Below, in pieces: positions 1 to 64,000 of a stretch of DNA of 64,000 bases. Source of the DNA: Erythroxylum novogranatense (lineage: Eukaryota > Streptophyta > Magnoliopsida > Malpighiales > Erythroxylaceae); the NCBI GenBank assembly GCA_029891385.1, contig CM057232.1, forward strand, positions 61,689,824 through 61,753,823. The letters run 5' to 3'. The position numbers and the translations under genes are program-made. The notes beneath the pieces are model-generated. The model had not been told where the DNA came from, searched no databases, and was given only the letters and a program-made list of their open reading frames with translations. Numbering within the stretch: position 1 is the first letter of the stretch; the number at the start of each line of letters is the position of its first letter.

Positions 1-2021
1 AGGAAGGTTATCAAGCAAAGTAAGAAATACATATAGAGGTTTTATAACCTATGATTGAATGTTGGGCTTACTTTAATTAATTGTTAACTATAAGCCCATA
101 TGAACATTTAGAAATAGACTAGGCTTTGGTTTAATTTGATTAATTAGATTAGTTATATTAAGAAAAAGTTATTAGAGATAAATGGATGTATATTTCATTT
201 TTAATGGGCTAAATGTGTAGCTTCACATTTAGCATTGGTTTGCTACATTTACAATGGTTTTTTAACATGTTTTATTATCATTAAATGGAGTAATAACCTT
301 ATCATTAAATGGTTTAATGGTGGTCTTTTAATGATAACATGTAACATATTAGCATTCATTGGATTAAAAAATAAGAGGTGCATTTGATGGACTATCTTCC
401 TTCTTTCATCACAAAACCAAAATTGATATGTATTTTTAGGTTAATGCTCTTTTCATATAGCCATCTTAAAACAAATGAGAAGAGTCTCATTTAATTGGCT
501 TCTTTATGATTGATTAAGGAAGGAGGTGACGCATTGGATGCACTTCATTTATTTCTTGCATGGCCTAACCAAAATTGAGAGGAAAAATAAGAAGTGTTCT
601 TGCATTTTCTTACTCTGTCTCTCCTATCTTGCATGAGATAGGTGAAAATTGCATGAGAGGTGTCTCATCTTTGGCTTCTTTCTCCTAAGACAAAATCTTT
701 TCAAGTTTTCTTCTCCTTTCCCACCAAAGGATCATGTTAACCAAGTTGTCCAAGGAGAACAAGTGGTAGATCAGATTGGTCAAGGATACAATAAAGAGAA
801 GAGGAAACATTACCTAGGAGAGGATACATTGTCGAGGAAAGGATAGTACAGCGAGGAGTTAAAGTTGTAGTGAAGGAGTCGATAAATTTATACCACCTTG
901 TTTCTTATGTAAAATTTTTTCCTTATACTGTATCATGTATGGCTTGGTATGTTGATTTGCTTATCTTGCTTCCGTTGCAAGTTTGATTTCTAAAAAAGTT
1001 TTGAAATCTACTATTTTAGCCAAATCTTGCATACTTATTTTTTTGATCTAACCAGTCGAGTACATGTTGATGGTTATTAAAACTTATCCCACACATTCGT
1101 AGAGAGCTACCTGCTCTATGTAAACGTCCTTGTATACTTACTCGGTCAGCTATATGACCATATAGTTGACTGTGTAGGTTTGCAAGAACTTACACACCCA
1201 TGTCTTTTGAATTTTAATAAGTCTGTGACTTATACGGTCAGTTACACAATTGTTAAAAACCCTATTCTCTTTATTTTCTCTCCAATGTTACACTCTTTTA
1301 ATTTCTAGCCCAATTTAATATTTTTCCACTCAAATTGCGACATCCAAGTAAGTTCTTTCATTGATTTCGCTTGATTTATGTTTGAATTTTTAGATGTTTT
1401 ACAATTTTTAGATACTTTCACCCAAAAAATTCTAGGGTTAGGATTTCATGAGATTTAGTGTGATTTCCATTGATTTTATTTTGGTTTAAAAGTTGAATTT
1501 TATCCTTTCCCATGTGATTTATTAGTTTAATTTGATGAACTGCATAAGATTTGGATGAAATTTGAATTGGTATGTGATTTTGTTTACTAAATGTTGAATT
1601 GTGATGACTTTGTGTGTAATTAAGATTAATTCATTGTTTTATAGTTAATTGATGTTGTTTTCTAGTTTACTTTCATTTCAATTTCAATTTTGCATGAATT
1701 AGATGTTTATTTTTTCAATTTTGGGTAATTGTTAGATTAGGTGCTTTATTTCTAATTTTGGGTTTAAATTTGTAATTACATTGTTAGATTAGTTTTATTT
1801 ATTAGTTATTATTATTTTAATTTTAATTTTGTTATTTTTTAATTTTCTACCTTATTTTCTTATATTATATTATTTATTTTGGTTTTACTATGTGTAAGCT
1901 TACTTTTAAGCATACATTTTCACAATTATTGATTTAGCATGCATATTAAATAAGTGTGGGGACCATCTATTCTTCATAATTGTCTCTGTTATTTCTCATC
2001 CTTCATTCAGTTTTAGGCATA
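1..2021. other. AT-rich flank, no gene seen
   Basis: No open reading frame with recognisable protein similarity is seen on either strand. The sequence is AT-rich with long T and A runs. Around 1140-1250 there is a small cluster of related inverted motifs built on GGTCAGCTATATGACC and GTTGACTG, which may be a decayed version of the palindromic arrays seen elsewhere in the window. At 1954-1964 a purine run reading AAGTGTGGGGA resembles the 3' purine-rich motif of Athila/Tat elements on the plus strand. The stretch is probably an old plus-strand Athila-like element, but no LTR ends could be defined. Confidence 0.4.
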
Positions 2022-2291
2022 ATGAAGGGACAAAATGAGCCAAAGAGGTACCACAAAAGAAGCAACAAGGAGAAAGGTCTTTTATAAACTTGAATGGCGT
2101 TATGTAGCCACCAGAGAGACACAATAGGTTGTTATTTAATGTCAATGCCCATGATGAGCAATACCAAATGCTTAAGGCGAAGAAGTTTGGGACTTGTTGA
2201 TACATCGACTGGGTGGCGTTGGAGTAGATCTTCTTGGCTTAGTAGGTTCAGGACCTCATCATCGTTAGATCATGGTCTCATTTTTTTATGA
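2022..2291 (+). pseudogene. Athila-type extra ORF remnant
   Basis: A start codon at 2022 opens a basic peptide (QNEPKRYHKRSNKEKG) that hits a stop near 2087. A second frame from about 2135 reads NVNAHDEQYQMLKAKKFGT and then IDWVALES. This layout, a basic start and then a segment ending in 'YQMLKAKKF', resembles the N-terminus of the extra ORF (plant transposon-protein domain) found downstream of pol in Athila-like Ty3/gypsy elements. It lies just after a purine tract ending near 1964. It is broken by several stops and at least one frameshift. Family assignment is from remembered layout only and is uncertain. Confidence 0.35.
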
Positions 2292-2493
2292 TCATGGAGC
2301 CCTTATTTTGGGAGATTACACTCGAGGTGCTCTCCACGTTATTCAACGAGAAAGGCTAATATGATTGGGATCGACAAAGCATAATCCAATTTTAGATGTT
2401 GGGAAGATGATCAAAATTAAGTTAGAGGTCTCCATAATTATGGGTCTTTATCATCAAGAGTGATTGAATTATTTTTTGAGTTAGTCATATTGT

Positions 2494-3419
2494 AATAATT
2501 GTCAGTGCACGACATAGCTATAGCTAGTACCGACAAGTATGGGATGATCCCAGGAAGACAATGAATACTAGTAATTACCCTTCTCTTATTACCTAGCTTA
2601 AGGATTGATTTTATATTTTCAATTAAAAGATTACAAAATTAAGCAAGTAAAATAAAATAGGTAATGAAACTGAGCAAAGAATTAAGGAAGCACTTAGGAA
2701 ATTATTGATATCGAGAATTAGTATCTAGGTTTCTAATTCCCCTAAACCTTTAATAGATTAGTCTCTTATTATGCAATTTTTTATTGATTTATTAAATCGT
2801 GGAGATTCCTATGGTATGCTAATAGCTAATCTTGAGTCTACTAACATCTAGAATCGTCTTTAAAAGGCCTACCCCCTTCATCTACCCACAAAAATGTCTT
2901 TTTAGAGTGAAATTTAGGATTCTGGGAGATATAAGGGCCAATGCATGCGTGGCCTGGTGCACAACTGTGCATCACTTCTATGCTCTATTTCATTGTTTTA
3001 TGTCATGATTTTGTCTTAATTCTTTTCCTTTAAGTTCGTGAAGGCAATTATCACCTATGAAAGCACTTGGAGTGAATTAAGTACCAAATATATAATAAAA
3101 ATATAAAATATCAAGCAAAATATATCAAATATAGGTGGTAAAATATAGTCCAATATCGATCTATTAAACATCCTAAGGATGGAAATGGGCAGCTCATGGG
3201 CCTAGATTCAAATATTTTTAATGGGCCTCGAGGTCCAATTATTATAAACAAAATAATATCATTTTACTTAAAAGTGTTGGGCCTCAGGTAGGCCTGGGCC
3301 TGGGCAACTCAAGCCCGAACCTAATTATAAAAAGCATTGCTTTACTTTTTTAATTTTAAAAAATTATTTTTAAAAAATTGGCAAGGATGACAATGGGCTA
3401 GCCCATTACCATCCTTTGA
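2494..3419 (-). repeat. Athila/Tat-like LTR fragment (tentative)
   Basis: The segment begins near TGTCAGTGCACGAC, followed by GATGATCCCAGGAAGAC. The LTR-start segments at 4034 (GCAAGCACACAATTCG, then TCGATCCCATGAGG) and 48110 have a similar style. It ends just before CCCCACACTTAAGCTTTTGC at about 3421. Read on the minus strand that is a purine-rich AAGCTTAAGTGTGGGG motif, which in Tat/Athila elements lies next to the 3' LTR. I therefore read it as a 3' LTR on the minus strand. No matching partner LTR or TSD was found, and the exact ends are guesses. Confidence 0.35.
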
Positions 3420-4033
3420 TCCCCACACTTAAGCTTTTGCTTGTCCTCAAACAAACCATAATCAAAACTATAAATTTTACAATATCAATCCATCATCAAT
3501 CTCAATTTGTCCATTCATACTATACATCATCATATCCTACTGAATCAAATTAACATATAATTAGAGTCATGTAGTCCTAAAATAAACTTCCTAAGCAATA
3601 TTAATAATAATAATACAAAAAATCGTAGTGAGATCAAAAGCATATATCTTTAAACCCTCACCAAGATTTCACTTAATGAACTCAAGTGTTTAGGATGAAA
3701 AATATCAAAACCCTCAATCGATGCATAGTAAAATTCTTACCATATGCTTGCAATAAAATCACATCTCCACCACTTATGTATAAACTAGAAAAAAAAATCA
3801 AAAGGTCTTTATAAGGTTGTAATGGGACTTAGGTAAGGTATGACTGGGTTAATACAAATAGTTAACTTGAAGGAAATTTACTACACAATATATTTCAAAA
3901 CTTGTTTATAACTATACATAGGTCCTTTCAATATAAATCTACCTTTTTTAATGTTTTTTTCCATAATATTCCAATCAGTACCTGATTGAGGTGTGGTTGT
4001 GTGTAAGTTTTAATTATTACCCCCTCAATAATC
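3420..4033 (-). other. 3' untranslated part of Athila/Tat-like element
   Basis: The segment begins with the complement of GAGGACAAGCAAAAGCTTAA and continues as AT-rich, CCA/TCA-rich sequence with no ORF. This is typical of the stretch between the last ORF and the 3' LTR of Tat/Athila elements. It appears cut at about 4033 by the start of another LTR-like sequence. Nothing else is seen here. Confidence 0.3.
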
Positions 4034-4205
4034 TGCAAGCACACAATTCGTTAGTGTAGTACCAAAGATGTCGATCCCATGAGGGCGGAACTAACCTAAT
4101 CCTAAAATTTAAGGCCATAAATAAATAACAGAAATTCAAGATGCAATAAGACTAATACGAGAATTTAATTCAATCAGTCAAATTAACAATTAAACATGAA
4201 AATAC
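4034..4205 (-). repeat. Athila-like LTR W, left piece
   Basis: The piece begins TGCAAGCACACAATTCGTTA and contains the ATGTCGATCCCATGAGGG segment characteristic of this LTR style. It is cut at 4205 by copia E. Its last five bases AATAC are repeated immediately after E at 60223-60227, so this piece and 60228-61430 are one LTR split by the insertion. The left boundary is approximate. Confidence 0.45.
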
Positions 4206-5813
4206 TGTAGGAAAATCGAGTTCAGATCTGATCCGACCGCAGCGGAACAATCATGAAATTTTTTCATGACTTTTGATTTCCCAAAAACCAAGATCTATTT
4301 AATTCTATAAAATGATTAACTCGAATCAAAATAAAGCGGAAATTTAATTCGTACCTTATTCTGAAACTCGATCTTTGTCTTGATGCATCCCTCGAACCGT
4401 TTCTAAAATCGATCCGTCTCAACCATCGTAGCCACACAAGTATCCGGCCTCTAATGGTATCCAAAAAATAGGTTGAGAGAACTCTGTAACTTTTACAGAG
4501 AGGGTTAAACATGAAGTGATAGCTCCATAGAACTTAAGCCTAATTATAATAAGCTTAGGACGATTTAGTAATTTAATTGAAATTAAATATTAATATCAAT
4601 TAACCCTTAATTAGAATTACAAATAATTCTAATTAAATACCAATTATGCCCAAATAAGATTCAATATCTTATATTGATCCTTATTTATTAAATATCTCAT
4701 ATTTAATCATAAAGTTTCTCAAACTTTATAATCAAATCCAAGTTGATTAAATTAACTTTGCTCTCTCCAACCCATTCTATATGTGTGACCCATTAGGTTC
4801 TCAAATATGTTGGCAATGATTATAAATTATAATTATAATTCATAATTATAACTAGATAAATTAAAACTCCTTTTAATTTATCTTTAATTATCCAATTAAA
4901 CAATTTATAATCATAGATCAAGATTGACATCTAGCAACGTATCATGACCACCCAAATATTCAGGAATGTCAAAGTGGTTTTGACTAACCTTTTCGTGCAT
5001 GATTTTTCCGTATAATTCAATCATTTCATCAACTAATGTTTCAATTAGACATAGAGCATGGAATTAATGTCTACTCTTTTTTAAGTCTAATTATATTAGT
5101 TCTCTGCCATTAGCTATTGATTCAATTAATGATATTTGTAAACTATTTACAAAATATCATTCCACCTTGGTCAAGGATTTTCTAAATCAATATTAATCGA
5201 GAACAACGGAACATTCTCCCTAATTACTTTAGGGTGATGAATCCTATCTTAATCATTCAACTATCTCCATACAGTTGATGCTATATCGAATGACTACCGT
5301 TTAAATGATCTTTATAGATCATGAGTAGTATCAAAACATAACAATCCCCATACACGATAACTTTGATCATCTCAAGTCAAAGGACCACTTATACAATCAT
5401 CACAATGAGAATTCCATAGACATACAAGTAATGTTCCAAATGGATTTCTCATATCGGGTCTGTTCAGTGAACTTGTTCTCTAATAAACACCCACACGTTT
5501 GTTTAAGTATCTCAATACTTTAGCCTATGAGATCGACTACTTCCTTCATAAGGAAAAAGAAACGTGTGCTAGTCTTTTTATGTTCTATTAATGTCTAATC
5601 TTAATAGAACGATGACTAGGAACATTTTAGGAATAATTCATAAATGCAATATGAATCTCATAATTATAATCTCATTATAATTTCATTTACAATGTAAAAT
5701 TATCCCATGGACTTTATCATATACATCTAAACATGTACAAAATAAAGAATGCCTTTTAAATAATTTGTCACTAAACTACCACTAAAGCGATTGGCTGTAG
5801 GGAATAAACCGAC
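4206..5813 (-). repeat. Copia E 3' LTR (left)
   Basis: It starts TGTAGGAAAATCGAG and ends GGAATAAACCGACA. It is collinear with the right copy at 58614-60222, with scattered substitutions and one-base indels, for example TAATCTTAGGATG versus TAAGCTTAGGACG. It is followed at 5814 by ATCTCCCACTTGCAC, whose complement GTGCAAGTGGGAGAT is the polypurine tract. That confirms this is the 3' LTR of a minus-strand element. Confidence 0.9.
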
Positions 5814-6414
5814 AATCTCCCACTTGCACTAAGCTAATCGTTTAAGTATCTTATACCATATCACCATATGACGATTATTCTACTACTAGTGTAGTGGCTT
5901 AATGAGAGAATTCTATAAGATTCTCTATAGTGAGTACTTGATTAAACCTTATAACTCCTATCTTAATTATCATCATAATTAAGAACATTTTCCTAAACAC
6001 ATTCTTGGATCTTTGATGATACATTAGCTCCTTATCCATGCCTAATATCTCTAATGTTCTGCAGCTCGTTACTGTCTTGAACAATGCAAAGAAACTACAT
6101 CAAGTTCACTAAAGAACTTGTTGATCCAATTAATCATTTCTACTAAATGAAAAATGTGTTATGGCTTAATTAGCAACCATTGCTACGTTGGAACCTTTCC
6201 ATTACTTATGCATTTGGACTTAGAATAAGCTAACAACGTCTAATCTATCTCTATAGATCTAATTCTCAGAATTAAGTTGTTACCTTTTCATATCCAACAA
6301 GAGTCGTTTTTGGACAATTATATGTTCAACAATTGAAATTTAGAACTGTTGTTCCCTGTGAGCAATATGTCTCCACATACACCATCTAAAGAGGAAAACT
6401 ATACTCCCACTAAC
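5814..6414 (-). pseudogene. Copia E pol 3' relic (RNase H end and RT YVDD area)
   Basis: On the minus strand around 6040-5890 the text HQRSKNVFRK, then VLTIENLIE, matches the end of copia RNase H (compare HQRSKHVLRRYHLIREII and TEQNIADPLTK in element B at 25145-25531). Around 6350-6385 the minus strand reads TATGTGGAGACATATTGC. This is the YVDD-ILL box of copia reverse transcriptase with one base lost, so the catalytic motif is frameshifted. Most of RT and RNase H between these is deleted or decayed. Chromovirus X is inserted at 6414/6415, just upstream of the YVDD box in reading order. Confidence 0.6.
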
Positions 6415-7879
6415 TGTTGGGCCCGGGCCCCTGATCCTCATTACCGAGGCGGCCCCTCGGGCTGCGCCGACGATGGCGCCCAAATAACTTCAGACCCGAT
6501 CCTAACATCCATACAAATACATAACTCGATTTACACATATATATTCATACATACATTCTACACATGCATTCCATTTTTGAAATTTAAACACCCCATAAAC
6601 TAAGGGGCTTCATGCCATTACAAATGAAAGGAAATTTAGCAAATATTTTCAAAAGTGGCATAACACAAAATGAAATTTAAATCCAATATACATAAGTATG
6701 CTCGATGATGAAATGCTGGCGGGCTATCCAAAGTACTAACTTAATACAAGGCTCCTAACTAGCTCGAAGTTTCCGATGCCTTGCAAGGTCGACGATCGTC
6801 TCGATCTGCACCTGAGGAGGGGAGAGTAATGGGATGAGCTGCGAAGCTCAGTGGCATATACGTTTATAGCCATTGACAACGAGCCACACAATCAAGCAAT
6901 ATGTATATATACCAGCATATCACAATTCAAGATTTATCCAATGATTCGCATTCATAGAAACATATGTCATGCAATTTCTGTTTCTCAACATAACAATCAT
7001 TATGTATCATTCCTATTAAATCAATCATGGATGCACACAAATGGTTCGAGAGTTTCGTAAACGATCCAGATAAACTGAAGTTACATCCGTAAACTATCCG
7101 AGTCCGATTTCTCAAGGATCCCGTTGCCTCAAGTGGGCAGCCAGGAGAAGGCTTTATGTCAACGTGCACGTGACTCCATCCGTAACTATCTTACCCAAAC
7201 AAAACACATAATTCATTCATTTCATGCTCAAAGCATCTTAGCAAAGCTTTTGAAATTCTCATTCTTTTCATATTTGCAAAATGCCATAAGGCCTATCAGG
7301 CCATGCATAATCATAGTCACAATAAAAATTCAATATTTCTCATGTAATTCAATACAAGCAAGGTTACATAGTGCAAACAAGAATACATAAGGCAATTTGC
7401 CCATACACACAATAACCATAAACATATTACCCACCTAATATCGCTCGAGTAGCTGACTCACTAGTGTCCTTCCTGTTGCGATTGGGTCAGGTCGGCTTGG
7501 TTTCCTATAATAAACCAAGTTCTCATTCCATCAATATCCAAAAAAAATATTCCATAAAGCTTAACAAACAAAAGTAAAGCACTAAAAGTCTCCATCCGAC
7601 TTCCATCTAAATTCCCGAACCTTAAACGGCTCATTCCGAACTTCCCTTCTTCATACAACTTGTAGTCCTTTATTTCTAGATCACAACGAATCCTAAATCA
7701 CCTCAATCGGACATCTACAACCCAAGATATGCCAAAAAATCTCTTTCAGAAAAAGTGGACGTCAAGCGCGAGAGGTATCGCTACACAAGCGAGCCAAATT
7801 CTTCAGACGTCGTGACGAGCCATCCTCGCACGTCACGATTTAACGCTTCTCTCGCCGTCATGGCGTGCGTGCCTCCTTC
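6415..7879 (-). repeat. Chromovirus X 3' LTR, outer piece
   Basis: This is the first part of the left LTR, up to the copia A insertion. It continues at 17703-18536 after A. The joined LTR is about 2.3 kb. Bases 6469-7796 are absent from the right LTR of X, which goes directly from GCTGCGCC to AAATTCCTTCG. The part 6800-7200, with GAGGAGGGGAGAGTAATGGG and the AGCTGCGAAGCTCAG stretch, has a counterpart in solo LTR Y near 47440-47490, so the long form is ancestral. CpG-rich palindromic repeats begin near 7808. Confidence 0.85.
7875..7879. repeat. Target-site duplication of copia A (left copy)
   Basis: CCTTC here is repeated at 17703-17707. The unoccupied site is visible in the sister LTR of X at about 43018-43030 as GCCTCCTTCGCACG. 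This shows that the insertion begins at 7880 and not at the TGTTAG at 7994. Confidence 0.85.
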
Positions 7880-7887
7880 AGAGGTGT

Positions 7888-7969
7888 AAGTCGACTTGTA
7901 TGGAGATGTAAGTCGACTTATACCGATTCGATACTAATAAGTCGACTTGTATACTGTGTAAGTCGACTT
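7888..7969. repeat. AAGTCGACTT palindrome array (LTR copy)
   Basis: Four exact copies start at 7888, 7910, 7939 and 7960, with start-to-start spacing 22, 29 and 21. The same block precedes the conventional LTR start at the 3' end of the element (15785-15867; one of the four copies there has a C-to-T change). See also the leader array at 10948-11076. Confidence 0.95.
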
Positions 7970-9224
7970 ATCGTATACAAGATCTCGTGAGATTGTTAGA
8001 GTAGTGCCCTAAAGGCAATCCCCTTTAGCACTTTTTATTCATAGTCATGTACAGACTTTATGAATAAATAAAGAAAGGCATGTTTCATTTATTTGATGTT
8101 CGTTATGAATTGATATTGATCTTTAATCAAATTAATGAAGTCCATGATATATGACATAGCATGAAGGAAATTATGATGTGATCATACTACTGAGATTCCT
8201 ATCATGTGCAATTATGTCAGTATCTAAATTCTCCCTAGTCATAGGATTAATGAGACTGGACATCATTAATCTAGACAGACTAGCATATGTTATACTCCTT
8301 GATTGGATCAAGCAGTGGATCTCAGAAACTGTAAATATGGGATATTTAGAGTTGACATGTGGATGCTTACTAGCGGTAGTAAGTACATTGGATGACCTGT
8401 CATGAGATCATCACATGGATGTCCTATTCTAATGTCAGTGATAATCTCATCATAGCAATGGTGCAAGTATCCTTAGACTTGAGGTACTCAAGGATATCTT
8501 GGATATTGATTCTGTGCTTTGACTCCATTCCTTGTTGCCTTTCAGAGGTTACTCATAGGGTGATACTTGGGTACAGCTTGAGGTATTCGAAGGTAATTGA
8601 GTAGCCAATAGAGGATTCATCACTTCTGTGATAGTAGAAGAGATACCCTGGCCTCTTGTCAGGATCATTACTTTAAGTCTCTGGCCAGAGCATAAATATG
8701 TCATGAAGAGTGTCTTCATGGACATATAAAGTAATGAGTCCCAAGACAGAACCGATATCACTGGGCTAGACTTAGTCTAGTAAGAGTTGACACTTTGACC
8801 ATACTCATAACCAAGTGGGGTATAGGATGTTGAAAGGACGAATTGCACAGTAATTGTCTATGGAAGGGTTCGTGATCTGGTTCGTGATGAATTCATCAAA
8901 CCAATTACTTTCCGGTCAATTGGGGGTCATGATGTGTTGCTAGACGCCGCTCATGACTTGCTCAGATTAAGTGTTAATCTAAGTGGCCAACATAACCGGG
9001 AACCTAGAGGGTCATACGCATAAGAGTGTTTCAGAGAATCCGTAAAATAGTATTGGACTGAGTTCCAATTATGGAGAGCATTAGGATTAAATGGATCCCG
9101 ATGAGATCGAGATATGTCCTGATGAGATCGCGACATCGATATTGCTGAAAAAGGTTTTCGAGGGTTTATCCCATATCGGGACCCGGTAGACCGGTAGGAC
9201 CGACCCCAGTGTGACTGGACCACT

Positions 9225-9296
9225 TCAGCAATATATATACATATATATATATGATTAATTAATTAAATAATTAATTAATATATATATATATATATG
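9225..9296. repeat. AT-only inverted repeat in copia LTR
   Basis: Alternating AT flanks a near-symmetrical core of ATTAATTAATTAAATAATTA. It can fold into a long AT hairpin. Equivalent hairpins lie in the other five LTRs of this family, at about 17110-17181, 23818-23880, 29882-29935, 37705-37757 and 41371-41433. It precedes a conserved ACGTGG on the coding strand. A TATA-type promoter role is possible but not shown. Confidence 0.8.
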
Positions 9297-9819
9297 CTAT
9301 GCACGTGGGATGGAGGAAGAATGGAGAAACTTCCATTACTAAGCCTAGTCATTAAAGCATTAAATGGCTAAATGACAAAATCAAAAAGGTGAATGGAAGA
9401 TGATGATCGTTGGATATGAAAGAATATATAGAAAGAGTTTCTAAGAAGGTCTTAAGCCTATGTTCTTCGTGGGTTTGGCTTTTGAAAGAAGAGAAAAAGT
9501 TTCCTTCCAAAAGGCATACGATCATCTTCATCTTCCAAGCTTCATCCTTCATCTCTCCTCCATCGATTTTCCAAGCTCTCCAGAATAAGGTAGGGTCTAG
9601 CAGCCTTTACTTTGTTCTATCTATTCCCGGGTCAAAGGGGTTTGTCCCGGTTAGGTTTTCTGATCTCTGCGTGGATACCTTTAGAGATAGTCTCTATTGG
9701 CTATTCAGGTTTGAGTCTTCATACCGACACATAGATCCTGGCCTTCGGGAAGGTCCCGGTAACAATTTTTTTTTTCCGCACCTGGTACATGTGATGTACC
9801 TCCCGGGATTTTCCTACAG

Positions 9820-9832
9820 TGGTATCAGAGCC
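9820..9832 (+). other. Primer binding site of copia A
   Basis: TGGTATCAGAGCC starts two bases after the LTR terminal CA. It matches the 3' end complement of initiator methionine tRNA, the usual primer of plant copia elements. Confidence 0.92.
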
Positions 9833-10947
9833 ACTTGTGTCGTGTATGAAGCTAAAACCCTAGCTAGGTCGGACTTCCTATTTGAATTTGACGTTGATGC
9901 ATGCATGCTGTCCAAATTTCGAATTAATATAGGGATATGTTTTTTGAAATTTTTCTGCCCAGAATTGTTCATAACATTTTATAGAATATGTCTGTGAAAG
10001 ATGAGAATTTATCAATTTGATTTGATATAGTTTTGCTAATTTATTCCCTAAGGTTCTAGATGCTGTTTTGTGACACATTCTGTGAACAGGCATGTGTATA
10101 AATTCGATAATAAATTCTAGAAAAATTGATTTTCGGATTGGCCTTCACCAACATTTCCCTAAGATGTTTTTGAATATCTATGTGGATGGAAAAGTGTTTT
10201 CAAGGTGATTTTCTATTTATTCACGAATTTATTCTATGCTGTTGGGAATAGCTGTGTTGATGAACACAGATTTTGAATCGGTTTTGTTGCTTAGGTTGAC
10301 TGAGTTTTTGATAGCTATAAATCCTAAAAACATTCATGAGGCATGTTCTGAACATGTATTAACCTGTGTAAGTTTCTCAGAATTTATTTAAATTGTTTCA
10401 ATGATTATGTCGAGCAATGTGTAGTACTTGGCAGTTTTGTGAACATTGCTGGGACTGTTTTGCTTGGCATAATTGAATGTGTATTTTTCAGTTCCAATGC
10501 CTTGGATCATTTTTAATGTGATTGAAAATGAGTTATCTTGATGTAGTATGCTTGCCAAACTGAATTGCCTGAATTTGGTTTTCCAAGAATTTTCGGATGC
10601 CGAATAGGTCACATTAGCGTCTCGTTAGTGTATTTCATTATCTTGCTTGTTTTGGCCGTCATAATATTTTGTGACTTGTGTCGAAGTAATTTGATAACGT
10701 ATGGACTAGCTAGAGATGCTTAGGGTGATAATTTGGTGTTTCCTAAATTGTTTGGATATTTATGAGTAATGACTCATTTTCAAGCTTTTCTTGTATGGTT
10801 TGACTGTATATGGCAATCATGTAACAATGAAGTGTTCATTGGTACATCAAATTAATAGATATTACCCTAGGTATGATGGCATTGCGAATTGGGATTACAT
10901 GGATTGAGGAATTAGCCGATTAGAGATAATAGCAATTTTCGTTGGAT

Positions 10948-11076
10948 AAGTCGACTTATACAGGACACAAGTCGACTTGTTCAAGGTCTTGTCATAAGTC
11001 GACTTGTATCATGATATAAGGCGACTTGTGCGTGGGCAGGGGCATAAGGTGACTTGCATTATTTGTAAGTCGACTT
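10948..11076. repeat. AAGTCGACTT palindrome array (leader copy)
   Basis: Six copies start at 10948, 10969, 10996, 11018, 11046 and 11067. Four are perfect and two have a changed centre (AAGGCGACTT, AAGGTGACTT). Spacing alternates 21, 27, 22, 28, 21. The flanks (TCCAACGAAAATTGCTAT complement on one side, GGGATGATGGATGATTATA on the other) match B and C, so the array sits at a fixed point of the leader. Confidence 0.95.
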
Positions 11077-11274
11077 GTGACATGCTCAAGAGGGATGATG
11101 GATGATTATAAGGAAAGATTCAATGTGATTGATGAAACCTAAATCATTCCATATAGTCCTGGCGACTATAATCCTTCAGCTTGGAGTCTAGAGTTCGAAA
11201 TCCCTCCTCGGTATATGAAAACTAACGCCTTCCATTAATATGGTAAGAACCAGAGTTCTTATAGGGTTGGGTTG

Positions 11275-11659
11275 TTGGGTAAACCCAAGCTCGCTCTATA
11301 CGGATATGTTCGAACCATGAAAATGTGATTTTCGGATTAATGAGTTGGTTTTCACTAGAAGCGTTGGTTTGTTGAGTAAACTCAAGGTCAACGTGGACAG
11401 AGGCGAAATTGGGTAGCATACATCAGATGTATGCGCATCAAAGAGTTGATAACCCAATGTAAGTGCACACATCAACAAGTTGATAGCACGGATCGATAGT
11501 TGTGTCTAAGATGTAAGTGGTATATTTGATACCTCCCGAGACATAAGGTGGCTTGTTGGGTAAACCCAAGGTCATGCTTAATATCGGTTATCGATGATGC
11601 AATTGGTATGTTCGATACCTACCGATTGACCTAAGTTGTGGCTTGTTGGGTAAACCCAA
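11275..11659 (+). repeat. Four copies of a leader hairpin
   Basis: TTGGGTAAACCCAA occurs at 11275-11288, 11556-11569 and 11646-11659. TTGAGTAAACTCAA occurs at 11372-11385. The stem is kept while its middle pair changes from G-C to A-T on both sides. Related copia copies have the same hairpins at matching places (B 29235, 39002, 39186, 39284; C 35244, 35426, 35522; E 45718, 45872, 45956). Confidence 0.85.
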
Positions 11660-11849
11660 GGTCATTCTTAGCAATATCGGATATCAACCCACTAGGACAT
11701 TATGTCATCTTGTTTCTTTGGCTTCGTAATGAGGGTTATGGATTCTATGAAACTAGTGGGAGCTTTTTGCATATCATTCAAGTCCTTATGATTATGCATC
11801 TTTTCTTATTCTAACATTCTTTCTCTCTTTCCATTTAGGTTGGTTGAAG

Positions 11850-12700
11850 ATGTCTTCCAGTGTGAACTTACGCTCGCTAATGGATTCCAACAAGTTAACT
11901 TGACCGAATTTTCTTGACTGGCTACGGAATCTGAGAATTGTTCTCAGATCTGAGGAACTGGGATACATCCTAGATGTTCCACTTCCAGATGCACCTGCTG
12001 TCGATGCTTCTGATGAGGATCAGAAGGCATATCGTAAGCATCTAAAGGACAGTGACATGGCTACTTGCATTATGCTTGCCTCGATGTCACCAGAGCTGCA
12101 GAAGCAGCACGAGTCCATGGATGCTCACACTATAGTCTTTCATCTTAGGGAGCTATTTGATGAGCAAGCTCGGTCTGAAAGGTTCGAGACCTCAAGGCTT
12201 CTCTTCACCACAAAGATGGCTCCAGGGACATCTGCTGTCCAGTATGCCCTGAAGATGAATAGCTATATTGAGAGATTGGTCGTCTTAGGTTTTGTAATGG
12301 ATTATGAGTTAAGTATAGACTTAATTCTGGTTGGATTGTCCGACAGTTATTCACAGTTCGTGTTAAACTATCGGATGAACCAAATATCCACAACAATTCC
12401 TGAGCTGATCAATCTGCTCAAGAGCAGTGACCAGCTATCAAGAATGATAGCAAGCAAGTGCTAATGGTGGCTGCTTCTTCTTCTGGTTCAAAGAAGAAAA
12501 AGAACCTAAAGAAGAAGAAGGCCAAGAAACCAAAGGGAAGTGCCATCAAGAAGAAGACCAAAGAAGCTGCCCCGAAAGGAACTTGCTTCCATTGTGGTAA
12601 AGATGGCCATTGGAGGCGCAATTGCAAAGTCTATCTGGAGTCACTGAAGCAGAAGAAGGCATCAGATGCCTCAACTACTTCGGTATGTTTGTCATTAAGG
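11850..12700 (+). pseudogene. Copia A gag (broken)
   Basis: The nucleocapsid/capsid part of the copia polyprotein, which would package element RNA in cytoplasmic particles. The start ATG at 11850 gives MSSSVNLRSL, matching MTSSVNLRSL in B. The frame has a TGA at 11901-11903 where relatives encode glycine, then stays open to 12464. A frameshift near 12455 moves to the frame holding a lysine-rich stretch and the zinc knuckle CFHCGKDGHWRRNC (CX2CX4HX4C) around 12587-12630. Leucine-rich helices such as HLRELFDEQARSERFETSRL are as expected for the UBN2/DUF-type gag of plant copia. It is followed directly by the protease. Confidence 0.85.
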
Positions 12701-13932
12701 TTATCTGCTTCGATCACAACATTTGGCTATTTGATACTGGTTGTGGCTCACACATATGTAATGATATGTAGGGCCTAAGGGACAGTAGACAGCTCATGAA
12801 GGAAGAAGTAGACCCGCGTGTTGGAAATGGAGCAAGAGTTGCTGCATTAGCCGTAGGAACCTATGTTTTGTCTCTCCCTACTAGGCTTGTACTTGAATTG
12901 GATGATTGTTATTTTGTACCCGTTTTGAGAAAGAACATATTATGCATTTCTTGTTTAAATAAATTTGGTTTCCATTTGAATTTTAATAGCAATGGTTGTT
13001 CTATTAATTCTAATGGAATGCTTTATGGTACTGGTACATTATGCAACGGTATTTACATATTAGATATGTCTCATCCAATTATGAATGTCAATGACACCAA
13101 AAGACATAAAAGAGATAATTTAAAGTCAACTTACTTATGGCATTGTCGGATTGGCCATATAAATGAGACACGCATCGCTAAACTCCATAAGAGTGGCAGT
13201 TTAGGGTCATTTGATTATGAATTATATGACACATACGAATCTTGTTTATTAGGCAAGATAACTAAGTTACCCTTCAAGGGAAAGGGTGAACGAGCGACTG
13301 GAATATTAGACCTAATACATTCAGATGTATGCGGTCCGATGTCCATCCATGCTAGAAGTGGTTGTCGTTACTTCATTACCTTTATCGATGATTATTCTCG
13401 ATATGAGTACTTGTATCTGATGAGATACAAATCTGAAGCGTTTGAAAAGTTCAAACAATTCAGAAATGAAGTAGAAAACCAGCTTGGTAAAAGTATCAAG
13501 GCATTACGATCCGATCGTGGTGGAGAATACTTAGACCAACAGTTTCTGGATTATCTCAGAGATAATGACATTTTATCTCAGTGGACTCCTCCTTACACAC
13601 CATAGCACAATGGTTTGGCTGAAAGGAGAAATCGAACCTTGTTGGACATGGTACGATCAATGATGGGTTTCGCAAAGTTACCAAAATCGTTTTGGGGGTA
13701 TGTGCTAGAGACAGCTGTTTACTTGCTAAACAGAGTTCCCTCTAAGACAATTGATGTTACTCCATATGAGATGTGGACTAACAGAAAACCTTATCTTTCT
13801 AATTTGAAAGTTTGGGGTTGTCCTACTTACGTGAAGCGGATTCAGTCAGATAAGTTTGAAGCAAAGTCTGACAAGTGTTTGTTTGTAGGATATCCTAAAG
13901 AGACCATGGGATATCAATTCTACCTTATTTGA
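12701..13932 (+). pseudogene. Copia A protease and integrase (broken)
   Basis: The aspartic protease active site reads LFDTGCGSHICNDM from about 12727, followed by a TAG at 12769-12771. From 12796 an open frame contains the integrase zinc-binding HHCC segment (WHCRIGHI, then CLLGK) and the catalytic core. The three acidic residues are in HSDVCGP, LRSDRGGEY and AERRNRT. A TAG at 13603-13605 replaces the expected glutamine before HNG. Integrase inserts the cDNA into the chromosome. The frame fails near 13930, where relatives continue FYLTEEQKVF. The order protease, integrase, RT defines the Ty1/copia type. Confidence 0.85.
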
Positions 13933-15240
13933 GGAACAAAAGGTGTTTGTTTGAAAGCATGTTGTCTTCTTAGAGAAAGAGTTTCTTCTGAAGGCGACAG
14001 AACAAAGTCGAACTTGAAGAAGTTCAAGATGCTCAACAGCACCGACGATCAACCGCTGAACTCGAGGCTGTCACTCATTCGGATGAAGTAATAGCCAACC
14101 TTCTTCTACACGAAGTTCGAGGGTCAAGTAGGATACGCCTTGTTCCCTAGAGATATGGATTTCGTGGCTCGAGCAGAATGACGTGTGCATATAGAAGATG
14201 ATGAGCTGCTACCTATGAAGAGGTTACGAAAGTTCGAGTCTAAAAAATGGCTTTGCGCCATGAAAGCGAAATGGATTCCATGTACGAAAACCAAGTATGG
14301 ACTTTGGTGAATGCACCAAGGAATCAAGCCCATAGGGTGAAAATGGGTTTCAAGAAGAAAACCGACATGGATGGTAATGTGATTACTTATAAAGCAAGGC
14401 TTGTGGCGAAAGGATTTCGCCGAGAGACAAGGAGTTGACTATGACGAGACCTTCAGCCCCGTAGCAATGCTTAAATCCATTCGGATACTCCTAGCCATTG
14501 TCGCTCATTATGATTATGAGATATGGCAAATGGATGTGAAGACAACTTTCCTTAATGGAAATCGGCGAGGATGTGTACATGACCTGACCGAGGGCTTCAC
14601 TTCCATCGATGGCGAAAAGGTATGCAAGCTTGAAATCCATTTATGGATTGAAGCAAGCATCCAGAGTTGGAACATCCGTTTTGATGAGTCAATCAAAGAG
14701 TTTGGTTTCTCACAAAATCCGAATGAACACTGTGTGTACAAGAAGGTTAATGGGACTGCAATCGTATTCCTTGTGTTATATGTAGATGACATATTATTAC
14801 TTGGAAACGATGTTTATATGTTGCAATCAGTTAAAATTTGGTTGTCCAAACAATTTGCGATGAAAGACCTTGGTGAAGCAACTTTTATCCTCGAGATAAG
14901 AATCTATATAGATAGATCAAAAAGGTTGCTTGGTCTTTCACAATCATCGTACATAGACAAGATGCTAAAGAGGTTTAGCATGGAGCAATCCAAGAGAGGG
15001 TTTCTTCCCATGTCTCATGGGATAACACTCTCGAAATCTATGTGTCCTAAGACACAAGATGAGAGGATGCGCATGGATCAGATCTTGTATGCGTCTGCAG
15101 TAGGATCGATCATGTATGCTATGTTATGTACGAGGCCCGATGTATCGTATGCTCACGAGTGTCACGGCAGATACCAATCGGATCTGGTGAGGATCCTTGG
15201 GTGGTGTCAAGAATATCCTCAAGTACTTGCGAAGGACTAA
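13933..15240 (+). pseudogene. Copia A reverse transcriptase (broken)
   Basis: The region 13933-14400 carries the linker between integrase and RT, with several frameshifts compared with B. From 14401 the RT reads QGVDYDETFSPVA, then MDVKTTFLNG, then the catalytic YVDD box at 14779-14790. The expected GLKQASRSWN is changed to WIEASIQSWN by indels. RT copies genomic RNA into cDNA in the particle. Many of the indels fall where B has CAG or CTG and A has CG or a lost base, so some damage may be in the assembly rather than in the genome. Confidence 0.83.
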
Positions 15241-15760
15241 GGATGTTTTCTTGATATATGGAGATGGAAATCTCCAAGTGAGCGAAACATCGGATGCCGT
15301 TTTCAATCGATAAGGATGATTCAAAATCCCACCAAGGTTATGTTTTCACACTAAACGGCGAAGCGGTCGATTGGAAGAGTTCCAAACAAGAGACGATGGC
15401 GATTCAACGATCGAGGCGAGTACATTCTTTGCATCGAGGCGTGAAAAGGAAGTTGTTTGGATCAAGAAGTTCATTCTCGAACTTGGTGTGGTTCCTAGTC
15501 GTGATGGGCCCATCTGGTTGTATTGTGACAACAATGGGGCTATTGCTCGAGCAAAGGAACCAAGGTCTCACCAATGATCTAAACACGTACTCCGCAGATA
15601 TCATCTGATTCGAGAGATCATTGCCAGAGGTGATGTCGCGATCGAGAGAATTCCCACAGAGCAGAACATTGCTGATCCATTGACGAAGCCATTGTCACAG
15701 AAGAATTTTGATTCTCATGTACTCGCTTATGGTATTAGATACCAAGGCGATTGGCTTTAG
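15241..15760 (+). pseudogene. Copia A RNase H, C-terminal end of pol
   Basis: Pieces in different frames give GYVFTLNGEAVDWKSSKQ, LYCDNNGAIARAKEPRS, RYHLIREIIARGDV, then NIADPLTKPLSQ and the terminal RYQGDWL with stop TAG at 15758-15760. RNase H removes the RNA strand during cDNA synthesis. The end is identical in sense to that of B and C. The polypurine tract follows at once (GGTCAAGTGTGAGAT). Confidence 0.82.
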
Positions 15761-15775
15761 GTCAAGTGTGAGATT
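15761..15775 (+). other. Polypurine tract of copia A
   Basis: GTCAAGTGTGAGATT directly precedes TGTAGG at 15776. B and C have GTCAAGTGGGAGAT directly before TGTTAG. A second copy of the end of this tract, CGTGAGAT, lies at 15883-15890 just before the old TGTTAG start. The tract was therefore duplicated when the LTR grew. Confidence 0.75.
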
Positions 15776-17702
15776 TGTAGGTGTAAGTCGACTTGTATGG
15801 AGATGTAAGTTGACTTATACCAGTTCGGTACTAATAAGTCGACTTGTATACTCGTGTAAGTCGACTTATGCGTGTACAGTACCGTGAGATTGTTAGAGTA
15901 GTGCCCTAAAGGCAATCCCCTTTAGCGCTTTTTGTTCATAGTCATGTACAGACTTTATGAATAAATAAAGAAAGGCATGTTTCATTTATTTGATGTTCTT
16001 TATGAATTGATATTGATCTTTAATAAAATTAATGAAGTCCATGATATATGACATAGCATGAAGGAAATTATGATGTGATCATACTACCGAGATTCCTATC
16101 ATGCAATTATGTCAAGATATCTAAATTCTCCTAGTCATAGGATTAATGAGATCGGACATCATTAATCCCACGGCACTAGCATATGTTATACTCTTGATTG
16201 GATCAGCAAAGGATCTCGAAACCGTAAATATGGGATATTTAGAGTTGACATGTGGATGCTTACTAGCGGTAGTAAGTACATTGGATGACCTCGCCATGAG
16301 ATCATCACATGGATGTCCTATTCTAATGTCAGTGGTAATCTCATCATAGCAATGGTGCAAGTATCCTTAGACATGAGGTACTCAAGGATATCTTGGATAC
16401 CGATTACGTGCTTTGACTCCATTCCTTGTTGCCTTTCGAGGTTACTCATAGGGTGGTGCTTGGAGTACAACTTGAGGTATTCAAGGTAATTGAGTAGCCA
16501 ATAGAGGATTCACCACTTCTGTGATAGCAGAAGAGATACCCTAGCCTCTTGTCAGTATCATTACTTTAAGTCTCTGGCCAGAGCATAAATATGTCATGAA
16601 GAGTGTCTTCATGGACATATAAAGTAATGAGTCCTAAGACAGAACCGATATCACTGGGCTAGACTTAGTCTAGTAAGAGTTGACACTTTGACCATACTCA
16701 TAACCAAGTGGGGTATAGGATGTTGAAAGGACGAATTGCATAGTAATTGTCTATGGAAGGGTTCGTGATCTGGTTCGTGATGAATTCATCAAACCAATTA
16801 CTTTCCGGTCAATTGGGGTCATGATGTGTTGCTAGACGCCGCCATGACTTGCTCAGATTAAGTGTTCATCTAAGTGGCCAACATAACCGGAACCTAAAGG
16901 GTCACACGATAAGAGTGTTTCGAGAATCCGTAAAATAGTATTAGATCGAGTTCCAATTATGGAGAGCATTAGGATTAAATGGATCCCGATGAGATCGAGA
17001 TATGTCCCATGAGATCGCGACATCGATATTGTCAAAAAGGTTTTCGGGGTTTATCCCATAAGGGACCTTTAGGCCGGTAGACCAACCCAAGTGGATCGAA
17101 CCACTTTAGTAATATATATACATATATATATATGATTAATTAATAAAATAATTAATTAATATATATATATATATATATATGCTATGTGGGATGGAGGAAG
17201 AATGGAGAAACTTCCATTACTAAGCCTAGTCATTAAAGCATTAAATGGCTAAATGACAAAATGAAAAAGGTGAATGGAAGATGATGATCGTTGGATATGA
17301 AAGAATATATAGAAAGAGTTTCTAAGAAGGTCTTAAGCCTATGTTCTTCGTGGGTTTGGCTTTTGAAAGAAGAGAAAAAGTTTCCTTCCAAAAGGCATAC
17401 GATCATCTTCATCTTCCAAGCTTTATCCTTCATCTCTCCTCCATCGATTTTCCAAGCTCTCCAGAATAAGGTAGGGTCTAGCAGCCTTTACTTTGTTATA
17501 GCTATTCCCGGGTCAAAGGGGTTTATCCCGGTTAGGTTTTCTGATCTCTGCGTGGATACCTTTAGAGATAGTCTCTATTGTCTATTCAGGTTTGAGTCTT
17601 CATATCGACACATAGATCCTGGCCTTCGGGAAGGTCTCGGTAATAAAAATTTTTGTTTTCCGCACCTGGTACATGTGATGTACCTCCCGGGATTTTTCTA
17701 CA
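15776..17702 (+). repeat. Copia A 3' LTR
   Basis: It starts TGTAGGTG and ends TTTCTACA, giving TGTAG/CTACA terminal inverted repeats. It is collinear with the 5' LTR (7880-9818). It differs repeatedly at CAG or CTG sites, for example CTCGAAACCG at 16215-16224 against CTCAGAAACTG at 8321-8331. The ACGT-containing box after the AT hairpin is lost here (GCTATGTGGGAT). Confidence 0.88.
15785..15867. repeat. AAGTCGACTT palindrome array (3' LTR copy)
   Basis: Copies start at 15785, 15806 (AAGTTGACTT), 15836 and 15858, with spacing 21, 30 and 22. It is the partner of the array at 7888-7969. Confidence 0.95.
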
Positions 17703-18536
17703 CCTTCGCACGTCACGATTTAACGCCTCTTCACTGTCATGATTTAATTTATTTATTATACGCGATGACGAGCTCCACGCTATGCATTTAACGCCTCCAC
17801 TCATCGCGACAAATTTATTTATTATACGTCACGACGAGCTCCACGTCGCGGCGTGTTCATACGCACGTCACGACGTACGGGTCTGGAGCTCGACCGAAAC
17901 CCAGTTTTCTTGCATTTTCCAACTTCAATCCATCCCTTTAGCAATTGCAACACATCTAAACTTTAGATCAAGACTTATACTACCTTTCTAACCCAGCAAT
18001 AACACAAAATCAGTCACAAATGCATCAACCCAAGAGATCTAGCCATTTTTGCCTTACAAACCCAACAACCTTCGATTCTCACACATTCTACCAATCCTTA
18101 GGTTAAATCCAACTAAAACAAGTTTAACACAAGCAGAACTTACCCGAAAATGGTTCGAAAGTGTCGAAAATCTCAAAGATCGCAACTCTCTTCTTCTCCT
18201 CCTTCCTCCACCGACGGCTTCCTCTTCTTCTTTTCTCTTTTCCTTCTTTCTATTTTCTTTCCTTCCCTTCTAAACTTTTACTCTCAAGTCTAATGAAATA
18301 GGTAAAGACCATTTTACCCTTCCAACCAACCTTAACCCATTCCAATCTAAGCAAACTTCTTAAAATGCCCTCATATATCTTTATCCTATCATTTCCTTTA
18401 ATTCTCATCAAAACCACATTAAACGCAAATAACCCGCAATTATCCACTAATGCTTCCAAATTAATCAAACGAAAGCATAATCACATACTTAACACAATTC
18501 AGGCCTAATGACATCATAAAAATTCGGGGTCTAATA
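17703..18536 (-). repeat. Chromovirus X 3' LTR, inner piece
   Basis: It resumes after copia A with the duplicated CCTTC (17703-17707). It aligns with 43026-43793 of the right LTR. It holds CpG-rich palindromic repeats to about 17880 and then a T/C-rich stretch (CTTCTTCTCCTCCTTCC). The terminal CA on the coding strand is mutated: it ends GGTCTAATA, where the right LTR ends GGTCTAACA. Confidence 0.85.
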
Positions 18537-18548
18537 TTTCTCCCCATC
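18537..18548 (-). other. Polypurine tract of chromovirus X
   Basis: The complement reads AAGATGGGGAGAAA between the pol stop (18549-18551) and the LTR. This is the usual second-strand primer of Del/Tekay-type elements. Confidence 0.8.
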
Positions 18549-18761
18549 TTAAAAGAAATTTCGTCCTCGAAATTTACCTGAAACATAGAAGTGATGCGGA
18601 TACTTCTCGTTCATGACTTCCAAGGGCTCCCATGTAGCCTCCTCTATCGAATGATTCCTCCACAGGACTTTGACTAGCTGAATCGTCTTGTTCCTGAGAA
18701 CCTTGTCCTTGGTATCGAAAATCTCTACTGGTTGCTCCTCGTAACCCAGATCATCCCTCAG
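18549..18761 (-). pseudogene. Chromovirus X chromodomain
   Basis: The C-terminal tail of integrase reads LGYEEQPVEIFDTKDKVLRN, then IQLVKVLWRNHSIEEATWEP and ends KFRGRNFF with stop TAA at 18549-18551. The VLW and EEATWE pattern is that of a chromodomain, which in chromoviruses is thought to guide integration to heterochromatin. It is separated from the integrase core by an in-frame TAA at 18762-18764, so as written it would not be attached to integrase. Confidence 0.85.
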
Positions 18762-20129
18762 TTAAACCTCACTTGTCTGAATGATATGAGAAGGATCCGA
18801 TCTATAACTCCTCAACATCGACACATGAAAAACATCATGAATCTGAGCCAATTCCGGAGGTAATGCCAATCTGTAGGCGAGTGGCCCAATCCTCTCAAGG
18901 ATTTCATAAGGACCCACATACCTCGGACTCAACTTATCCTGCTTGCCAAATCTCATCACTCCTTTCCAAGGAGACGTCTTAAGGAACACTTTGTCACCAA
19001 CCTCATACTCCATCTCCTTTCGGTGAGCATCAACATAACTCTTCATCCTATCCTGCGTTGCCTTAAGTCGCTGCTTAACCAAGTTGACTTTCTCTACTGT
19101 CGTCTGAATCAACTCTGGTCCTTCCAATTGCCTCTCTCCTTCTTCATCCCAACAAACTGGAGTCCTGCATCTCCTGCTTTATAATGCCTCATATGGAGCC
19201 ATCTGAATGCTCGAATGGTACGAATTGTTATAAGCAAATTTGACCAATGGCAAATGCTCATCCCAAGCTCCTCGAAAATCCATCACACAAGCCCGAAGCA
19301 TCCCCTCAAGTGTCCGAATGATCCTCTCAGATTGACCATCCGTCTGAGGGTGGAAAGCCGTACTAAAATTCAGCTTCATACCCAAAGCTTCCTGCAAACT
19401 ACCCCAAAATCTCGAAGTAAACCGAGGATCCCTGTTCGACACAATCCAATCCGGAATCCCATGCAATCTCACTATCTCATCAATATACTTCTTTGCCAGC
19501 ACGTGCAAAGAATCAGTCTGCTTAATCGCCAAAAAGTGAGCTGATTTCGTCAATCTATCCACAATCACCCAAATAGCATCGTGCCTCCTACTGGTCTTAG
19601 GCAAACCCATCAGAAAATCCATTGTCACCCTCTACCACTTCCATTTCGGAATAGGCAAAGGCCTCAACTTGCCTGAAGGTGCCTGGTGTTCAGCTTTAAC
19701 TTGCTGACACACTAGACACTTACTGACATACTCTGCTACATCCCTCTTCATCCCTTTCCACCAAAAATGCTCTCTCAAATCTCTATACATCTTGGTGCTA
19801 CCTGGATGCATAGCATAAGGCGAATTGTGTGCCTCATCTATAATCTCATCCTTAACCTCCTGCACATCTGGGATACACAGCCTGTCCCCTACTGTCATAA
19901 GCCCATCATCTCTCACTATCACTTCAGAAATCTTACCATTCTGCATTTCCTCTCTGAGCTTGCTCAAATCTGCATCTTGAGCCTGCAATTCCCTAACCTT
20001 CTCCTTAAGAATCGGTCTCACTCGAAAGTTAGCTAGAAGACAATCTGATTCCTCCTGCTTCAAGCTTATCTTAAGCTTGGCCATCTCTTCCAACAAAGGA
20101 AGATAAACTGATCGAACATGAGCAATCGA
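18762..20129 (-). pseudogene. Chromovirus X integrase
   Basis: In reading order: the zinc-binding segment HNSPYAMHPG with CLVCQQVKAEH (HHCC), then the catalytic core with MDFLMGLP, VSNRDPRFTS and QSERIIRTLEGMLR supplying D, D and E, then the [10 protein letters not shown] and HVSMLR C-terminal region. All is in one frame, with in-frame stops at 19632-19634 (before RVTMDF), 19179-19181 (after PYEAL) and 18762-18764. It lies after RNase H, the gypsy order. The length is normal for the family. Confidence 0.88.
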
Positions 20130-21306
20130 AGACTTCCTACTCAGAGCATCCGCCACTACATTGGCCTTGCCCGGATGATACTCAATCAACAAATTATAAT
20201 CCTTGAGTAACTCGATCCACCTTCTCTACCTCAAATTCAGTTCCTTTTGGCTCAGCAAATACTTCAGACTCTTATGATCGGTAAAAATCCTCGTCTGAAC
20301 TCCATACAGATAATGCCTCCAAATCTTCAAAGCAAAGATCACAGCTGCCAACTCCAAATCATGCGTCAGATAGTTCATCTCATAAGGCTTCAACTGCCTC
20401 GAAGCATAAGCAATCACCCTATCTCCCTGCATCAAAATACAGCCAAGACCCTTCCTCGAAGTATCATTATACACAGTATATCCCTTATCTCCAGAAGGCA
20501 ACATCAAAATCGAAGCACTCGTCAATCTGCGCTTAAGCTCCTCAAAACTCTTCTGAAACTCATCACTCCAGAGAAACTTCTGATTCTTCCTCAACAACTT
20601 AGTTATCGGAGCGGCTATCATGGAGAATCCCTCCATAAACCTCCTATAATAGCCTGCCAAACTCTGAAAACTCCTCACCTCTGCTACATTCTTTGGGGCT
20701 TCCCAATTCACCACAGCTTCTATTTTCTTTGGATCTACATGCACTCCCTGTTCTGAAATTACATGTCTAAGAAATGAAACTTCTCTCAGCCAAAATTCGC
20801 ATTTATCGAATTTGCCATACAACTCATTTCTCCTCAGAGTCTCCAAAGCAATCCTCAAATGCTCCTCATGCTGTTCATCACTTCTGGAATAAACCAAGAT
20901 ATCATCGATAAAGACAATGATAAATTGGTCTAAGAATACCTTTACAACCCGATTCATCAAATCCATAAAAGCTGCAGGCGCATTCGTCAATCCAAAGGGC
21001 ATAAAGAAACTCAAAATGCCCATACCGAGTCCTGAAAGCAGACTTCGGCACATCCGACTCCTTAATCCTCAACTGGTGATAACCCGATCTCAAGTTTATC
21101 TTGGAGAAGACCTTCGCCCCTTGCAATTGATCAAACAGATCATCAATGCGAGGAAGCGGATATCAGTTCTTCACAGTAACTTGATTCAACTTCTGGTAAT
21201 TTACACACATCCTCAACGATCCATCTTTTTTCTTCACAAAAAGAACCGGAGCTCCCCAAGGTGAAGAGCTCGGTCTAATATACCCCTTCTCCAACAACTC
21301 CTCCAA
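20130..21306 (-). pseudogene. Chromovirus X reverse transcriptase and RNase H
   Basis: RT motifs in order are [27 protein letters not shown] and the FIDD catalytic box at 20901-20912. RNase H follows, with [36 protein letters not shown] and [11 protein letters not shown] frameshift near 21005 separates the upstream part of RT from the MPFGLTNAP part. In-frame stops are at 21307-21309 (GAG TAG TTG), 21163-21165 (AAC TGA TAT) and 20226-20228 (AGA TAG AGG). Relatives encode Gln, Arg and Gln there, so each fits a single C-to-T change. Confidence 0.88.
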
Positions 21307-21309
21307 CTA

Positions 21310-22060
21310 CTCCTTATGTTCTTTCATTTCCGCCAGAGCCATCCGGTAAGGCAGAATTGAAATCGGTGCGGTACCTGAAAGAAGCTCGATGGGAAACTCA
21401 ATTTTTCTAGCTGGCGGTAGTCCTGGCAATTCCTCGGGAAAGACGTCCGAGAATTCCTTGACTACTGGAATCTCCTCCAGCTTTCCTCTATGTACCCTTG
21501 TGTCCACCACATAGGCCAAGAATGCCTCACATCCTTTACTCATCATCTTTTCTGCATCAATCTTTGAAACAATTACAAGCGGACTCGCTTTCTGTCCCCC
21601 GCTTAAACATCACTTTTCTGCCATCACCCAAATCAAACTCCACTGTCTTCTGTTTACAATCCAAACGAGCGTTGTACCTCTCTAAGGTATCCATACCCAA
21701 TATCACATCCAATCCTCCCATCTTCAGTGGCATCAAATCCACCACTAGAAGTTCTCCATCAATGCGAATCTCACAACCTCTATACACTTGACTAATCACA
21801 ATGTACTGGCCGATTGGAGTATTCACCATCAGCGGAGTATCCAAAGGGCTCACAATCCTATCACACACGGGTCTACTCGAGGAAACAAATGAATGAGTAG
21901 AACTCGGATCAATCAAAACTAGCACATCATCAGCAAAGAGTCGAATCATACCAGTCACAACATCAGGAGATGTCTCTGCATCCTCCTGAGTCATCGCAAA
22001 CACCCTAGCTGGTGCCTGCCCTCTCAGTCTCCCCGAAAGATTCACCCTCTTGGCTGCATC
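21310..22060 (-). pseudogene. Chromovirus X aspartic protease and linker to RT
   Basis: The protease region reads LIDPSSTHSFVSSS, where most relatives have a DSGATHSF-type active site; here the DSG triad is replaced by DPS. The second conserved patch, DVILGMDTLERYNARLDC, is present. A frameshift near 21590 separates this from the linker VVKEFSDVFPEELPGLPP, which leads into RT. The altered catalytic triad suggests an inactive enzyme even apart from the frameshift. Confidence 0.8.
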
Positions 22061-23296
22061 TGAACTGCCCACTTCTGTTGCAGTCCTCTGTCCCATGGTC
22101 TCTGTCCTCCTCGGAGCTTGCATCTGGCCTCTCTCTTGTCGTGGAGGCTGAGGACACTCTCTGGCAATGTGTCCCTTCTCCCCACAGTTGAAGCAAGTTC
22201 CTGTCAATCTAAAGCACTCTCCTCTATGGGATCTCCCGTAGTGCTCACACTTCGGGATGAATGATCTATCTCCATCTCTCCTTCTACCGCTGCCCACCGT
22301 TGAGGCTTGGTGAGAAACAGTAGAAGTCCTCATCGGCCTAGGTCGGCTCGCACCACTGCTCCTCTCCTCTGGCTGAACAGTGAAGCTCCTAGCACTCCTG
22401 TCTGGCATAGGAGTACTAGTGCTACCTCCCCTCCTGGACTACTCTCTTCCCTTTCTCTTCTTGTTCACAACACTCTTGATATTCTCAATATTTTCTACAC
22501 TCAAAGCTGCCTCAACCAGCTGCTGGAAATCACAGAAGTTTTGCACTATAACTTTCTCTCTGATGGCCAAGTGCAGACCCGACTCAAACCGGCGACACCT
22601 AGCAGCCTCACTCAGCAGCAGATTTGAAGCATATCTCGCCAACTACGTGAACCGACACTCATACTCACTCACTGACATCTCCCTCTGAGTCAAACTGAGG
22701 AACTCCCTCTGCTTCTGCTGAATGTAAACCTCTGAAAAATACTTCTTCTTAAAAGCAGTCAAGAAATTCTGCCATGACAACCCGACTGACCTCATCTGAC
22801 TCCCTAGCACATTCTCCCACCAATGAAGAGCATCTCCCTGAAGCAAACTGGCAGCATAGATGACTCTCTCGTCATCCTCACACTCCATCTGATCCAGCAC
22901 CCTCTCGGTCTTCCTCAGCCAAATCTCGGCCTCTTTTGGATCTGATGTCCCAAAGAAATCAACTGCCCCATACTTTCTCAATCTTTCAAACCGTCTCCCT
23001 TCATTTGAAATTTTGAAAGGTAAGGTGTGGCATCCGCCCATAGCTTTGAACAAATGCCTGAGTGAACGCCTGGAATAGCCTCGGATCAAGAGAAGGCACT
23101 TGCTCCTGCGGAACAGACGACTCCTGAGTCGACGACGGAAGGGGCTCACTACCTAGCCCTACAGAAGCTCCTGCGGAACAGGCGACTCCTGAGTCGGCGA
23201 CGGAAGGGGCTCACTACCTAGCCCTACAGAAGCCTCAGCATTCCCTGGAGCTACTGACTCATCAGTCCTCTCCTCTTTAGTAGGAGAGTCAGGTGC
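22061..23296 (-). pseudogene. Chromovirus X gag, main part
   Basis: The capsid region contains DPKEAEIWLRKTERVLDQM and GDALHWWENV (retrotransposon gag domain). The nucleocapsid has a zinc knuckle CFNCGEKGHIARECP around 22160-22200. In-frame TAG stops occur at 22643-22645 and 22439-22441. A 65-bp tandem duplication (23102-23166 and 23167-23231) shifts the frame. The first 15 codons are separated from this part by copia B and lie at 42679-42723. Gag would form the particle. Confidence 0.85.
23102..23231. repeat. 65-bp tandem duplication in X gag
   Basis: Two copies of a block beginning GCTCCTGCGGAACAG start at 23102 and 23167, differing at a few bases. Because 65 is not a multiple of three, it breaks the gag frame. 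Confidence 0.9.
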
Positions 23297-23301
23297 AGTA
23301 G

Positions 23302-25130
23302 TTTTTGTTCCGGGACCTTCCCGAAAGCCAGGATCCATGTGTATATATAACAAACTCAAACCGAACGACCAAAGGAGACCGTCTCTAACGGTATCCATGC
23401 AGAGATCGGAGAACCTAACCGGGACAAACCCTTTGACCCGGGAATAGCTAGAACAAATTAAAGATTGCTAGATCTTACCTTTGTTCTATGAAGAGCTTGA
23501 AACCAATGATGATGGAAGATGAGAAGCTTAATGATCGATGGTGGTAGCTTGAAAGATAAAACTCCTTTTATCTTCCACCAAAAACCAACGAAGATGATAG
23601 CTTGTTCAAGCCTTAGGATTTTGAAACTCTTTCTTCAATCCACGATGATCATCCTCATTCAAAGAGAAGAAACTCTTTTCTTTTCTTCTTATTCAATAAG
23701 CCACCAACGATCATTCTTCTTCACTTTGCTATTTTGTCTTTTTGTCATTTATTAACTTGATGACTAAGCAAAGTAAAAGAACCTTCCTTTCTCCTTCTCA
23801 TCAATCCACGTATTCAACATATATATATATATATTAATTATTTAATTAATTAATCATATATATATGTGTATATATATTACTGAAGTGGTCCAGTCACACT
23901 GGGGTCGGTCCTACCGGGTCCCGGCATGGGAAAAACCTCCGGAAACTTTTTTCAGCAATATCGATGTCGCGATCTCATCGGGACATATCTCGATCTCATC
24001 GGGATCCATTTAATCCGATTGCTCTCCATATATTGGAACTCTGTCCAAAACTATTTTACGAGTTCTCCGAGACACTCTTATGCGTGTGACCCATTAGGTT
24101 CCCGGTTATGTTGGCCACTTAGATTAACACTTAATCTAAGCAAGTCATGAGCGGTATCTAGCAACACATCATGACCCCCAATTGACTGAAAAGTAATTGG
24201 TTTGACGAATGAATATCAATTCATCATGGACCATATCACGAACCTTTCCATAGACAATTACCGTGCAATTCGTCCTTTCACCATCCTATACCCCACTTGG
24301 TTATGAGTATGGGCAATGTGTCAACTCTCACTAGGTCGACTACGTCAAATCTAGTCCAGTGATTTCAGTTCTTGTCACGGGACTCATTACTTAATATTTC
24401 ACCAAGACACTCTTCACAACATACATACTCCGGCCAGAGATTTCTAAGTAATGACCCTGACAAGAGGCCATGGGTATCATCTTCTGCTATCACAGAAGTG
24501 GTGAATCCTCTATTGGCTACTCAATTACCTTCGAATACCTCAAACTGTACCCAAGCACCACCCTATGAGCGACCTCAGCAAAATGCAACAAGGAATGGAG
24601 TCAAAACGTAATCGGTATCAAGATATCCTTGAGCACCTCAAGTCTAAGGATACTTGCACCATTGCTATGATGAGATTATCACTGACATTAGAATAGGACA
24701 TCCATGTAATGATCTCATGGCAGGTCATCCAATGTACTTACTACCTCTAGTAAGCATCCACATCTCAACCATAAATATCTCATATTTACAGTTTCTAAGA
24801 TCCACTGCTTGATCAAATCAAGGAGCATGAGATGTACTAGTCTCTTCGGATTACCGATGTCCAGTCTCAGTAATCCTATAACTAGGGATAATTTAGATAC
24901 TGACATAATTGCACATGATAGGAATCTCAATAGTATGATCACATCATAATTTCCTTCATGTTATGTCATATATCATGGACTTCATTAATTTGCTTATAGA
25001 TCAATATCCGTTCATAAATAATGAACAGCAAGTTAATGAAATATGCCTTTCTTTATTTATTCATAAAGATTGTACACAAATTTGTACAAAATGCGCTAAA
25101 GGCGATTGCCTTCAGGGCACTACTCTAACA
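23302..25130 (-). repeat. Copia B 3' LTR (left, truncated)
   Basis: It matches 40855-42678 of the right LTR. It starts abruptly with TTTTTGTTCCGGG directly after the AGTAG duplication, so the terminal TGTAGG and the next 47 bases are gone. It ends CACTACTCTAACA and is followed by the polypurine tract complement ATCTCCCACTTGACC. Confidence 0.88.
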
Positions 25131-25144
25131 ATCTCCCACTTGAC

Positions 25145-25700
25145 CTAAAGCCAATCGCCTTGATATCTAATACCATAGGCGAGTACATGAGAATCAAAGT
25201 TCTCCTGTGACAATGGCTTTGTCAACGGATCTGCAATATTCTGCTCGGTGGGAATTATCTCGATCTGGACATCACCTCGTCCAATGATCTCCCTGATCAG
25301 ATGATATCTGCGGAGTACGTGTTTGGATCGTTGATGAGACCTTGGTTCTTTTGCCTGCGCAATAGCCCCATTGTTGTCACAATACAACTGTATGGGCCCA
25401 TCACTGCTAGGAACCACACCAAGTTTAGTAATGAATTTCTTGATCCAAATCGCTTTTGTCTTTTCGAGCGCGCAATGTACTCTACCTCGATCGTTGAATC
25501 GGCGATCGTCTCTTATTTGGAACTCTTTCAACTAAGCGCCTCATTGCTCGGTGTGAATCGTAACTTTGATTGGGATTTGGAATCATCCTTATCAGTTAGG
25601 CGGCATCTGTATACCTGCTCACTTGGAGATCTCCATCCCCATATATCAAGAAAATATCCTTAGTCCTTCATAAGTACTTAAGGATATTCTTGACAGCCAC
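25145..25700 (-). pseudogene. Copia B RNase H, C-terminal end of pol
   Basis: An open frame of 128 codons ends at the TAG at 25145-25147. It contains VPSSDGPIQLYCDNNGAIAQ, HQRSKHVLRRYHLIREII and IADPLTKPLSQENFDSHV. The upstream half (GYVFTLN region) is shifted out of frame near 25530. This is the best-preserved RNase H end of the three sister elements and a good reference for reading A and C. Confidence 0.85.
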
Positions 25701-26900
25701 CCAGTGACCCTCACCAGGATTCGATTAGTATCTGCTCGTAACACTTAGAGCATATGATACATCGGGTCTCGTACATAGCATAGCATACATGATAGATCCT
25801 ACCGCTGATGCATACGGGATCATATCCATGCGCATCCTCTCATCTTGTGTTTTAGGACACATAGATTTCGAGTGTTATCCCATGAGTCACGGAAGGTACC
25901 CTCTCTTGGATTGCTCCATGCTAAACCTCTTTAGCATCTTGTCTATGTCGTTGATTGTGAAAGACCAAGCAACGCTTTTGATCTATCTCTATAGATCCTT
26001 ATCCCAAGGGATATAAGTTGCTTCACCAAGATCTTTCATGGCAAATTATTTGGACAACCAAATCTTGGCTGATTGCAGCATAGAGACATCGTTTCCTAGT
26101 AATAATATGTCATCCACATATAGCACAAGGAATACGATTGCAGTCCCATTAACCTTCTTATACACACAGTATTCATCCGGATTTTGTGAGAAACCAAACT
26201 CTTTGATTACTTCATCAAAACGGATATTCCAACTCCTGGATGCTTGCTTCAATCCATAGATAGATTTATGAAGCTTGCATACCTTTTCGCCATCATAGGA
26301 GGTGAAGCCCTCAGGTTGTGTCATATACACATCCTCAGCTAGATTTCTATTTAGGAAAGCTGTCTTCACATCCATTTGTCATATCTCATAATCATAATGA
26401 GTGGCAATGGCTAGGAGTATTCTAATGGATTTAAGCATTGCTACTGGGCTGAAAGTCTCGTCGTAGTCAACCCCTTGTCTTTGACAAAAACCTTTAGCCA
26501 CAAGCCTTGCTTTATAGGTAATTACATTACCATCCATGTCGGTTTTCTTTTTGAAAACCCATTTACACCCTATTGGTTTGATTCCTTCGGGTGCCTCAAC
26601 CAAAGTCCATACTTGGTTTTCATACATGGAATCCATTTTAGCTTGCATGGCTTGAAGCCATTTCTGAGACTCTGAACTCTTCAGAACCTCTTCATAGGTG
26701 GTAGGCTCATCATCTTCTATGAGCGATACGTCATCCTGTTCATTCACGAGAATTCCATATCTCTCGGGAACAGAGCGTATCCTACGTGACCTACAAACTT
26801 CGTGTGTTGTAGAAGGTTGAACTGTTACTTCATCTGTATAAGTTACAGTTTCAGGTTCAGGCAGTTGATCTGCGTCTGTTCGAACATCCTGAACTTCTTC
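25701..26900 (-). pseudogene. Copia B reverse transcriptase
   Basis: The frame from 27197 down contains KWLQAMQAKMDSMYENQVWT, then the GCKWVFKKKTDMDG and LVAKGFCQRQGVDYDETFSP motifs. It then meets a TGA at 26376-26378 where relatives have tryptophan before QMDVKT. It continues in the same frame with SIYGLKQASRSWNIRFDEVI and the YVDD box at 26109-26120, ending near 26046. The stop is a TGG-to-TGA change. Downstream RT sequence (25700-26040) is recognisable but frameshifted. Confidence 0.87.
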
Positions 26901-28250
26901 AAGCTCAATTTTGCTCCCACTGTCTTCCTGTAAAAGAAACTCTTTCTCTAAAAAGACAGCATGCTTCGAAATAAACACCTTTTGCTCTTCAGTAAGGTAG
27001 AACTGATATCCCATTGTTTCTTTAGGATATCCTACGAACAAACACTTGTCAGATTTTGCATCAAGTTTATCTGACTGAGTCCGCTTCACATAAGCAGGAC
27101 AGCCCCAAACTTTCAAATGAGTAAGATAGGGTCTTTTGTTAGTCCACATCTCATATGGAGTAACATCAACTGTCTTTGATGGAACTCTGTTTAGCAAGTA
27201 AACAGCTGTCTCGATTGCATACCCCCAAAAGGATTTTGGTAACTTTGCAAAGCCATCATTGATCGTACCATGTCTAACAAGGTTCGATTTCTCCTTTCTG
27301 CCACACCATTATCTTTGTGGTGTGTAAGGAGGAGTCCATTGAGATAAAATCCATTATCTCTCGAGATAATCCAAAACTCTTGGTCTAAGTATTCCTCACC
27401 ACGATCAGATCGTAATGTCTTGATACTTTTCCCAAGTTGGTTTTCTACTTCATTTTTGAATTGTTTGAACTTTTCAAATGCTTCAGATTTGTATCTCATC
27501 AGATACCAGTACCCATATCGAGAATAATCATCGATTAAGGTAATGAAGTAAAGAGAACCACTTCGGCATGGATGGACATCGGACCACATACATCCAATGT
27601 ATTAGGTCTAATACTCCATCGCTCGTTCACCCTTTCCCTTAAAGGGTAACTTAGTCATCTTGCCTAATAAACAAGATTCGCATATGTCATATGATTCATA
27701 ATCAAATGACCCTAAACTACCACTCTTATGGAGCTTAGCTGTCGTCTCTCATTTATATGGCCATGCACAATGCCATAAGTAAGTTGATTTTAAATTATCT
27801 CGTTTATGTCTTTTCGTGTCATTAACATTCATAATTGGATGTGACATATCTAATATGTAAATTCCATTGCATAAAGTACCAGCACCATAAAGCATTCCAT
27901 TCAAACTAATAGAACAACCATTGTTACTAAAAGTCAAATGGAAACCATTTCTATTTAAACAAGAAAGATAATATGTTCTTTGTTAATACAGGTACAAAAT
28001 AACAAACATCCAATTTAATTACAAGCCCAAATGGGGAGTGACAAAAATAAGTGCTACGGCTAATGCAAAGAACTTTGCTCCATTTCCCACACGCAGTCTA
28101 TCTCTCCTTCATGAGGTTGTCTCGTCCACGAGGCCCTCATATATCATTTCATATGTGTGAGCCACAACCGTATCTAATACCCATATGTTATGATCGAAAC
28201 AATGTAACCTTAATGACAAACATACTGAAGAAGTCGAGGCATCGATGCCT
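26901..28250 (-). pseudogene. Copia B protease and integrase
   Basis: Integrase core motifs are DVHPCRSGSLYFITLIDDYS, TLRSDRGEEYLDQEF and AERRNRTLLDMV at 27589-27191, shifted relative to the downstream CPAYVKRTQSDKL region. The pre-integrase part around 27937-27749 reads ILDMSHPIMNVNDTKRHKRD and ends near the HHCC motif, which is damaged. The protease region at 27950-28250 is only partly readable (the complement of a GCGGCTCACACATATG-like stretch). It would process and integrate if intact; here it is not. Confidence 0.8.
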
Positions 28251-28279
28251 TCTTCGCTTCAGTTCCTCCAGATAGACTT

Positions 28280-29046
28280 TATAGCCCGCTTGGGTGACCG
28301 ATCTTGCCATAATGGAAGCAAGTTCCTTTTGGTGCAGTCTCTTTGGTTTTCTTCTTGGCTATACTTCCTTTTGGTTTCTTAGACCTTTTCTTCTTCTTTT
28401 CTTTTCTTTGAACCAGAAGAAGAGTCCACCATCAGCACTTGCTTGCTATCCTTCTTGATAGCTTGTTTCATTGCTCGAAAGGCGATTGATCAACTCGAGG
28501 ATTGTTGTGGATACTTGGTTCATCCGATAGTTTAACACAAACTGTGAATAACTATCAGACAATCCAACCAAAATTAAGTCAATACTTAATTCATAATCCA
28601 TGACAAAACCTAAGACGGCCAATCTCTCAATATACCCATTCATCTTGGTGCATCTTGCATCGCAGATGAACCTGGAGTCATCTTAGTAGTGAAGAGTAGC
28701 CTCGAGGTCTCGAACCTTTCAGACCGAGCTTGCTCATCAAATAGCTCCCTAAGATGAAACACTATGGTATGAGCATCCATAGACTCATGCTTTATACGCA
28801 GCTCGGTGACATCGAGGCAAGCATGATGCGGTAGCCATGTCACCGCTCTTTAAGATGCTTTCGATATGCTTTCTGATCCTCATCAGAAGCATCAGCATAG
28901 GGTGGATCAGGAAGTGGAACATCTAGGATATATCCCAGTTCCTCAGACCTGAGAACAATTCTCAGATTTCTCAGCCAATCGAGAAAATTTGGTCCAGTTA
29001 ACTTGTTGGATTCTATAAGCGAGCGCAAGTTCACACTTGAAGTCAT
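28280..29046 (-). pseudogene. Copia B gag
   Basis: The start ATG at 29046 gives MTSSVNLRSLIESNKLTGPN; an in-frame ATG two codons upstream (29052) is also possible. The capsid segments GYILDVPLPDPPYADASDED and HESMDAHTIVFHLRELFDEQ and the MNQVSTTILELINRL region lie in three successive frames, with shifts near 28840 and 28640. A degraded zinc knuckle (CFHYGKIGH) lies near 28320. Unlike A, the glycine codon at position 17 is intact. Confidence 0.83.
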
Positions 29047-29234
29047 CTTCAATAACCTAAAGGGAAAGAGAGAAAGAATGTTAGAATAGGAATAGATGCA
29101 TAATCATAAGGACTTGCATGATATGCATATGGCTCCCACTAGTTTCATAGAATCCATAACCCTCAGTACGAATCCAAGAAACATTATGACAAAATGTCCT
29201 AGTAGGTCGATATCCGACATTCCTAAAAATGACC

Positions 29235-29248
29235 TTGGGTTTGCCCAA
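29235..29248 (-). repeat. Leader hairpin copy of copia B
   Basis: TTGGGTTTGCCCAA. Its sister copies in the same leader now lie on the other side of copia C at 39002-39015, 39186-39199 (TTGAGTTTGCTCAA) and 39284-39297. Confidence 0.85.
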
Positions 29249-29325
29249 CAAGCCACCTTAGTTCAAGCGGTAGGTATCGGTCATACCAATTGCATCATAG
29301 ATAGATATTCGACATTCCTAAAATC

Positions 29326-31168
29326 TGTAGGAAAATCCCGGGATGGACATCACATGCCCAGGGTGCGGAATTAAAATTTTTTAAGTCCCGGGACATTCCC
29401 GAAAGCCAGGATCCATGTGTATGTATACACAATCAAACCATAACGACCAAAGTAGACCGTCTCTAACGGTATCCACGCAGAGGTCGGAAAACCTAACCGG
29501 GACAAACTCTTTTGACCCGGGAATAGCTAGACCAAAGAAAAGTGTGCTAGCACTAACCTTAGCCTTGGAGAGCAAGAGAGATGATCTTGGTGGAACCTTG
29601 GAGAAGAAGAAGCAATCTTGAATGGAAGATGATGAAGAAGATGGAAAAACCAAGTTTTAAGGCTTAACCATTAAGCCATCGATTTTCTCCTTCCATCAAC
29701 CGTGCAAGCCTCTTCCTCTAGCCTTCTTATATATGTTTTAACACTTAAAACACAATGAAAAAGCTTGGTGTAGAGTGTTCCACGTATAAGGCATAAAATG
29801 CCTTAATTTGTGTAATAATCATTAACTTTGACTTTTCAAAGTTAATAAAGCTTCCTCTCCATTTTGGTTCCACGAAATCAACATATATATATATAATTAA
29901 TTAATTATTTACTTAATTAATTAATATATATAATTCTTGAAGTGGTCGATCAAGCTGGGTCGGTCCTACCACTTATCGGGGCCCGTGGCGAAAACTCACC
30001 TGAAACGGTTTTCAGCAATGTCGATGTCGCGATCACATCGGGACATATCCCAATCTCATCGGGATCCATTTAATCCTATTACTCTCCAGATATCGGATCT
30101 CTGTCCGAAACTATTTTACAGATTCTCAAGTCACTCTAATGCGTGTGACCCATTAGGTTCCGGTTATGTTGGCCACTTAGATTAACACTTAATCTGAGCA
30201 AGTCATGAGCGGTATCTAGCAACACATCATGACCCCAATTGACCGGAAAGTAATTGGTTTGACTAATGAAACCATATCACGAACCCTTCCATAGACAATT
30301 CTGCAATTCGTCCCTTTCACCATGCTATACCCCACTTGGTTTGAGTATGGGCAATGTGTCAACTCTTACTAGGCCGATTAAATCAAATCTAGTCCAAGTG
30401 TAATAAGATCTCGTCCTAGGACTCATTACTTTATATGTCCATGAAGACCCTCTTCATGACATATGTATCTTTCGGCGCCGAGACTTCAAAGTAATGATCA
30501 CGATAAGAGGCTATGGGTATCTCTTACGCTATCACGTAGTGGTGAATCCTCTATTGGCTACTCAATTACCTTGAATACCTCAAGCTATACCCAATCACCA
30601 CCCTATGAGCGACCTCGAAAGGCAACAAGGAATGGAGTCAAAATGCGAATCAAGATCAAGATATCCTCGAGTACCTCAAGTCTAAGGATACTTGCACCAT
30701 TGCTATGATGAGATTATCACCGACATTTGAATAGTACATCCATGTGATGATCTCATGGCAGGTCATCAATGTACTTACTACCACTAGTAAGCATCCACAT
30801 GTCAAATCTAAATATCTCAATATTTACGGTTATGCGAGATCCACCGCTTGATCCAATCAAGACATTTGACATGTGCTAGTCTATCCGGATTAACGATGTC
30901 GGTCTCGTTAATCCTATGACTAGGATAATTTGAATCTTGACATAATTGCACATGATAGGAATCTCGGTAGTATGATCACATCATAATTTCCTTCATGCTA
31001 TGTCATATATCATGGACTTCATAAATTTGATTAAAGATCACTATCAATTCATAATAAAATGAATATCAAATAAATGAAAATGCCTTTGCTTTATTTATTC
31101 ATAACGTCTATACATGACTATGAACAAAATGCGCTAAAGGGATTGCCTTTAGGGCCTTATTTCTAACA
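29326..31168 (-). repeat. Copia C 3' LTR (left)
   Basis: It matches the right LTR at 37149-38993, including the AT hairpin at about 29882-29935. Differences cluster at CAG/CTG-type sites and near the end (CCTTATTTCTAACA against CACTACTCTAACA). The complement of the polypurine tract, ACCTCCCACTTGACC, follows at 31169. Confidence 0.9.
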
Positions 31169-31182
31169 ACCTCCCACTTGAC

Positions 31183-31985
31183 CTAAAGCCAATCGCCTTG
31201 GTATCTAATACCATAGCGAGTACATGAGAATCAAAATTCTTACGTGACAATGGCTTTGTCAGCGGATCGGCAATAATACGCTTTCTGTAGAATTCTCTCT
31301 ATCGGGACATCACCTCGAGCAATGATCTCCCGAATCAAATGGTATCGGCGAGTACGTGTTTGGATCGTTGATGAGACCTTGGTTCTTTCGCTGCTGTGAA
31401 TAGCTCCATTGTTGTCACAATACAACCGAATGGGTCCATCACAAATAGGAACCACACCAAGTTCGATAATGAACTTCTTGATCCAACGGCTTCCTTTTTG
31501 CATCCGATCTGCAATGTACTCTGCCTCGGCCGTTGAATCGCGATCGTCTCTTTCTTGGAACTCTTCCAACCGACCGCTCCGCCATTTAGTGTGAAAACGT
31601 AACTTTGATTGGGACTCGAGTCGTCCTTATCAGTTGAAAATGGCATCTGTATGCCGCTCACTTGAGATTTCCATCTCCATATATCGAAAACATCCTTAGT
31701 TCTTCGCAAGTACTTAAGGATATTCTTGATACCACCCATGACCCTCACGGGATCCGATTGGTATCTGCTCGTAACACTTAGAGCATATGATACATCGGGT
31801 CTCGTCATATAGCATTATGCGTATATATAGATCCTACTGCAGACGCATATGGGATCATATTCATACGCATCCTCTCGTCCTGTGTCCGAGGACACATAGA
31901 CTTCGAGAGTGTTATCCCATGAGTAATGGGAAGAAACCCTCTCTTGGATTGCTCCATGCTAAACCTCTTTAGCACCTTGTCTATG
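31183..31985 (-). pseudogene. Copia C RNase H end of pol
   Basis: Fragments read MTRPDVSYALSVTSRYQSDP, YVFTLNGGAVGWKSS and KKFIIELGVVPICDGPIRLY, with the pol stop at 31183-31185. At least three frame changes occur. Comparison with B shows repeated loss of one base where B has CTG or CAG, for example TATCGGCGAGTACG in C against TATCTGCGGAGTACG in B. Confidence 0.8.
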
Positions 31986-32840
31986 TCGTTGACCGTGAAA
32001 GACCAAGCAACCTCTTAGATCTATCTCTATAAATCTTTATCCCAGGATATAAGTTGCTTCTCCAAGGTCTTTCATGGCAAAGTGTTTGGACAACCAAACT
32101 TTTCTTGATTGCAGCATTGAGACATCGTTTCCTAGCAACAATATGTCATCTACATATAACACAAGGAATACGATTGCAGTTCCATTAACCTTCTTGTACA
32201 CACGGTGTTCATCCGGATTTTGTGAGAAACCAAACTCTTTGATCGTCTCATCAAAACGGATATTCCAACTCTGGATGCTTGCTTCAATCCATAAATGGAT
32301 TTACGAAGCTTGCATACTTTTTCGCCATCATCGAAATGAAGCCCTCGAGTTGTGTCATGTACACATCCTCGGCGATTTCCATTCGGAAAGCGTCTTCACA
32401 TCCATTGCCATATCTCATAATCATAATGGCGGCAATGGCTGGGAGTATCTAATGGATTTAAGCATTGCCCTTTGATGAAGGTCTCGTCATAGTCAACTCC
32501 TTGTCTTTGACGAAAGCCTTTAACCACTAGCCTCGCTTTATAGGTAATCACATTACCATCCATATCGATTTTCTTCTTGAAAACCCATTTGCACCTATAG
32601 GTTTTATCCTTCAGGTGCATCAACCAAAGTCCATACTTGGTTTTCATACATGGAATCCATTTGATTTCATGGCACGAAGCCATTTTTCGATTACGAACTC
32701 TTCGAACCTCTTCATAGGTGGTAGGCTCATCATCCTCTATGAGCAATCGTCATTCTGTTCACTCACGAAATCCATATCTCTAGGGAACAGGCGTATCCTA
32801 CTTGACCTACGAGTTTAGTGTAAAGTAGAAGGTTGAGCTG
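31986..32840 (-). pseudogene. Copia C reverse transcriptase
   Basis: The YVDD box is at 32145-32156, the complement of the GTCATCTACATA stretch. Upstream, CKWVFKKKIDMDGNVITYKA and RQRQGVDYDETF are visible at 32746-32396. The region with the expected FLNG and KQASRSWN motifs is broken by short deletions. The enzyme would copy element RNA but is not readable as one frame. Confidence 0.8.
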
Positions 32841-34265
32841 TTACCTCATCTCATATGAGTCACGGTTTGAGTTCGAGCGATTGATCTGCGTCGTCCGAGC
32901 ATCTTGAACTTCTTCAAGCTCAATTTTGCTCCCACTGTCTTCTTGTAAAAGAAACTCTTTCTCTAAAAAGACAGCATGCATCGAAACAAACACCTTTTGT
33001 TCCTCAGCATTGTAGAATTGATATCCTCTTGTTTCTTTAGGATATCCTACGAACAAACACTTGTCAGATTTTGCTTCAAGCTTATCTGACTTTGTCCGCT
33101 TCACATAAGCAGGACTACCCCATACTTTCAAATAAGAAAGATAAGGTTTCTTGTTAGTCCACATCTCATATGGAGTAACATCAACTGTCTTTGATGGAAC
33201 TCTGTTTAACAAGTAAACAGCTGTCTCAAGTGCATATCCCCAAAAGGATTTTGGTAACTGTGCAAAGCCCATCATAGATCGAACCATGTCCAACAAGGTT
33301 CGATTTCTCCTTTCTGCCACACCATTATGCTGTGGTGTGTAGGGAGGAGTCCACTGAGATAAAATCCCATTATCTCTGAGATAATCCAAAAACTCTTGGT
33401 CTAAGTATTCACCACCACGATCGGATCGTAATGTTTTCATACTTTTACCAAGTTGTTTTCTACTTCATTTCTGAATTGTTTGAACTTTTCAAGCGCTTGA
33501 TTGTATCTCATTAGATACTGAGATACCCATATCGAGAATAATCATCGATGAAGGTAATGAAGTAACAACAACCATTTACGCATGGATGGACATCGGACCA
33601 CATACATCCGAATGTATTAGGTCTAATAATCCAATCGCTCGTTCACCCTTTCCTTAAAGGTAACTTAGTCATCTTGCCTAATAAACAAGATTCACATGTG
33701 TCATATGATTCATAATCAAATGACCTAAACTTCCACTCTTGTGGAGTTTAGCGATCGTCTCTCATTTATATGGCCAGGCGACAATGCCATAAATAAGTTG
33801 ATTTTAAATTATCTCTTTTATGTCTTTTAGCGTCATTGACATTCATAACCGGATGTGACATATCTAATATGTATATTCCATTGCATAATGTACCAGTACC
33901 ATAAAGCATTCCATTTGAGCTAATAGAACAACCATTGTTACCAAAAGACAAATGGAAACCAAATCTATTTAAACAAGAAATGCATAATATGTTCTTTGTT
34001 ATCACGGGTACAAAATAACAATCATCCAAGTTAAGTACAAGCCCACTGGGGAGTGTCAAAATATAAGTCCCTACGGCTAATGCAGCAACTCTTGCTCCAT
34101 TGCCAACACGCAGGTCCATTTCTCCCTTTATGAACTGCTTATTGTCCCTGAGGCCCTGCATATCATTGCATATGTGTGAGCCACAACCGGTATCTAATAC
34201 CCATATGTTATGATCAGAAACAGTATTAACCTCAATGACAAACATACCTGAAGAAGTCGAGGCAG
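32841..34265 (-). pseudogene. Copia C protease and integrase
   Basis: The protease site VLDTGCGSHICNDMQGLRDN is intact within an open frame at 34245-33766 that also holds the NGARVAALAVGTY and GTLCNGIYILDMSHP segments. The integrase core at 33440-32841 reads TLRSDRGGEYLDQEFLDYLR, QHNGVAERRNRTLLDMVRS and LPKSFWGYALETAVYLLNRV without a stop. The part between them, holding the HHCC motif and the first catalytic aspartate, is frameshifted. This is the best protease among the three copies. Confidence 0.85.
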
Positions 34266-35059
34266 CTGATGCCTTCTTACGCTTGATTGTTCGGATAGAC
34301 TTTGCGATTCGCCTCGATGACCGATCTTACATGATGGAAGCAGTACCTTTTAGTGCGATCTCTTTGGTCTTCTTCTTGCCTTTATTGCACTTCCTTTGAC
34401 GACGAGCCTTTTTCTTCTTCTGTTTCCTTTTCTTGGAAGCGGAGGAAGACGAATCCACCAATAGCAACGCTTGCTATCTTGCTTGACGACTTGTTCTGCA
34501 TTGTCTTGAGCATGTTGATCGGCTCGGGGAATTGTGGAGGATATTTGGTTCATCCGATAGTTCAACCTGGCTGTGAATAACTATCGATAAGCCAACAAGA
34601 ATCAAGTCTATACTTAACTCAATCCATCACAAAACCTAAGGCGCCAACCTCTCAATATAGCCATTCATCTTTAATGCATATTGCCTCGCAGATGAACCAG
34701 AGTCATCTTCGTTGTAAAGAGCAATCTTGAGGTCTCGAACTGTTCGGACCGAGCTTGCTCATCAAACAACTCTAGTAGATGAAACACTATCGTATGAGCA
34801 TCCATAGACTCGTCTTTGCTTTTGCAGCTCGGTGACATCGATGCAAGCATAATGCATGTGGCTATGTCACCGCTTTGAGATGCTTACGATATGCCTTCGA
34901 TCATCATCGAAGCTCCTTGAGAAGTGGATCGAGGCGGAAAATCAAGGATGTATCCAAGATCCTCGATCGAGAACAATTCTCGATTTCGCACCGATCGAAA
35001 ATTCGGTCCGATTAATTTGTTTGTATCCATAAGTGGCGTAGATTCACACTAGTCGACAT
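34266..35059 (-). pseudogene. Copia C gag
   Basis: The start ATG at 35057-35059 gives MSTSVNLRHLW, then the frame drifts. Recognisable parts include the complement of the ESMDAHTIVFHL region near 34800 and a lysine/arginine-rich nucleocapsid region near 34350-34430. No intact zinc knuckle is seen. Frame breaks are very frequent, more than expected for a copy with such similar LTRs. Confidence 0.72.
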
Positions 35060-35243
35060 CTTGAATCAACCTAAACATAGAGAAAGGAAGTTAGAATAGA
35101 ATTAAATGTATGATCATAAGGACTTAAATGACATACATATGGCTCCCACTAGTTTCAATAGAATCCATAACCCTCATCATGAATCCAAGAAACAAAATGG
35201 CACAATGTCTGGTGGGTCGATATCAACATTGCTAAGAATGACC

Positions 35244-35536
35244 TTGAGGTTAGCTCGACAAATCACCTTAGGTCAATCGGTAGGTATCGGTCATACCAAT
35301 TGCATCTCGAATGCAACTATCGCTCGATGCTATCAACAGTTGATGTATGCACATACATTGGGTTATCAACACTTGATGCGTGTACATCGATGTACACTAC
35401 CCAATTTCGCCTCTGTCACGTTGACGCGAGGTTAGCTCAACAAATCAACGCTTCAGGAAAACCGACCCATTAATCCGAAAATCATATTTTCATGGTTCGA
35501 ACATATCCGTATAGAGTGAGCTTGAGGTTAGCTCAA
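35244..35536 (-). repeat. Leader hairpin copies of copia C
   Basis: TTGAGGTTAGCTCGA (35244), GCGAGGTTAGCTCAA (35426) and TTGAGGTTAGCTCAA (35522). Arms TTGAG and CTCAA enclose a GTTAG loop. They lie at the same leader positions as the GGG/CCC-armed hairpins of A and B. Confidence 0.75.
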
Positions 35537-35743
35537 CAACCCAACCTATAAGAACTCGGTTCTTACCATATTAATGGAAGGCGTTAGTTTTCATATTTAA
35601 ATTGAGGGATTTTAGGTCTCATCAAATTAATCTCATCCAGGATCATAGTCATCTTGACTATATGGACTGATTTAGGGCATTGCATCAATCATATTGAATT
35701 TATACCTAAAATCATCCATCATCCCTCGAAAGAATGTGTTTAT

Positions 35744-36022
35744 AGTCGATTGGAGCAAGTTCTAGTCGATTGGTACATGTGCTTGATCATTGGAACCTTT
35801 GTTCTAATCGACTACGACTCTTAGACGCGTTCGATCATTGGAACATGTTCTAGTCATTGGAAGGGGTTCTTGTACGTTCGATCGACCGGACATGTTCTAG
35901 TCGATGGAACCCATCTTCGATCATTGGAACAAATCTGGTCATTGGAATGCTCCTTTCCAATCATGGAACAATTCCTAGTCATTGGAATGCTCTCTCGGTC
36001 ATTGGAGCAAGTCGATCATTGG
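35744..36022. repeat. AGTCGATTGG-type array in copia C leader
   Basis: About a dozen copies of AGTCGATTGG, TCGATCATTGG or TCATTGG, often followed by AAC. Motif ends fall at 35753, 35773, 35793, 35841, 35860, 35889, 35907, 35928, 35945, 35965, 35985, 36005 and 36022, so spacing is mostly 17-21. At least one copy is inverted (CTAATCGACTA near 35804). The flanking leader sequence matches that around the AAGTCGACTT arrays of A and B. Confidence 0.85.
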
Positions 36023-37134
36023 AATGAGCTAAACTTGCTTTTTAGTTGGCTAATTCTCAATTAAATGCAGTCCCAATTCACAATACCAATATACCAAGTA
36101 TATAAAACATTATATTGATGTGCTAATGAAACTTTTCATCAAATCATGCATGCCATATAGTCAAACTATATTTGAAAACTTGAAACCGATTAATCAACTA
36201 TTAATCATTAGATTTCCACATAATTCAAGGACACCAAATAATCATGCTAAGTATCTCTAGGTAGGTTACACGTTATCAAAATTACTTGACACTTGTCACA
36301 CAAATTAAACGGCCAAAATAACTAAGATAACGGAATAAGCTAACGAGACTCTAAAGTGACCTATTCGACATCCAAAATTATTGGAAACCATAAATTCAAG
36401 AATCTCAACTTGGCATGCATACCACATCAACATAACACATTTTACTTATTATAAAAATGATTTAAGGCATTGAAATGAGAATTACACAACCAATCATTTC
36501 AAACAAAACAGCCCCAGCATGTTTCTCAAAACTGCCAAGCTATGCATTTTGCTCAAAATGATCATTGAAACATTTTCAATAAATGCTGAGAAAATTACAG
36601 AGGTTAAAACATGTTCCCAACATGCTCCATGAATTTTTTTAGGATTTATTTCCAACAAAAACTCATTGAACCTCAGCAATCTAGCCAAACCAGAATCTGT
36701 GTTCTCCAGCACAGACATTCCCATCAGCACACAAGAAATTCGGAAATAAATAGTAAATCACCTTGAAAACAATTTTCCATCCACAGAGACATTCACAAAC
36801 ATCTTAGGGACGTGTGGGTGAAAACCAATCTGAAAAACGATTTTTCTAGAATTTATTCTTGAATTTACAAGCATAGCTGTTTCAGAAACGTTCAACAAGA
36901 CAGCATCCGAAACTTAGGGAATTAAATTAGCAAAACCTTATCAATCGGCATCGATAAAATTTTTCCTTTCATAGACACATTCAGCAACATCTAATGAGCA
37001 AGTCTATACAAGAAAATTTCGAAAACCCCAATTCTATACAGAATCGAAATTGCACAGAAGTAGCATGCAACACAGCTCAATTCTCAAAGGAATTCCGACC
37101 TAGTTATCCTTTTAACTGTTTATACAACACAAGT

Positions 37135-37147
37135 GGCTCTGATACCA
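37135..37147 (-). other. Primer binding site of copia C
   Basis: GGCTCTGATACCA is the complement of TGGTATCAGAGCC, one base from the LTR start at 37149. Confidence 0.92.
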
Positions 37148-37148
37148 C

Positions 37149-38993
37149 TGTAGGAAAATCCCGGGATGGACATCACATGCCCAGGGTGCGGAATTAAAAT
37201 TTTTAAGTCCCGGGACATTCCCGAAAGCCAGGATCCATGTGTATGTATACACAATCAAACCATAACGACCAAAGTAGACCGTCTCTAACGGTATCCACGC
37301 AGAGGTCGGAAAACCTAACCGGGACAAACTCTTTTGACCCGGGAATAGCTAGACCAAAGAAAAGTGTGCTAGCACTAACCTTAGCCTTGGAGAGCAAGAG
37401 AGATGATCTTGGTGGAACCTTGGAGAAGAAGAAGCAATCTTGAATGGAAGATGATGAAGAAGATGGAAAAACCAAGTTTTAAGGCTTAACCATTAAGCCA
37501 TCGATTTTCTCCTTCCATCAACCGTGCAAGCCTCTTCCTCTAGCCTTCTTATATATGTTTTAACACTTAAAACACAATGAAAAAGCTTGGTGTAGAGTGT
37601 TCCACGTATAAGGCATAAAAATGCCTTAATTTGTGTAATAATCATTAACTTTGACTTTTCAAAGTTAATAAAGCTTCCTCTCCATTTTGGTTCCACGAAA
37701 TCAACATATATATATATAATTAATTAATTATTTACTTAATTAATTAATATATATAATTACTGAAGTGGTCCAGTCAAACTGGGGTCGGTCCTACCGGCCT
37801 ACCGGGCCCCGCCGGCGAAAACTCACCGGAAACGGTTTTCAGCAATGTCGATGTCGCGATCACATCGGGACATATCCCAATCTCATCGGGATCCATTTAA
37901 TCCTATTGCTCTCCAGATATCGGATCTCCGTCCAAACTATTTCTGATTCTCAAGTCACTCTAATGCGTGTGACCCATTAGGTTCCGGTTATGTTGGCCAC
38001 TTAGATTAACACTTAATCTGAGCAAGTCATGGCGGTATCTAGCAACACATCATGACCCCAATTGACCGGAAAGTAATTGGTTTGACTAATGAAACCATAT
38101 CACGAACCCTTCCATAGACAATTACCGTGCAATTAGTCCTTTCACCATGCTATACCCCACTTGGTTTGAGTATGGGCAATGTGTCAACTCTTACTAGGTG
38201 ATTAAATCAAATCTAGTCCAAGTGTAATAAGATCTCGTCCTAGGACTCATTACTTTATATGTCCATGAAGACCCTCTTCATGACATATGTATGCTCGGCG
38301 CGAGAGACTTCAAAGTAATGATCCCGATAAGAGGCCATGGGTATCTCTTCGCTATCACGAAGTGGTGAATCCTCTATTGGCTACTCAATTACCTTGAATA
38401 CCTCAAGCTATACCCAATCACCACCCTATGGCGACCTCGAAAGGCAACAAGGAATGGAGTCAAAATGCGAATCAAGATCCAAGATATCCTTGAGTACCTC
38501 AAGTCTAAGGATACTTGCACCATTGCTATGATGAGATTATCAACGACATTTGAATAGTACATCCATGTGATGATCTCATGGCAGGTCATCCAATGTACTT
38601 ACTACCACTAGTAAGCATCCACATGTCAAATCTAAATATCTCAATATTTACGGTTATGCGAGATCCTTTGCTGATCCAATCAAGACATTTGACATGTGCT
38701 AGTCTATCCGGATTAACGATGTCGGTCTCGTTAATCCTATGACTAGGGATAATTTGAATCTTGACATAATTGCACATGATAGGAATCTCGATAGTATGAT
38801 CACATCATAATTTCCTTCATGCTATGTCATATATCATGGACTTCATAAATTTGATTAAAGATCACTATCAATTCATAATAAAATGAATATCAAATAAATG
38901 AAAAATGCCTTTGCTTTATTTATTCATAACGTCTATACATGACTATGAACAAAATGCGCTAAAGGGGATTGCCTTTAGGGCACTACTCTAACA
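37149..38993 (-). repeat. Copia C 5' LTR (right)
   Basis: It matches 29326-31168, starting TGTAGGAAAATCCCGGG and ending GGGCACTACTCTAACA. It contains the AT hairpin at about 37705-37757. After its end, the leader of B resumes with AAATGACCTTGGG. Confidence 0.9.
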
Positions 38994-39001
38994 AAATGAC
39001 C

Positions 39002-39297
39002 TTGGGTTTGCCCAACAAGCCACCTTAGTTCAATCGGCAGGTATCAATCATACTATTTCCATCTTAGGTGCAACTATCGACTAGTGCTATCAACTTTTGA
39101 TGTATGCACACACATTGGGTTATCAACTCTTGATGCGTGTACATCTGATGTTCACTACCCAATTTCGCCTCTGTCCACGTTGACCTTGAGTTTGCTCAAT
39201 AAATCAACGCTTCTAGTGAAAACCGACCCATTAATCCGAAAATCTCATTTTCCATGGTTCGAACATATTCGTATAGAGTGAGCTTGGGTTTGCCCAA
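39002..39297 (-). repeat. Leader hairpin copies of copia B, right of C
   Basis: TTGGGTTTGCCCAA at 39002 and 39284, and TTGAGTTTGCTCAA at 39186. The G-C to A-T swap is on both arms of the stem. Confidence 0.85.
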
Positions 39298-39504
39298 CAA
39301 CCCAACTCTATAAGAACTCTGGTTCTCCCCATATTAATGGAAGGTGTTAGTTTTCATATGATTTGAGGGTTTTCAGGTCTCATCTTCTTCTTCTCCAAGT
39401 GGTAGGATTATAGTCACTATGACTATATGGAATGATTTAGGGCATATGATCAATCACATTGAGTTTATACCTAAAATCATCCATCATCCCTCTATGCATG
39501 TTAT

Positions 39505-39681
39505 AAGTCGACTTGTGTATGTATAAGTGGGCTTATGCCTCTGTAATAAGTCGACTTATGCATGTGTAAGTCGACTTATGCAACAGCATACCTGCACAAG
39601 TCGACTTGTACCATTGTGCAAGTCGACTTATGCGTCTACAGTGCACGGACAAGTCGACTTGTACATTATGTAAGTCGACTT
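39505..39681. repeat. AAGTCGACTT palindrome array in copia B leader
   Basis: Seven perfect copies start at 39505, 39548, 39568, 39598, 39620, 39651 and 39672, plus one degenerate copy, AAGTGGGCTT, at 39524. Spacing is 19, 24, 20, 30, 22, 31 and 21, close to the alternation seen in A. Confidence 0.95.
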
Positions 39682-40787
39682 ATCCAAGAGAAATTGCTAT
39701 CTAATCGGCTAATTTCTCAATCCGTGTAGTTTAAATCACAACACCAAGTCTAATACACATTATTATGAAGTACCAATGAAACACTTTCATTGTTGCTTAC
39801 CATATATAGTCAAAACTATACATGAAGAATTTGAAATCGGTGAATACACTGTTATTCACTTGGATTTCCAAATAATTCGAGAATATCAAATTATCAACCT
39901 AAGTATCTCTAGGTAGTCTACACTTTATCAAGACTACTTGACACTGGTCACAAAATTTGTGACGCCAAAACAATCAAGATAAGGAATATACTAACGAGAC
40001 GCTAATGAGACACATTTGACATCCGAAAATTATTTGGAAACCTAATTTCAAAAAATTCATTTAGGAAAGAATACAACATCAATGTAACACATTTTTAATC
40101 ACATTAAAAATGATCCAAGGCATTGGAACTGAAAATTACACAATTTCTCATTCCAAACAAAACAGCTCTAGCAACTTTCTCAAAACTGCCAAGCTCGATG
40201 TTTTGCTTGAAAAACCCATTGAAACAATTTCAATAAATTCTGAGAAAATTAAATAGGTCACTAAATGTTCCCAAAATGCTCCATGAATGTTTTCAGGATT
40301 TATTTCCATCAAAAACTCATTCAACCTTAGCAACAAAGCCAATGGAAAATTTGTGTTCCTTAACACAGCTATTCCCAGAAGCACACAATAAATTCTCAAA
40401 TAAATAGTAAATCACCTTGAAAACATTTCTCCATCCACATAGACATTCATAAACATCTTAGGGACATGTAGGTGAAAGAAAATCGGAAAAACCATTTTTA
40501 TACAATTTATTCTCGAATTTATAGGCATTCCTGTTCAGTGAATGTGCACAAAGACAGCACCCAACACATTAGGGAATAAATTAGCAAAACCATATCAAAT
40601 CACATTGATAAATTCCAGGCTTCCACAGACATATGCAACAACATCTTGTGAACATATCTGGGCAAGAAAATTTCGAAAACTATATCTCATACTGAATTCG
40701 AAATTCAACACATACAACATGCATCATCATCACAAGCTATAGCAACTCCGACCTAGTCATGGTTTCGTTGTTATATACGACACAAGT

Positions 40788-40800
40788 GGCTCTGATACCA
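40788..40800 (-). other. Primer binding site of copia B
   Basis: GGCTCTGATACCA, the complement of TGGTATCAGAGCC, ends one base before the LTR at 40802. Confidence 0.92.
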
Positions 40801-40801
40801 C

Positions 40802-42678
40802 TGTAGGAAAATCCCGGTGTGAGCATCACATGCCCACGGTACGGAAAACAAAAATTTTTATTCCGGGACCTTCCCGAAAGCCAGGATCCATGTGTATATA
40901 TAACAAACTCAAACCGAACGACCAAAGGAGACCGTCTCTAACGGTATTCACGCAGAGATCGGAGAACCTAACCGGGACAAACCCTTTGACCCGGGAATAG
41001 CTAGAACAAATTAAAGACTGCTAGATCTTACCTTTGTTCTATGAAGAGCTTGAAACCAACGATGATGGAAGATGAGAAGCTTAAAGATCGATGGTGGTAG
41101 CTTGAAAGATAAAACTCCTTTTATCTTCCACCAAAAACCAACGAAGATGATAGCTTGTTCAAGCCTTAGGATTTTGAAACTCTTTCTTCAATCCACGATG
41201 ATCATCCTCATTCAAAGAGAAGAAACTCTTTTCTTTTCTTCTTATTCAATAAGCCACCAACGATCATTCTTCTTCACTTTGCTATTTTGTCTTTTTGTCA
41301 TTTATTAACTTGATGACTAAGCAAAGTAAAAGAACCTTCCTTTCTCCTTCTCATCAATCCACGTATTCAACATATATATATATATATTAATTATTTAATT
41401 AATTGATCATATATATATATGTATATATATTACTGAAGTGGTCCACCACACCTTTGAATCGGTCCTACCGGGTCCCGGTATGGGAAAAACCCCCGGAAAC
41501 CTTTTTCAGCAATATCGATGTCGCGATCTCATCGGGACATATCTCGATCTCATCGGGATCCATTTAATCTGATTGCTCTCCATATATTGGAACTCTGTCC
41601 AAAACTATTTTACGAGTTCTCCGAGACACTCTTATGCGTGTGACCCATTAGGTTCCCGGTTATGTTGGCCACTTAGATTAACACTTAATCTAAGCAAGTC
41701 ATGAGCGGTATCTAGCAACACATCATGACCTCCAATTGACCGGAAAGTAATTGGTTTGACGAATGAATATCAATTCATCATGGACCATATCACGAACCTT
41801 TCCATAGACAATTACCGTGCAATTCATCCTTTCACCATCCTATACCCCACTTGGTTATGAGTATGGGCAATGTGTCAACTTTCACTAGGTCGACTACGTC
41901 AAATCTAGTCAAGTGATTTCAGTTCTTGTCACGGGACTCATTACTTAATATGTCATCAAGACACTCTTCACGACATACATACTCCGTCGAGATTTCTAAG
42001 TAATGACCGACAAGAGGCCATGGGTATCATCTTACGCTATCACGTAAGTGGTGAATCCTCTATTGGCTACTCAATTACCTTGAATACCTCAAACTGTACC
42101 CAAGCACCACCCTATGGCGACCTTTGTAAGGCAACAAGGAATGGAGTCAAAGCACGTAATCGGTATCCAAGATATCCTTGAGCACCTCGAGTCTAAGGAT
42201 ACTTGCACCATTGCTATGATGAGATTATCACCGACATTAGAATAGGACATCCATGTGATGATCTCATGGCGAGTCATCGATGTACTTACTACCTCTAGTA
42301 AGCATCCACATCTCAACCCTAAATATCTCATATTTACAGTTTCTAAGATCCACTGCTTGATCAAATCAAGGAGCATGAGATGTGCTAGTCTCTCTGGATT
42401 ACCGATGTCTAGTCTCAGTAATCCTATAACTAGGGATAATTTAGATACTGACATAATTGCACATGATAGGAATCTCAATAATATGATCACATCATAATTT
42501 CCTTCATGCTATGTCATATATCATGGACTTCATTAATTTGCTTATAGATCAATATCCGTTCATAAATAATGAACAGCAAGTTAATGAAATATGCCTTTCT
42601 TTATTTATTCATAAAGATTGTACACAAATTTGTATAAAATGCGCTAAAGGCGATTGCCTTCAGGGCACTACTCTAACA
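40802..42678 (-). repeat. Copia B 5' LTR (right)
   Basis: Complete, 1877 bp, from TGTAGGAAAATCCCGG to ACTACTCTAACA, followed by the AGTAG duplication (42679-42683). It is highly similar to the truncated left LTR, but between about 41940 and 42270 it shows CG where the left copy has CTG or CAG. Confidence 0.9.
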
Positions 42679-42723
42679 AGTAGATCCTTGCAAAACTCCT
42701 CGTGTCCTTCTACAAGGTGGCAT
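42679..42723 (-). pseudogene. Chromovirus X gag, N-terminal fragment
   Basis: An ATG at 42721-42723 gives MPPCRRTRGVLQGST, which runs into the AGTAG duplication and continues on the far side of copia B as APDSPTKEERTDES at about 23296-23250. A basic MPP-type start is usual for gag of Del/Tekay elements. The short leader to the primer site, about 150 bp, is normal. The break is entirely due to the B insertion. Confidence 0.8.
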
Positions 42724-42872
42724 CGTACTCCTTCACAGGTAAACAATAAGGATTAGCTACTGGTCAATCTACATGTATGCTTGATATGCATGTCACTTAA
42801 TCAATGCAACAATTAATCATATATCACACAGTTCATCCTATTATGCAGTCTAAGCCAAGGACACTGAACCTA

Positions 42873-42887
42873 GGCGCTCTGATACCA
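42873..42887 (-). other. Primer binding site of chromovirus X
   Basis: GGCGCTCTGATACCA, the complement of TGGTATCAGAGCGCC, lies four bases from the LTR start at 42892. It sets the minus orientation of X. Confidence 0.88.
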
Positions 42888-42891
42888 AACA

Positions 42892-43793
42892 TGTTGGGCC
42901 CGAGGCCCGGATCCCCATTACCGAGGCGGCCCCTCGGGCTGCGCCAAATTCCTTCGTACATCGTGACGAGCCATCCTCGCACGTTGCGACGAACGCTTCT
43001 CTCGCACGTCGCGGCGTGCCTCCTTCGCACGTCACGACGAACACTTCTCCGCTCGTCGCGACGAATTTATTTATTATATGTCGCGACGAGCTCCACATCG
43101 CGGCGTGTTCATATGCACGTCACGACGTGCGGGTCTGGAGCTCGACTCCGAAACCCAGTTTTCTTGCATTTTCCAACTTCAATCCATCCCTTTAGCAATT
43201 GCAACACATCTAAACTTTAGATCAAGACATATACTACCTTTCTAACCCAGCAATAACACAAAATCAGTCACAAATGCATCAATCCAAGAGATCTAGCCAT
43301 TTTTGCCTTACAAACACTAAAACCTTCGATTCTCACACATTCTACCTATCCTTAGGTTAAATCCAACTAAAACAAGTTTAACACAAGCAGAACTTACCCG
43401 AAAATGGTTCGAAAGTGTCGAAAATCTCAAAGATCGCAACTCTCTTCTTCTTCTCCTCCTTCGTCCACCGACAGCTTCCTCTTCTTCTTTTCTCTTTTCC
43501 TTCTTTCTATTTTCTTTCCTTCCCTTCTAAGCTTTTACTCTCAAGTCTAATGAAATAGGTAAAGACCATTTTACCCTTCCAACCAACCTTAACCCATTCC
43601 AACCTAAGCAAACTTCCTAAAATGCACTCATATATCTTTATCCTATCATTTCCTTTAATTCTCATCAAAACCACATTAAACGCAAATAACCCGCAATTAT
43701 CCACTAATGCTTCCAAATTAATCAAACGAAAGCATAATCACATACTTAACACAATTAAGGCTTAATGACATCATAAAAATTCAGGGTCTAACA
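42892..43793 (-). repeat. Chromovirus X 5' LTR (right, internally deleted)
   Basis: 902 bp, from TGTTGGGCCCG to GGTCTAACA, followed by the CTAAC duplication. Compared with the left LTR it lacks the counterpart of 6469-7796, joined at a GCC shared by both break points. It keeps the CpG palindromes (42959-43127) and the pyrimidine-rich segment near 43440-43530. The open frame at 42804-43220 across the palindromes is a by-product of their composition. Confidence 0.88.
42959..43127. repeat. CGTCGCGACG palindrome array in X LTR
   Basis: Copies (CGTCGCGACG, CGTTGCGACG, CGTCACGACG and similar) start at 42959, 42982, 43007, 43030, 43054, 43079, 43096 and 43118. Spacing is 23, 25, 23, 24, 25, 17 and 22. 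The longest symmetrical core is TCGTCGCGACGA. A decayed and partly duplicated counterpart is in the left LTR at about 7808-7870 and 17706-17880. Confidence 0.9.
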
Positions 43794-43798
43794 CTAAC

Positions 43799-45540
43799 CT
43801 TCGTGTAGAAATGATAAATTCACAATCATTTCCAAAACAAACTCTTTGAATTTATCATGAAAGTGAATTTTTCAATTTCTTGTAGCCTTTCAACTATACA
43901 TCAAATATATCATTAAAGACGTTAGTTTCAATTAGATGAATAGTCATGAGATTTGAACCTTTCAAATTCCTTCTTACTCCCACATCAAATGTATCATTAA
44001 AGACATTAGTTTCAATTAGATGTATAGTCATAAGATTTGAACCTTTCAAATTCCTTCTTACTCCCACTACTTATCTTGAGAACGGTTCTGCCATAAGCAT
44101 ACATTGAATCAAACAATTCGTTCAATGGGTTTTTAAGAATATATCCAACCTTTTGGATATCTCATAACACTTTATTACTCAATTTAGTTCTAAAATAAAT
44201 GGATAATATATGCTTCAACTAAGCATCACATCTTAAAATCATTAGCTTTAACTATTTCAAAGACTTAACATTTCATATCTAATATGAAATCTAGCTAATT
44301 GATTCAACTAGAACTATAGAAGGTAAGTCATTGTACCGGACATTGCTATAAAAGAAATACTATTGCATCATACAATATCTCATATTGTATTTTACTCCTT
44401 ACATAAATTCATATACTTATGAATTTAATTGTGAAGGAATTCACTAAAGAGTCTCATTCCCTATAAATAACCGAAAATTTAAAACTTACCACAATGATCT
44501 CATCGATGTGCTTCAGCATTCTCAATTCTTAATTTCTACTTAGATTTAAATAATTTAAACTTTTCAAAATTTTAAATCATCATTTTATTTAATACATATG
44601 ACTATATCACATAAATTCATTAGTAATAAAATAAAATAAAATATTATCCTTTATGAATTGTTATTCCATCTAATACATCACATGTATAAAATTTAACAAT
44701 TCAATATCATCATCATCCTTTCACTAAAGGTTGATTTGGTTATTCTTCAACTTTACAAGTTTCACAAGTTCCATACGATTCATAATCAAAAGGATACACA
44801 TATCCTTGTATGTAACTTTATGATTTTCATTCTATTGATATAACCAACATGGCATAAAAGGATTGTCTCGATTATCAATCCTTTTATTCTTGTCATTTAT
44901 GTTAAGCATAAGTCTCCTTTAATCCAACACATACAAACTCTTTGTATAAATTAGATCAGCTACTTTTACTTAATAATGTATTTCTAACCATGCAATGAAC
45001 ATTACAATAATGATGAATCTAAATTCAGTATCAAATACTCATAAGCATGAATTAGAAATACATATGATCTCATTCATATCACATATAGGCAAGAAAAATA
45101 ATGCAATAATTTTCTTCTTATGACAACTGTTGACATACTATAGCAAAGCCTTTAATTGTAGCCCATATTTATGCTTTTAGTACGTTAAATTAAGGGGAAC
45201 AATTCTAACAAGGTACTATACCTTTCAACCTTCCTCCATGCAACCCCTTGCATTTTGCTATCATAGTGTTGACATACATCTTACATGTCATCGTCAAAGT
45301 TTACGAGACATTAGTCAACTCAAAATGTCAATACATTTTGTCATCTTTATGATTTTGACATATCTCGACAACTTTGTCACCATATCCTCAATAGGGATTG
45401 TAGCAACATTGCATAATGAACATACAATTTTCTATCTAACTTTTGAGAACTTTTCTCAAACATATCCTATGTCCAAGAACTTGGGTTCACTAACTTATCA
45501 ACTATACTAAACAAGGTAAATTCTACTAAGAACAAAAAAT
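43799..45540 (-). pseudogene. Copia E gag-pol relic
   Basis: This region follows the X insertion inside E. No open frame survives. At nucleotide level 44765-44990 resembles the pre-integrase region of B at 27660-27900: both carry ACGATTCATAATCAAA or TGATTCATAATCAAA, a GGCATAAAAGG or TGCCATAAGT, and TTGTCATTTATGTTA or GTCATTAACATTC. The section is only about 1.7 kb, where intact relatives need about 3.5 kb, so large deletions have occurred. Where gag lies is uncertain; 45238-45540 is the likely place. Confidence 0.5.
43898..44065. repeat. 84-bp tandem duplication
   Basis: Two copies of a block beginning ACATCAAATATATCATTAAA or ACATCAAATGTATCATTAAA start at 43898 and 43982, with a few differences. 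It lies in the pol relic of E. Confidence 0.85.
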
Positions 45541-47049
45541 AAATGTAAAAAAAACAAGTAATCAGTTATATGCCATGACTACCAAATAAGATTAGGACTT
45601 TAATCATGCATTTGGTTACTCTCACTATTTTATTCGAAATAATAGCCCTCACTACTATTCAGAAAGATTACTCTAATCTTTCTAGTGGGCTAGGATTCCA
45701 TTCAAGTATAGTTGACCTTGAGTTTGCTCAACAAACCAATTATACTTAAATTAGGTAGATAACAACTTTATCAATCATATCTCATTTGACTCCTAGATCC
45801 GTTCGGTGACAACTCTTGCCACAACATATTTTATATGTCATTCCTAACCTTGCCTCTAAATTCATGTGATCATGAGTTTGCTCATCCAAATCACACAAAT
45901 TTAGTTAAGTAAAACCCAATATTATAAGACTAAACATATTCGGGTTAAAGAGGCCTTGAGTTTGCTCAATAAGCCTTACAATAAACAGAACTCTGGTTTA
46001 TTCTTATAACAATGGAAGGCATCAATCACGTTCTTAACGTGTACTAAATATTTTAACGAGGGGTTTTAATTTCTTGTGTCTCATCAAACATAAATTGCAT
46101 GTAAAATATCACACATATAAAACATACAATTTATCATGCATCCAATATATATATCAACCATATAAATAAAGTATGCAACTTATGCACTCATAATCAAATT
46201 ATATGCATAAAATATGCATCCAATATATCTATTAACCATATAAATAAAGTATGCAACTTATGCACTCATAATCAAATTATATGCATAAAACATCAAGCTT
46301 CGTTTGATTCTAGTTGTTGATCTTCATAATCTAAAATAACATTTCCAACTCCATGGAAAAATTAAATTAGATTAAAACAATTGATTCCTAAATAAATTAA
46401 ATTCCTATTCCAAATAGAAATTTGATTTAATTTGAAACTAATTTTCAAATCCAGTTGGAAACTATTTCTATTTTGTTTTGGACTCCTTTAATAATAATTT
46501 AATTCAAAACAATTTTCAATTAATTATTCTTCTTACTTATTATAATTTAGAAAACTTCTTTTCAAAATTATATAAGTAAGACATTCTAATCTAAATAGAA
46601 GACTATTTATAATCTAATTAGAAATCACCATTTCTAATCTCATTAAAATTACTATCCCTTAATTAGAAAACTATTTTCTAATATTAAAAGGAAACTACTT
46701 TCAAAATTAAATAAAACATTTTAAATTTAATTAAGAAAGTCTTTATATTATTTATTTAGAGATTGATTTCTTAATAAATTAGAAAATCTTTCTTTAATAA
46801 ATTAGAAAACTATTTTTCAAAAATATTAAAGAAAACTTCTTTTCTTGATAAATAAATGAAATCATTTTAAATTTTAATCAAGATAATATCATTTCTAATA
46901 AATCATGAAACTTATTATTTATAAATAAAGAAACAATTTCTAAATAAAATAGCAATTCTCTAAACAAATAAAATTTATAAATTTAATTTATCTCAATCAA
47001 ATTGAAATAAATAAATTTAATTAAGAAACAACTTTCTTAATTATTTAAG
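45541..47049 (-). other. Copia E leader, first part
   Basis: Non-coding. It contains three leader hairpins at 45718-45731 (TTGAGTTTGCTCAA), 45872-45885 (ATGAGTTTGCTCAT) and 45956-45969, at positions collinear with those of B (the following ACTCTGGTTTATTC resembles ACTCTGGTTCTCCC). It also has a 78-bp tandem duplication at 46136-46291. The rest is AT-rich with TTAATT-type runs. It continues at 57511 after solo LTR Y. Confidence 0.65.
46136..46291. repeat. 78-bp tandem duplication
   Basis: Two copies of a block beginning ATGCATCCAATATAT start at 46136 and 46214. Both contain AAATAAAGTATGCAACTTAT. Confidence 0.88.
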
Positions 47050-48109
47050 AAAACTGTTGGACCCCGTTGCCGGATCCCAACATCGAACATGAGAGCGTGG
47101 TACTGTATGCGTGGGGTAAAACATGTTAATTAAACGATTAAGGAAAAGACTTTCAAAAGCTCAATGGGCCCACAGGAAACAAACTTGAAACCTGTTTTCA
47201 ATTGATTGAAACAAACAAATCCATAATCCATGATCCAAAAGATGAGTTTTACAAAGCTTTAAGAACATTTCAAACCAAATTACAACTTTGAGTTCAAGAG
47301 CCAAAAATACAAAATACCCTTGAACCAATAATACTTGAAATGTAACTAATGCCTTGACTTCCAAAAATATAACATTGAAAATAAGTAAACATAACAAAAT
47401 GGAGTGCTGCCATAACTCGTGACTCACTCGGTCTCTTGCTCGTCACCTGAATGGGGGAGAATAAAGGGGGTGAGCTATAAAGCTCGTGGGAACATATTTA
47501 TAATAAAGGAATAAGCAAAAGTAATAAAAAATAACTCATTGTCGTGGTACTTGTTGAAATCATAGTAATTGAGCATGTATAAATCATCATCTTGAACAAT
47601 TCATGATGCATGAGACATAAAAATAGATTATAAACACATAATATAGCATAATGGTTTAGGTTAGTCCGGGTTCATGACATACTACTCATTTCCATCTACA
47701 TGGTCCTGTGTAGTCGTAGTTGGAGTCCTTGTGGGGAGCTTTGTGCCACTAGCAGGTAGGCGGGAGAAGCCTTTTCATGGTCAACGTGTACGTGACGGTT
47801 CTTGGGACTACCCAAACCCACATAACAATGCATGATCCAAAGTCTTGTAAACTTGATTGCCAAACTGACACTTGCTTGAAAACTTGCTTTTCATACATTT
47901 CGTAAAACATGATTTCATGTGCATGCAATCTTGAAAAGAGAAAACCCTTTTGAAACCTTTTTATAAATCATGAATGCAAATCATGTAGCAACCTATAATC
48001 ATTTCACAATAGAAAAGCAGACAACATTGATGATGCAATTTGAAATCATTATATCTTTCTTGATTTGAACAAAACAATGAGTGACTTATTTACTCTATTA
48101 TAAACATGT

Positions 48110-48477
48110 TGATCGGCGGCTTATCGTTCAATTTAAGAATTGATCCTTGGAAACCGGTCAAATAAAATTTATACCAAGGATTGCAATACAGGATGGAACC
48201 TCGGGTCGACTCTCAAGGAACCAATGCACCAATTGATTCTAAGACTAGCCTAATGTTTGAATTATGCATGCAATGAAAGCAATAAAAGGGGGTTTTGATT
48301 GATTAATCTAAAATTAAACTAAACTGAAGTAAGAATAAATGTTTTTGGGATTTTTAGAAAGTTAAACGATTGAAATTAAACAAGTGTGAAATCAAATTAC
48401 TAAAACTCTCTTGAAAATGTAGCTCTGGTCATCATCGTTCAAAATAATATCAGAGTTTGAAATCCACTAAGTTTCGA
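48110..48477 (-). repeat. Element Z 3' LTR (left, truncated)
   Basis: The 368 bp match 54806-55171 almost base for base (for example GTAGCTCTGGTCATC against GTAGCTCTAGTCATC). Then the sequence changes abruptly after AAGTTTCGAA, from LTR into element 3' untranslated DNA. Confidence 0.9.
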
Positions 48478-49502
48478 ACATGCGCACTAAATGAGGAATT
48501 GATGTCAACAACCAAACTAAAACTAAACACTGAAATAAATTGAATACACACTTTTTTTTTCACATTTTGGCTATCTCATTTTGAGATGCTAATCTCCTTT
48601 TTGGGATACAACACATTATTATCCCTTTTTGGAATAAACAAGACTAACATTTTTTTTCATTTTCATTTTTCAACAACTTTTGATTGATATTTTTTTTCAT
48701 TAAAAATAGAACAAACTGACTATTGACATCATCTGAAAATAATGCATGCAAATGCTCATGCAAGAAGGCTCGAAAGGGCTATGAGGAGCGATGTTTAGGG
48801 GTTGGTGTTTGGGGAAAGGGCTGAAAGAAAGAACGCCTCTATCATATCCACAAAAATCTAGTCCAACAAGCTTTGAGTAAAACCGACACAAGTTCTAGAG
48901 AAGCATGAACTAAGCGGATGCACACACAAAATATAGAAGAAAATCTTTGGCTTGAATATCCTTCCAACAAGGTTTTGTCTCAATGATCAATCTCAAAACT
49001 TAAAACTTAAAATGCTACCTTGTTAGCATGCTCCCATTTACTTTGTTTTGAAAACTTCAAAGTTAAAATTTTGCCAAAACCAATTATCGTTCGAAGAATG
49101 GAGCATTTTCACAAAACTCAAGTATCGGTTTGAAACTTATAAGGGCTTTGCATGCAAGGGCACAAAAGAACGAGTGCAGAAAATGTTTGATTGAGTCCAA
49201 ATTTATCAGTAAAAGCAACGGGCCCACAAAATTATGCACAAGTTTTAATAGGTGTATAATGCAAAATATAAAAGGGAACGGCTCCCCCACACTTAAACAT
49301 GCCATTGTCCACAATGACAAAAGTAGCAAGGCACAGAGGAAACGAAACAAAAATAGACAAAACAGAAATGTGGATATATCATTAAGCGCAAAAATGTAAT
49401 GTACAAAAAGAGGATCCGAAGAACGAACTAAAAAGTACAACGAAGAAGAAAAAAAACAACAACAAAAGAAAATAAATAAATAAATAAATAAAAAAGCCTA
49501 GA
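48478..49502 (-). other. Element Z 3' untranslated region
   Basis: AT-rich with T runs and no conserved ORF. It contains CTCCCCCACACTTAAAC at 49283, the complement of the GTTTAAGTGTGGGGGAG-type purine motif usual in Athila elements. The frames at 48700 and 49084 are not supported. Confidence 0.6.
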
Positions 49503-50779
49503 CTATGTGGCAGGATCGTCAATCAAATTTGGCAAGCGTGATGAAGAGCTAGGAGCATCTGAAGAAGCCGGTGCCTGAGGCGGAATAGGCAGCCCGAGGT
49601 GGGTCGCAATCATAGTGAGCGGGGAATGCGTGGCGCCACCGAGTCTCGAAAAAGTGAACCGGCCTGAAGTGAAGGATTTCCTCAGCAGAGCCACCTCGGA
49701 AGGAGCGGAGGAGCAGAGGCGGGGATGGAAGGCGAGGCGAGCCTCGGGAAGCAGGAAGGACGGGAAGGGTGGGAGAAGGGGCTCTAGGTGAGGGATGGAC
49801 AGGGGAAGGTGAGGGAGAGGAAGAAGATGCTGAAGCAGGTTGGGCAGGAGGTAGGGGTGGGATGGCACGTGGCTGACCTAAACGGACATAGACAAATTGA
49901 GAGGCAGGCGAAAAGGTGAGATCGGTCGGATGTTCCGGGACTCGATAGGCCCGGAACAGGTCAGAAATGAGATGGGGGAAAAGGAGTTTGTGTTTAGGGT
50001 TGGTAGAGAGGACACACTGGCGAAGGCGGCGGAAATGGCGGGGCTAGGTCTGGACGGCGGTCATCGACAAAGTATATATATAGGCCTGCTCTTTGGGGAT
50101 GTTGGAAAGATAGAGGGTCGGCATAATATTGTTACATATAAAATGTAACCAGGGCGAGCTTCAGGAAGGAGGTGGTCCGACGGATGTATCGTTGAGAACC
50201 ACGGGGTTGAAGCCACTGAGACCCTGCAGTGCAGAGAGTACCAATGACTTCCTCCCATGGGTAATTACGGAGAAGGTCAGAATATTGGCAATGAGGGACG
50301 ACGGGAAGATGGTAATGCTCACGGATAATTATGGAAGTGAAAACATCGGGAATGGAAACACCCCAGAAATTAATTCCGTAGGTGTGGGAGTAGCGAGCAT
50401 ATGAATAGTATTGGCGGACAAATGTGAGGTTGCCAATAGAATTAGGTTGAGCAAGGCCAGCTAAGTCTAATTCGAAGAGCTGACGGACAAAAGGGTTTGT
50501 TACAGGGGTGAGAGGAAATGGTTTTTCCTTAAGTATATCTTGACTGGCAACACGAGTTGCCAGCTGATCGTACTCAGGATCTACCGGACGAGAGGAAAAA
50601 CGAGAAGGTTGCGAGAAAGGGAAAATGGTGCGATCGGAGGAATCAGAGGTGGAATGCTGCGGCTCTGGTCTGGACACATTCTTCATTCTAGTCATGATCC
50701 TGCACACGCAAAAGTTAGAAACAGGCAATTGAATAAGAAAACCACACAGAATCAAGTCCTCAGTCATTCGTCGCAACAA
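49503..50779 (-). pseudogene. Element Z extra ORF (Athila transposon-protein type)
   Basis: An open frame of 215 codons (50779-50132; a likely internal start is MTRMKNVSRPEP) contains FVRQLFELDLAGLAQPNSIG, FVRQYYSYARYSHTYGINFW, and a GVSIPDVF, EHYHLP pattern. This spacing fits the plant-transposon-protein domain found in the extra ORF of Athila-type elements, where a 'region of a moving strand, then F..V.I..' core is typical. After 50132 a frameshift leads to a continuation with YADPLSFQHPQ and a proline-rich tail to about 49503. The function of this ORF is unknown; in some Athila copies the equivalent position is called env-like. No signal peptide or membrane segment is obvious here. Confidence 0.6.
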
Positions 50780-50990
50780 GCGAGAGTGTTATTGCGGCGA
50801 GGAGTCTCGCCATTCGCTGCAGCCAACAGGATTTTCGCTGCAGCGAACTAGGTATCTTTGTTCGCTGCGGCTAACACGAACAGTCGCCGCATCAAACTGA
50901 AACCCCTAAGTTCGCCGCGGCGAGCTATGATTTTCACCGCGGCGAATGGCGATTCTGCGAACAATCGCAGCGAACAGCGTTCGCTGTTTG
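50767..50990. repeat. TTCGCYGCGGCGAA array in Z, first
   Basis: About ten copies of a motif around the perfect palindrome TTCGCCGCGGCGAA start at 50767, 50789, 50813, 50834, 50861, 50882, 50911, 50933, 50961 and 50980. Spacing is 22, 24, 21, 27, 21, 29, 22, 28 and 19. It lies just upstream of the extra ORF on the coding strand. Confidence 0.92.
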
Positions 50991-50999
50991 CTTAAATCT

Positions 51000-51278
51000 A
51001 ACGAATAACGACGAAAATGGACAAGAGGAAGGAATAGGAACACTTACAGAAGGGTGAAAACGCAGTTGGAAGAAGATTGGAGGAGATTTGGAGCTTCAAA
51101 CAAAGCGAGGGCACAGAGAGGAGCGACGCGGCAAACAAGAAGAAGGCGAAATGAGGAGGAAGGAGAAAGAAGAAGAAAAAAAGGAAGGCGGGAGGCGAAG
51201 GGGCGCGAGAGAGGAAAAACCAAAAGGGTCTCGGACAAAAGAGAAATCCAACGGTCCAGATGGGCAAAAATGGAATTA
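51000..51278. other. Purine-rich spacer between two arrays
   Basis: A run of GAGG/GAAG-rich sequence on the plus strand. The open frames in both directions are low-complexity and not gene-like. The combination of array, purine-rich block and array resembles part of the Z LTR (55549-56050). Confidence 0.5.
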
Positions 51279-51369
51279 TTCACTGCGACGAGGTAAGCGT
51301 TAGTCGCGGCGAACAAAACAAAAAAAAACTACATGAGCCGCGGCGAACAGCGAAGTTCGCTGCGGCGAA
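51279..51369. repeat. TTCGCYGCGGCGAA array in Z, second
   Basis: Four copies start at 51279, 51300, 51334 and 51356, with spacing 21, 34 and 22. Confidence 0.9.
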
Positions 51370-51867
51370 TCACCCAAAACAAAACACAAATTCTATGGAT
51401 CCTACACAAATTGCACAAACATTCAATTTATCATCCACATATCAACAATTCTCTTCAATCTAATCATGCTTTATTAGGAAGAACACAGAGCTAACAAAGG
51501 GGAATCAAATTATTCAAGCGGAAGGAAATCCTACCTACTACTCTAATTCTCTTGGTTAAATCCTCCCCACACTTAAACAATATAATCATGCTCAACAATA
51601 CGCACGCTGGTATAAAACATAGCACAATTATATAGTAAATGAAGGAAAGAAAACCCGACACTCGAGGTGGGTCTTGTAGCTCGGTATGGACTCTTGTTTG
51701 ATATCCAAGCTCCAGCTCGGCGACTTGGTTGCTAGTCGACTCACGTCCATACTACACTTGTTGTGCTCTGTAAAATCGTCAAAAGAAAACTTTCTCCAAA
51801 AATATAAATCGATGGCGGGATATAAAGTTTCTACAAATTGAGCGTAGCTTCTTCATCAATAGAAACA
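51370..51867 (-). other. Element Z spacer where RT-integrase should lie
   Basis: Intact Athila elements have roughly 3 kb of RT, RNase H and integrase between protease and extra ORF. Here there are about 500 bp with no such motif. CTCCCCACACTTAAAC at 51568 is a second purine-type motif (complement) like that at 49283. The deletion that removed pol probably ended in this stretch. Confidence 0.6.
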
Positions 51868-52320
51868 TCAAGCATGTGAACTCCCAAGAGAATAATCTTC
51901 ATGAGGATGCTTCATAGCTTCATACATGTTGAAGCTAACTTGTTGATCACCAACTTCCATGGTGATCTCCCCTTCCTTCATGCTAATCATCGTGCTCGCA
52001 GTCCGTCGTCCAAGGATCAAGGAAGTGTCCTGCACAACTTCAGAAGACATATCTAGAGCGTAGAAATCTGCAGAAACACTAATCCTTTCACCGGACCAAG
52101 ATGTCCTCGATGATTCCCATTTGGATGACGGAAGGATCTATCGATAACTGTAAGACTACGAAGTAGGCTTTATGCTCTTAACGCCTGGGGCTTCATAAAT
52201 GATTTAGCCATTCGTTAATCGCCGCTCCCAAATCCAATAGAGCTCTTCCAATGGTCACCTTTCCTATAACACAAGGAATGGTGAGCGATCCTGAATCCGA
52301 CACTTCACCGGATTTGGGGC
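51868..52320 (-). pseudogene. Element Z aspartic protease (partial)
   Basis: In two frames the minus strand reads IPCVIGKVTIGRALLDLGAA, matching the ALxDLGA active site of Athila proteases (LDLG here), then GIIEDILV and FYALDMSS. It ends with SLILGRR, EGEITMEVGDQQVSFNMYEA and MKHP, a conserved C-terminal patch. A frameshift lies near 52250, and the sequence after the active-site alanines is disrupted. It would cleave the Gag-Pol precursor if intact. Confidence 0.75.
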
Positions 52321-53597
52321 TTAAATAAAGCCGACACATTTGAGCTTACTTGGACACGTTCGTTCGGCGAAATTTCCTCTTGTTTGTGCACAAGTCCTTG
52401 GTACTTGGCGTGGCCGCACTTTCTTAATCAAATCCAGCGAGGGCACGTTGACTTCAACCTTCCCAAACAGGTCAATGATTTCTTTTTCGTGTTTGAGCTC
52501 ATTGACTCTCTTGCTCATCAGATACGAGTTCGGAAAAGGGAGGTCTTTTAAGTTGACTTCCTTACTTGCTGGTTCATTTCTGCTCGATTTATCCTTATCA
52601 GCTCTTCTTCCTGAAATGCTCGATGATTGCTCTTTATCCTCAATTGTTGATTGCTTCTTGTTTCTCAACAATTCTTCTTCGCGATCACTCTCTGATCGCA
52701 CAGCTTGCTTCTCTCTCACTTGAGGCGCTTCTTCAACCTCAATTTCCTCGGTGCATTCTTCTTCTTCAGGAATGTCGAAATGCACTTTCTTTCCACTCCT
52801 CAACTCAATTGCATTTAAACTCTTCGGGTTTATTACCGTGTTGGAGGGAATGGTTCCACTGCTCCGAGCTTGGTTGTCACTCAAATTATTAGACAATTGG
52901 GTCACATAGGCGTTCATGTTCTCGGCCTTGGTCTCCCATTGCTCCATGCGTTTCTCCAAGGCACTAAAGCGGGCAGCATTCTTAGCGGAGTCCTGTTGGA
53001 TGAGGTTCGTGATGGCGTTGAATTGATTTGCTGTGGAAGTTCGTTCCTCTTTCATCAACGTCATCATACCATGCAGAAGCTGATTAGTGTCCTCTTTTGG
53101 TGGCTGTGGTTGCACCGTCAACGCTTGCTGATCGGGAAATTGGTTTGTAGATGGTCCAGCTCCACTCCCTTGTTGAAAACGGTTGGGTGCTCTTCCTTCA
53201 TTATTCCTCCAACTGAAGTTAGGATGAGATCTCCATCCTTCGTTATATGTGTTGGAGTACGGGTCCCACTTAGAATTTTGTCTGCTTGGGTAGACCGCAG
53301 ACACTTCTTCATACCTTCCAGGACAGACGCTGGAAATGTGCATCACCGATCCACAAGATTCGCAACTAGGTGCGACCAGTTCAGTGGAAGGTGACAGGCG
53401 ATGCACATTCAAATTCTTAAGCTCCGCCGTGATTGAGGATAACGGGAAGTTATCCGATGTTCCAAGAATCTACTTTCGATTCCGGGCTCTCCATTCTCTT
53501 AGTTTGAGCCGTCATGGCTCTACTTCATTCACATTCACGGAATCGCGGACCTATATCGTTGATGATTGGGGCCATCCTCTTTATCGGGGCCCAAGCT
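52321..53597 (-). pseudogene. Element Z gag, C-terminal part
   Basis: An open frame of 363 codons (53412-52321). A zinc knuckle CESCGSVMHISSVC (CX2CX4HX4C) lies near its start, followed by an asparagine/glutamine-rich stretch, then NAIELRSGKKV, the acidic EEEECTEEIEVEEA segment and FPNSYLMSKRVNELKHEKEI, which in Athila elements bridges gag and protease. A coiled-coil-like ALEKRMEQWETKAENMNAY is present. It is the longest intact frame in the window. Confidence 0.8.
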
Positions 53598-54389
53598 TAC
53601 AGTGCGGTGAGGTCAATCAGCGAACCTCCGATCAACATCCAACATTCCTTTTCTTGATTCTTTACCCCATCATAAAAATATTGAACCAATTGTTCATCGA
53701 GATTTGATGATGGGGCACGCAGAGATAACAGATCTTGGAATCTGTTCCAAAAATCATCTGAGGACTCGTCATAATCTTTTTGGCGAAATATATCTCCTTT
53801 CTCATCGACGACGTCTAGAAGCTGGAAAATACTTTTCGGAAAAGCTTTCATAAGTTGGCCCAACTGTGATAGGCATTCGCGACATGCCTTGGGAGGCTCA
53901 TATACCACTCCGGGCCTTCCTTCTAACGACAAGTGGAATACCTTCCACAACACAGGTCGGATGTGCTCCTACGAGCTTCATACTTTGACAGATCATTGTG
54001 AGGGCCTGAAGATGCATGTAGGGGTCCTCTCCCGCCAAACCGTGAAATTTGGGTAGGGAGTTAATCAATAAACCTTTAACTTCGAAATTTACGTCGAAGT
54101 TAGGGCAGGCAGCAGTGAAAGGATCGTAGTTTACGTCCGAGGTTGTAGCTTCTCGAATGGTTCTACGTCTGATGTTCGCATTGTTGTCATCTACGCGTTC
54201 CTGGTCACCGTTAAGACCGTGATCTCCATTTCGGGGTAGTTGACCGGGATATTCTTGGTGTTCAGCCATCTCAGATTCTAGTCGATCTAGTGTGCTAAGT
54301 CTTTCTTGCTCTCTCTTGTTTTTCCTAAGTTGTCTAAGGTGTCGCTCAATTTCAGGTTGAAAATGAACTAGCCTAAGTCTACGGGGCAT
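53597..54389 (-). pseudogene. Element Z gag, N-terminal part
   Basis: The start ATG is at 54389 (MPRRLRLVHFQPEIERHLRQ); an ATG two codons upstream (54395) is less typical. The core reads NFDVNFEVKGLLINSLPKFH, then GLAGEDPYMHLQ, then after a frameshift near 53950 ESSDDFWNRFQDLL and LDEQLVQYFYDGV. This is the retrotransposon gag domain of Athila/Tat type. It ends with a TGA-type break before the knuckle-containing frame at 53412. Confidence 0.82.
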
Positions 54390-54458
54390 GCACAAGAGAA
54401 GTTCACCTAAGATAGCTCACTAAAGCGACAATGGATATGAAGGCTTCAATTCACTCGG

Positions 54459-54586
54459 GTTATTGCGGCGTATAGAACTCGCTGCAACGAACTGAATAAA
54501 TTGTAACTTTCGCTGCGGCGAATATATGAACTCGCTGCGGCGAATGATGAACTCGCTGTGACGAATGATGAACTCGTCACAGCCAA
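54459..54586. repeat. TTCGCYGCGGCGAA array in Z leader
   Basis: Six copies start at 54459, 54478, 54509, 54531, 54552 and 54573, with spacing 19, 31, 22, 21 and 21. It lies just upstream of gag on the coding strand, like the leader arrays of the copia elements. Confidence 0.92.
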
Positions 54587-54783
54587 GAAGCACGGATCAG
54601 CAAAGCAAACGAATCAGAATAAACACTTAAAACAAATCAGAATGAAATCACAAACAGGATTAACACTAAAAACACTTAAGCAGAAAAGAAATTAAATAAA
54701 ATTATGCAATGCAAACAAAATGCAACGACAAAAATTAAAATCAAAACAAACACTGGCTAACCTAGAGAATCAATTAATTTGAC

Positions 54784-54801
54784 TCCCCGATAACGGCACC
54801 A
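54784..54801 (-). other. Primer binding site of element Z
   Basis: TCCCCGATAACGGCACCA is the complement of TGGTGCCGTTATCGGGGA, close to TGGCGCCGTTGCCGGGGA used by Athila/Tat elements (Asp tRNA). It lies four bases from the LTR. Confidence 0.88.
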
Positions 54802-55843
54802 AATTTGATCGGCGGCTTATCGTTCAATTTAAGAATTGATCCTTGGAAACCGGTCAAATAAAATTTATACCAAGGATTGCAATACAGGATGCAACCTCGG
54901 GTCGACTCTCAAGGAACCAATGCACCAATTGATTCTAAGACTAGCCTAATGTTTGAATTATGCATGCAATGAAAGCAATAAAAGGGGGTTTTGATTGATT
55001 AGTCTAAAATTAAACTAAACTGAAGTAAGAATAAATGTTTTGGGATTTTAGAAAGTTAAGCGATTGAAATTAAACAAGTGTGAAATCAAATTACTAAAAC
55101 TCTCTTGAAAATGTAGCTCTAGTCATCATCGTTCAAAATAATATCAGAGTTTGAAATCCACTAAGTTTCGAAAGCTAAACCTTAACAACTCGTTAAGTCC
55201 AAAAATTAATTAATCAACTCGATTAATTAAAGTTTGTTAAAAACCTTAGTGTATGTATATAATGATTAATGCAATAAATCGATCAAACAATAACACAACC
55301 AACTCAATCAAACACAACTAGGCGATTAAATCGATTAATGCAATCATCCAACCGATATACATGAACTCCATGTATTTAAGCACAACATTCAACAATAATC
55401 AATCCATAACATATATCAAAGTTTAACATCCGATTAAACTATAACGGATTCAATCCATCATACAATGTATTCTCCAACTCGGAGTTAATACGAAAATATA
55501 ATGTAAATCTAAAACTAAGATCGATTACCCCGCTTAAGCTCACGAAACTCAGACCCTCACTCCATCTTCAAGAGATCGGAGACTTAGCCACGCATCACGG
55601 CGAGAAGAGTCCATCATCGCTGGACACCCGACGCTGCTCATGACTCGAGACGGTGAAGGATGAAGGAATGGTCGCGCGAAATGAAGGCGTAAGAGAAGGT
55701 GGTGAATGTGGGCGATGTACATTGCCTCCGAATCAAAACTGCAAAAACCAAAGAAAACAAAACCTATTAGACGAACTGAGAAAACAGAGAAGAAGAAGTT
55801 AACCTCGGGAGAGCGGCCGCTTGTTTTTGCCCTAAATGGCAAG

Positions 55844-55852
55844 ATTTTATAG
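55844..55852 (-). promoter_or_regulatory. TATA-like box of element Z LTR
   Basis: The complement reads CTATAAAAT, 65 bp downstream of the palindromic array on the coding strand. This position fits the U3/R promoter. There is no transcript evidence. Confidence 0.55.
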
Positions 55853-55917
55853 GGAGTTGTCTTTGGTCGGGTCGATCGGTGGATTAATTTCCATTTATAG
55901 GCCGGGTTACCCGACAT

Positions 55918-56050
55918 TCGCTGCGGCGAGTAGCTGTAGTTCGCTGCGGCGAAGTCCGGATGGTCACTCGTCGCGGCGAATACATTAAATACCATTAATT
56001 TGTTTGCGACGAATGGAGGGTCTTGATTATTGCGGCGAATCTCGCGGCAT
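55918..56050. repeat. TTCGCYGCGGCGAA array in Z LTR
   Basis: Copies start at 55918, 55940, 55967, 56000 and 56026, with a sixth fragment at about 56039. Spacing is 22, 27, 33 and 26. It lies in U3, just upstream of the TATA-like box. Confidence 0.9.
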
Positions 56051-56297
56051 GTTTACTTCTTAAATGTTGACTCCTTTGGTCCTACAAATACAACCTATTT
56101 GCAGTATCAATTGTCCCAATAAAAATTATGCAGAATTAATGACAAATGACAACAAAATACTGACAATGTGCAATTTATCAAAACTCAATGTGCGGGACCA
56201 AAATAAGCATAAAAATCATAGATCAGGAGTCAACAGAAGCATAATTACTAGAGAAAACGGGCCTAATTTATAGTATAAATTTGGTCCAATCACATGT

Positions 56298-57505
56298 ACC
56301 CACCTTGGATTCCTTGCTTTTACTGGTTTAGGAATGCCTGACCTCTTGTTCCTCTTGATCCTCTTTACTCACTTGATTTCCTAAAATAAGAACCAAAATC
56401 CCATTCAATAACTCATGCTGAAATAATATTTCCATTCTTAAATTCCATCCAAAATTTCATATCCTTAGAGACTGATTCAGAACTTCACTACTTCACAAAA
56501 CTTGTAGATCTATGTCTCTAGTTTACAACGCATCAAAAATCACTTCAATTGGACTCCTATAAAAAAAGATATACCCAAAACACTAAAATCCATCTTTGTT
56601 GGAAACCGAGGACTCGTCACGGCGAACAGCCTCCGCTCGTCACGACAGATACATCTGCCTCGCAGGTTGCGATGAACGATTTGTGTACGTCGCGACGAAC
56701 AACCTCGTGCACGTCGCGACGAACGACTTATGCACGTCACGACGAACAACCTCGTGCACGTCACGACGAACAACTTGTTCACATCGCGACGAACAGTCTT
56801 GTGCACGTTGCAACGAACAGCCTTGTTCACGTCTCGATGTGTGGGTCTGGAAAACGTCTCCGAACCCAACTTTCTTGCTTTTTCCCACTTAAATCCTTCC
56901 CCTTTTACACATGCAACACATTTAAACCTTAATTCATGTCTTAAACTTCAGTTCTAGACTCATTCTAACCCAAAATCAAGCATAAACACAACATGATCAT
57001 CAACTCAAGGGAATTTCTACAAAGTTTTTCGAAAACCCTAAACCATCATTTCCAACATCATTCTAAACAAATCTAGGGTTTAATCCATCTCAAACAAGAA
57101 GAAATAAACTTATACTTACCAGAGAATGCTTCAAATCCTTCGAAAATTGTCAAACCTAGCTTTCCTCTTTTCTTCTTCTTCCTCTCTTCCTACGACTCCC
57201 TCTTCTCCTTTCCTTTCTTTTTATTTTCCTTTCTTTTCTTCTTCTAACTCTAACACTTAAGCTAAAAGAGAGCAAAATGACTACCATGCCCCTCCTTGCA
57301 AAGCCTTAAACCAACCTACTTAAGTGACTTGCCCATTTTACCCTCATACACTTTTATTCTTTCATTACCACTTATTCCACACTAATCTCAAATTAAACTT
57401 TAATTTTCCACTAACACTTTCACTAAAATCAAACTATGCAACAATTTATACAATCAACATAATTCATACTTAATAACATCAAGAAAAACAATTTGGGGCC
57501 TAACA
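56298..57505 (-). repeat. Solo LTR Y, right piece
   Basis: It is the continuation of 47055-48109 after element Z. It holds the CpG palindromes at 56615-56839, then AT-rich DNA and a T/C-rich stretch (57160-57250), and ends GGGGCCTAACA. The open frames at 56549-56957 follow the palindromes and are not genes. Confidence 0.85.
56615..56839. repeat. CGTCGCGACG palindrome array in Y LTR
   Basis: Ten copies start at 56615, 56638, 56665, 56688, 56712, 56735, 56759, 56782, 56806 and 56830. Spacing is very regular at 23-24 after the first (23, 27, 23, 24, 23, 24, 23, 24, 24). The unit resembles CACGTCGCGACGAACAACCT. It is more regular than the copia and Athila arrays. Confidence 0.93.
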
Positions 57506-57510
57506 AAAAC

Positions 57511-58600
57511 ATTTTCTTAATTTCAAGAAATCTAATTAATTAGTTTCAATCTAATTGAAAATAATTAATTCTAATTTTAGAAATAATTTTTCTAATTAAT
57601 TAATTTCAATCTAATTGAAGCGAATTAATTCTAATTTTAAAACTACTTTTTAAAATTAATTAAGAATCAATATAATTATTAATCTTAATCAAATTAGGAA
57701 AAATAATTACCTTTAGAATTGATTTTTGAATTTTAAAACAATTTTAAAATTGTGTTTATAATTTAATTAAATTAAGAATACACTATTCTTAATTTAATTA
57801 TTCCTTTTTCTTCCCTATAAACTATTCATTGACAAGACAAATAAAGATGGACCACCATCTTTATTATTCACATCTCTGCCTCTTTACTAACTGCTTCCCA
57901 CGTTTCACATCTTCATCAAACTAAAGAAAACCTAGCCTTCCATGATGCTGCCGTCAACTGCCATGTTCTTCCCTCAGCCACACACGCATGCGACAAGCAC
58001 TTGGTACTGCTCCTCTTGGTTTTCTTATTCCATGACCAAAGCCACTATGCTTAACTCCCACGTTTCTCCAACAAAAATGTCGCACGTCAGCTATCTCGCA
58101 AGCCTTGCCACCATCAGGGAGTGAGCAAAATAACCAAAATTGTCGACGAACTAATTTCCAGGGAACAAGAACAACTCAAACTCACCATTCTCATCCAAGA
58201 ACTGAGAGTACTTATCTTGTTCTTGGAGATTTGTGAAGGTGAAGCATGGAAGACTCAGAAACTCAAATCTAGGTTTGCACCAGAACAATTCTGGGTTTTT
58301 GACGGAGGAGTAATCCTACTCCTTTCTTAATACCCAATCGAATCTCATTCGATTTTTCTTCAGGAATATCCAGAACAATTTCCAGATCGTATAAAAGCAA
58401 TAAACGTAGAAGACAGAACAAACATTTATTCGCAGATAAGCAACACATGTAATGCGTTTCCAAAACGCCAGAAATTAGAACAAAAGCTGAAACGTAATTC
58501 CAGATTTTTATCAAGAATCAGATCATATCTAATGTTCAATTCCACATTTTTCGATCAATAACACTCAACTTTTAATCAAATCATAGAAACAAAAAACCTA
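57511..58600 (-). other. Copia E leader, second part
   Basis: It resumes after solo LTR Y with AAAACATTTTCTTAATT, matching the sequence style left of 47050. No ORF is convincing: the frames at 57942-58124 and 58121-58330 lie in the leader and have no protein-family signal. The primer site follows. Confidence 0.6.
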
Positions 58601-58612
58601 GCTCTGATACCA
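58601..58612 (-). other. Primer binding site of copia E
   Basis: GCTCTGATACCA, the complement of TGGTATCAGAGC, lies one base from the LTR at 58614. Confidence 0.9.
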
Positions 58613-58613
58613 C

Positions 58614-60222
58614 TGTTGGAAAATCGAGTTCGGATCTGATCCGACTGCAGCGGAACAATCACGAAATTTTTTCGTGACTTTTGATTTCCCAAAAACCAAG
58701 ATCTATTTAATTCTATAAAATGGTTAACAAGAATCAAAATAAAGCGGAAATTTAATTCGTACCTTATTCTAAAACTCGATCTTTGTCTTGATGCATCCCT
58801 CGAACCGTTTTCGAAATCGATCCGTCTCAACCACCGTAGGCACACAAGTATCCAACCTCTAACGGTATCCACAGAACAAGTTGAGAGAACTCTGTAACTT
58901 TTACAGAGAGGGTTAAGCATGAAGTGCTAGCTCCATAGAGCTCAAGCCTATTTATAATAATCTTAGGATGATTTAGTAATTTAATTGAAATTAAATATTA
59001 ATATCAGTTAACCTTTAATTAGAATTAAAAATAATTTTAATTAAATACCAATTATGCCCAAATAAAATTCAATATCTTATATTGATCCTTATTTATTAAA
59101 TATTTCATAATTAATCATAAAGTTTCTCAAACTTTATAATCAAGTCCAACTTGATTAAATTAACTTTGCTCTCTCCAACTCATTCTATATGTGTGACCCA
59201 TTAGGTTCCCAAATATGTAGGCAATGATTATAAATTATAATTCTAATTCATAAGTAGAATTAGATAAATTAAAACTCCTTTTAATTTATCTTTAATTCTC
59301 CAATTAAACAATTTATAATCATAGATCAAGATTGACGTCTGGCAACGTATCATGACCACCCAAATCTTCAAGAATGTCAAAGTGCTTTTGACTAACCTTT
59401 TTCTGCATGATTTTTTCGTAAAATTCAATCCTTTCATCAACTAATGTTCCAATTAGATATAAAGCATGGAATTAATGTCTACTCTATTTTGAGTCTAATT
59501 ATATTAGTTCTCCGCCATTAGTTATTGATTCAATTAATGATATTTGTAAACTGTTTACAAAATATCATTCCACCTTAGCCAAGGATTTCCCGAATCAATA
59601 TTAATCGAGAACAACAGGACATTCTCCCTAAATACTTTAGGGTGATGAATCCTATCTTAATCATTCAACTATCTCCATACAGTTCATGTTATATCCAATG
59701 ACTACCGTTTAAACGACCTTTATAGATCACGAGTAGTATCAAAATATAACAATCCCCATACAAGATAACTTTGATGATCTCAAGTCAAATGATCACTTAT
59801 ACAATCATCACAATGAGAATTCCATAGACATACAAGTAATGTTTCAAATGGATTTCTCATATCGGGTCTGTTCAGTGAACTTGTTCTCTAACAAGAACCC
59901 ACACGTTTATTTAAGTATCTCTATACTTTAGCTATGAGATCGACTACTTCCTTCATAAGGAAAAATGAAACATGTGCTAGTCTTTTTACGTTTTATTAAT
60001 GTCCAATTTTAATAAAACAATGACTAGGAACATTTTAGGAATAATTTATAAATGCAATATGAATGTTATAATTATAATCTCATTATAATTTCATTTGCAA
60101 TGTAAAATTATCCCATGGACTTTATCATATACATCTAAACATGTACAAGATAAAGAATGCCTTTTAAATAATTTGTCACTAAACTACAACCAAAGCGATT
60201 GGCTGTAGGGCATAAACAACCA
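58614..60222 (-). repeat. Copia E 5' LTR (right)
   Basis: It starts TGTTGGAAAATCGAG and ends GCATAAACAACCA, followed by AATAC. It pairs with 4206-5813 along its full length. LTR divergence is clearly higher than between the LTRs of C, which fits E being older. Confidence 0.9.
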
Positions 60223-60992
60223 AATACTAATTACAAAGCAATTGTAACACACCCAAGAATCAACTGAAAGAAATTACCAATTGAGAGAAAGGGAATTTTA
60301 CCTATCTTTAATGCTAACCTAACTGATTATGAATTATTGGATTGTTGGTTATAAACTATCCTAGGGATGATTACTCTCCATTGAGTTATAACCATTAACT
60401 CTAAATCATAAACCATAATCAGATTATGGAGGTTGCAATCTATCAGTTCACAACCTATCTAAAACCCTAATTTGTTCTGAAGTTCTCTAATAAACTATCG
60501 GTACCCGATGAAAGATCTTTCTTCGCACAAATTCTCGATCTAATTCAATTCTTGTTTCTATTAAATCACCTAACTCTCCTTAGTCCAATTTAATCATTTT
60601 TCATTTGATTCACCCTCTCAATTTATTATCGAATTACACAATCGCATAATCAAACTATAACAATATCCAATAAATATATAACAATCAAATTTTTATTAAT
60701 TTAAGAATAAAATTTTGAAGGTGAGTTTAAAACATCCTCAACATTCTAGATCCTATCATCAACTTTTCAATCCAATTCTATATAATAAAAATTGAAACTA
60801 ATAAGAATTACAATCTAAATGAATGATAGGAGGTAAAGACGTAGAGAAACCTCCTAATATGAGAAGTACGTCGAGTCAGCTTCTTCTCCTCTTCTCTCTT
60901 CCTTCTTCTCTTCCTCTATCTCTCGATGATCTCTCTCTAAGGTTCTCAAGGTGGTTGATGCCAAAGCTCCTTTCTCTTCCTCTATTCTTGTT

Positions 60993-61002
60993 CTTTAAAT
61001 AT
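60993..61002 (-). promoter_or_regulatory. TATA-like box of LTR W
   Basis: The complement reads ATATTTAAAG, about 95 bp downstream of the palindromic array on the coding strand. It is comparable with the layout of element Z. Weak evidence. Confidence 0.35.
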
Positions 61003-61095
61003 CCTCTTGTTTTTTTAGGTAACCTTGGTTTGAAAGGTCCAAAAAATTCATCAAAACTTGACGCTCTTGAGTGTCTGCGTGTCTATCCGATGCAA

Positions 61096-61213
61096 GCCAC
61101 TATTGTGGGCCATTCTTTGAGCTTCTGTCATGATTATGGCATGTAGGCCATGATCATGGGTCAAATCTAGTGCTTCCGCCATGATTATTGCTTGACATGC
61201 CACGATTGCGGGC
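61096..61213. repeat. GCCATGATTATGGC-type array in LTR W
   Basis: Five copies start at 61096 (GCCACTATTGTGGGC), 61127, 61147 (GCCATGATCATGGG), 61178 and 61199 (GCCACGATTGCGGGC). Spacing is 31, 20, 31 and 21. CCATGATCATGG is a perfect 12-bp palindrome. The position in the LTR matches that of the Z array. Confidence 0.85.
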
Positions 61214-61430
61214 CGTTGTTTTGACCCAAATGTCTCCAAAACTCCTCTGTTCTTTGATGTTGACTCTGAAACACTAGCAAACACATCAAGGTATCTCAAA
61301 AACACTTAAAACATAAATAATTACAAACTAACACAATTCTACCTTAAACACGTACCAAATGATTGAATTAACAGCTAAACACATATCAAACTATGCCCTA
61401 AAACACGATGCAATTTACACTTATTAATAT

Positions 61431-62660
61431 CCCCACATTTAAAGATTTGCTTGTCTTCAAGCAAACAAAACAACAAACACACAAAATCACAAAGCATATA
61501 ATGCAGTAATGAGATAATGGCTTTAACTTTATGAAATAAATTTAACTTTGAACATAATCATTCAAGTTGTTCCAAATCATTAACATGCAAAATTCGCATC
61601 TAGGAACTCTGGACTAAATATACATATTTAATAAGGGCCCAAATGTCAAGTTATTCACCCTTTTTAATGTACACACACATTAATAATTACTTTTCCCTTC
61701 AAACTTTGTAACTACTCCTAAGTACGTTTTCAAGAAAAGTCAAACTACTTACAATTTTCATAGGTTTTATTAGAAACCATTTTTTATTTACCTTTTGTGG
61801 ATATGGACCCAGTCTTTTTACATAGAGGCAAGCATTGGTGATGAATGTCGATCGGGTTACTCAACTAAGTAATGTTTTTATTAAGCTATTTGGTTGGAAC
61901 ATCATTATAGCCTTTTGACACGAAGGCACACATTTGTGATACGTGTTGATCCGATTACTCGGCTACATTACATTCTCAACTGGCTACTAGCTCTATTCAT
62001 AACTCGAAGGATAGTGAATAGTTATTTATTTAAAATTTACAAACACATTTTTTAATGTCTACCTTGTTGCTTTAGCTACTTGCTTTCATGAAAAAAAATA
62101 CTAGCAAAGGTACTTAGTCAAAAGACCTAAAATTATCAATGAATGTGGCAATTTAGAGGGTGACAAACTAACGCTAGATCCTAATTAACTTGTATATTTA
62201 GTCAAAGAACCCAAATCACTAATTTCGTGAGCTAATGACTCTTCACAACCTTATAGATTATGTTCAAAATTAAATCAATTTCATTCCATCTAAGCCATTG
62301 ACACATTGACACAATTCACAATATGCAACCTAACAAACTATCATACAATATACAAAATTCACATTCAAAGCAAAACATACAACTCTCCCCATACTTGAAC
62401 AACACGTTGTCCTTAATACGAGAAGGAGACAAACAAACACACATGGTGAGAAGTAACATAAAATAGAATAAAACAAAAAAAATGAAGACTAATTTTTTTA
62501 AAAAAAGGGTTGGAAACAAAACCTCAAGGTGATGGAGGCAGGGATGGTGTCAGAGGTGAGAACAAATCCGCTAGACCCCTGAGATTGTTGTCTTATCTTA
62601 GAATTGCTTAAAGAGAGTGAGAGAATTAGTGATCCCAGATCAATTTAAATTACTAAAGTT
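61431..62660 (-). other. Athila-like element W, 3' internal region
   Basis: Non-coding, AT-rich, with a second purine-type motif (complement of CTCTCCCCATACTTGAAC at 62384) as in Z at 49283. The segment 62520-62640 (GGTGATGGAGGCAGGGATGG) may be the end of the extra ORF, as in Z near 49503-49760. It is cut at 62660 by a chromovirus LTR. Confidence 0.45.
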
Positions 62661-63832
62661 GTTGGACCCCAAATTTTTTCTTTCAGTTTATTTTTTTTAT
62701 TTCTTTATTTAATTTCTTTTCTTAAAATTTAATCATTAATTTAGTTAGCATAAACAGAAATTAAATTTAGAATAGAAATGTTAGAATTAAAGTAGTAAGA
62801 GTGTTTAAGCGTATTTTTGGCATGTCACTTAAGTTTAAAAACCAAAAGGCATTGAAGGAAGGGCAAATTGGACATTGCACACTCATTAAGGGTAGAATTG
62901 GAAGAAGAAGAGTGGTTTTGCTCTTAGAAGAAGATGAAAAAAGTGAGTTGAAGAGAGAAAGAAGAGAAATCGTGGAGAGGAGAGAAAAGAAGGAAGTTTG
63001 AGATAGGGTTCCATCTTTTCTTAGTTTTTAAGAGAGATTTTAGGGTTGTGTAAGAAAGGAAAAAGAAAGAGGAAAAGAAGAGCTTTCATTTAAGCTAATG
63101 ATCTCATTATTTGGTGGAGATTCAAGGTAAGTGCATTATGAATCCTTTGGATTTTAGAAGGGTTTTAGTTCATGAAGCTTAGGAAATGTATGGGTTTGAG
63201 TATTCTAGAATCAATTTTAGTGAATGTGTTTTGTGGGTTTTCAATTTGCATTCCTATTGAATGGGAATTTTTGCCAATGTTAAAGGGAATCAATAAAGAC
63301 AAGAGGAGCAAGAGGAGAGGCCCCCTCAAGCAAGTTTATAAGTAAGGAAATCAAGGTTTGTTTCATGTTTATAATTGAGTTATTGAGCAATAGAAGTTTT
63401 TTCGAAATTTTGGAGTTAAAGGATTTTCAATTTCTTCATAAATGTTGCATTTATTGCTTCTTATATGATTTAAGAATTGATACATGTTTGGTAATTGAAT
63501 TTTGTTGATGAATTATGAAATGAAGATGGAAATGGTATTTGAAAATATATCATGCTTATGGGAATTTTGTTTTCGAAATGTGTTTTTTGTGGTAATATTT
63601 TGCAAGTCATGAAATTCATGTTTGCGTGGGTTAGTGGTGGTCCATTTTGCTATGACACAAGCATGTTGACCATGTTAAAGGCTTCTGACGCCTTCCCGCT
63701 AGTGGGATGGAGCTCCTTCACAGACTCCCTCATGTTTACAAACTACACAAAACTATTACGTGGCTTTGCTATAGACCATTATGTTATTATAGGAAATTCG
63801 CAAGAATTCCCTCATGGACCTACCCAAACATC
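62661..63832 (+). repeat. Chromovirus LTR T (plus strand, truncated)
   Basis: It starts TGTTGGACCCCAAATTTTTT after AAAGT. It is collinear with the complement of Y: TCACTTAAGTTTAAA near 62826, GA-rich block near 62890-63080, then GTTGACCATGTTAAAGGCTTC near 63666. No palindrome array is seen in the part present. It is interrupted at 63833. The frame at 62801-63001 lies in the GA-rich block and is not a gene. Confidence 0.7.
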
Positions 63833-64000
63833 TGTTGGAGTTATGTAAATATAGTGCCCTAGAAAGCAAGTGTATTTACACATAACTTTATCTTCTTCAG
63901 TTACAGTTTTGTAATGAAATTATTTATTATTAATAAAACAAAAGAGTTTGGTTTTATCTATATGAGCGTTATATATCTAGTCAAAAGGTATCAAAATTCT
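63833..64000 (+). repeat. Start of a copia LTR running off the window
   Basis: TGTTGGAGTTATGTAAATAT, then AGTGCCCTAGAAAGCAAG, resembles the start of the A/B/C LTRs (TGTTAGAGTAGTGCCCTAAA) and continues with a T-rich AT stretch. The other end lies outside the window. Confidence 0.6.

What the first reader, a model, noticed from the sequence alone, without database searches (positions are those of the whole stretch)
7888..61213. Unrelated retrotransposon families each carry a private array of short palindromes
Seen directly: copia A and B use AAGTCGACTT; copia C uses AGTCGATTGG-type; Athila-like Z uses TTCGCYGCGGCGAA; chromoviruses X and Y use CGTCGCGACG; LTR W uses GCCATGATTATGGC-type. Most are self-complementary and most contain CpG. 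They form clusters of 4-13 copies. Spacing is about 19-24 bp, in copia A/B, Z and W often alternating with 27-34 bp. Arrays are confined to leaders and LTR U3. Known parallels: Tnt1 elements have repeated and palindromic U3 boxes acting as enhancers, and VANC anti-silencing proteins of VANDAL transposons bind family-specific motif arrays. Inference: these arrays are binding platforms for a dimeric host or element protein, and different lineages acquired different motifs under the same geometry.
Basis: partly seen in the sequence, partly recalled or inferred. Interest (0 to 1): 0.87.

Follow-up and report, generated by a model that had tools for sequence, protein, structure and literature searches.

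The report
Palindrome arrays in plant retrotransposons
Several unrelated jumping genes in this plant genome carry clusters of short mirror-image DNA words at preferred distances, probably docking sites for paired regulatory proteins; clusters of this kind have been described before in one group of plant elements.

Summary
The core observation holds. Clusters of short, mostly CpG-bearing palindromes exceed shuffled controls (15 against a mean of 0.6) in copia elements A and B, gypsy element X, related LTR Y, Athila-like Z, more weakly in copia C and W. In the 1.3-Gb genome AAGTCGACTT pairs number 46,434 at spacings 18-24 bp, 1,366 at 23-26 and 13,896 at 27-32; the letter-reversed palindrome gives 0. 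Of 295 minus-strand leader flanks, 217 have an intact palindrome beside them; 8 genomic sites have C's word instead. CGTCGCGACG pairs number 5,901, with another preferred spacing (24 bp in 18 of 50 listed). Alternation of about 21 and 26-34 bp occurs in A, B, Z, W and two further motifs; X, Y, C and other motifs lack it. Best reading: operator arrays on DNA for dimeric proteins. RNA pairing and protection from CpG decay got little support. Palindromic, element-specific, CpG-rich arrays are known from Sireviruses (PMC2829016); A, B and C fail two Sirevirus features. Apparently new: gypsy and non-Sirevirus copia carriers, spacing classes, motif switch. The binder is unknown.

The parts
7887..7970 (+). 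Element A, 5' LTR: array at the LTR start, 4 copies of AAGTCGACTT (spacings 22, 29, 21)
   Evidence: LTR limits by TSD CCTTC
10947..11077 (+). Element A leader array, 6 copies (21, 27, 22, 28, 21), about 1.1 kb after the PBS at 9820
15784..15868 (+). Element A, 3' LTR: array at the LTR start, 4 copies (22, 29, 22)
39504..39682 (-). Element B leader array, 8 copies (21, 31, 22, 30, 20, 23, 20)
35739..36025 (-). Element C leader array at the place of the A/B array: about 14 degenerate copies of a GTTCCAATCGACTAGAAC-like imperfect palindrome
   Evidence: 8 genomic sites with CCAATCGACT beside the same flank; exact 15-mer pair 0 matches
42958..43128 (-). Element X, 5' LTR array, 8 copies of CGTCGCGACG type, starting 663 bp into the LTR
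17710..17876 (-). Element X, 3' LTR array, first part (array cut by the insertion of A)
7807..7866 (-). Element X, 3' LTR array, remainder on the other side of A
56614..56840 (-). LTR Y array, 10 copies of CGTCGCGACG type (23-24 bp, one 27)
55917..56039 (-). Element Z, LTR array, 5 copies of TTCGCYGCRGCGAA type, two of them poor, ending about 16 bp before a TATA-like word at 55900
54478..54586 (-). Element Z leader array, 5 copies (21, 21, 22, 31), one of them poor
51279..51369 (-). Element Z internal array 1, 4 copies (22, 34, 21), upstream of a pyrimidine-rich stretch
50767..50946 (-). Element Z internal array 2, 7 copies (22, 28, 22, 27, 21, then 46), inside a putative intron before ORF2
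   Evidence: splice sites are my reading
61095..61213 (.). W array, about 5 degenerate copies of GCCATGATCATGGC (31, 20, 31, 21); a TATA-like word at 61001 if read on the minus strand
7880..17702 (+). Element A (copia type), TSD CCTTC
23302..42679 (-). Element B (copia type), TSD CTACT, interrupted by C
29325..38994 (-). Element C (copia type) nested in B; TSD CATTT/GATTT, one mismatch
6421..43791 (-). Element X (gypsy type), TSD GTTAG, holding A and B/C; its 5' LTR lacks about 1.3 kb present in its 3' LTR
48109..56297 (-). Element Z (Athila-like), TSD ACATG, 3' LTR truncated
   Evidence: Athila label from PBS and layout, recalled

Best explanation
These are arrays of dyad-symmetric operator sites: enhancer-like platforms on DNA for dimeric DNA-binding proteins, most likely host transcription factors, that drive or permit element transcription. 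Shown: the palindromes, their repetition, spacing classes, conservation over spacers, CpG enrichment and positions. Inferred: that a dimer binds each palindrome, that 20-23-bp neighbours are bound together, and that binding activates transcription. Lineages keep the array site and change the word (A/B against C) or extend the array into the LTR (A; probably by priming at an upstream polypurine tract, since PPT-like sequences bracket the extra 110 bp; inference).
For: Cluster excess over shuffles. Genome-wide pair counts with zero in the letter-reversed control, for AAGTCGACTT and CGTCGCGACG itself a palindrome of equal composition. AAGTCGACTT neighbours (<=1 mismatch) in the window plus 20 regions, 14 chosen for this motif: 93 at 18-23 bp, 0 at 24-25, 31 at 26-32, 8 at 51-52, of 132. 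Cores keep mean pairwise score 0.88 against 0.47 for short spacers in A/B (spacers shuffled 0.34); 0.74 against 0.38 in Z_int, shuffled 0.31. Symmetric degenerate flanks in window plus 25 regions: -1 pyrimidine 155 of 155, +1 purine 151, -2 purine 152, +2 pyrimidine 145, without positive left-right covariation at these two positions. CpG observed/expected 1.0-2.1 in the 10 arrays measured, 0.35-0.81 in the rest of the same LTR or leader for A, B, C, X, Y, but 1.19 in Z. Z's LTR array ends about 16 bp and W's about 94 bp before a TATA-like word. Motif switch at a fixed leader site.
Against: No binding data and no motif-to-factor match. TATA-like words are common chance matches: Z's LTR has four, one before its array; Y's only one lies before its array; A's only LTR one is about 1.4 kb after its LTR array; none in X's 5' LTR, one about 1 kb after the array in its 3' LTR. 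The 23-26-bp trough is a property of AAGTCGACTT: CGTCGCGACG has 31 of 50 listed pairs at 23-26. X, Y, C and the arrays in L020 (AACGACGTCGTT), L025 and L029 do not alternate. Part of the regularity is inherited from tandem units of 42-52 bp, and genome counts are not independent. Between LTR pairs, non-CpG differences are higher inside arrays, 46 of 605 against 115 of 6047 (X aligns badly, but A and L026 show it too), so nothing speaks for constraint after insertion. Of 13 copia relatives from other assemblies only L010 has a strong array, though most are short. Excess pairing at flank positions 3-4 of neighbours (P 0.004, 0.002) and weakly within copies at position 4 (P 0.043) is unexplained.
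Confidence: 0.6

Rival explanations
1. RNA-level function: neighbouring palindromes pair in the transcript as hairpins for dimerisation, packaging or translation control.
For: The 9 arrays folded are more stable than full shuffles, sense z -2.5 to -9.9. Copies 20-22 bp apart could form 10-12-bp stems. Outer flank positions 3-4 of short-spaced pairs pair more than shuffled (P 0.004, 0.002).
Against: With only spacers shuffled the sense z runs from -2.6 to +1.3 and the antisense z from -3.1 to +2.4, no consistent sense advantage. Flank positions 1-2 pair no better than shuffled within or between copies. Predicted structures differ between A and B.
Confidence: 0.13
2. Anti-silencing platform: an element or host protein binds the arrays and keeps them free of methylation, as VANC proteins do for VANDAL elements.
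For: Element-specific motif arrays in non-coding DNA that change quickly, as in VANDALs (PMC5735166, PMC10398659, passages). High CpG in arrays.
Against: CpG decay between LTR pairs is not lower in arrays: 16 of 69 inside, 16 of 94 outside, P=0.43, four LTR pairs, X poorly aligned. VANC21 motifs are in one orientation. The five A/B/C ORFs examined gave only gag/pol Pfam hits; I did not search exhaustively for an extra gene.
Confidence: 0.12
3. Host-side targets: palindromic arrays are hairpin sources of small RNAs by which the host silences the elements, and persist as a by-product of another function.
For: Palindrome-rich LTR regions of maize Sireviruses are small-RNA hotspots (PMC5311732 and PMC10760457, passages; the primary 2016 paper was not held). 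Strong folding.
Against: Does not explain why elements keep motif and spacing over diverged spacers. Not tested here for want of small-RNA data.
Confidence: 0.08
4. Neutral tandem repeats whose unit happens to be palindromic, spread by slippage and element amplification.
For: TRF finds tandem periods in several arrays. Spacers are more alike than shuffled: Y 0.61 against 0.35, X 0.46 against 0.33, A/B 0.47 against 0.34. Some arrays repeat 42- or 52-bp units. Without a palindrome filter, 24 of 41 motif arrays had no strongly palindromic best word (some of these are off-centre seeds of palindrome arrays). Higher non-CpG divergence inside arrays.
Against: Cores stay alike where spacers have diverged, above all in A/B and Z_int. 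AAGTCGACTT spacing is bimodal with a genome-wide trough. Symmetric degenerate flanks.
Confidence: 0.07

Closest known systems
Sirevirus repeated motifs (RM boxes), PMC2829016 (parts 1-3 of 7 and passages read)
   Same: [quoted passage not shown] Z resembles this layout (LTR, and before its second ORF).
   Different: Stated there to be absent from classic copia elements; A, B and C have the classic PPT and PBS junction, and X is gypsy. No spacing rule in the parts I read.
Palindromic structured regions of other maize TEs, PMC10760457 (passages)
   Same: [quoted passage not shown] So the general idea is in print.
   Different: The passages give no spacing classes, no set of different words in one genome, no motif switch at one site.
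VANC target motif arrays of VANDAL DNA transposons (PMC5735166, PMC10398659, passages)
   Same: Element-specific short motif arrays in non-coding DNA with fast turnover.
   Different: Motifs in one orientation; DNA transposons; a known element-encoded binder.
ONSEN heat-responsive elements (PMC3907296, passages)
   Same: Copia LTR with repeated sites for a host factor (HSFA2).
   Different: [quoted passage not shown] the arrays here are CpG-rich.
Retand tandem-repeat arrays between pol and 3' LTR (PMC11963269, passages)
   Same: Family-specific repeat arrays in gypsy elements.
   Different: The passages describe tandem repeats, not palindromic sites with a spacing rule.

Membership tests
Sirevirus (for copia elements A, B, C) | Multiple AGGGGGAG polypurine tracts before the 3' LTR | tested here: not met
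   In the roughly 400 bp searched at each 3' LTR, up to 1 mismatch: none in A, one AGTGGGAG in B, one in C; PMC2829016 gives G-to-T at position 3 as common in classic elements
Sirevirus (for copia elements A, B, C) | 5' LTR/PBS junction CA-ATTGG-TATCAGAGC (G for T at position 2 in some) | tested here: not met
   A, B, C all read CTACA-GTGG-TATCAGAGCC
Sirevirus (for copia elements A, B, C) | RT phylogenetic placement in the Sirevirus clade | not tested
   No reference Sirevirus RT set was built; A is copia type by RVT_2
Sirevirus RM boxes (as a kind of array) | High-copy palindromic motif with dyad symmetry | tested here: met
   for A, B, X, Y, Z; C and W weaker
Sirevirus RM boxes (as a kind of array) | CGG-CCG core signature (12 of 13 published RMs) | tested here: not met
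   By inspection no CGG-CCG core in the A/B or X/Y consensus or in C; Z's CCGCGG-type core is a partial resemblance
Sirevirus RM boxes (as a kind of array) | CpG-rich compared with the rest of the element | tested here: met
   o/e 1.0-2.1 in arrays against 0.35-0.81 outside for A, B, C, X, Y; Z's LTR outside the array has 1.19; W not measured
Chromovirus (for X) | Gypsy-type pol with a chromodomain after the integrase | tested here: inconclusive
   Gag, protease, RT, RNase H, integrase hits; Chromo domain 22.5 bits, below the 25.1 cut-off, in the expected place. Y has no coding part here
Athila (for Z) | RT placement and env-like ORF | tested here: inconclusive
   No directed RT search was made; ORF2 weakly matches PF20167 (18.6 bits, cut-off 45); label from PBS and layout is recalled
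VANC target arrays | Motifs in one orientation at high density | tested here: not met
   Motifs are self-complementary, so have no orientation; VANC description from passages
VANC target arrays | Element-encoded anti-silencing protein that binds them | not testable with these tools
   No binding or methylation data

The most novel reading that the evidence does not exclude
Copia and gypsy elements in one genome have converged on a common operator layout: palindromes in pairs about 21 bp apart, pairs separated by about 26-34 bp, read by one structural class of dimerising host factors. The layout is kept while the word is free to change (AAGTCGACTT, TTCGCYGCRGCGAA, TCACGATCGTGA, CCCTCGCGAGGC, GCCATGATCATGGC), and related elements can switch words at one site. 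The word would then be an address that partitions elements among paralogous host factors; CGTCGCGACG, with modes at 24 and 30-32 bp, would be a variant layout.
Probability: 0.25. Interest if true: 0.8.

Novelty: new variant of a known kind. Interest (0 to 1): 0.62.

Why it matters
In the paper read, palindromic cis-arrays are described as specific to Sireviruses among copia elements. If the same design runs through other copia and gypsy elements, it is a general way for plant retrotransposons to build control regions. The tens of thousands of identical sites would also be a large reservoir of binding sites for some host factor, which makes that factor findable: the motif and its preferred spacing are known. 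The A/B-to-C switch gives a natural before-and-after pair for testing how such specificity changes.

Tried and rejected
Genome access: the genome search was busy, then answered from then on, with further busy answers in 76, 80, 83, 87, 89, 92, 96, 97, 99, 103, 105, 106, 112, 116. The TCACGATCGTGA pair count did not complete and was dropped.

Relatives elsewhere: no match in viral contigs (in one search 15 stretches matched a pattern, none a relative). Thirteen copia relatives from prokaryote assemblies, probably contaminants: weak 12-mer clusters in L001, L004, L008, L009, L013, a strong array only in L010, none in the other seven; most hold too little of an element to judge. Rfam: no hit. Protein search: 5073 hits, 120 listed, named ones mostly flowering plants, two under bacterial names; no host identity.

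Considered and dropped: RNA hairpins as primary function; self-symmetry beyond column composition, not found (P 0.95, 0.60, 0.76 for A/B, Z, X/Y), so symmetry belongs to the motif and is not copy-by-copy compensation; protection from methylation; C as a clean long palindrome. GCCTCGCGAGGC exact pairs are rare (10). The nominal probability that 11 of 14 leader palindromes stay intact (0.0006 or 0.011 by assumed rate) ignores duplication and is not used. On checking I lowered the novel case from 0.28 to 0.25, because CGTCGCGACG pairs peak at 24 bp and several further motifs do not alternate.
Full report
What was checked. The window is a nest of plant LTR retrotransposons. Self-comparison gave the LTR pairs, Pfam the coding domains, and flanking duplications the limits of five elements: A CCTTC, B CTACT, C CATTT/GATTT (one mismatch), X GTTAG, Z ACATG (read by eye). 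A, B and C are copia elements with LTRs of about 1.8-1.9 kb and leaders of about 1.8 kb. X is a gypsy element with gag, protease, RT, RNase H and integrase hits and a chromodomain hit below the curated cut-off (22.5 against 25.1 bits). Y is an LTR related to X's (about 66% identity). Z has an Athila-like primer site and layout; that label is recalled.

Observation. A 12-mer scan for near-palindromes with at least four copies in about 320 bp found 15 clusters against a mean of 0.6 in 10 Markov shuffles; the 16-mer version found 10 against 0. Three of the 15 and one of the 10 look like other repeats. Spacings: A leader 21, 27, 22, 28, 21; B leader 21, 31, 22, 30, 20, 23, 20; A U3 22, 29, 21; Z before ORF2 22, 28, 22, 27, 21; W 31, 20, 31, 21; Y 23-24 with one 27; X 17-25. 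Permuting spacings within arrays, alternation over the 10 arrays tested has P=0.00036; Z_leader, Z_U3, X and Y alone give P=0.50. Left out were A's second LTR copy, X's 3' LTR pieces, C, and outlying steps in W and Z. W is degenerate and rests on a local test (P 0.000 to 0.020 by setting).

Genome. The window lies in a 1.3-Gb assembly. AAGTCGACTT pairs: 46,434 at gaps 8-14 (spacing 18-24), 1,366 at gaps 13-16 (23-26), 13,896 at gaps 17-22 (27-32); the control, the pattern read backwards and itself a palindrome of equal composition, gives 0 each time. The first two ranges overlap at 23-24. Sites are copies of amplified elements and so not independent, though the rows listed show many different spacers. 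CGTCGCGACG pairs: 5,901 at spacings 18-28 and 1,542 at 29-36. Of the 50 forward rows listed for each, 31 of the first lie at 23-26 (18 at exactly 24) and 42 of the second at 30-32. The 23-26 trough is therefore not general. TTCGCYGCRGCGAA pairs: 156. GCCTCGCGAGGC pairs: 10.

Family test. The leader flank GAGGGATGATGGATGATT has 331 plus- and 295 minus-strand sites. With AAGTCGACTT 4-34 bases before it there are 359 plus-strand matches, several per site, and 217 minus-strand matches, one per site in the rows listed. Comparing the listings by eye, 25 of the 31 sites on contig C1 have it. Eight sites have CCAATCGACT there instead, among them the window's C and C1:13651290, one of the six C1 sites without AAGTCGACTT. 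The array site is fixed and the word can change.

Fetched regions. Fourteen regions lie around the first AAGTCGACTT sites listed, all on C1, and 11 at arbitrary places, 10 kb each. Neighbour spacings in the window plus the first 20 regions: 93 at 18-23, none at 24-25, 31 at 26-32, 8 at 51-52, of 132; the choice of regions favours 18-24 but not the gap at 24-25. In a wider clustering over all regions there were 96 short and 34 long spacings and none in between; long-long neighbours 2 against 5.3 expected (P=0.043). The first 20 regions gave 38 clusters against 1.3 in shuffles. Further arrays: TCACGATCGTGA-like in L031 (20, 32, 20, 32, 20) and CCCTCGCGAGGC in the arbitrary region L040 (22, 26, 22, 28, 21) alternate; AACGACGTCGTT in L020 (25, 36, 26, 26, 45, 25, 36, 24), GCGAGGCGTCGC in L025 and GCACCATCGTGC in L029 do not. 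The 11 arbitrary regions gave 12 clusters against 1.1, most of them loose. Dropping the palindrome filter gives 41 motif arrays in the window plus 20 regions, 17 with a strongly palindromic best word. In L020 arrays lie in both LTRs of one element and once inside it; in L026 in both copies of a 3.1-kb repeat.

Position. In Z the LTR array ends about 16 bp before a TATA-like word (55900), and W's about 94 bp before one if read on the minus strand. But Z's LTR has four such words, one before the array; Y's only one lies before its array; X's 5' LTR has none; A's LTR array is about 1.4 kb before the only one in its LTR. In Z a leader array precedes the gag region, and two arrays precede ORF2: one before a pyrimidine-rich stretch, one inside what I read as an intron (GTAAGT at about 51047 to GTGTGCAG at about 50701; ATG at 50695; not tested). 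In A, 110 bp with the array precede the LTR start that B and C have, bracketed by PPT-like sequences, which suggests priming at an upstream tract (inference).

How it works. In A/B the cores score 0.88 pairwise and the short spacers 0.47, shuffled 0.34. Flanks are symmetric but degenerate: -1 pyrimidine 155 of 155, +1 purine 151, -2 purine 152, +2 pyrimidine 145. Across the dyad, positions 1-2 pair no better than shuffled, position 3 worse, position 4 slightly better (P 0.043). That fits half-sites read by a protein dimer better than base pairing. RNA folding is strong against full shuffles in the 9 arrays folded, but mostly follows from the palindromes: with spacers shuffled the sense z runs from -2.6 to +1.3 and the antisense z from -3.1 to +2.4. 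Excess pairing at outer flank positions 3-4 of neighbouring copies (P 0.004, 0.002; also position 4 of long-spaced pairs, P 0.005) is unexplained. CpG is enriched in the arrays of A, B, C, X and Y over the rest of the same LTR or leader; Z's LTR outside the array is also CpG-rich, 1.19. Between LTR pairs CpGs decay as fast inside arrays as outside (16 of 69, 16 of 94, P=0.43, four pairs), and non-CpG sites differ more inside (46 of 605 against 115 of 6047; X aligns badly, but A and L026 agree). CpG richness thus reflects the source elements, not later protection or constraint.

What is known. Bousios et al. 2010 (PMC2829016; parts 1-3 of 7 and passages read) describe palindromic repeated motifs in 13 of 21 Sireviruses, a consensus per element, CpG islands, in LTRs and before ENV, and state that classic copia elements lack them. 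A, B and C fail two Sirevirus features, polypurine tract and PBS junction; RT placement was not tested. A 2023 paper (PMC10760457, passages) finds the same maize palindrome in Helitrons and notes that control regions of various TE families are arrays of sometimes palindromic repeats, so the general idea is in print. VANC arrays (PMC5735166, PMC10398659, passages) are in one orientation. ONSEN (PMC3907296, passages) uses repeated host-factor sites but has no CG. Judging by listings and the passages opened, the searches showed no report of such arrays in gypsy elements or of the spacing classes; the library lacks most subscription papers and the key 2016 paper.

Verdict. Real, widespread in this genome, probably a transcriptional operator array; a new variant of a known kind. 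The binder is unknown, and the common-layout idea is attractive but not general across the arrays seen here.

Noticed in passing
L010:4411-4600: A copia relative in a Corallococcus assembly (probable eukaryote contaminant) has about nine AGAATATTCT-type, heat-shock-element-like copies at 16-bp period just inside what looks like its 3' LTR, upstream of TATATAAAC.
   Followed up: partly
window 6421-7879, 17703-18534 against 42890-43791: X's 5' LTR lacks about 1.3 kb that its 3' LTR has, although the flanking duplication GTTAG marks one insertion.
   Followed up: partly
window 7880 and 17702: A inserted into the middle of X's palindrome array.
   Followed up: no
window 7880-7993 and 15776-15885: A's LTR is longer at its 5' end than those of B and C by about 110 bp bracketed by PPT-like sequences.
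   Followed up: partly
window 50132-51400: Z's second ORF has a possible internal promoter and first intron of its own and a weak PF20167 match.
   Followed up: partly
L001-L013: Prokaryote assemblies hold contigs encoding copia-like proteins, probably contamination.
   Followed up: no
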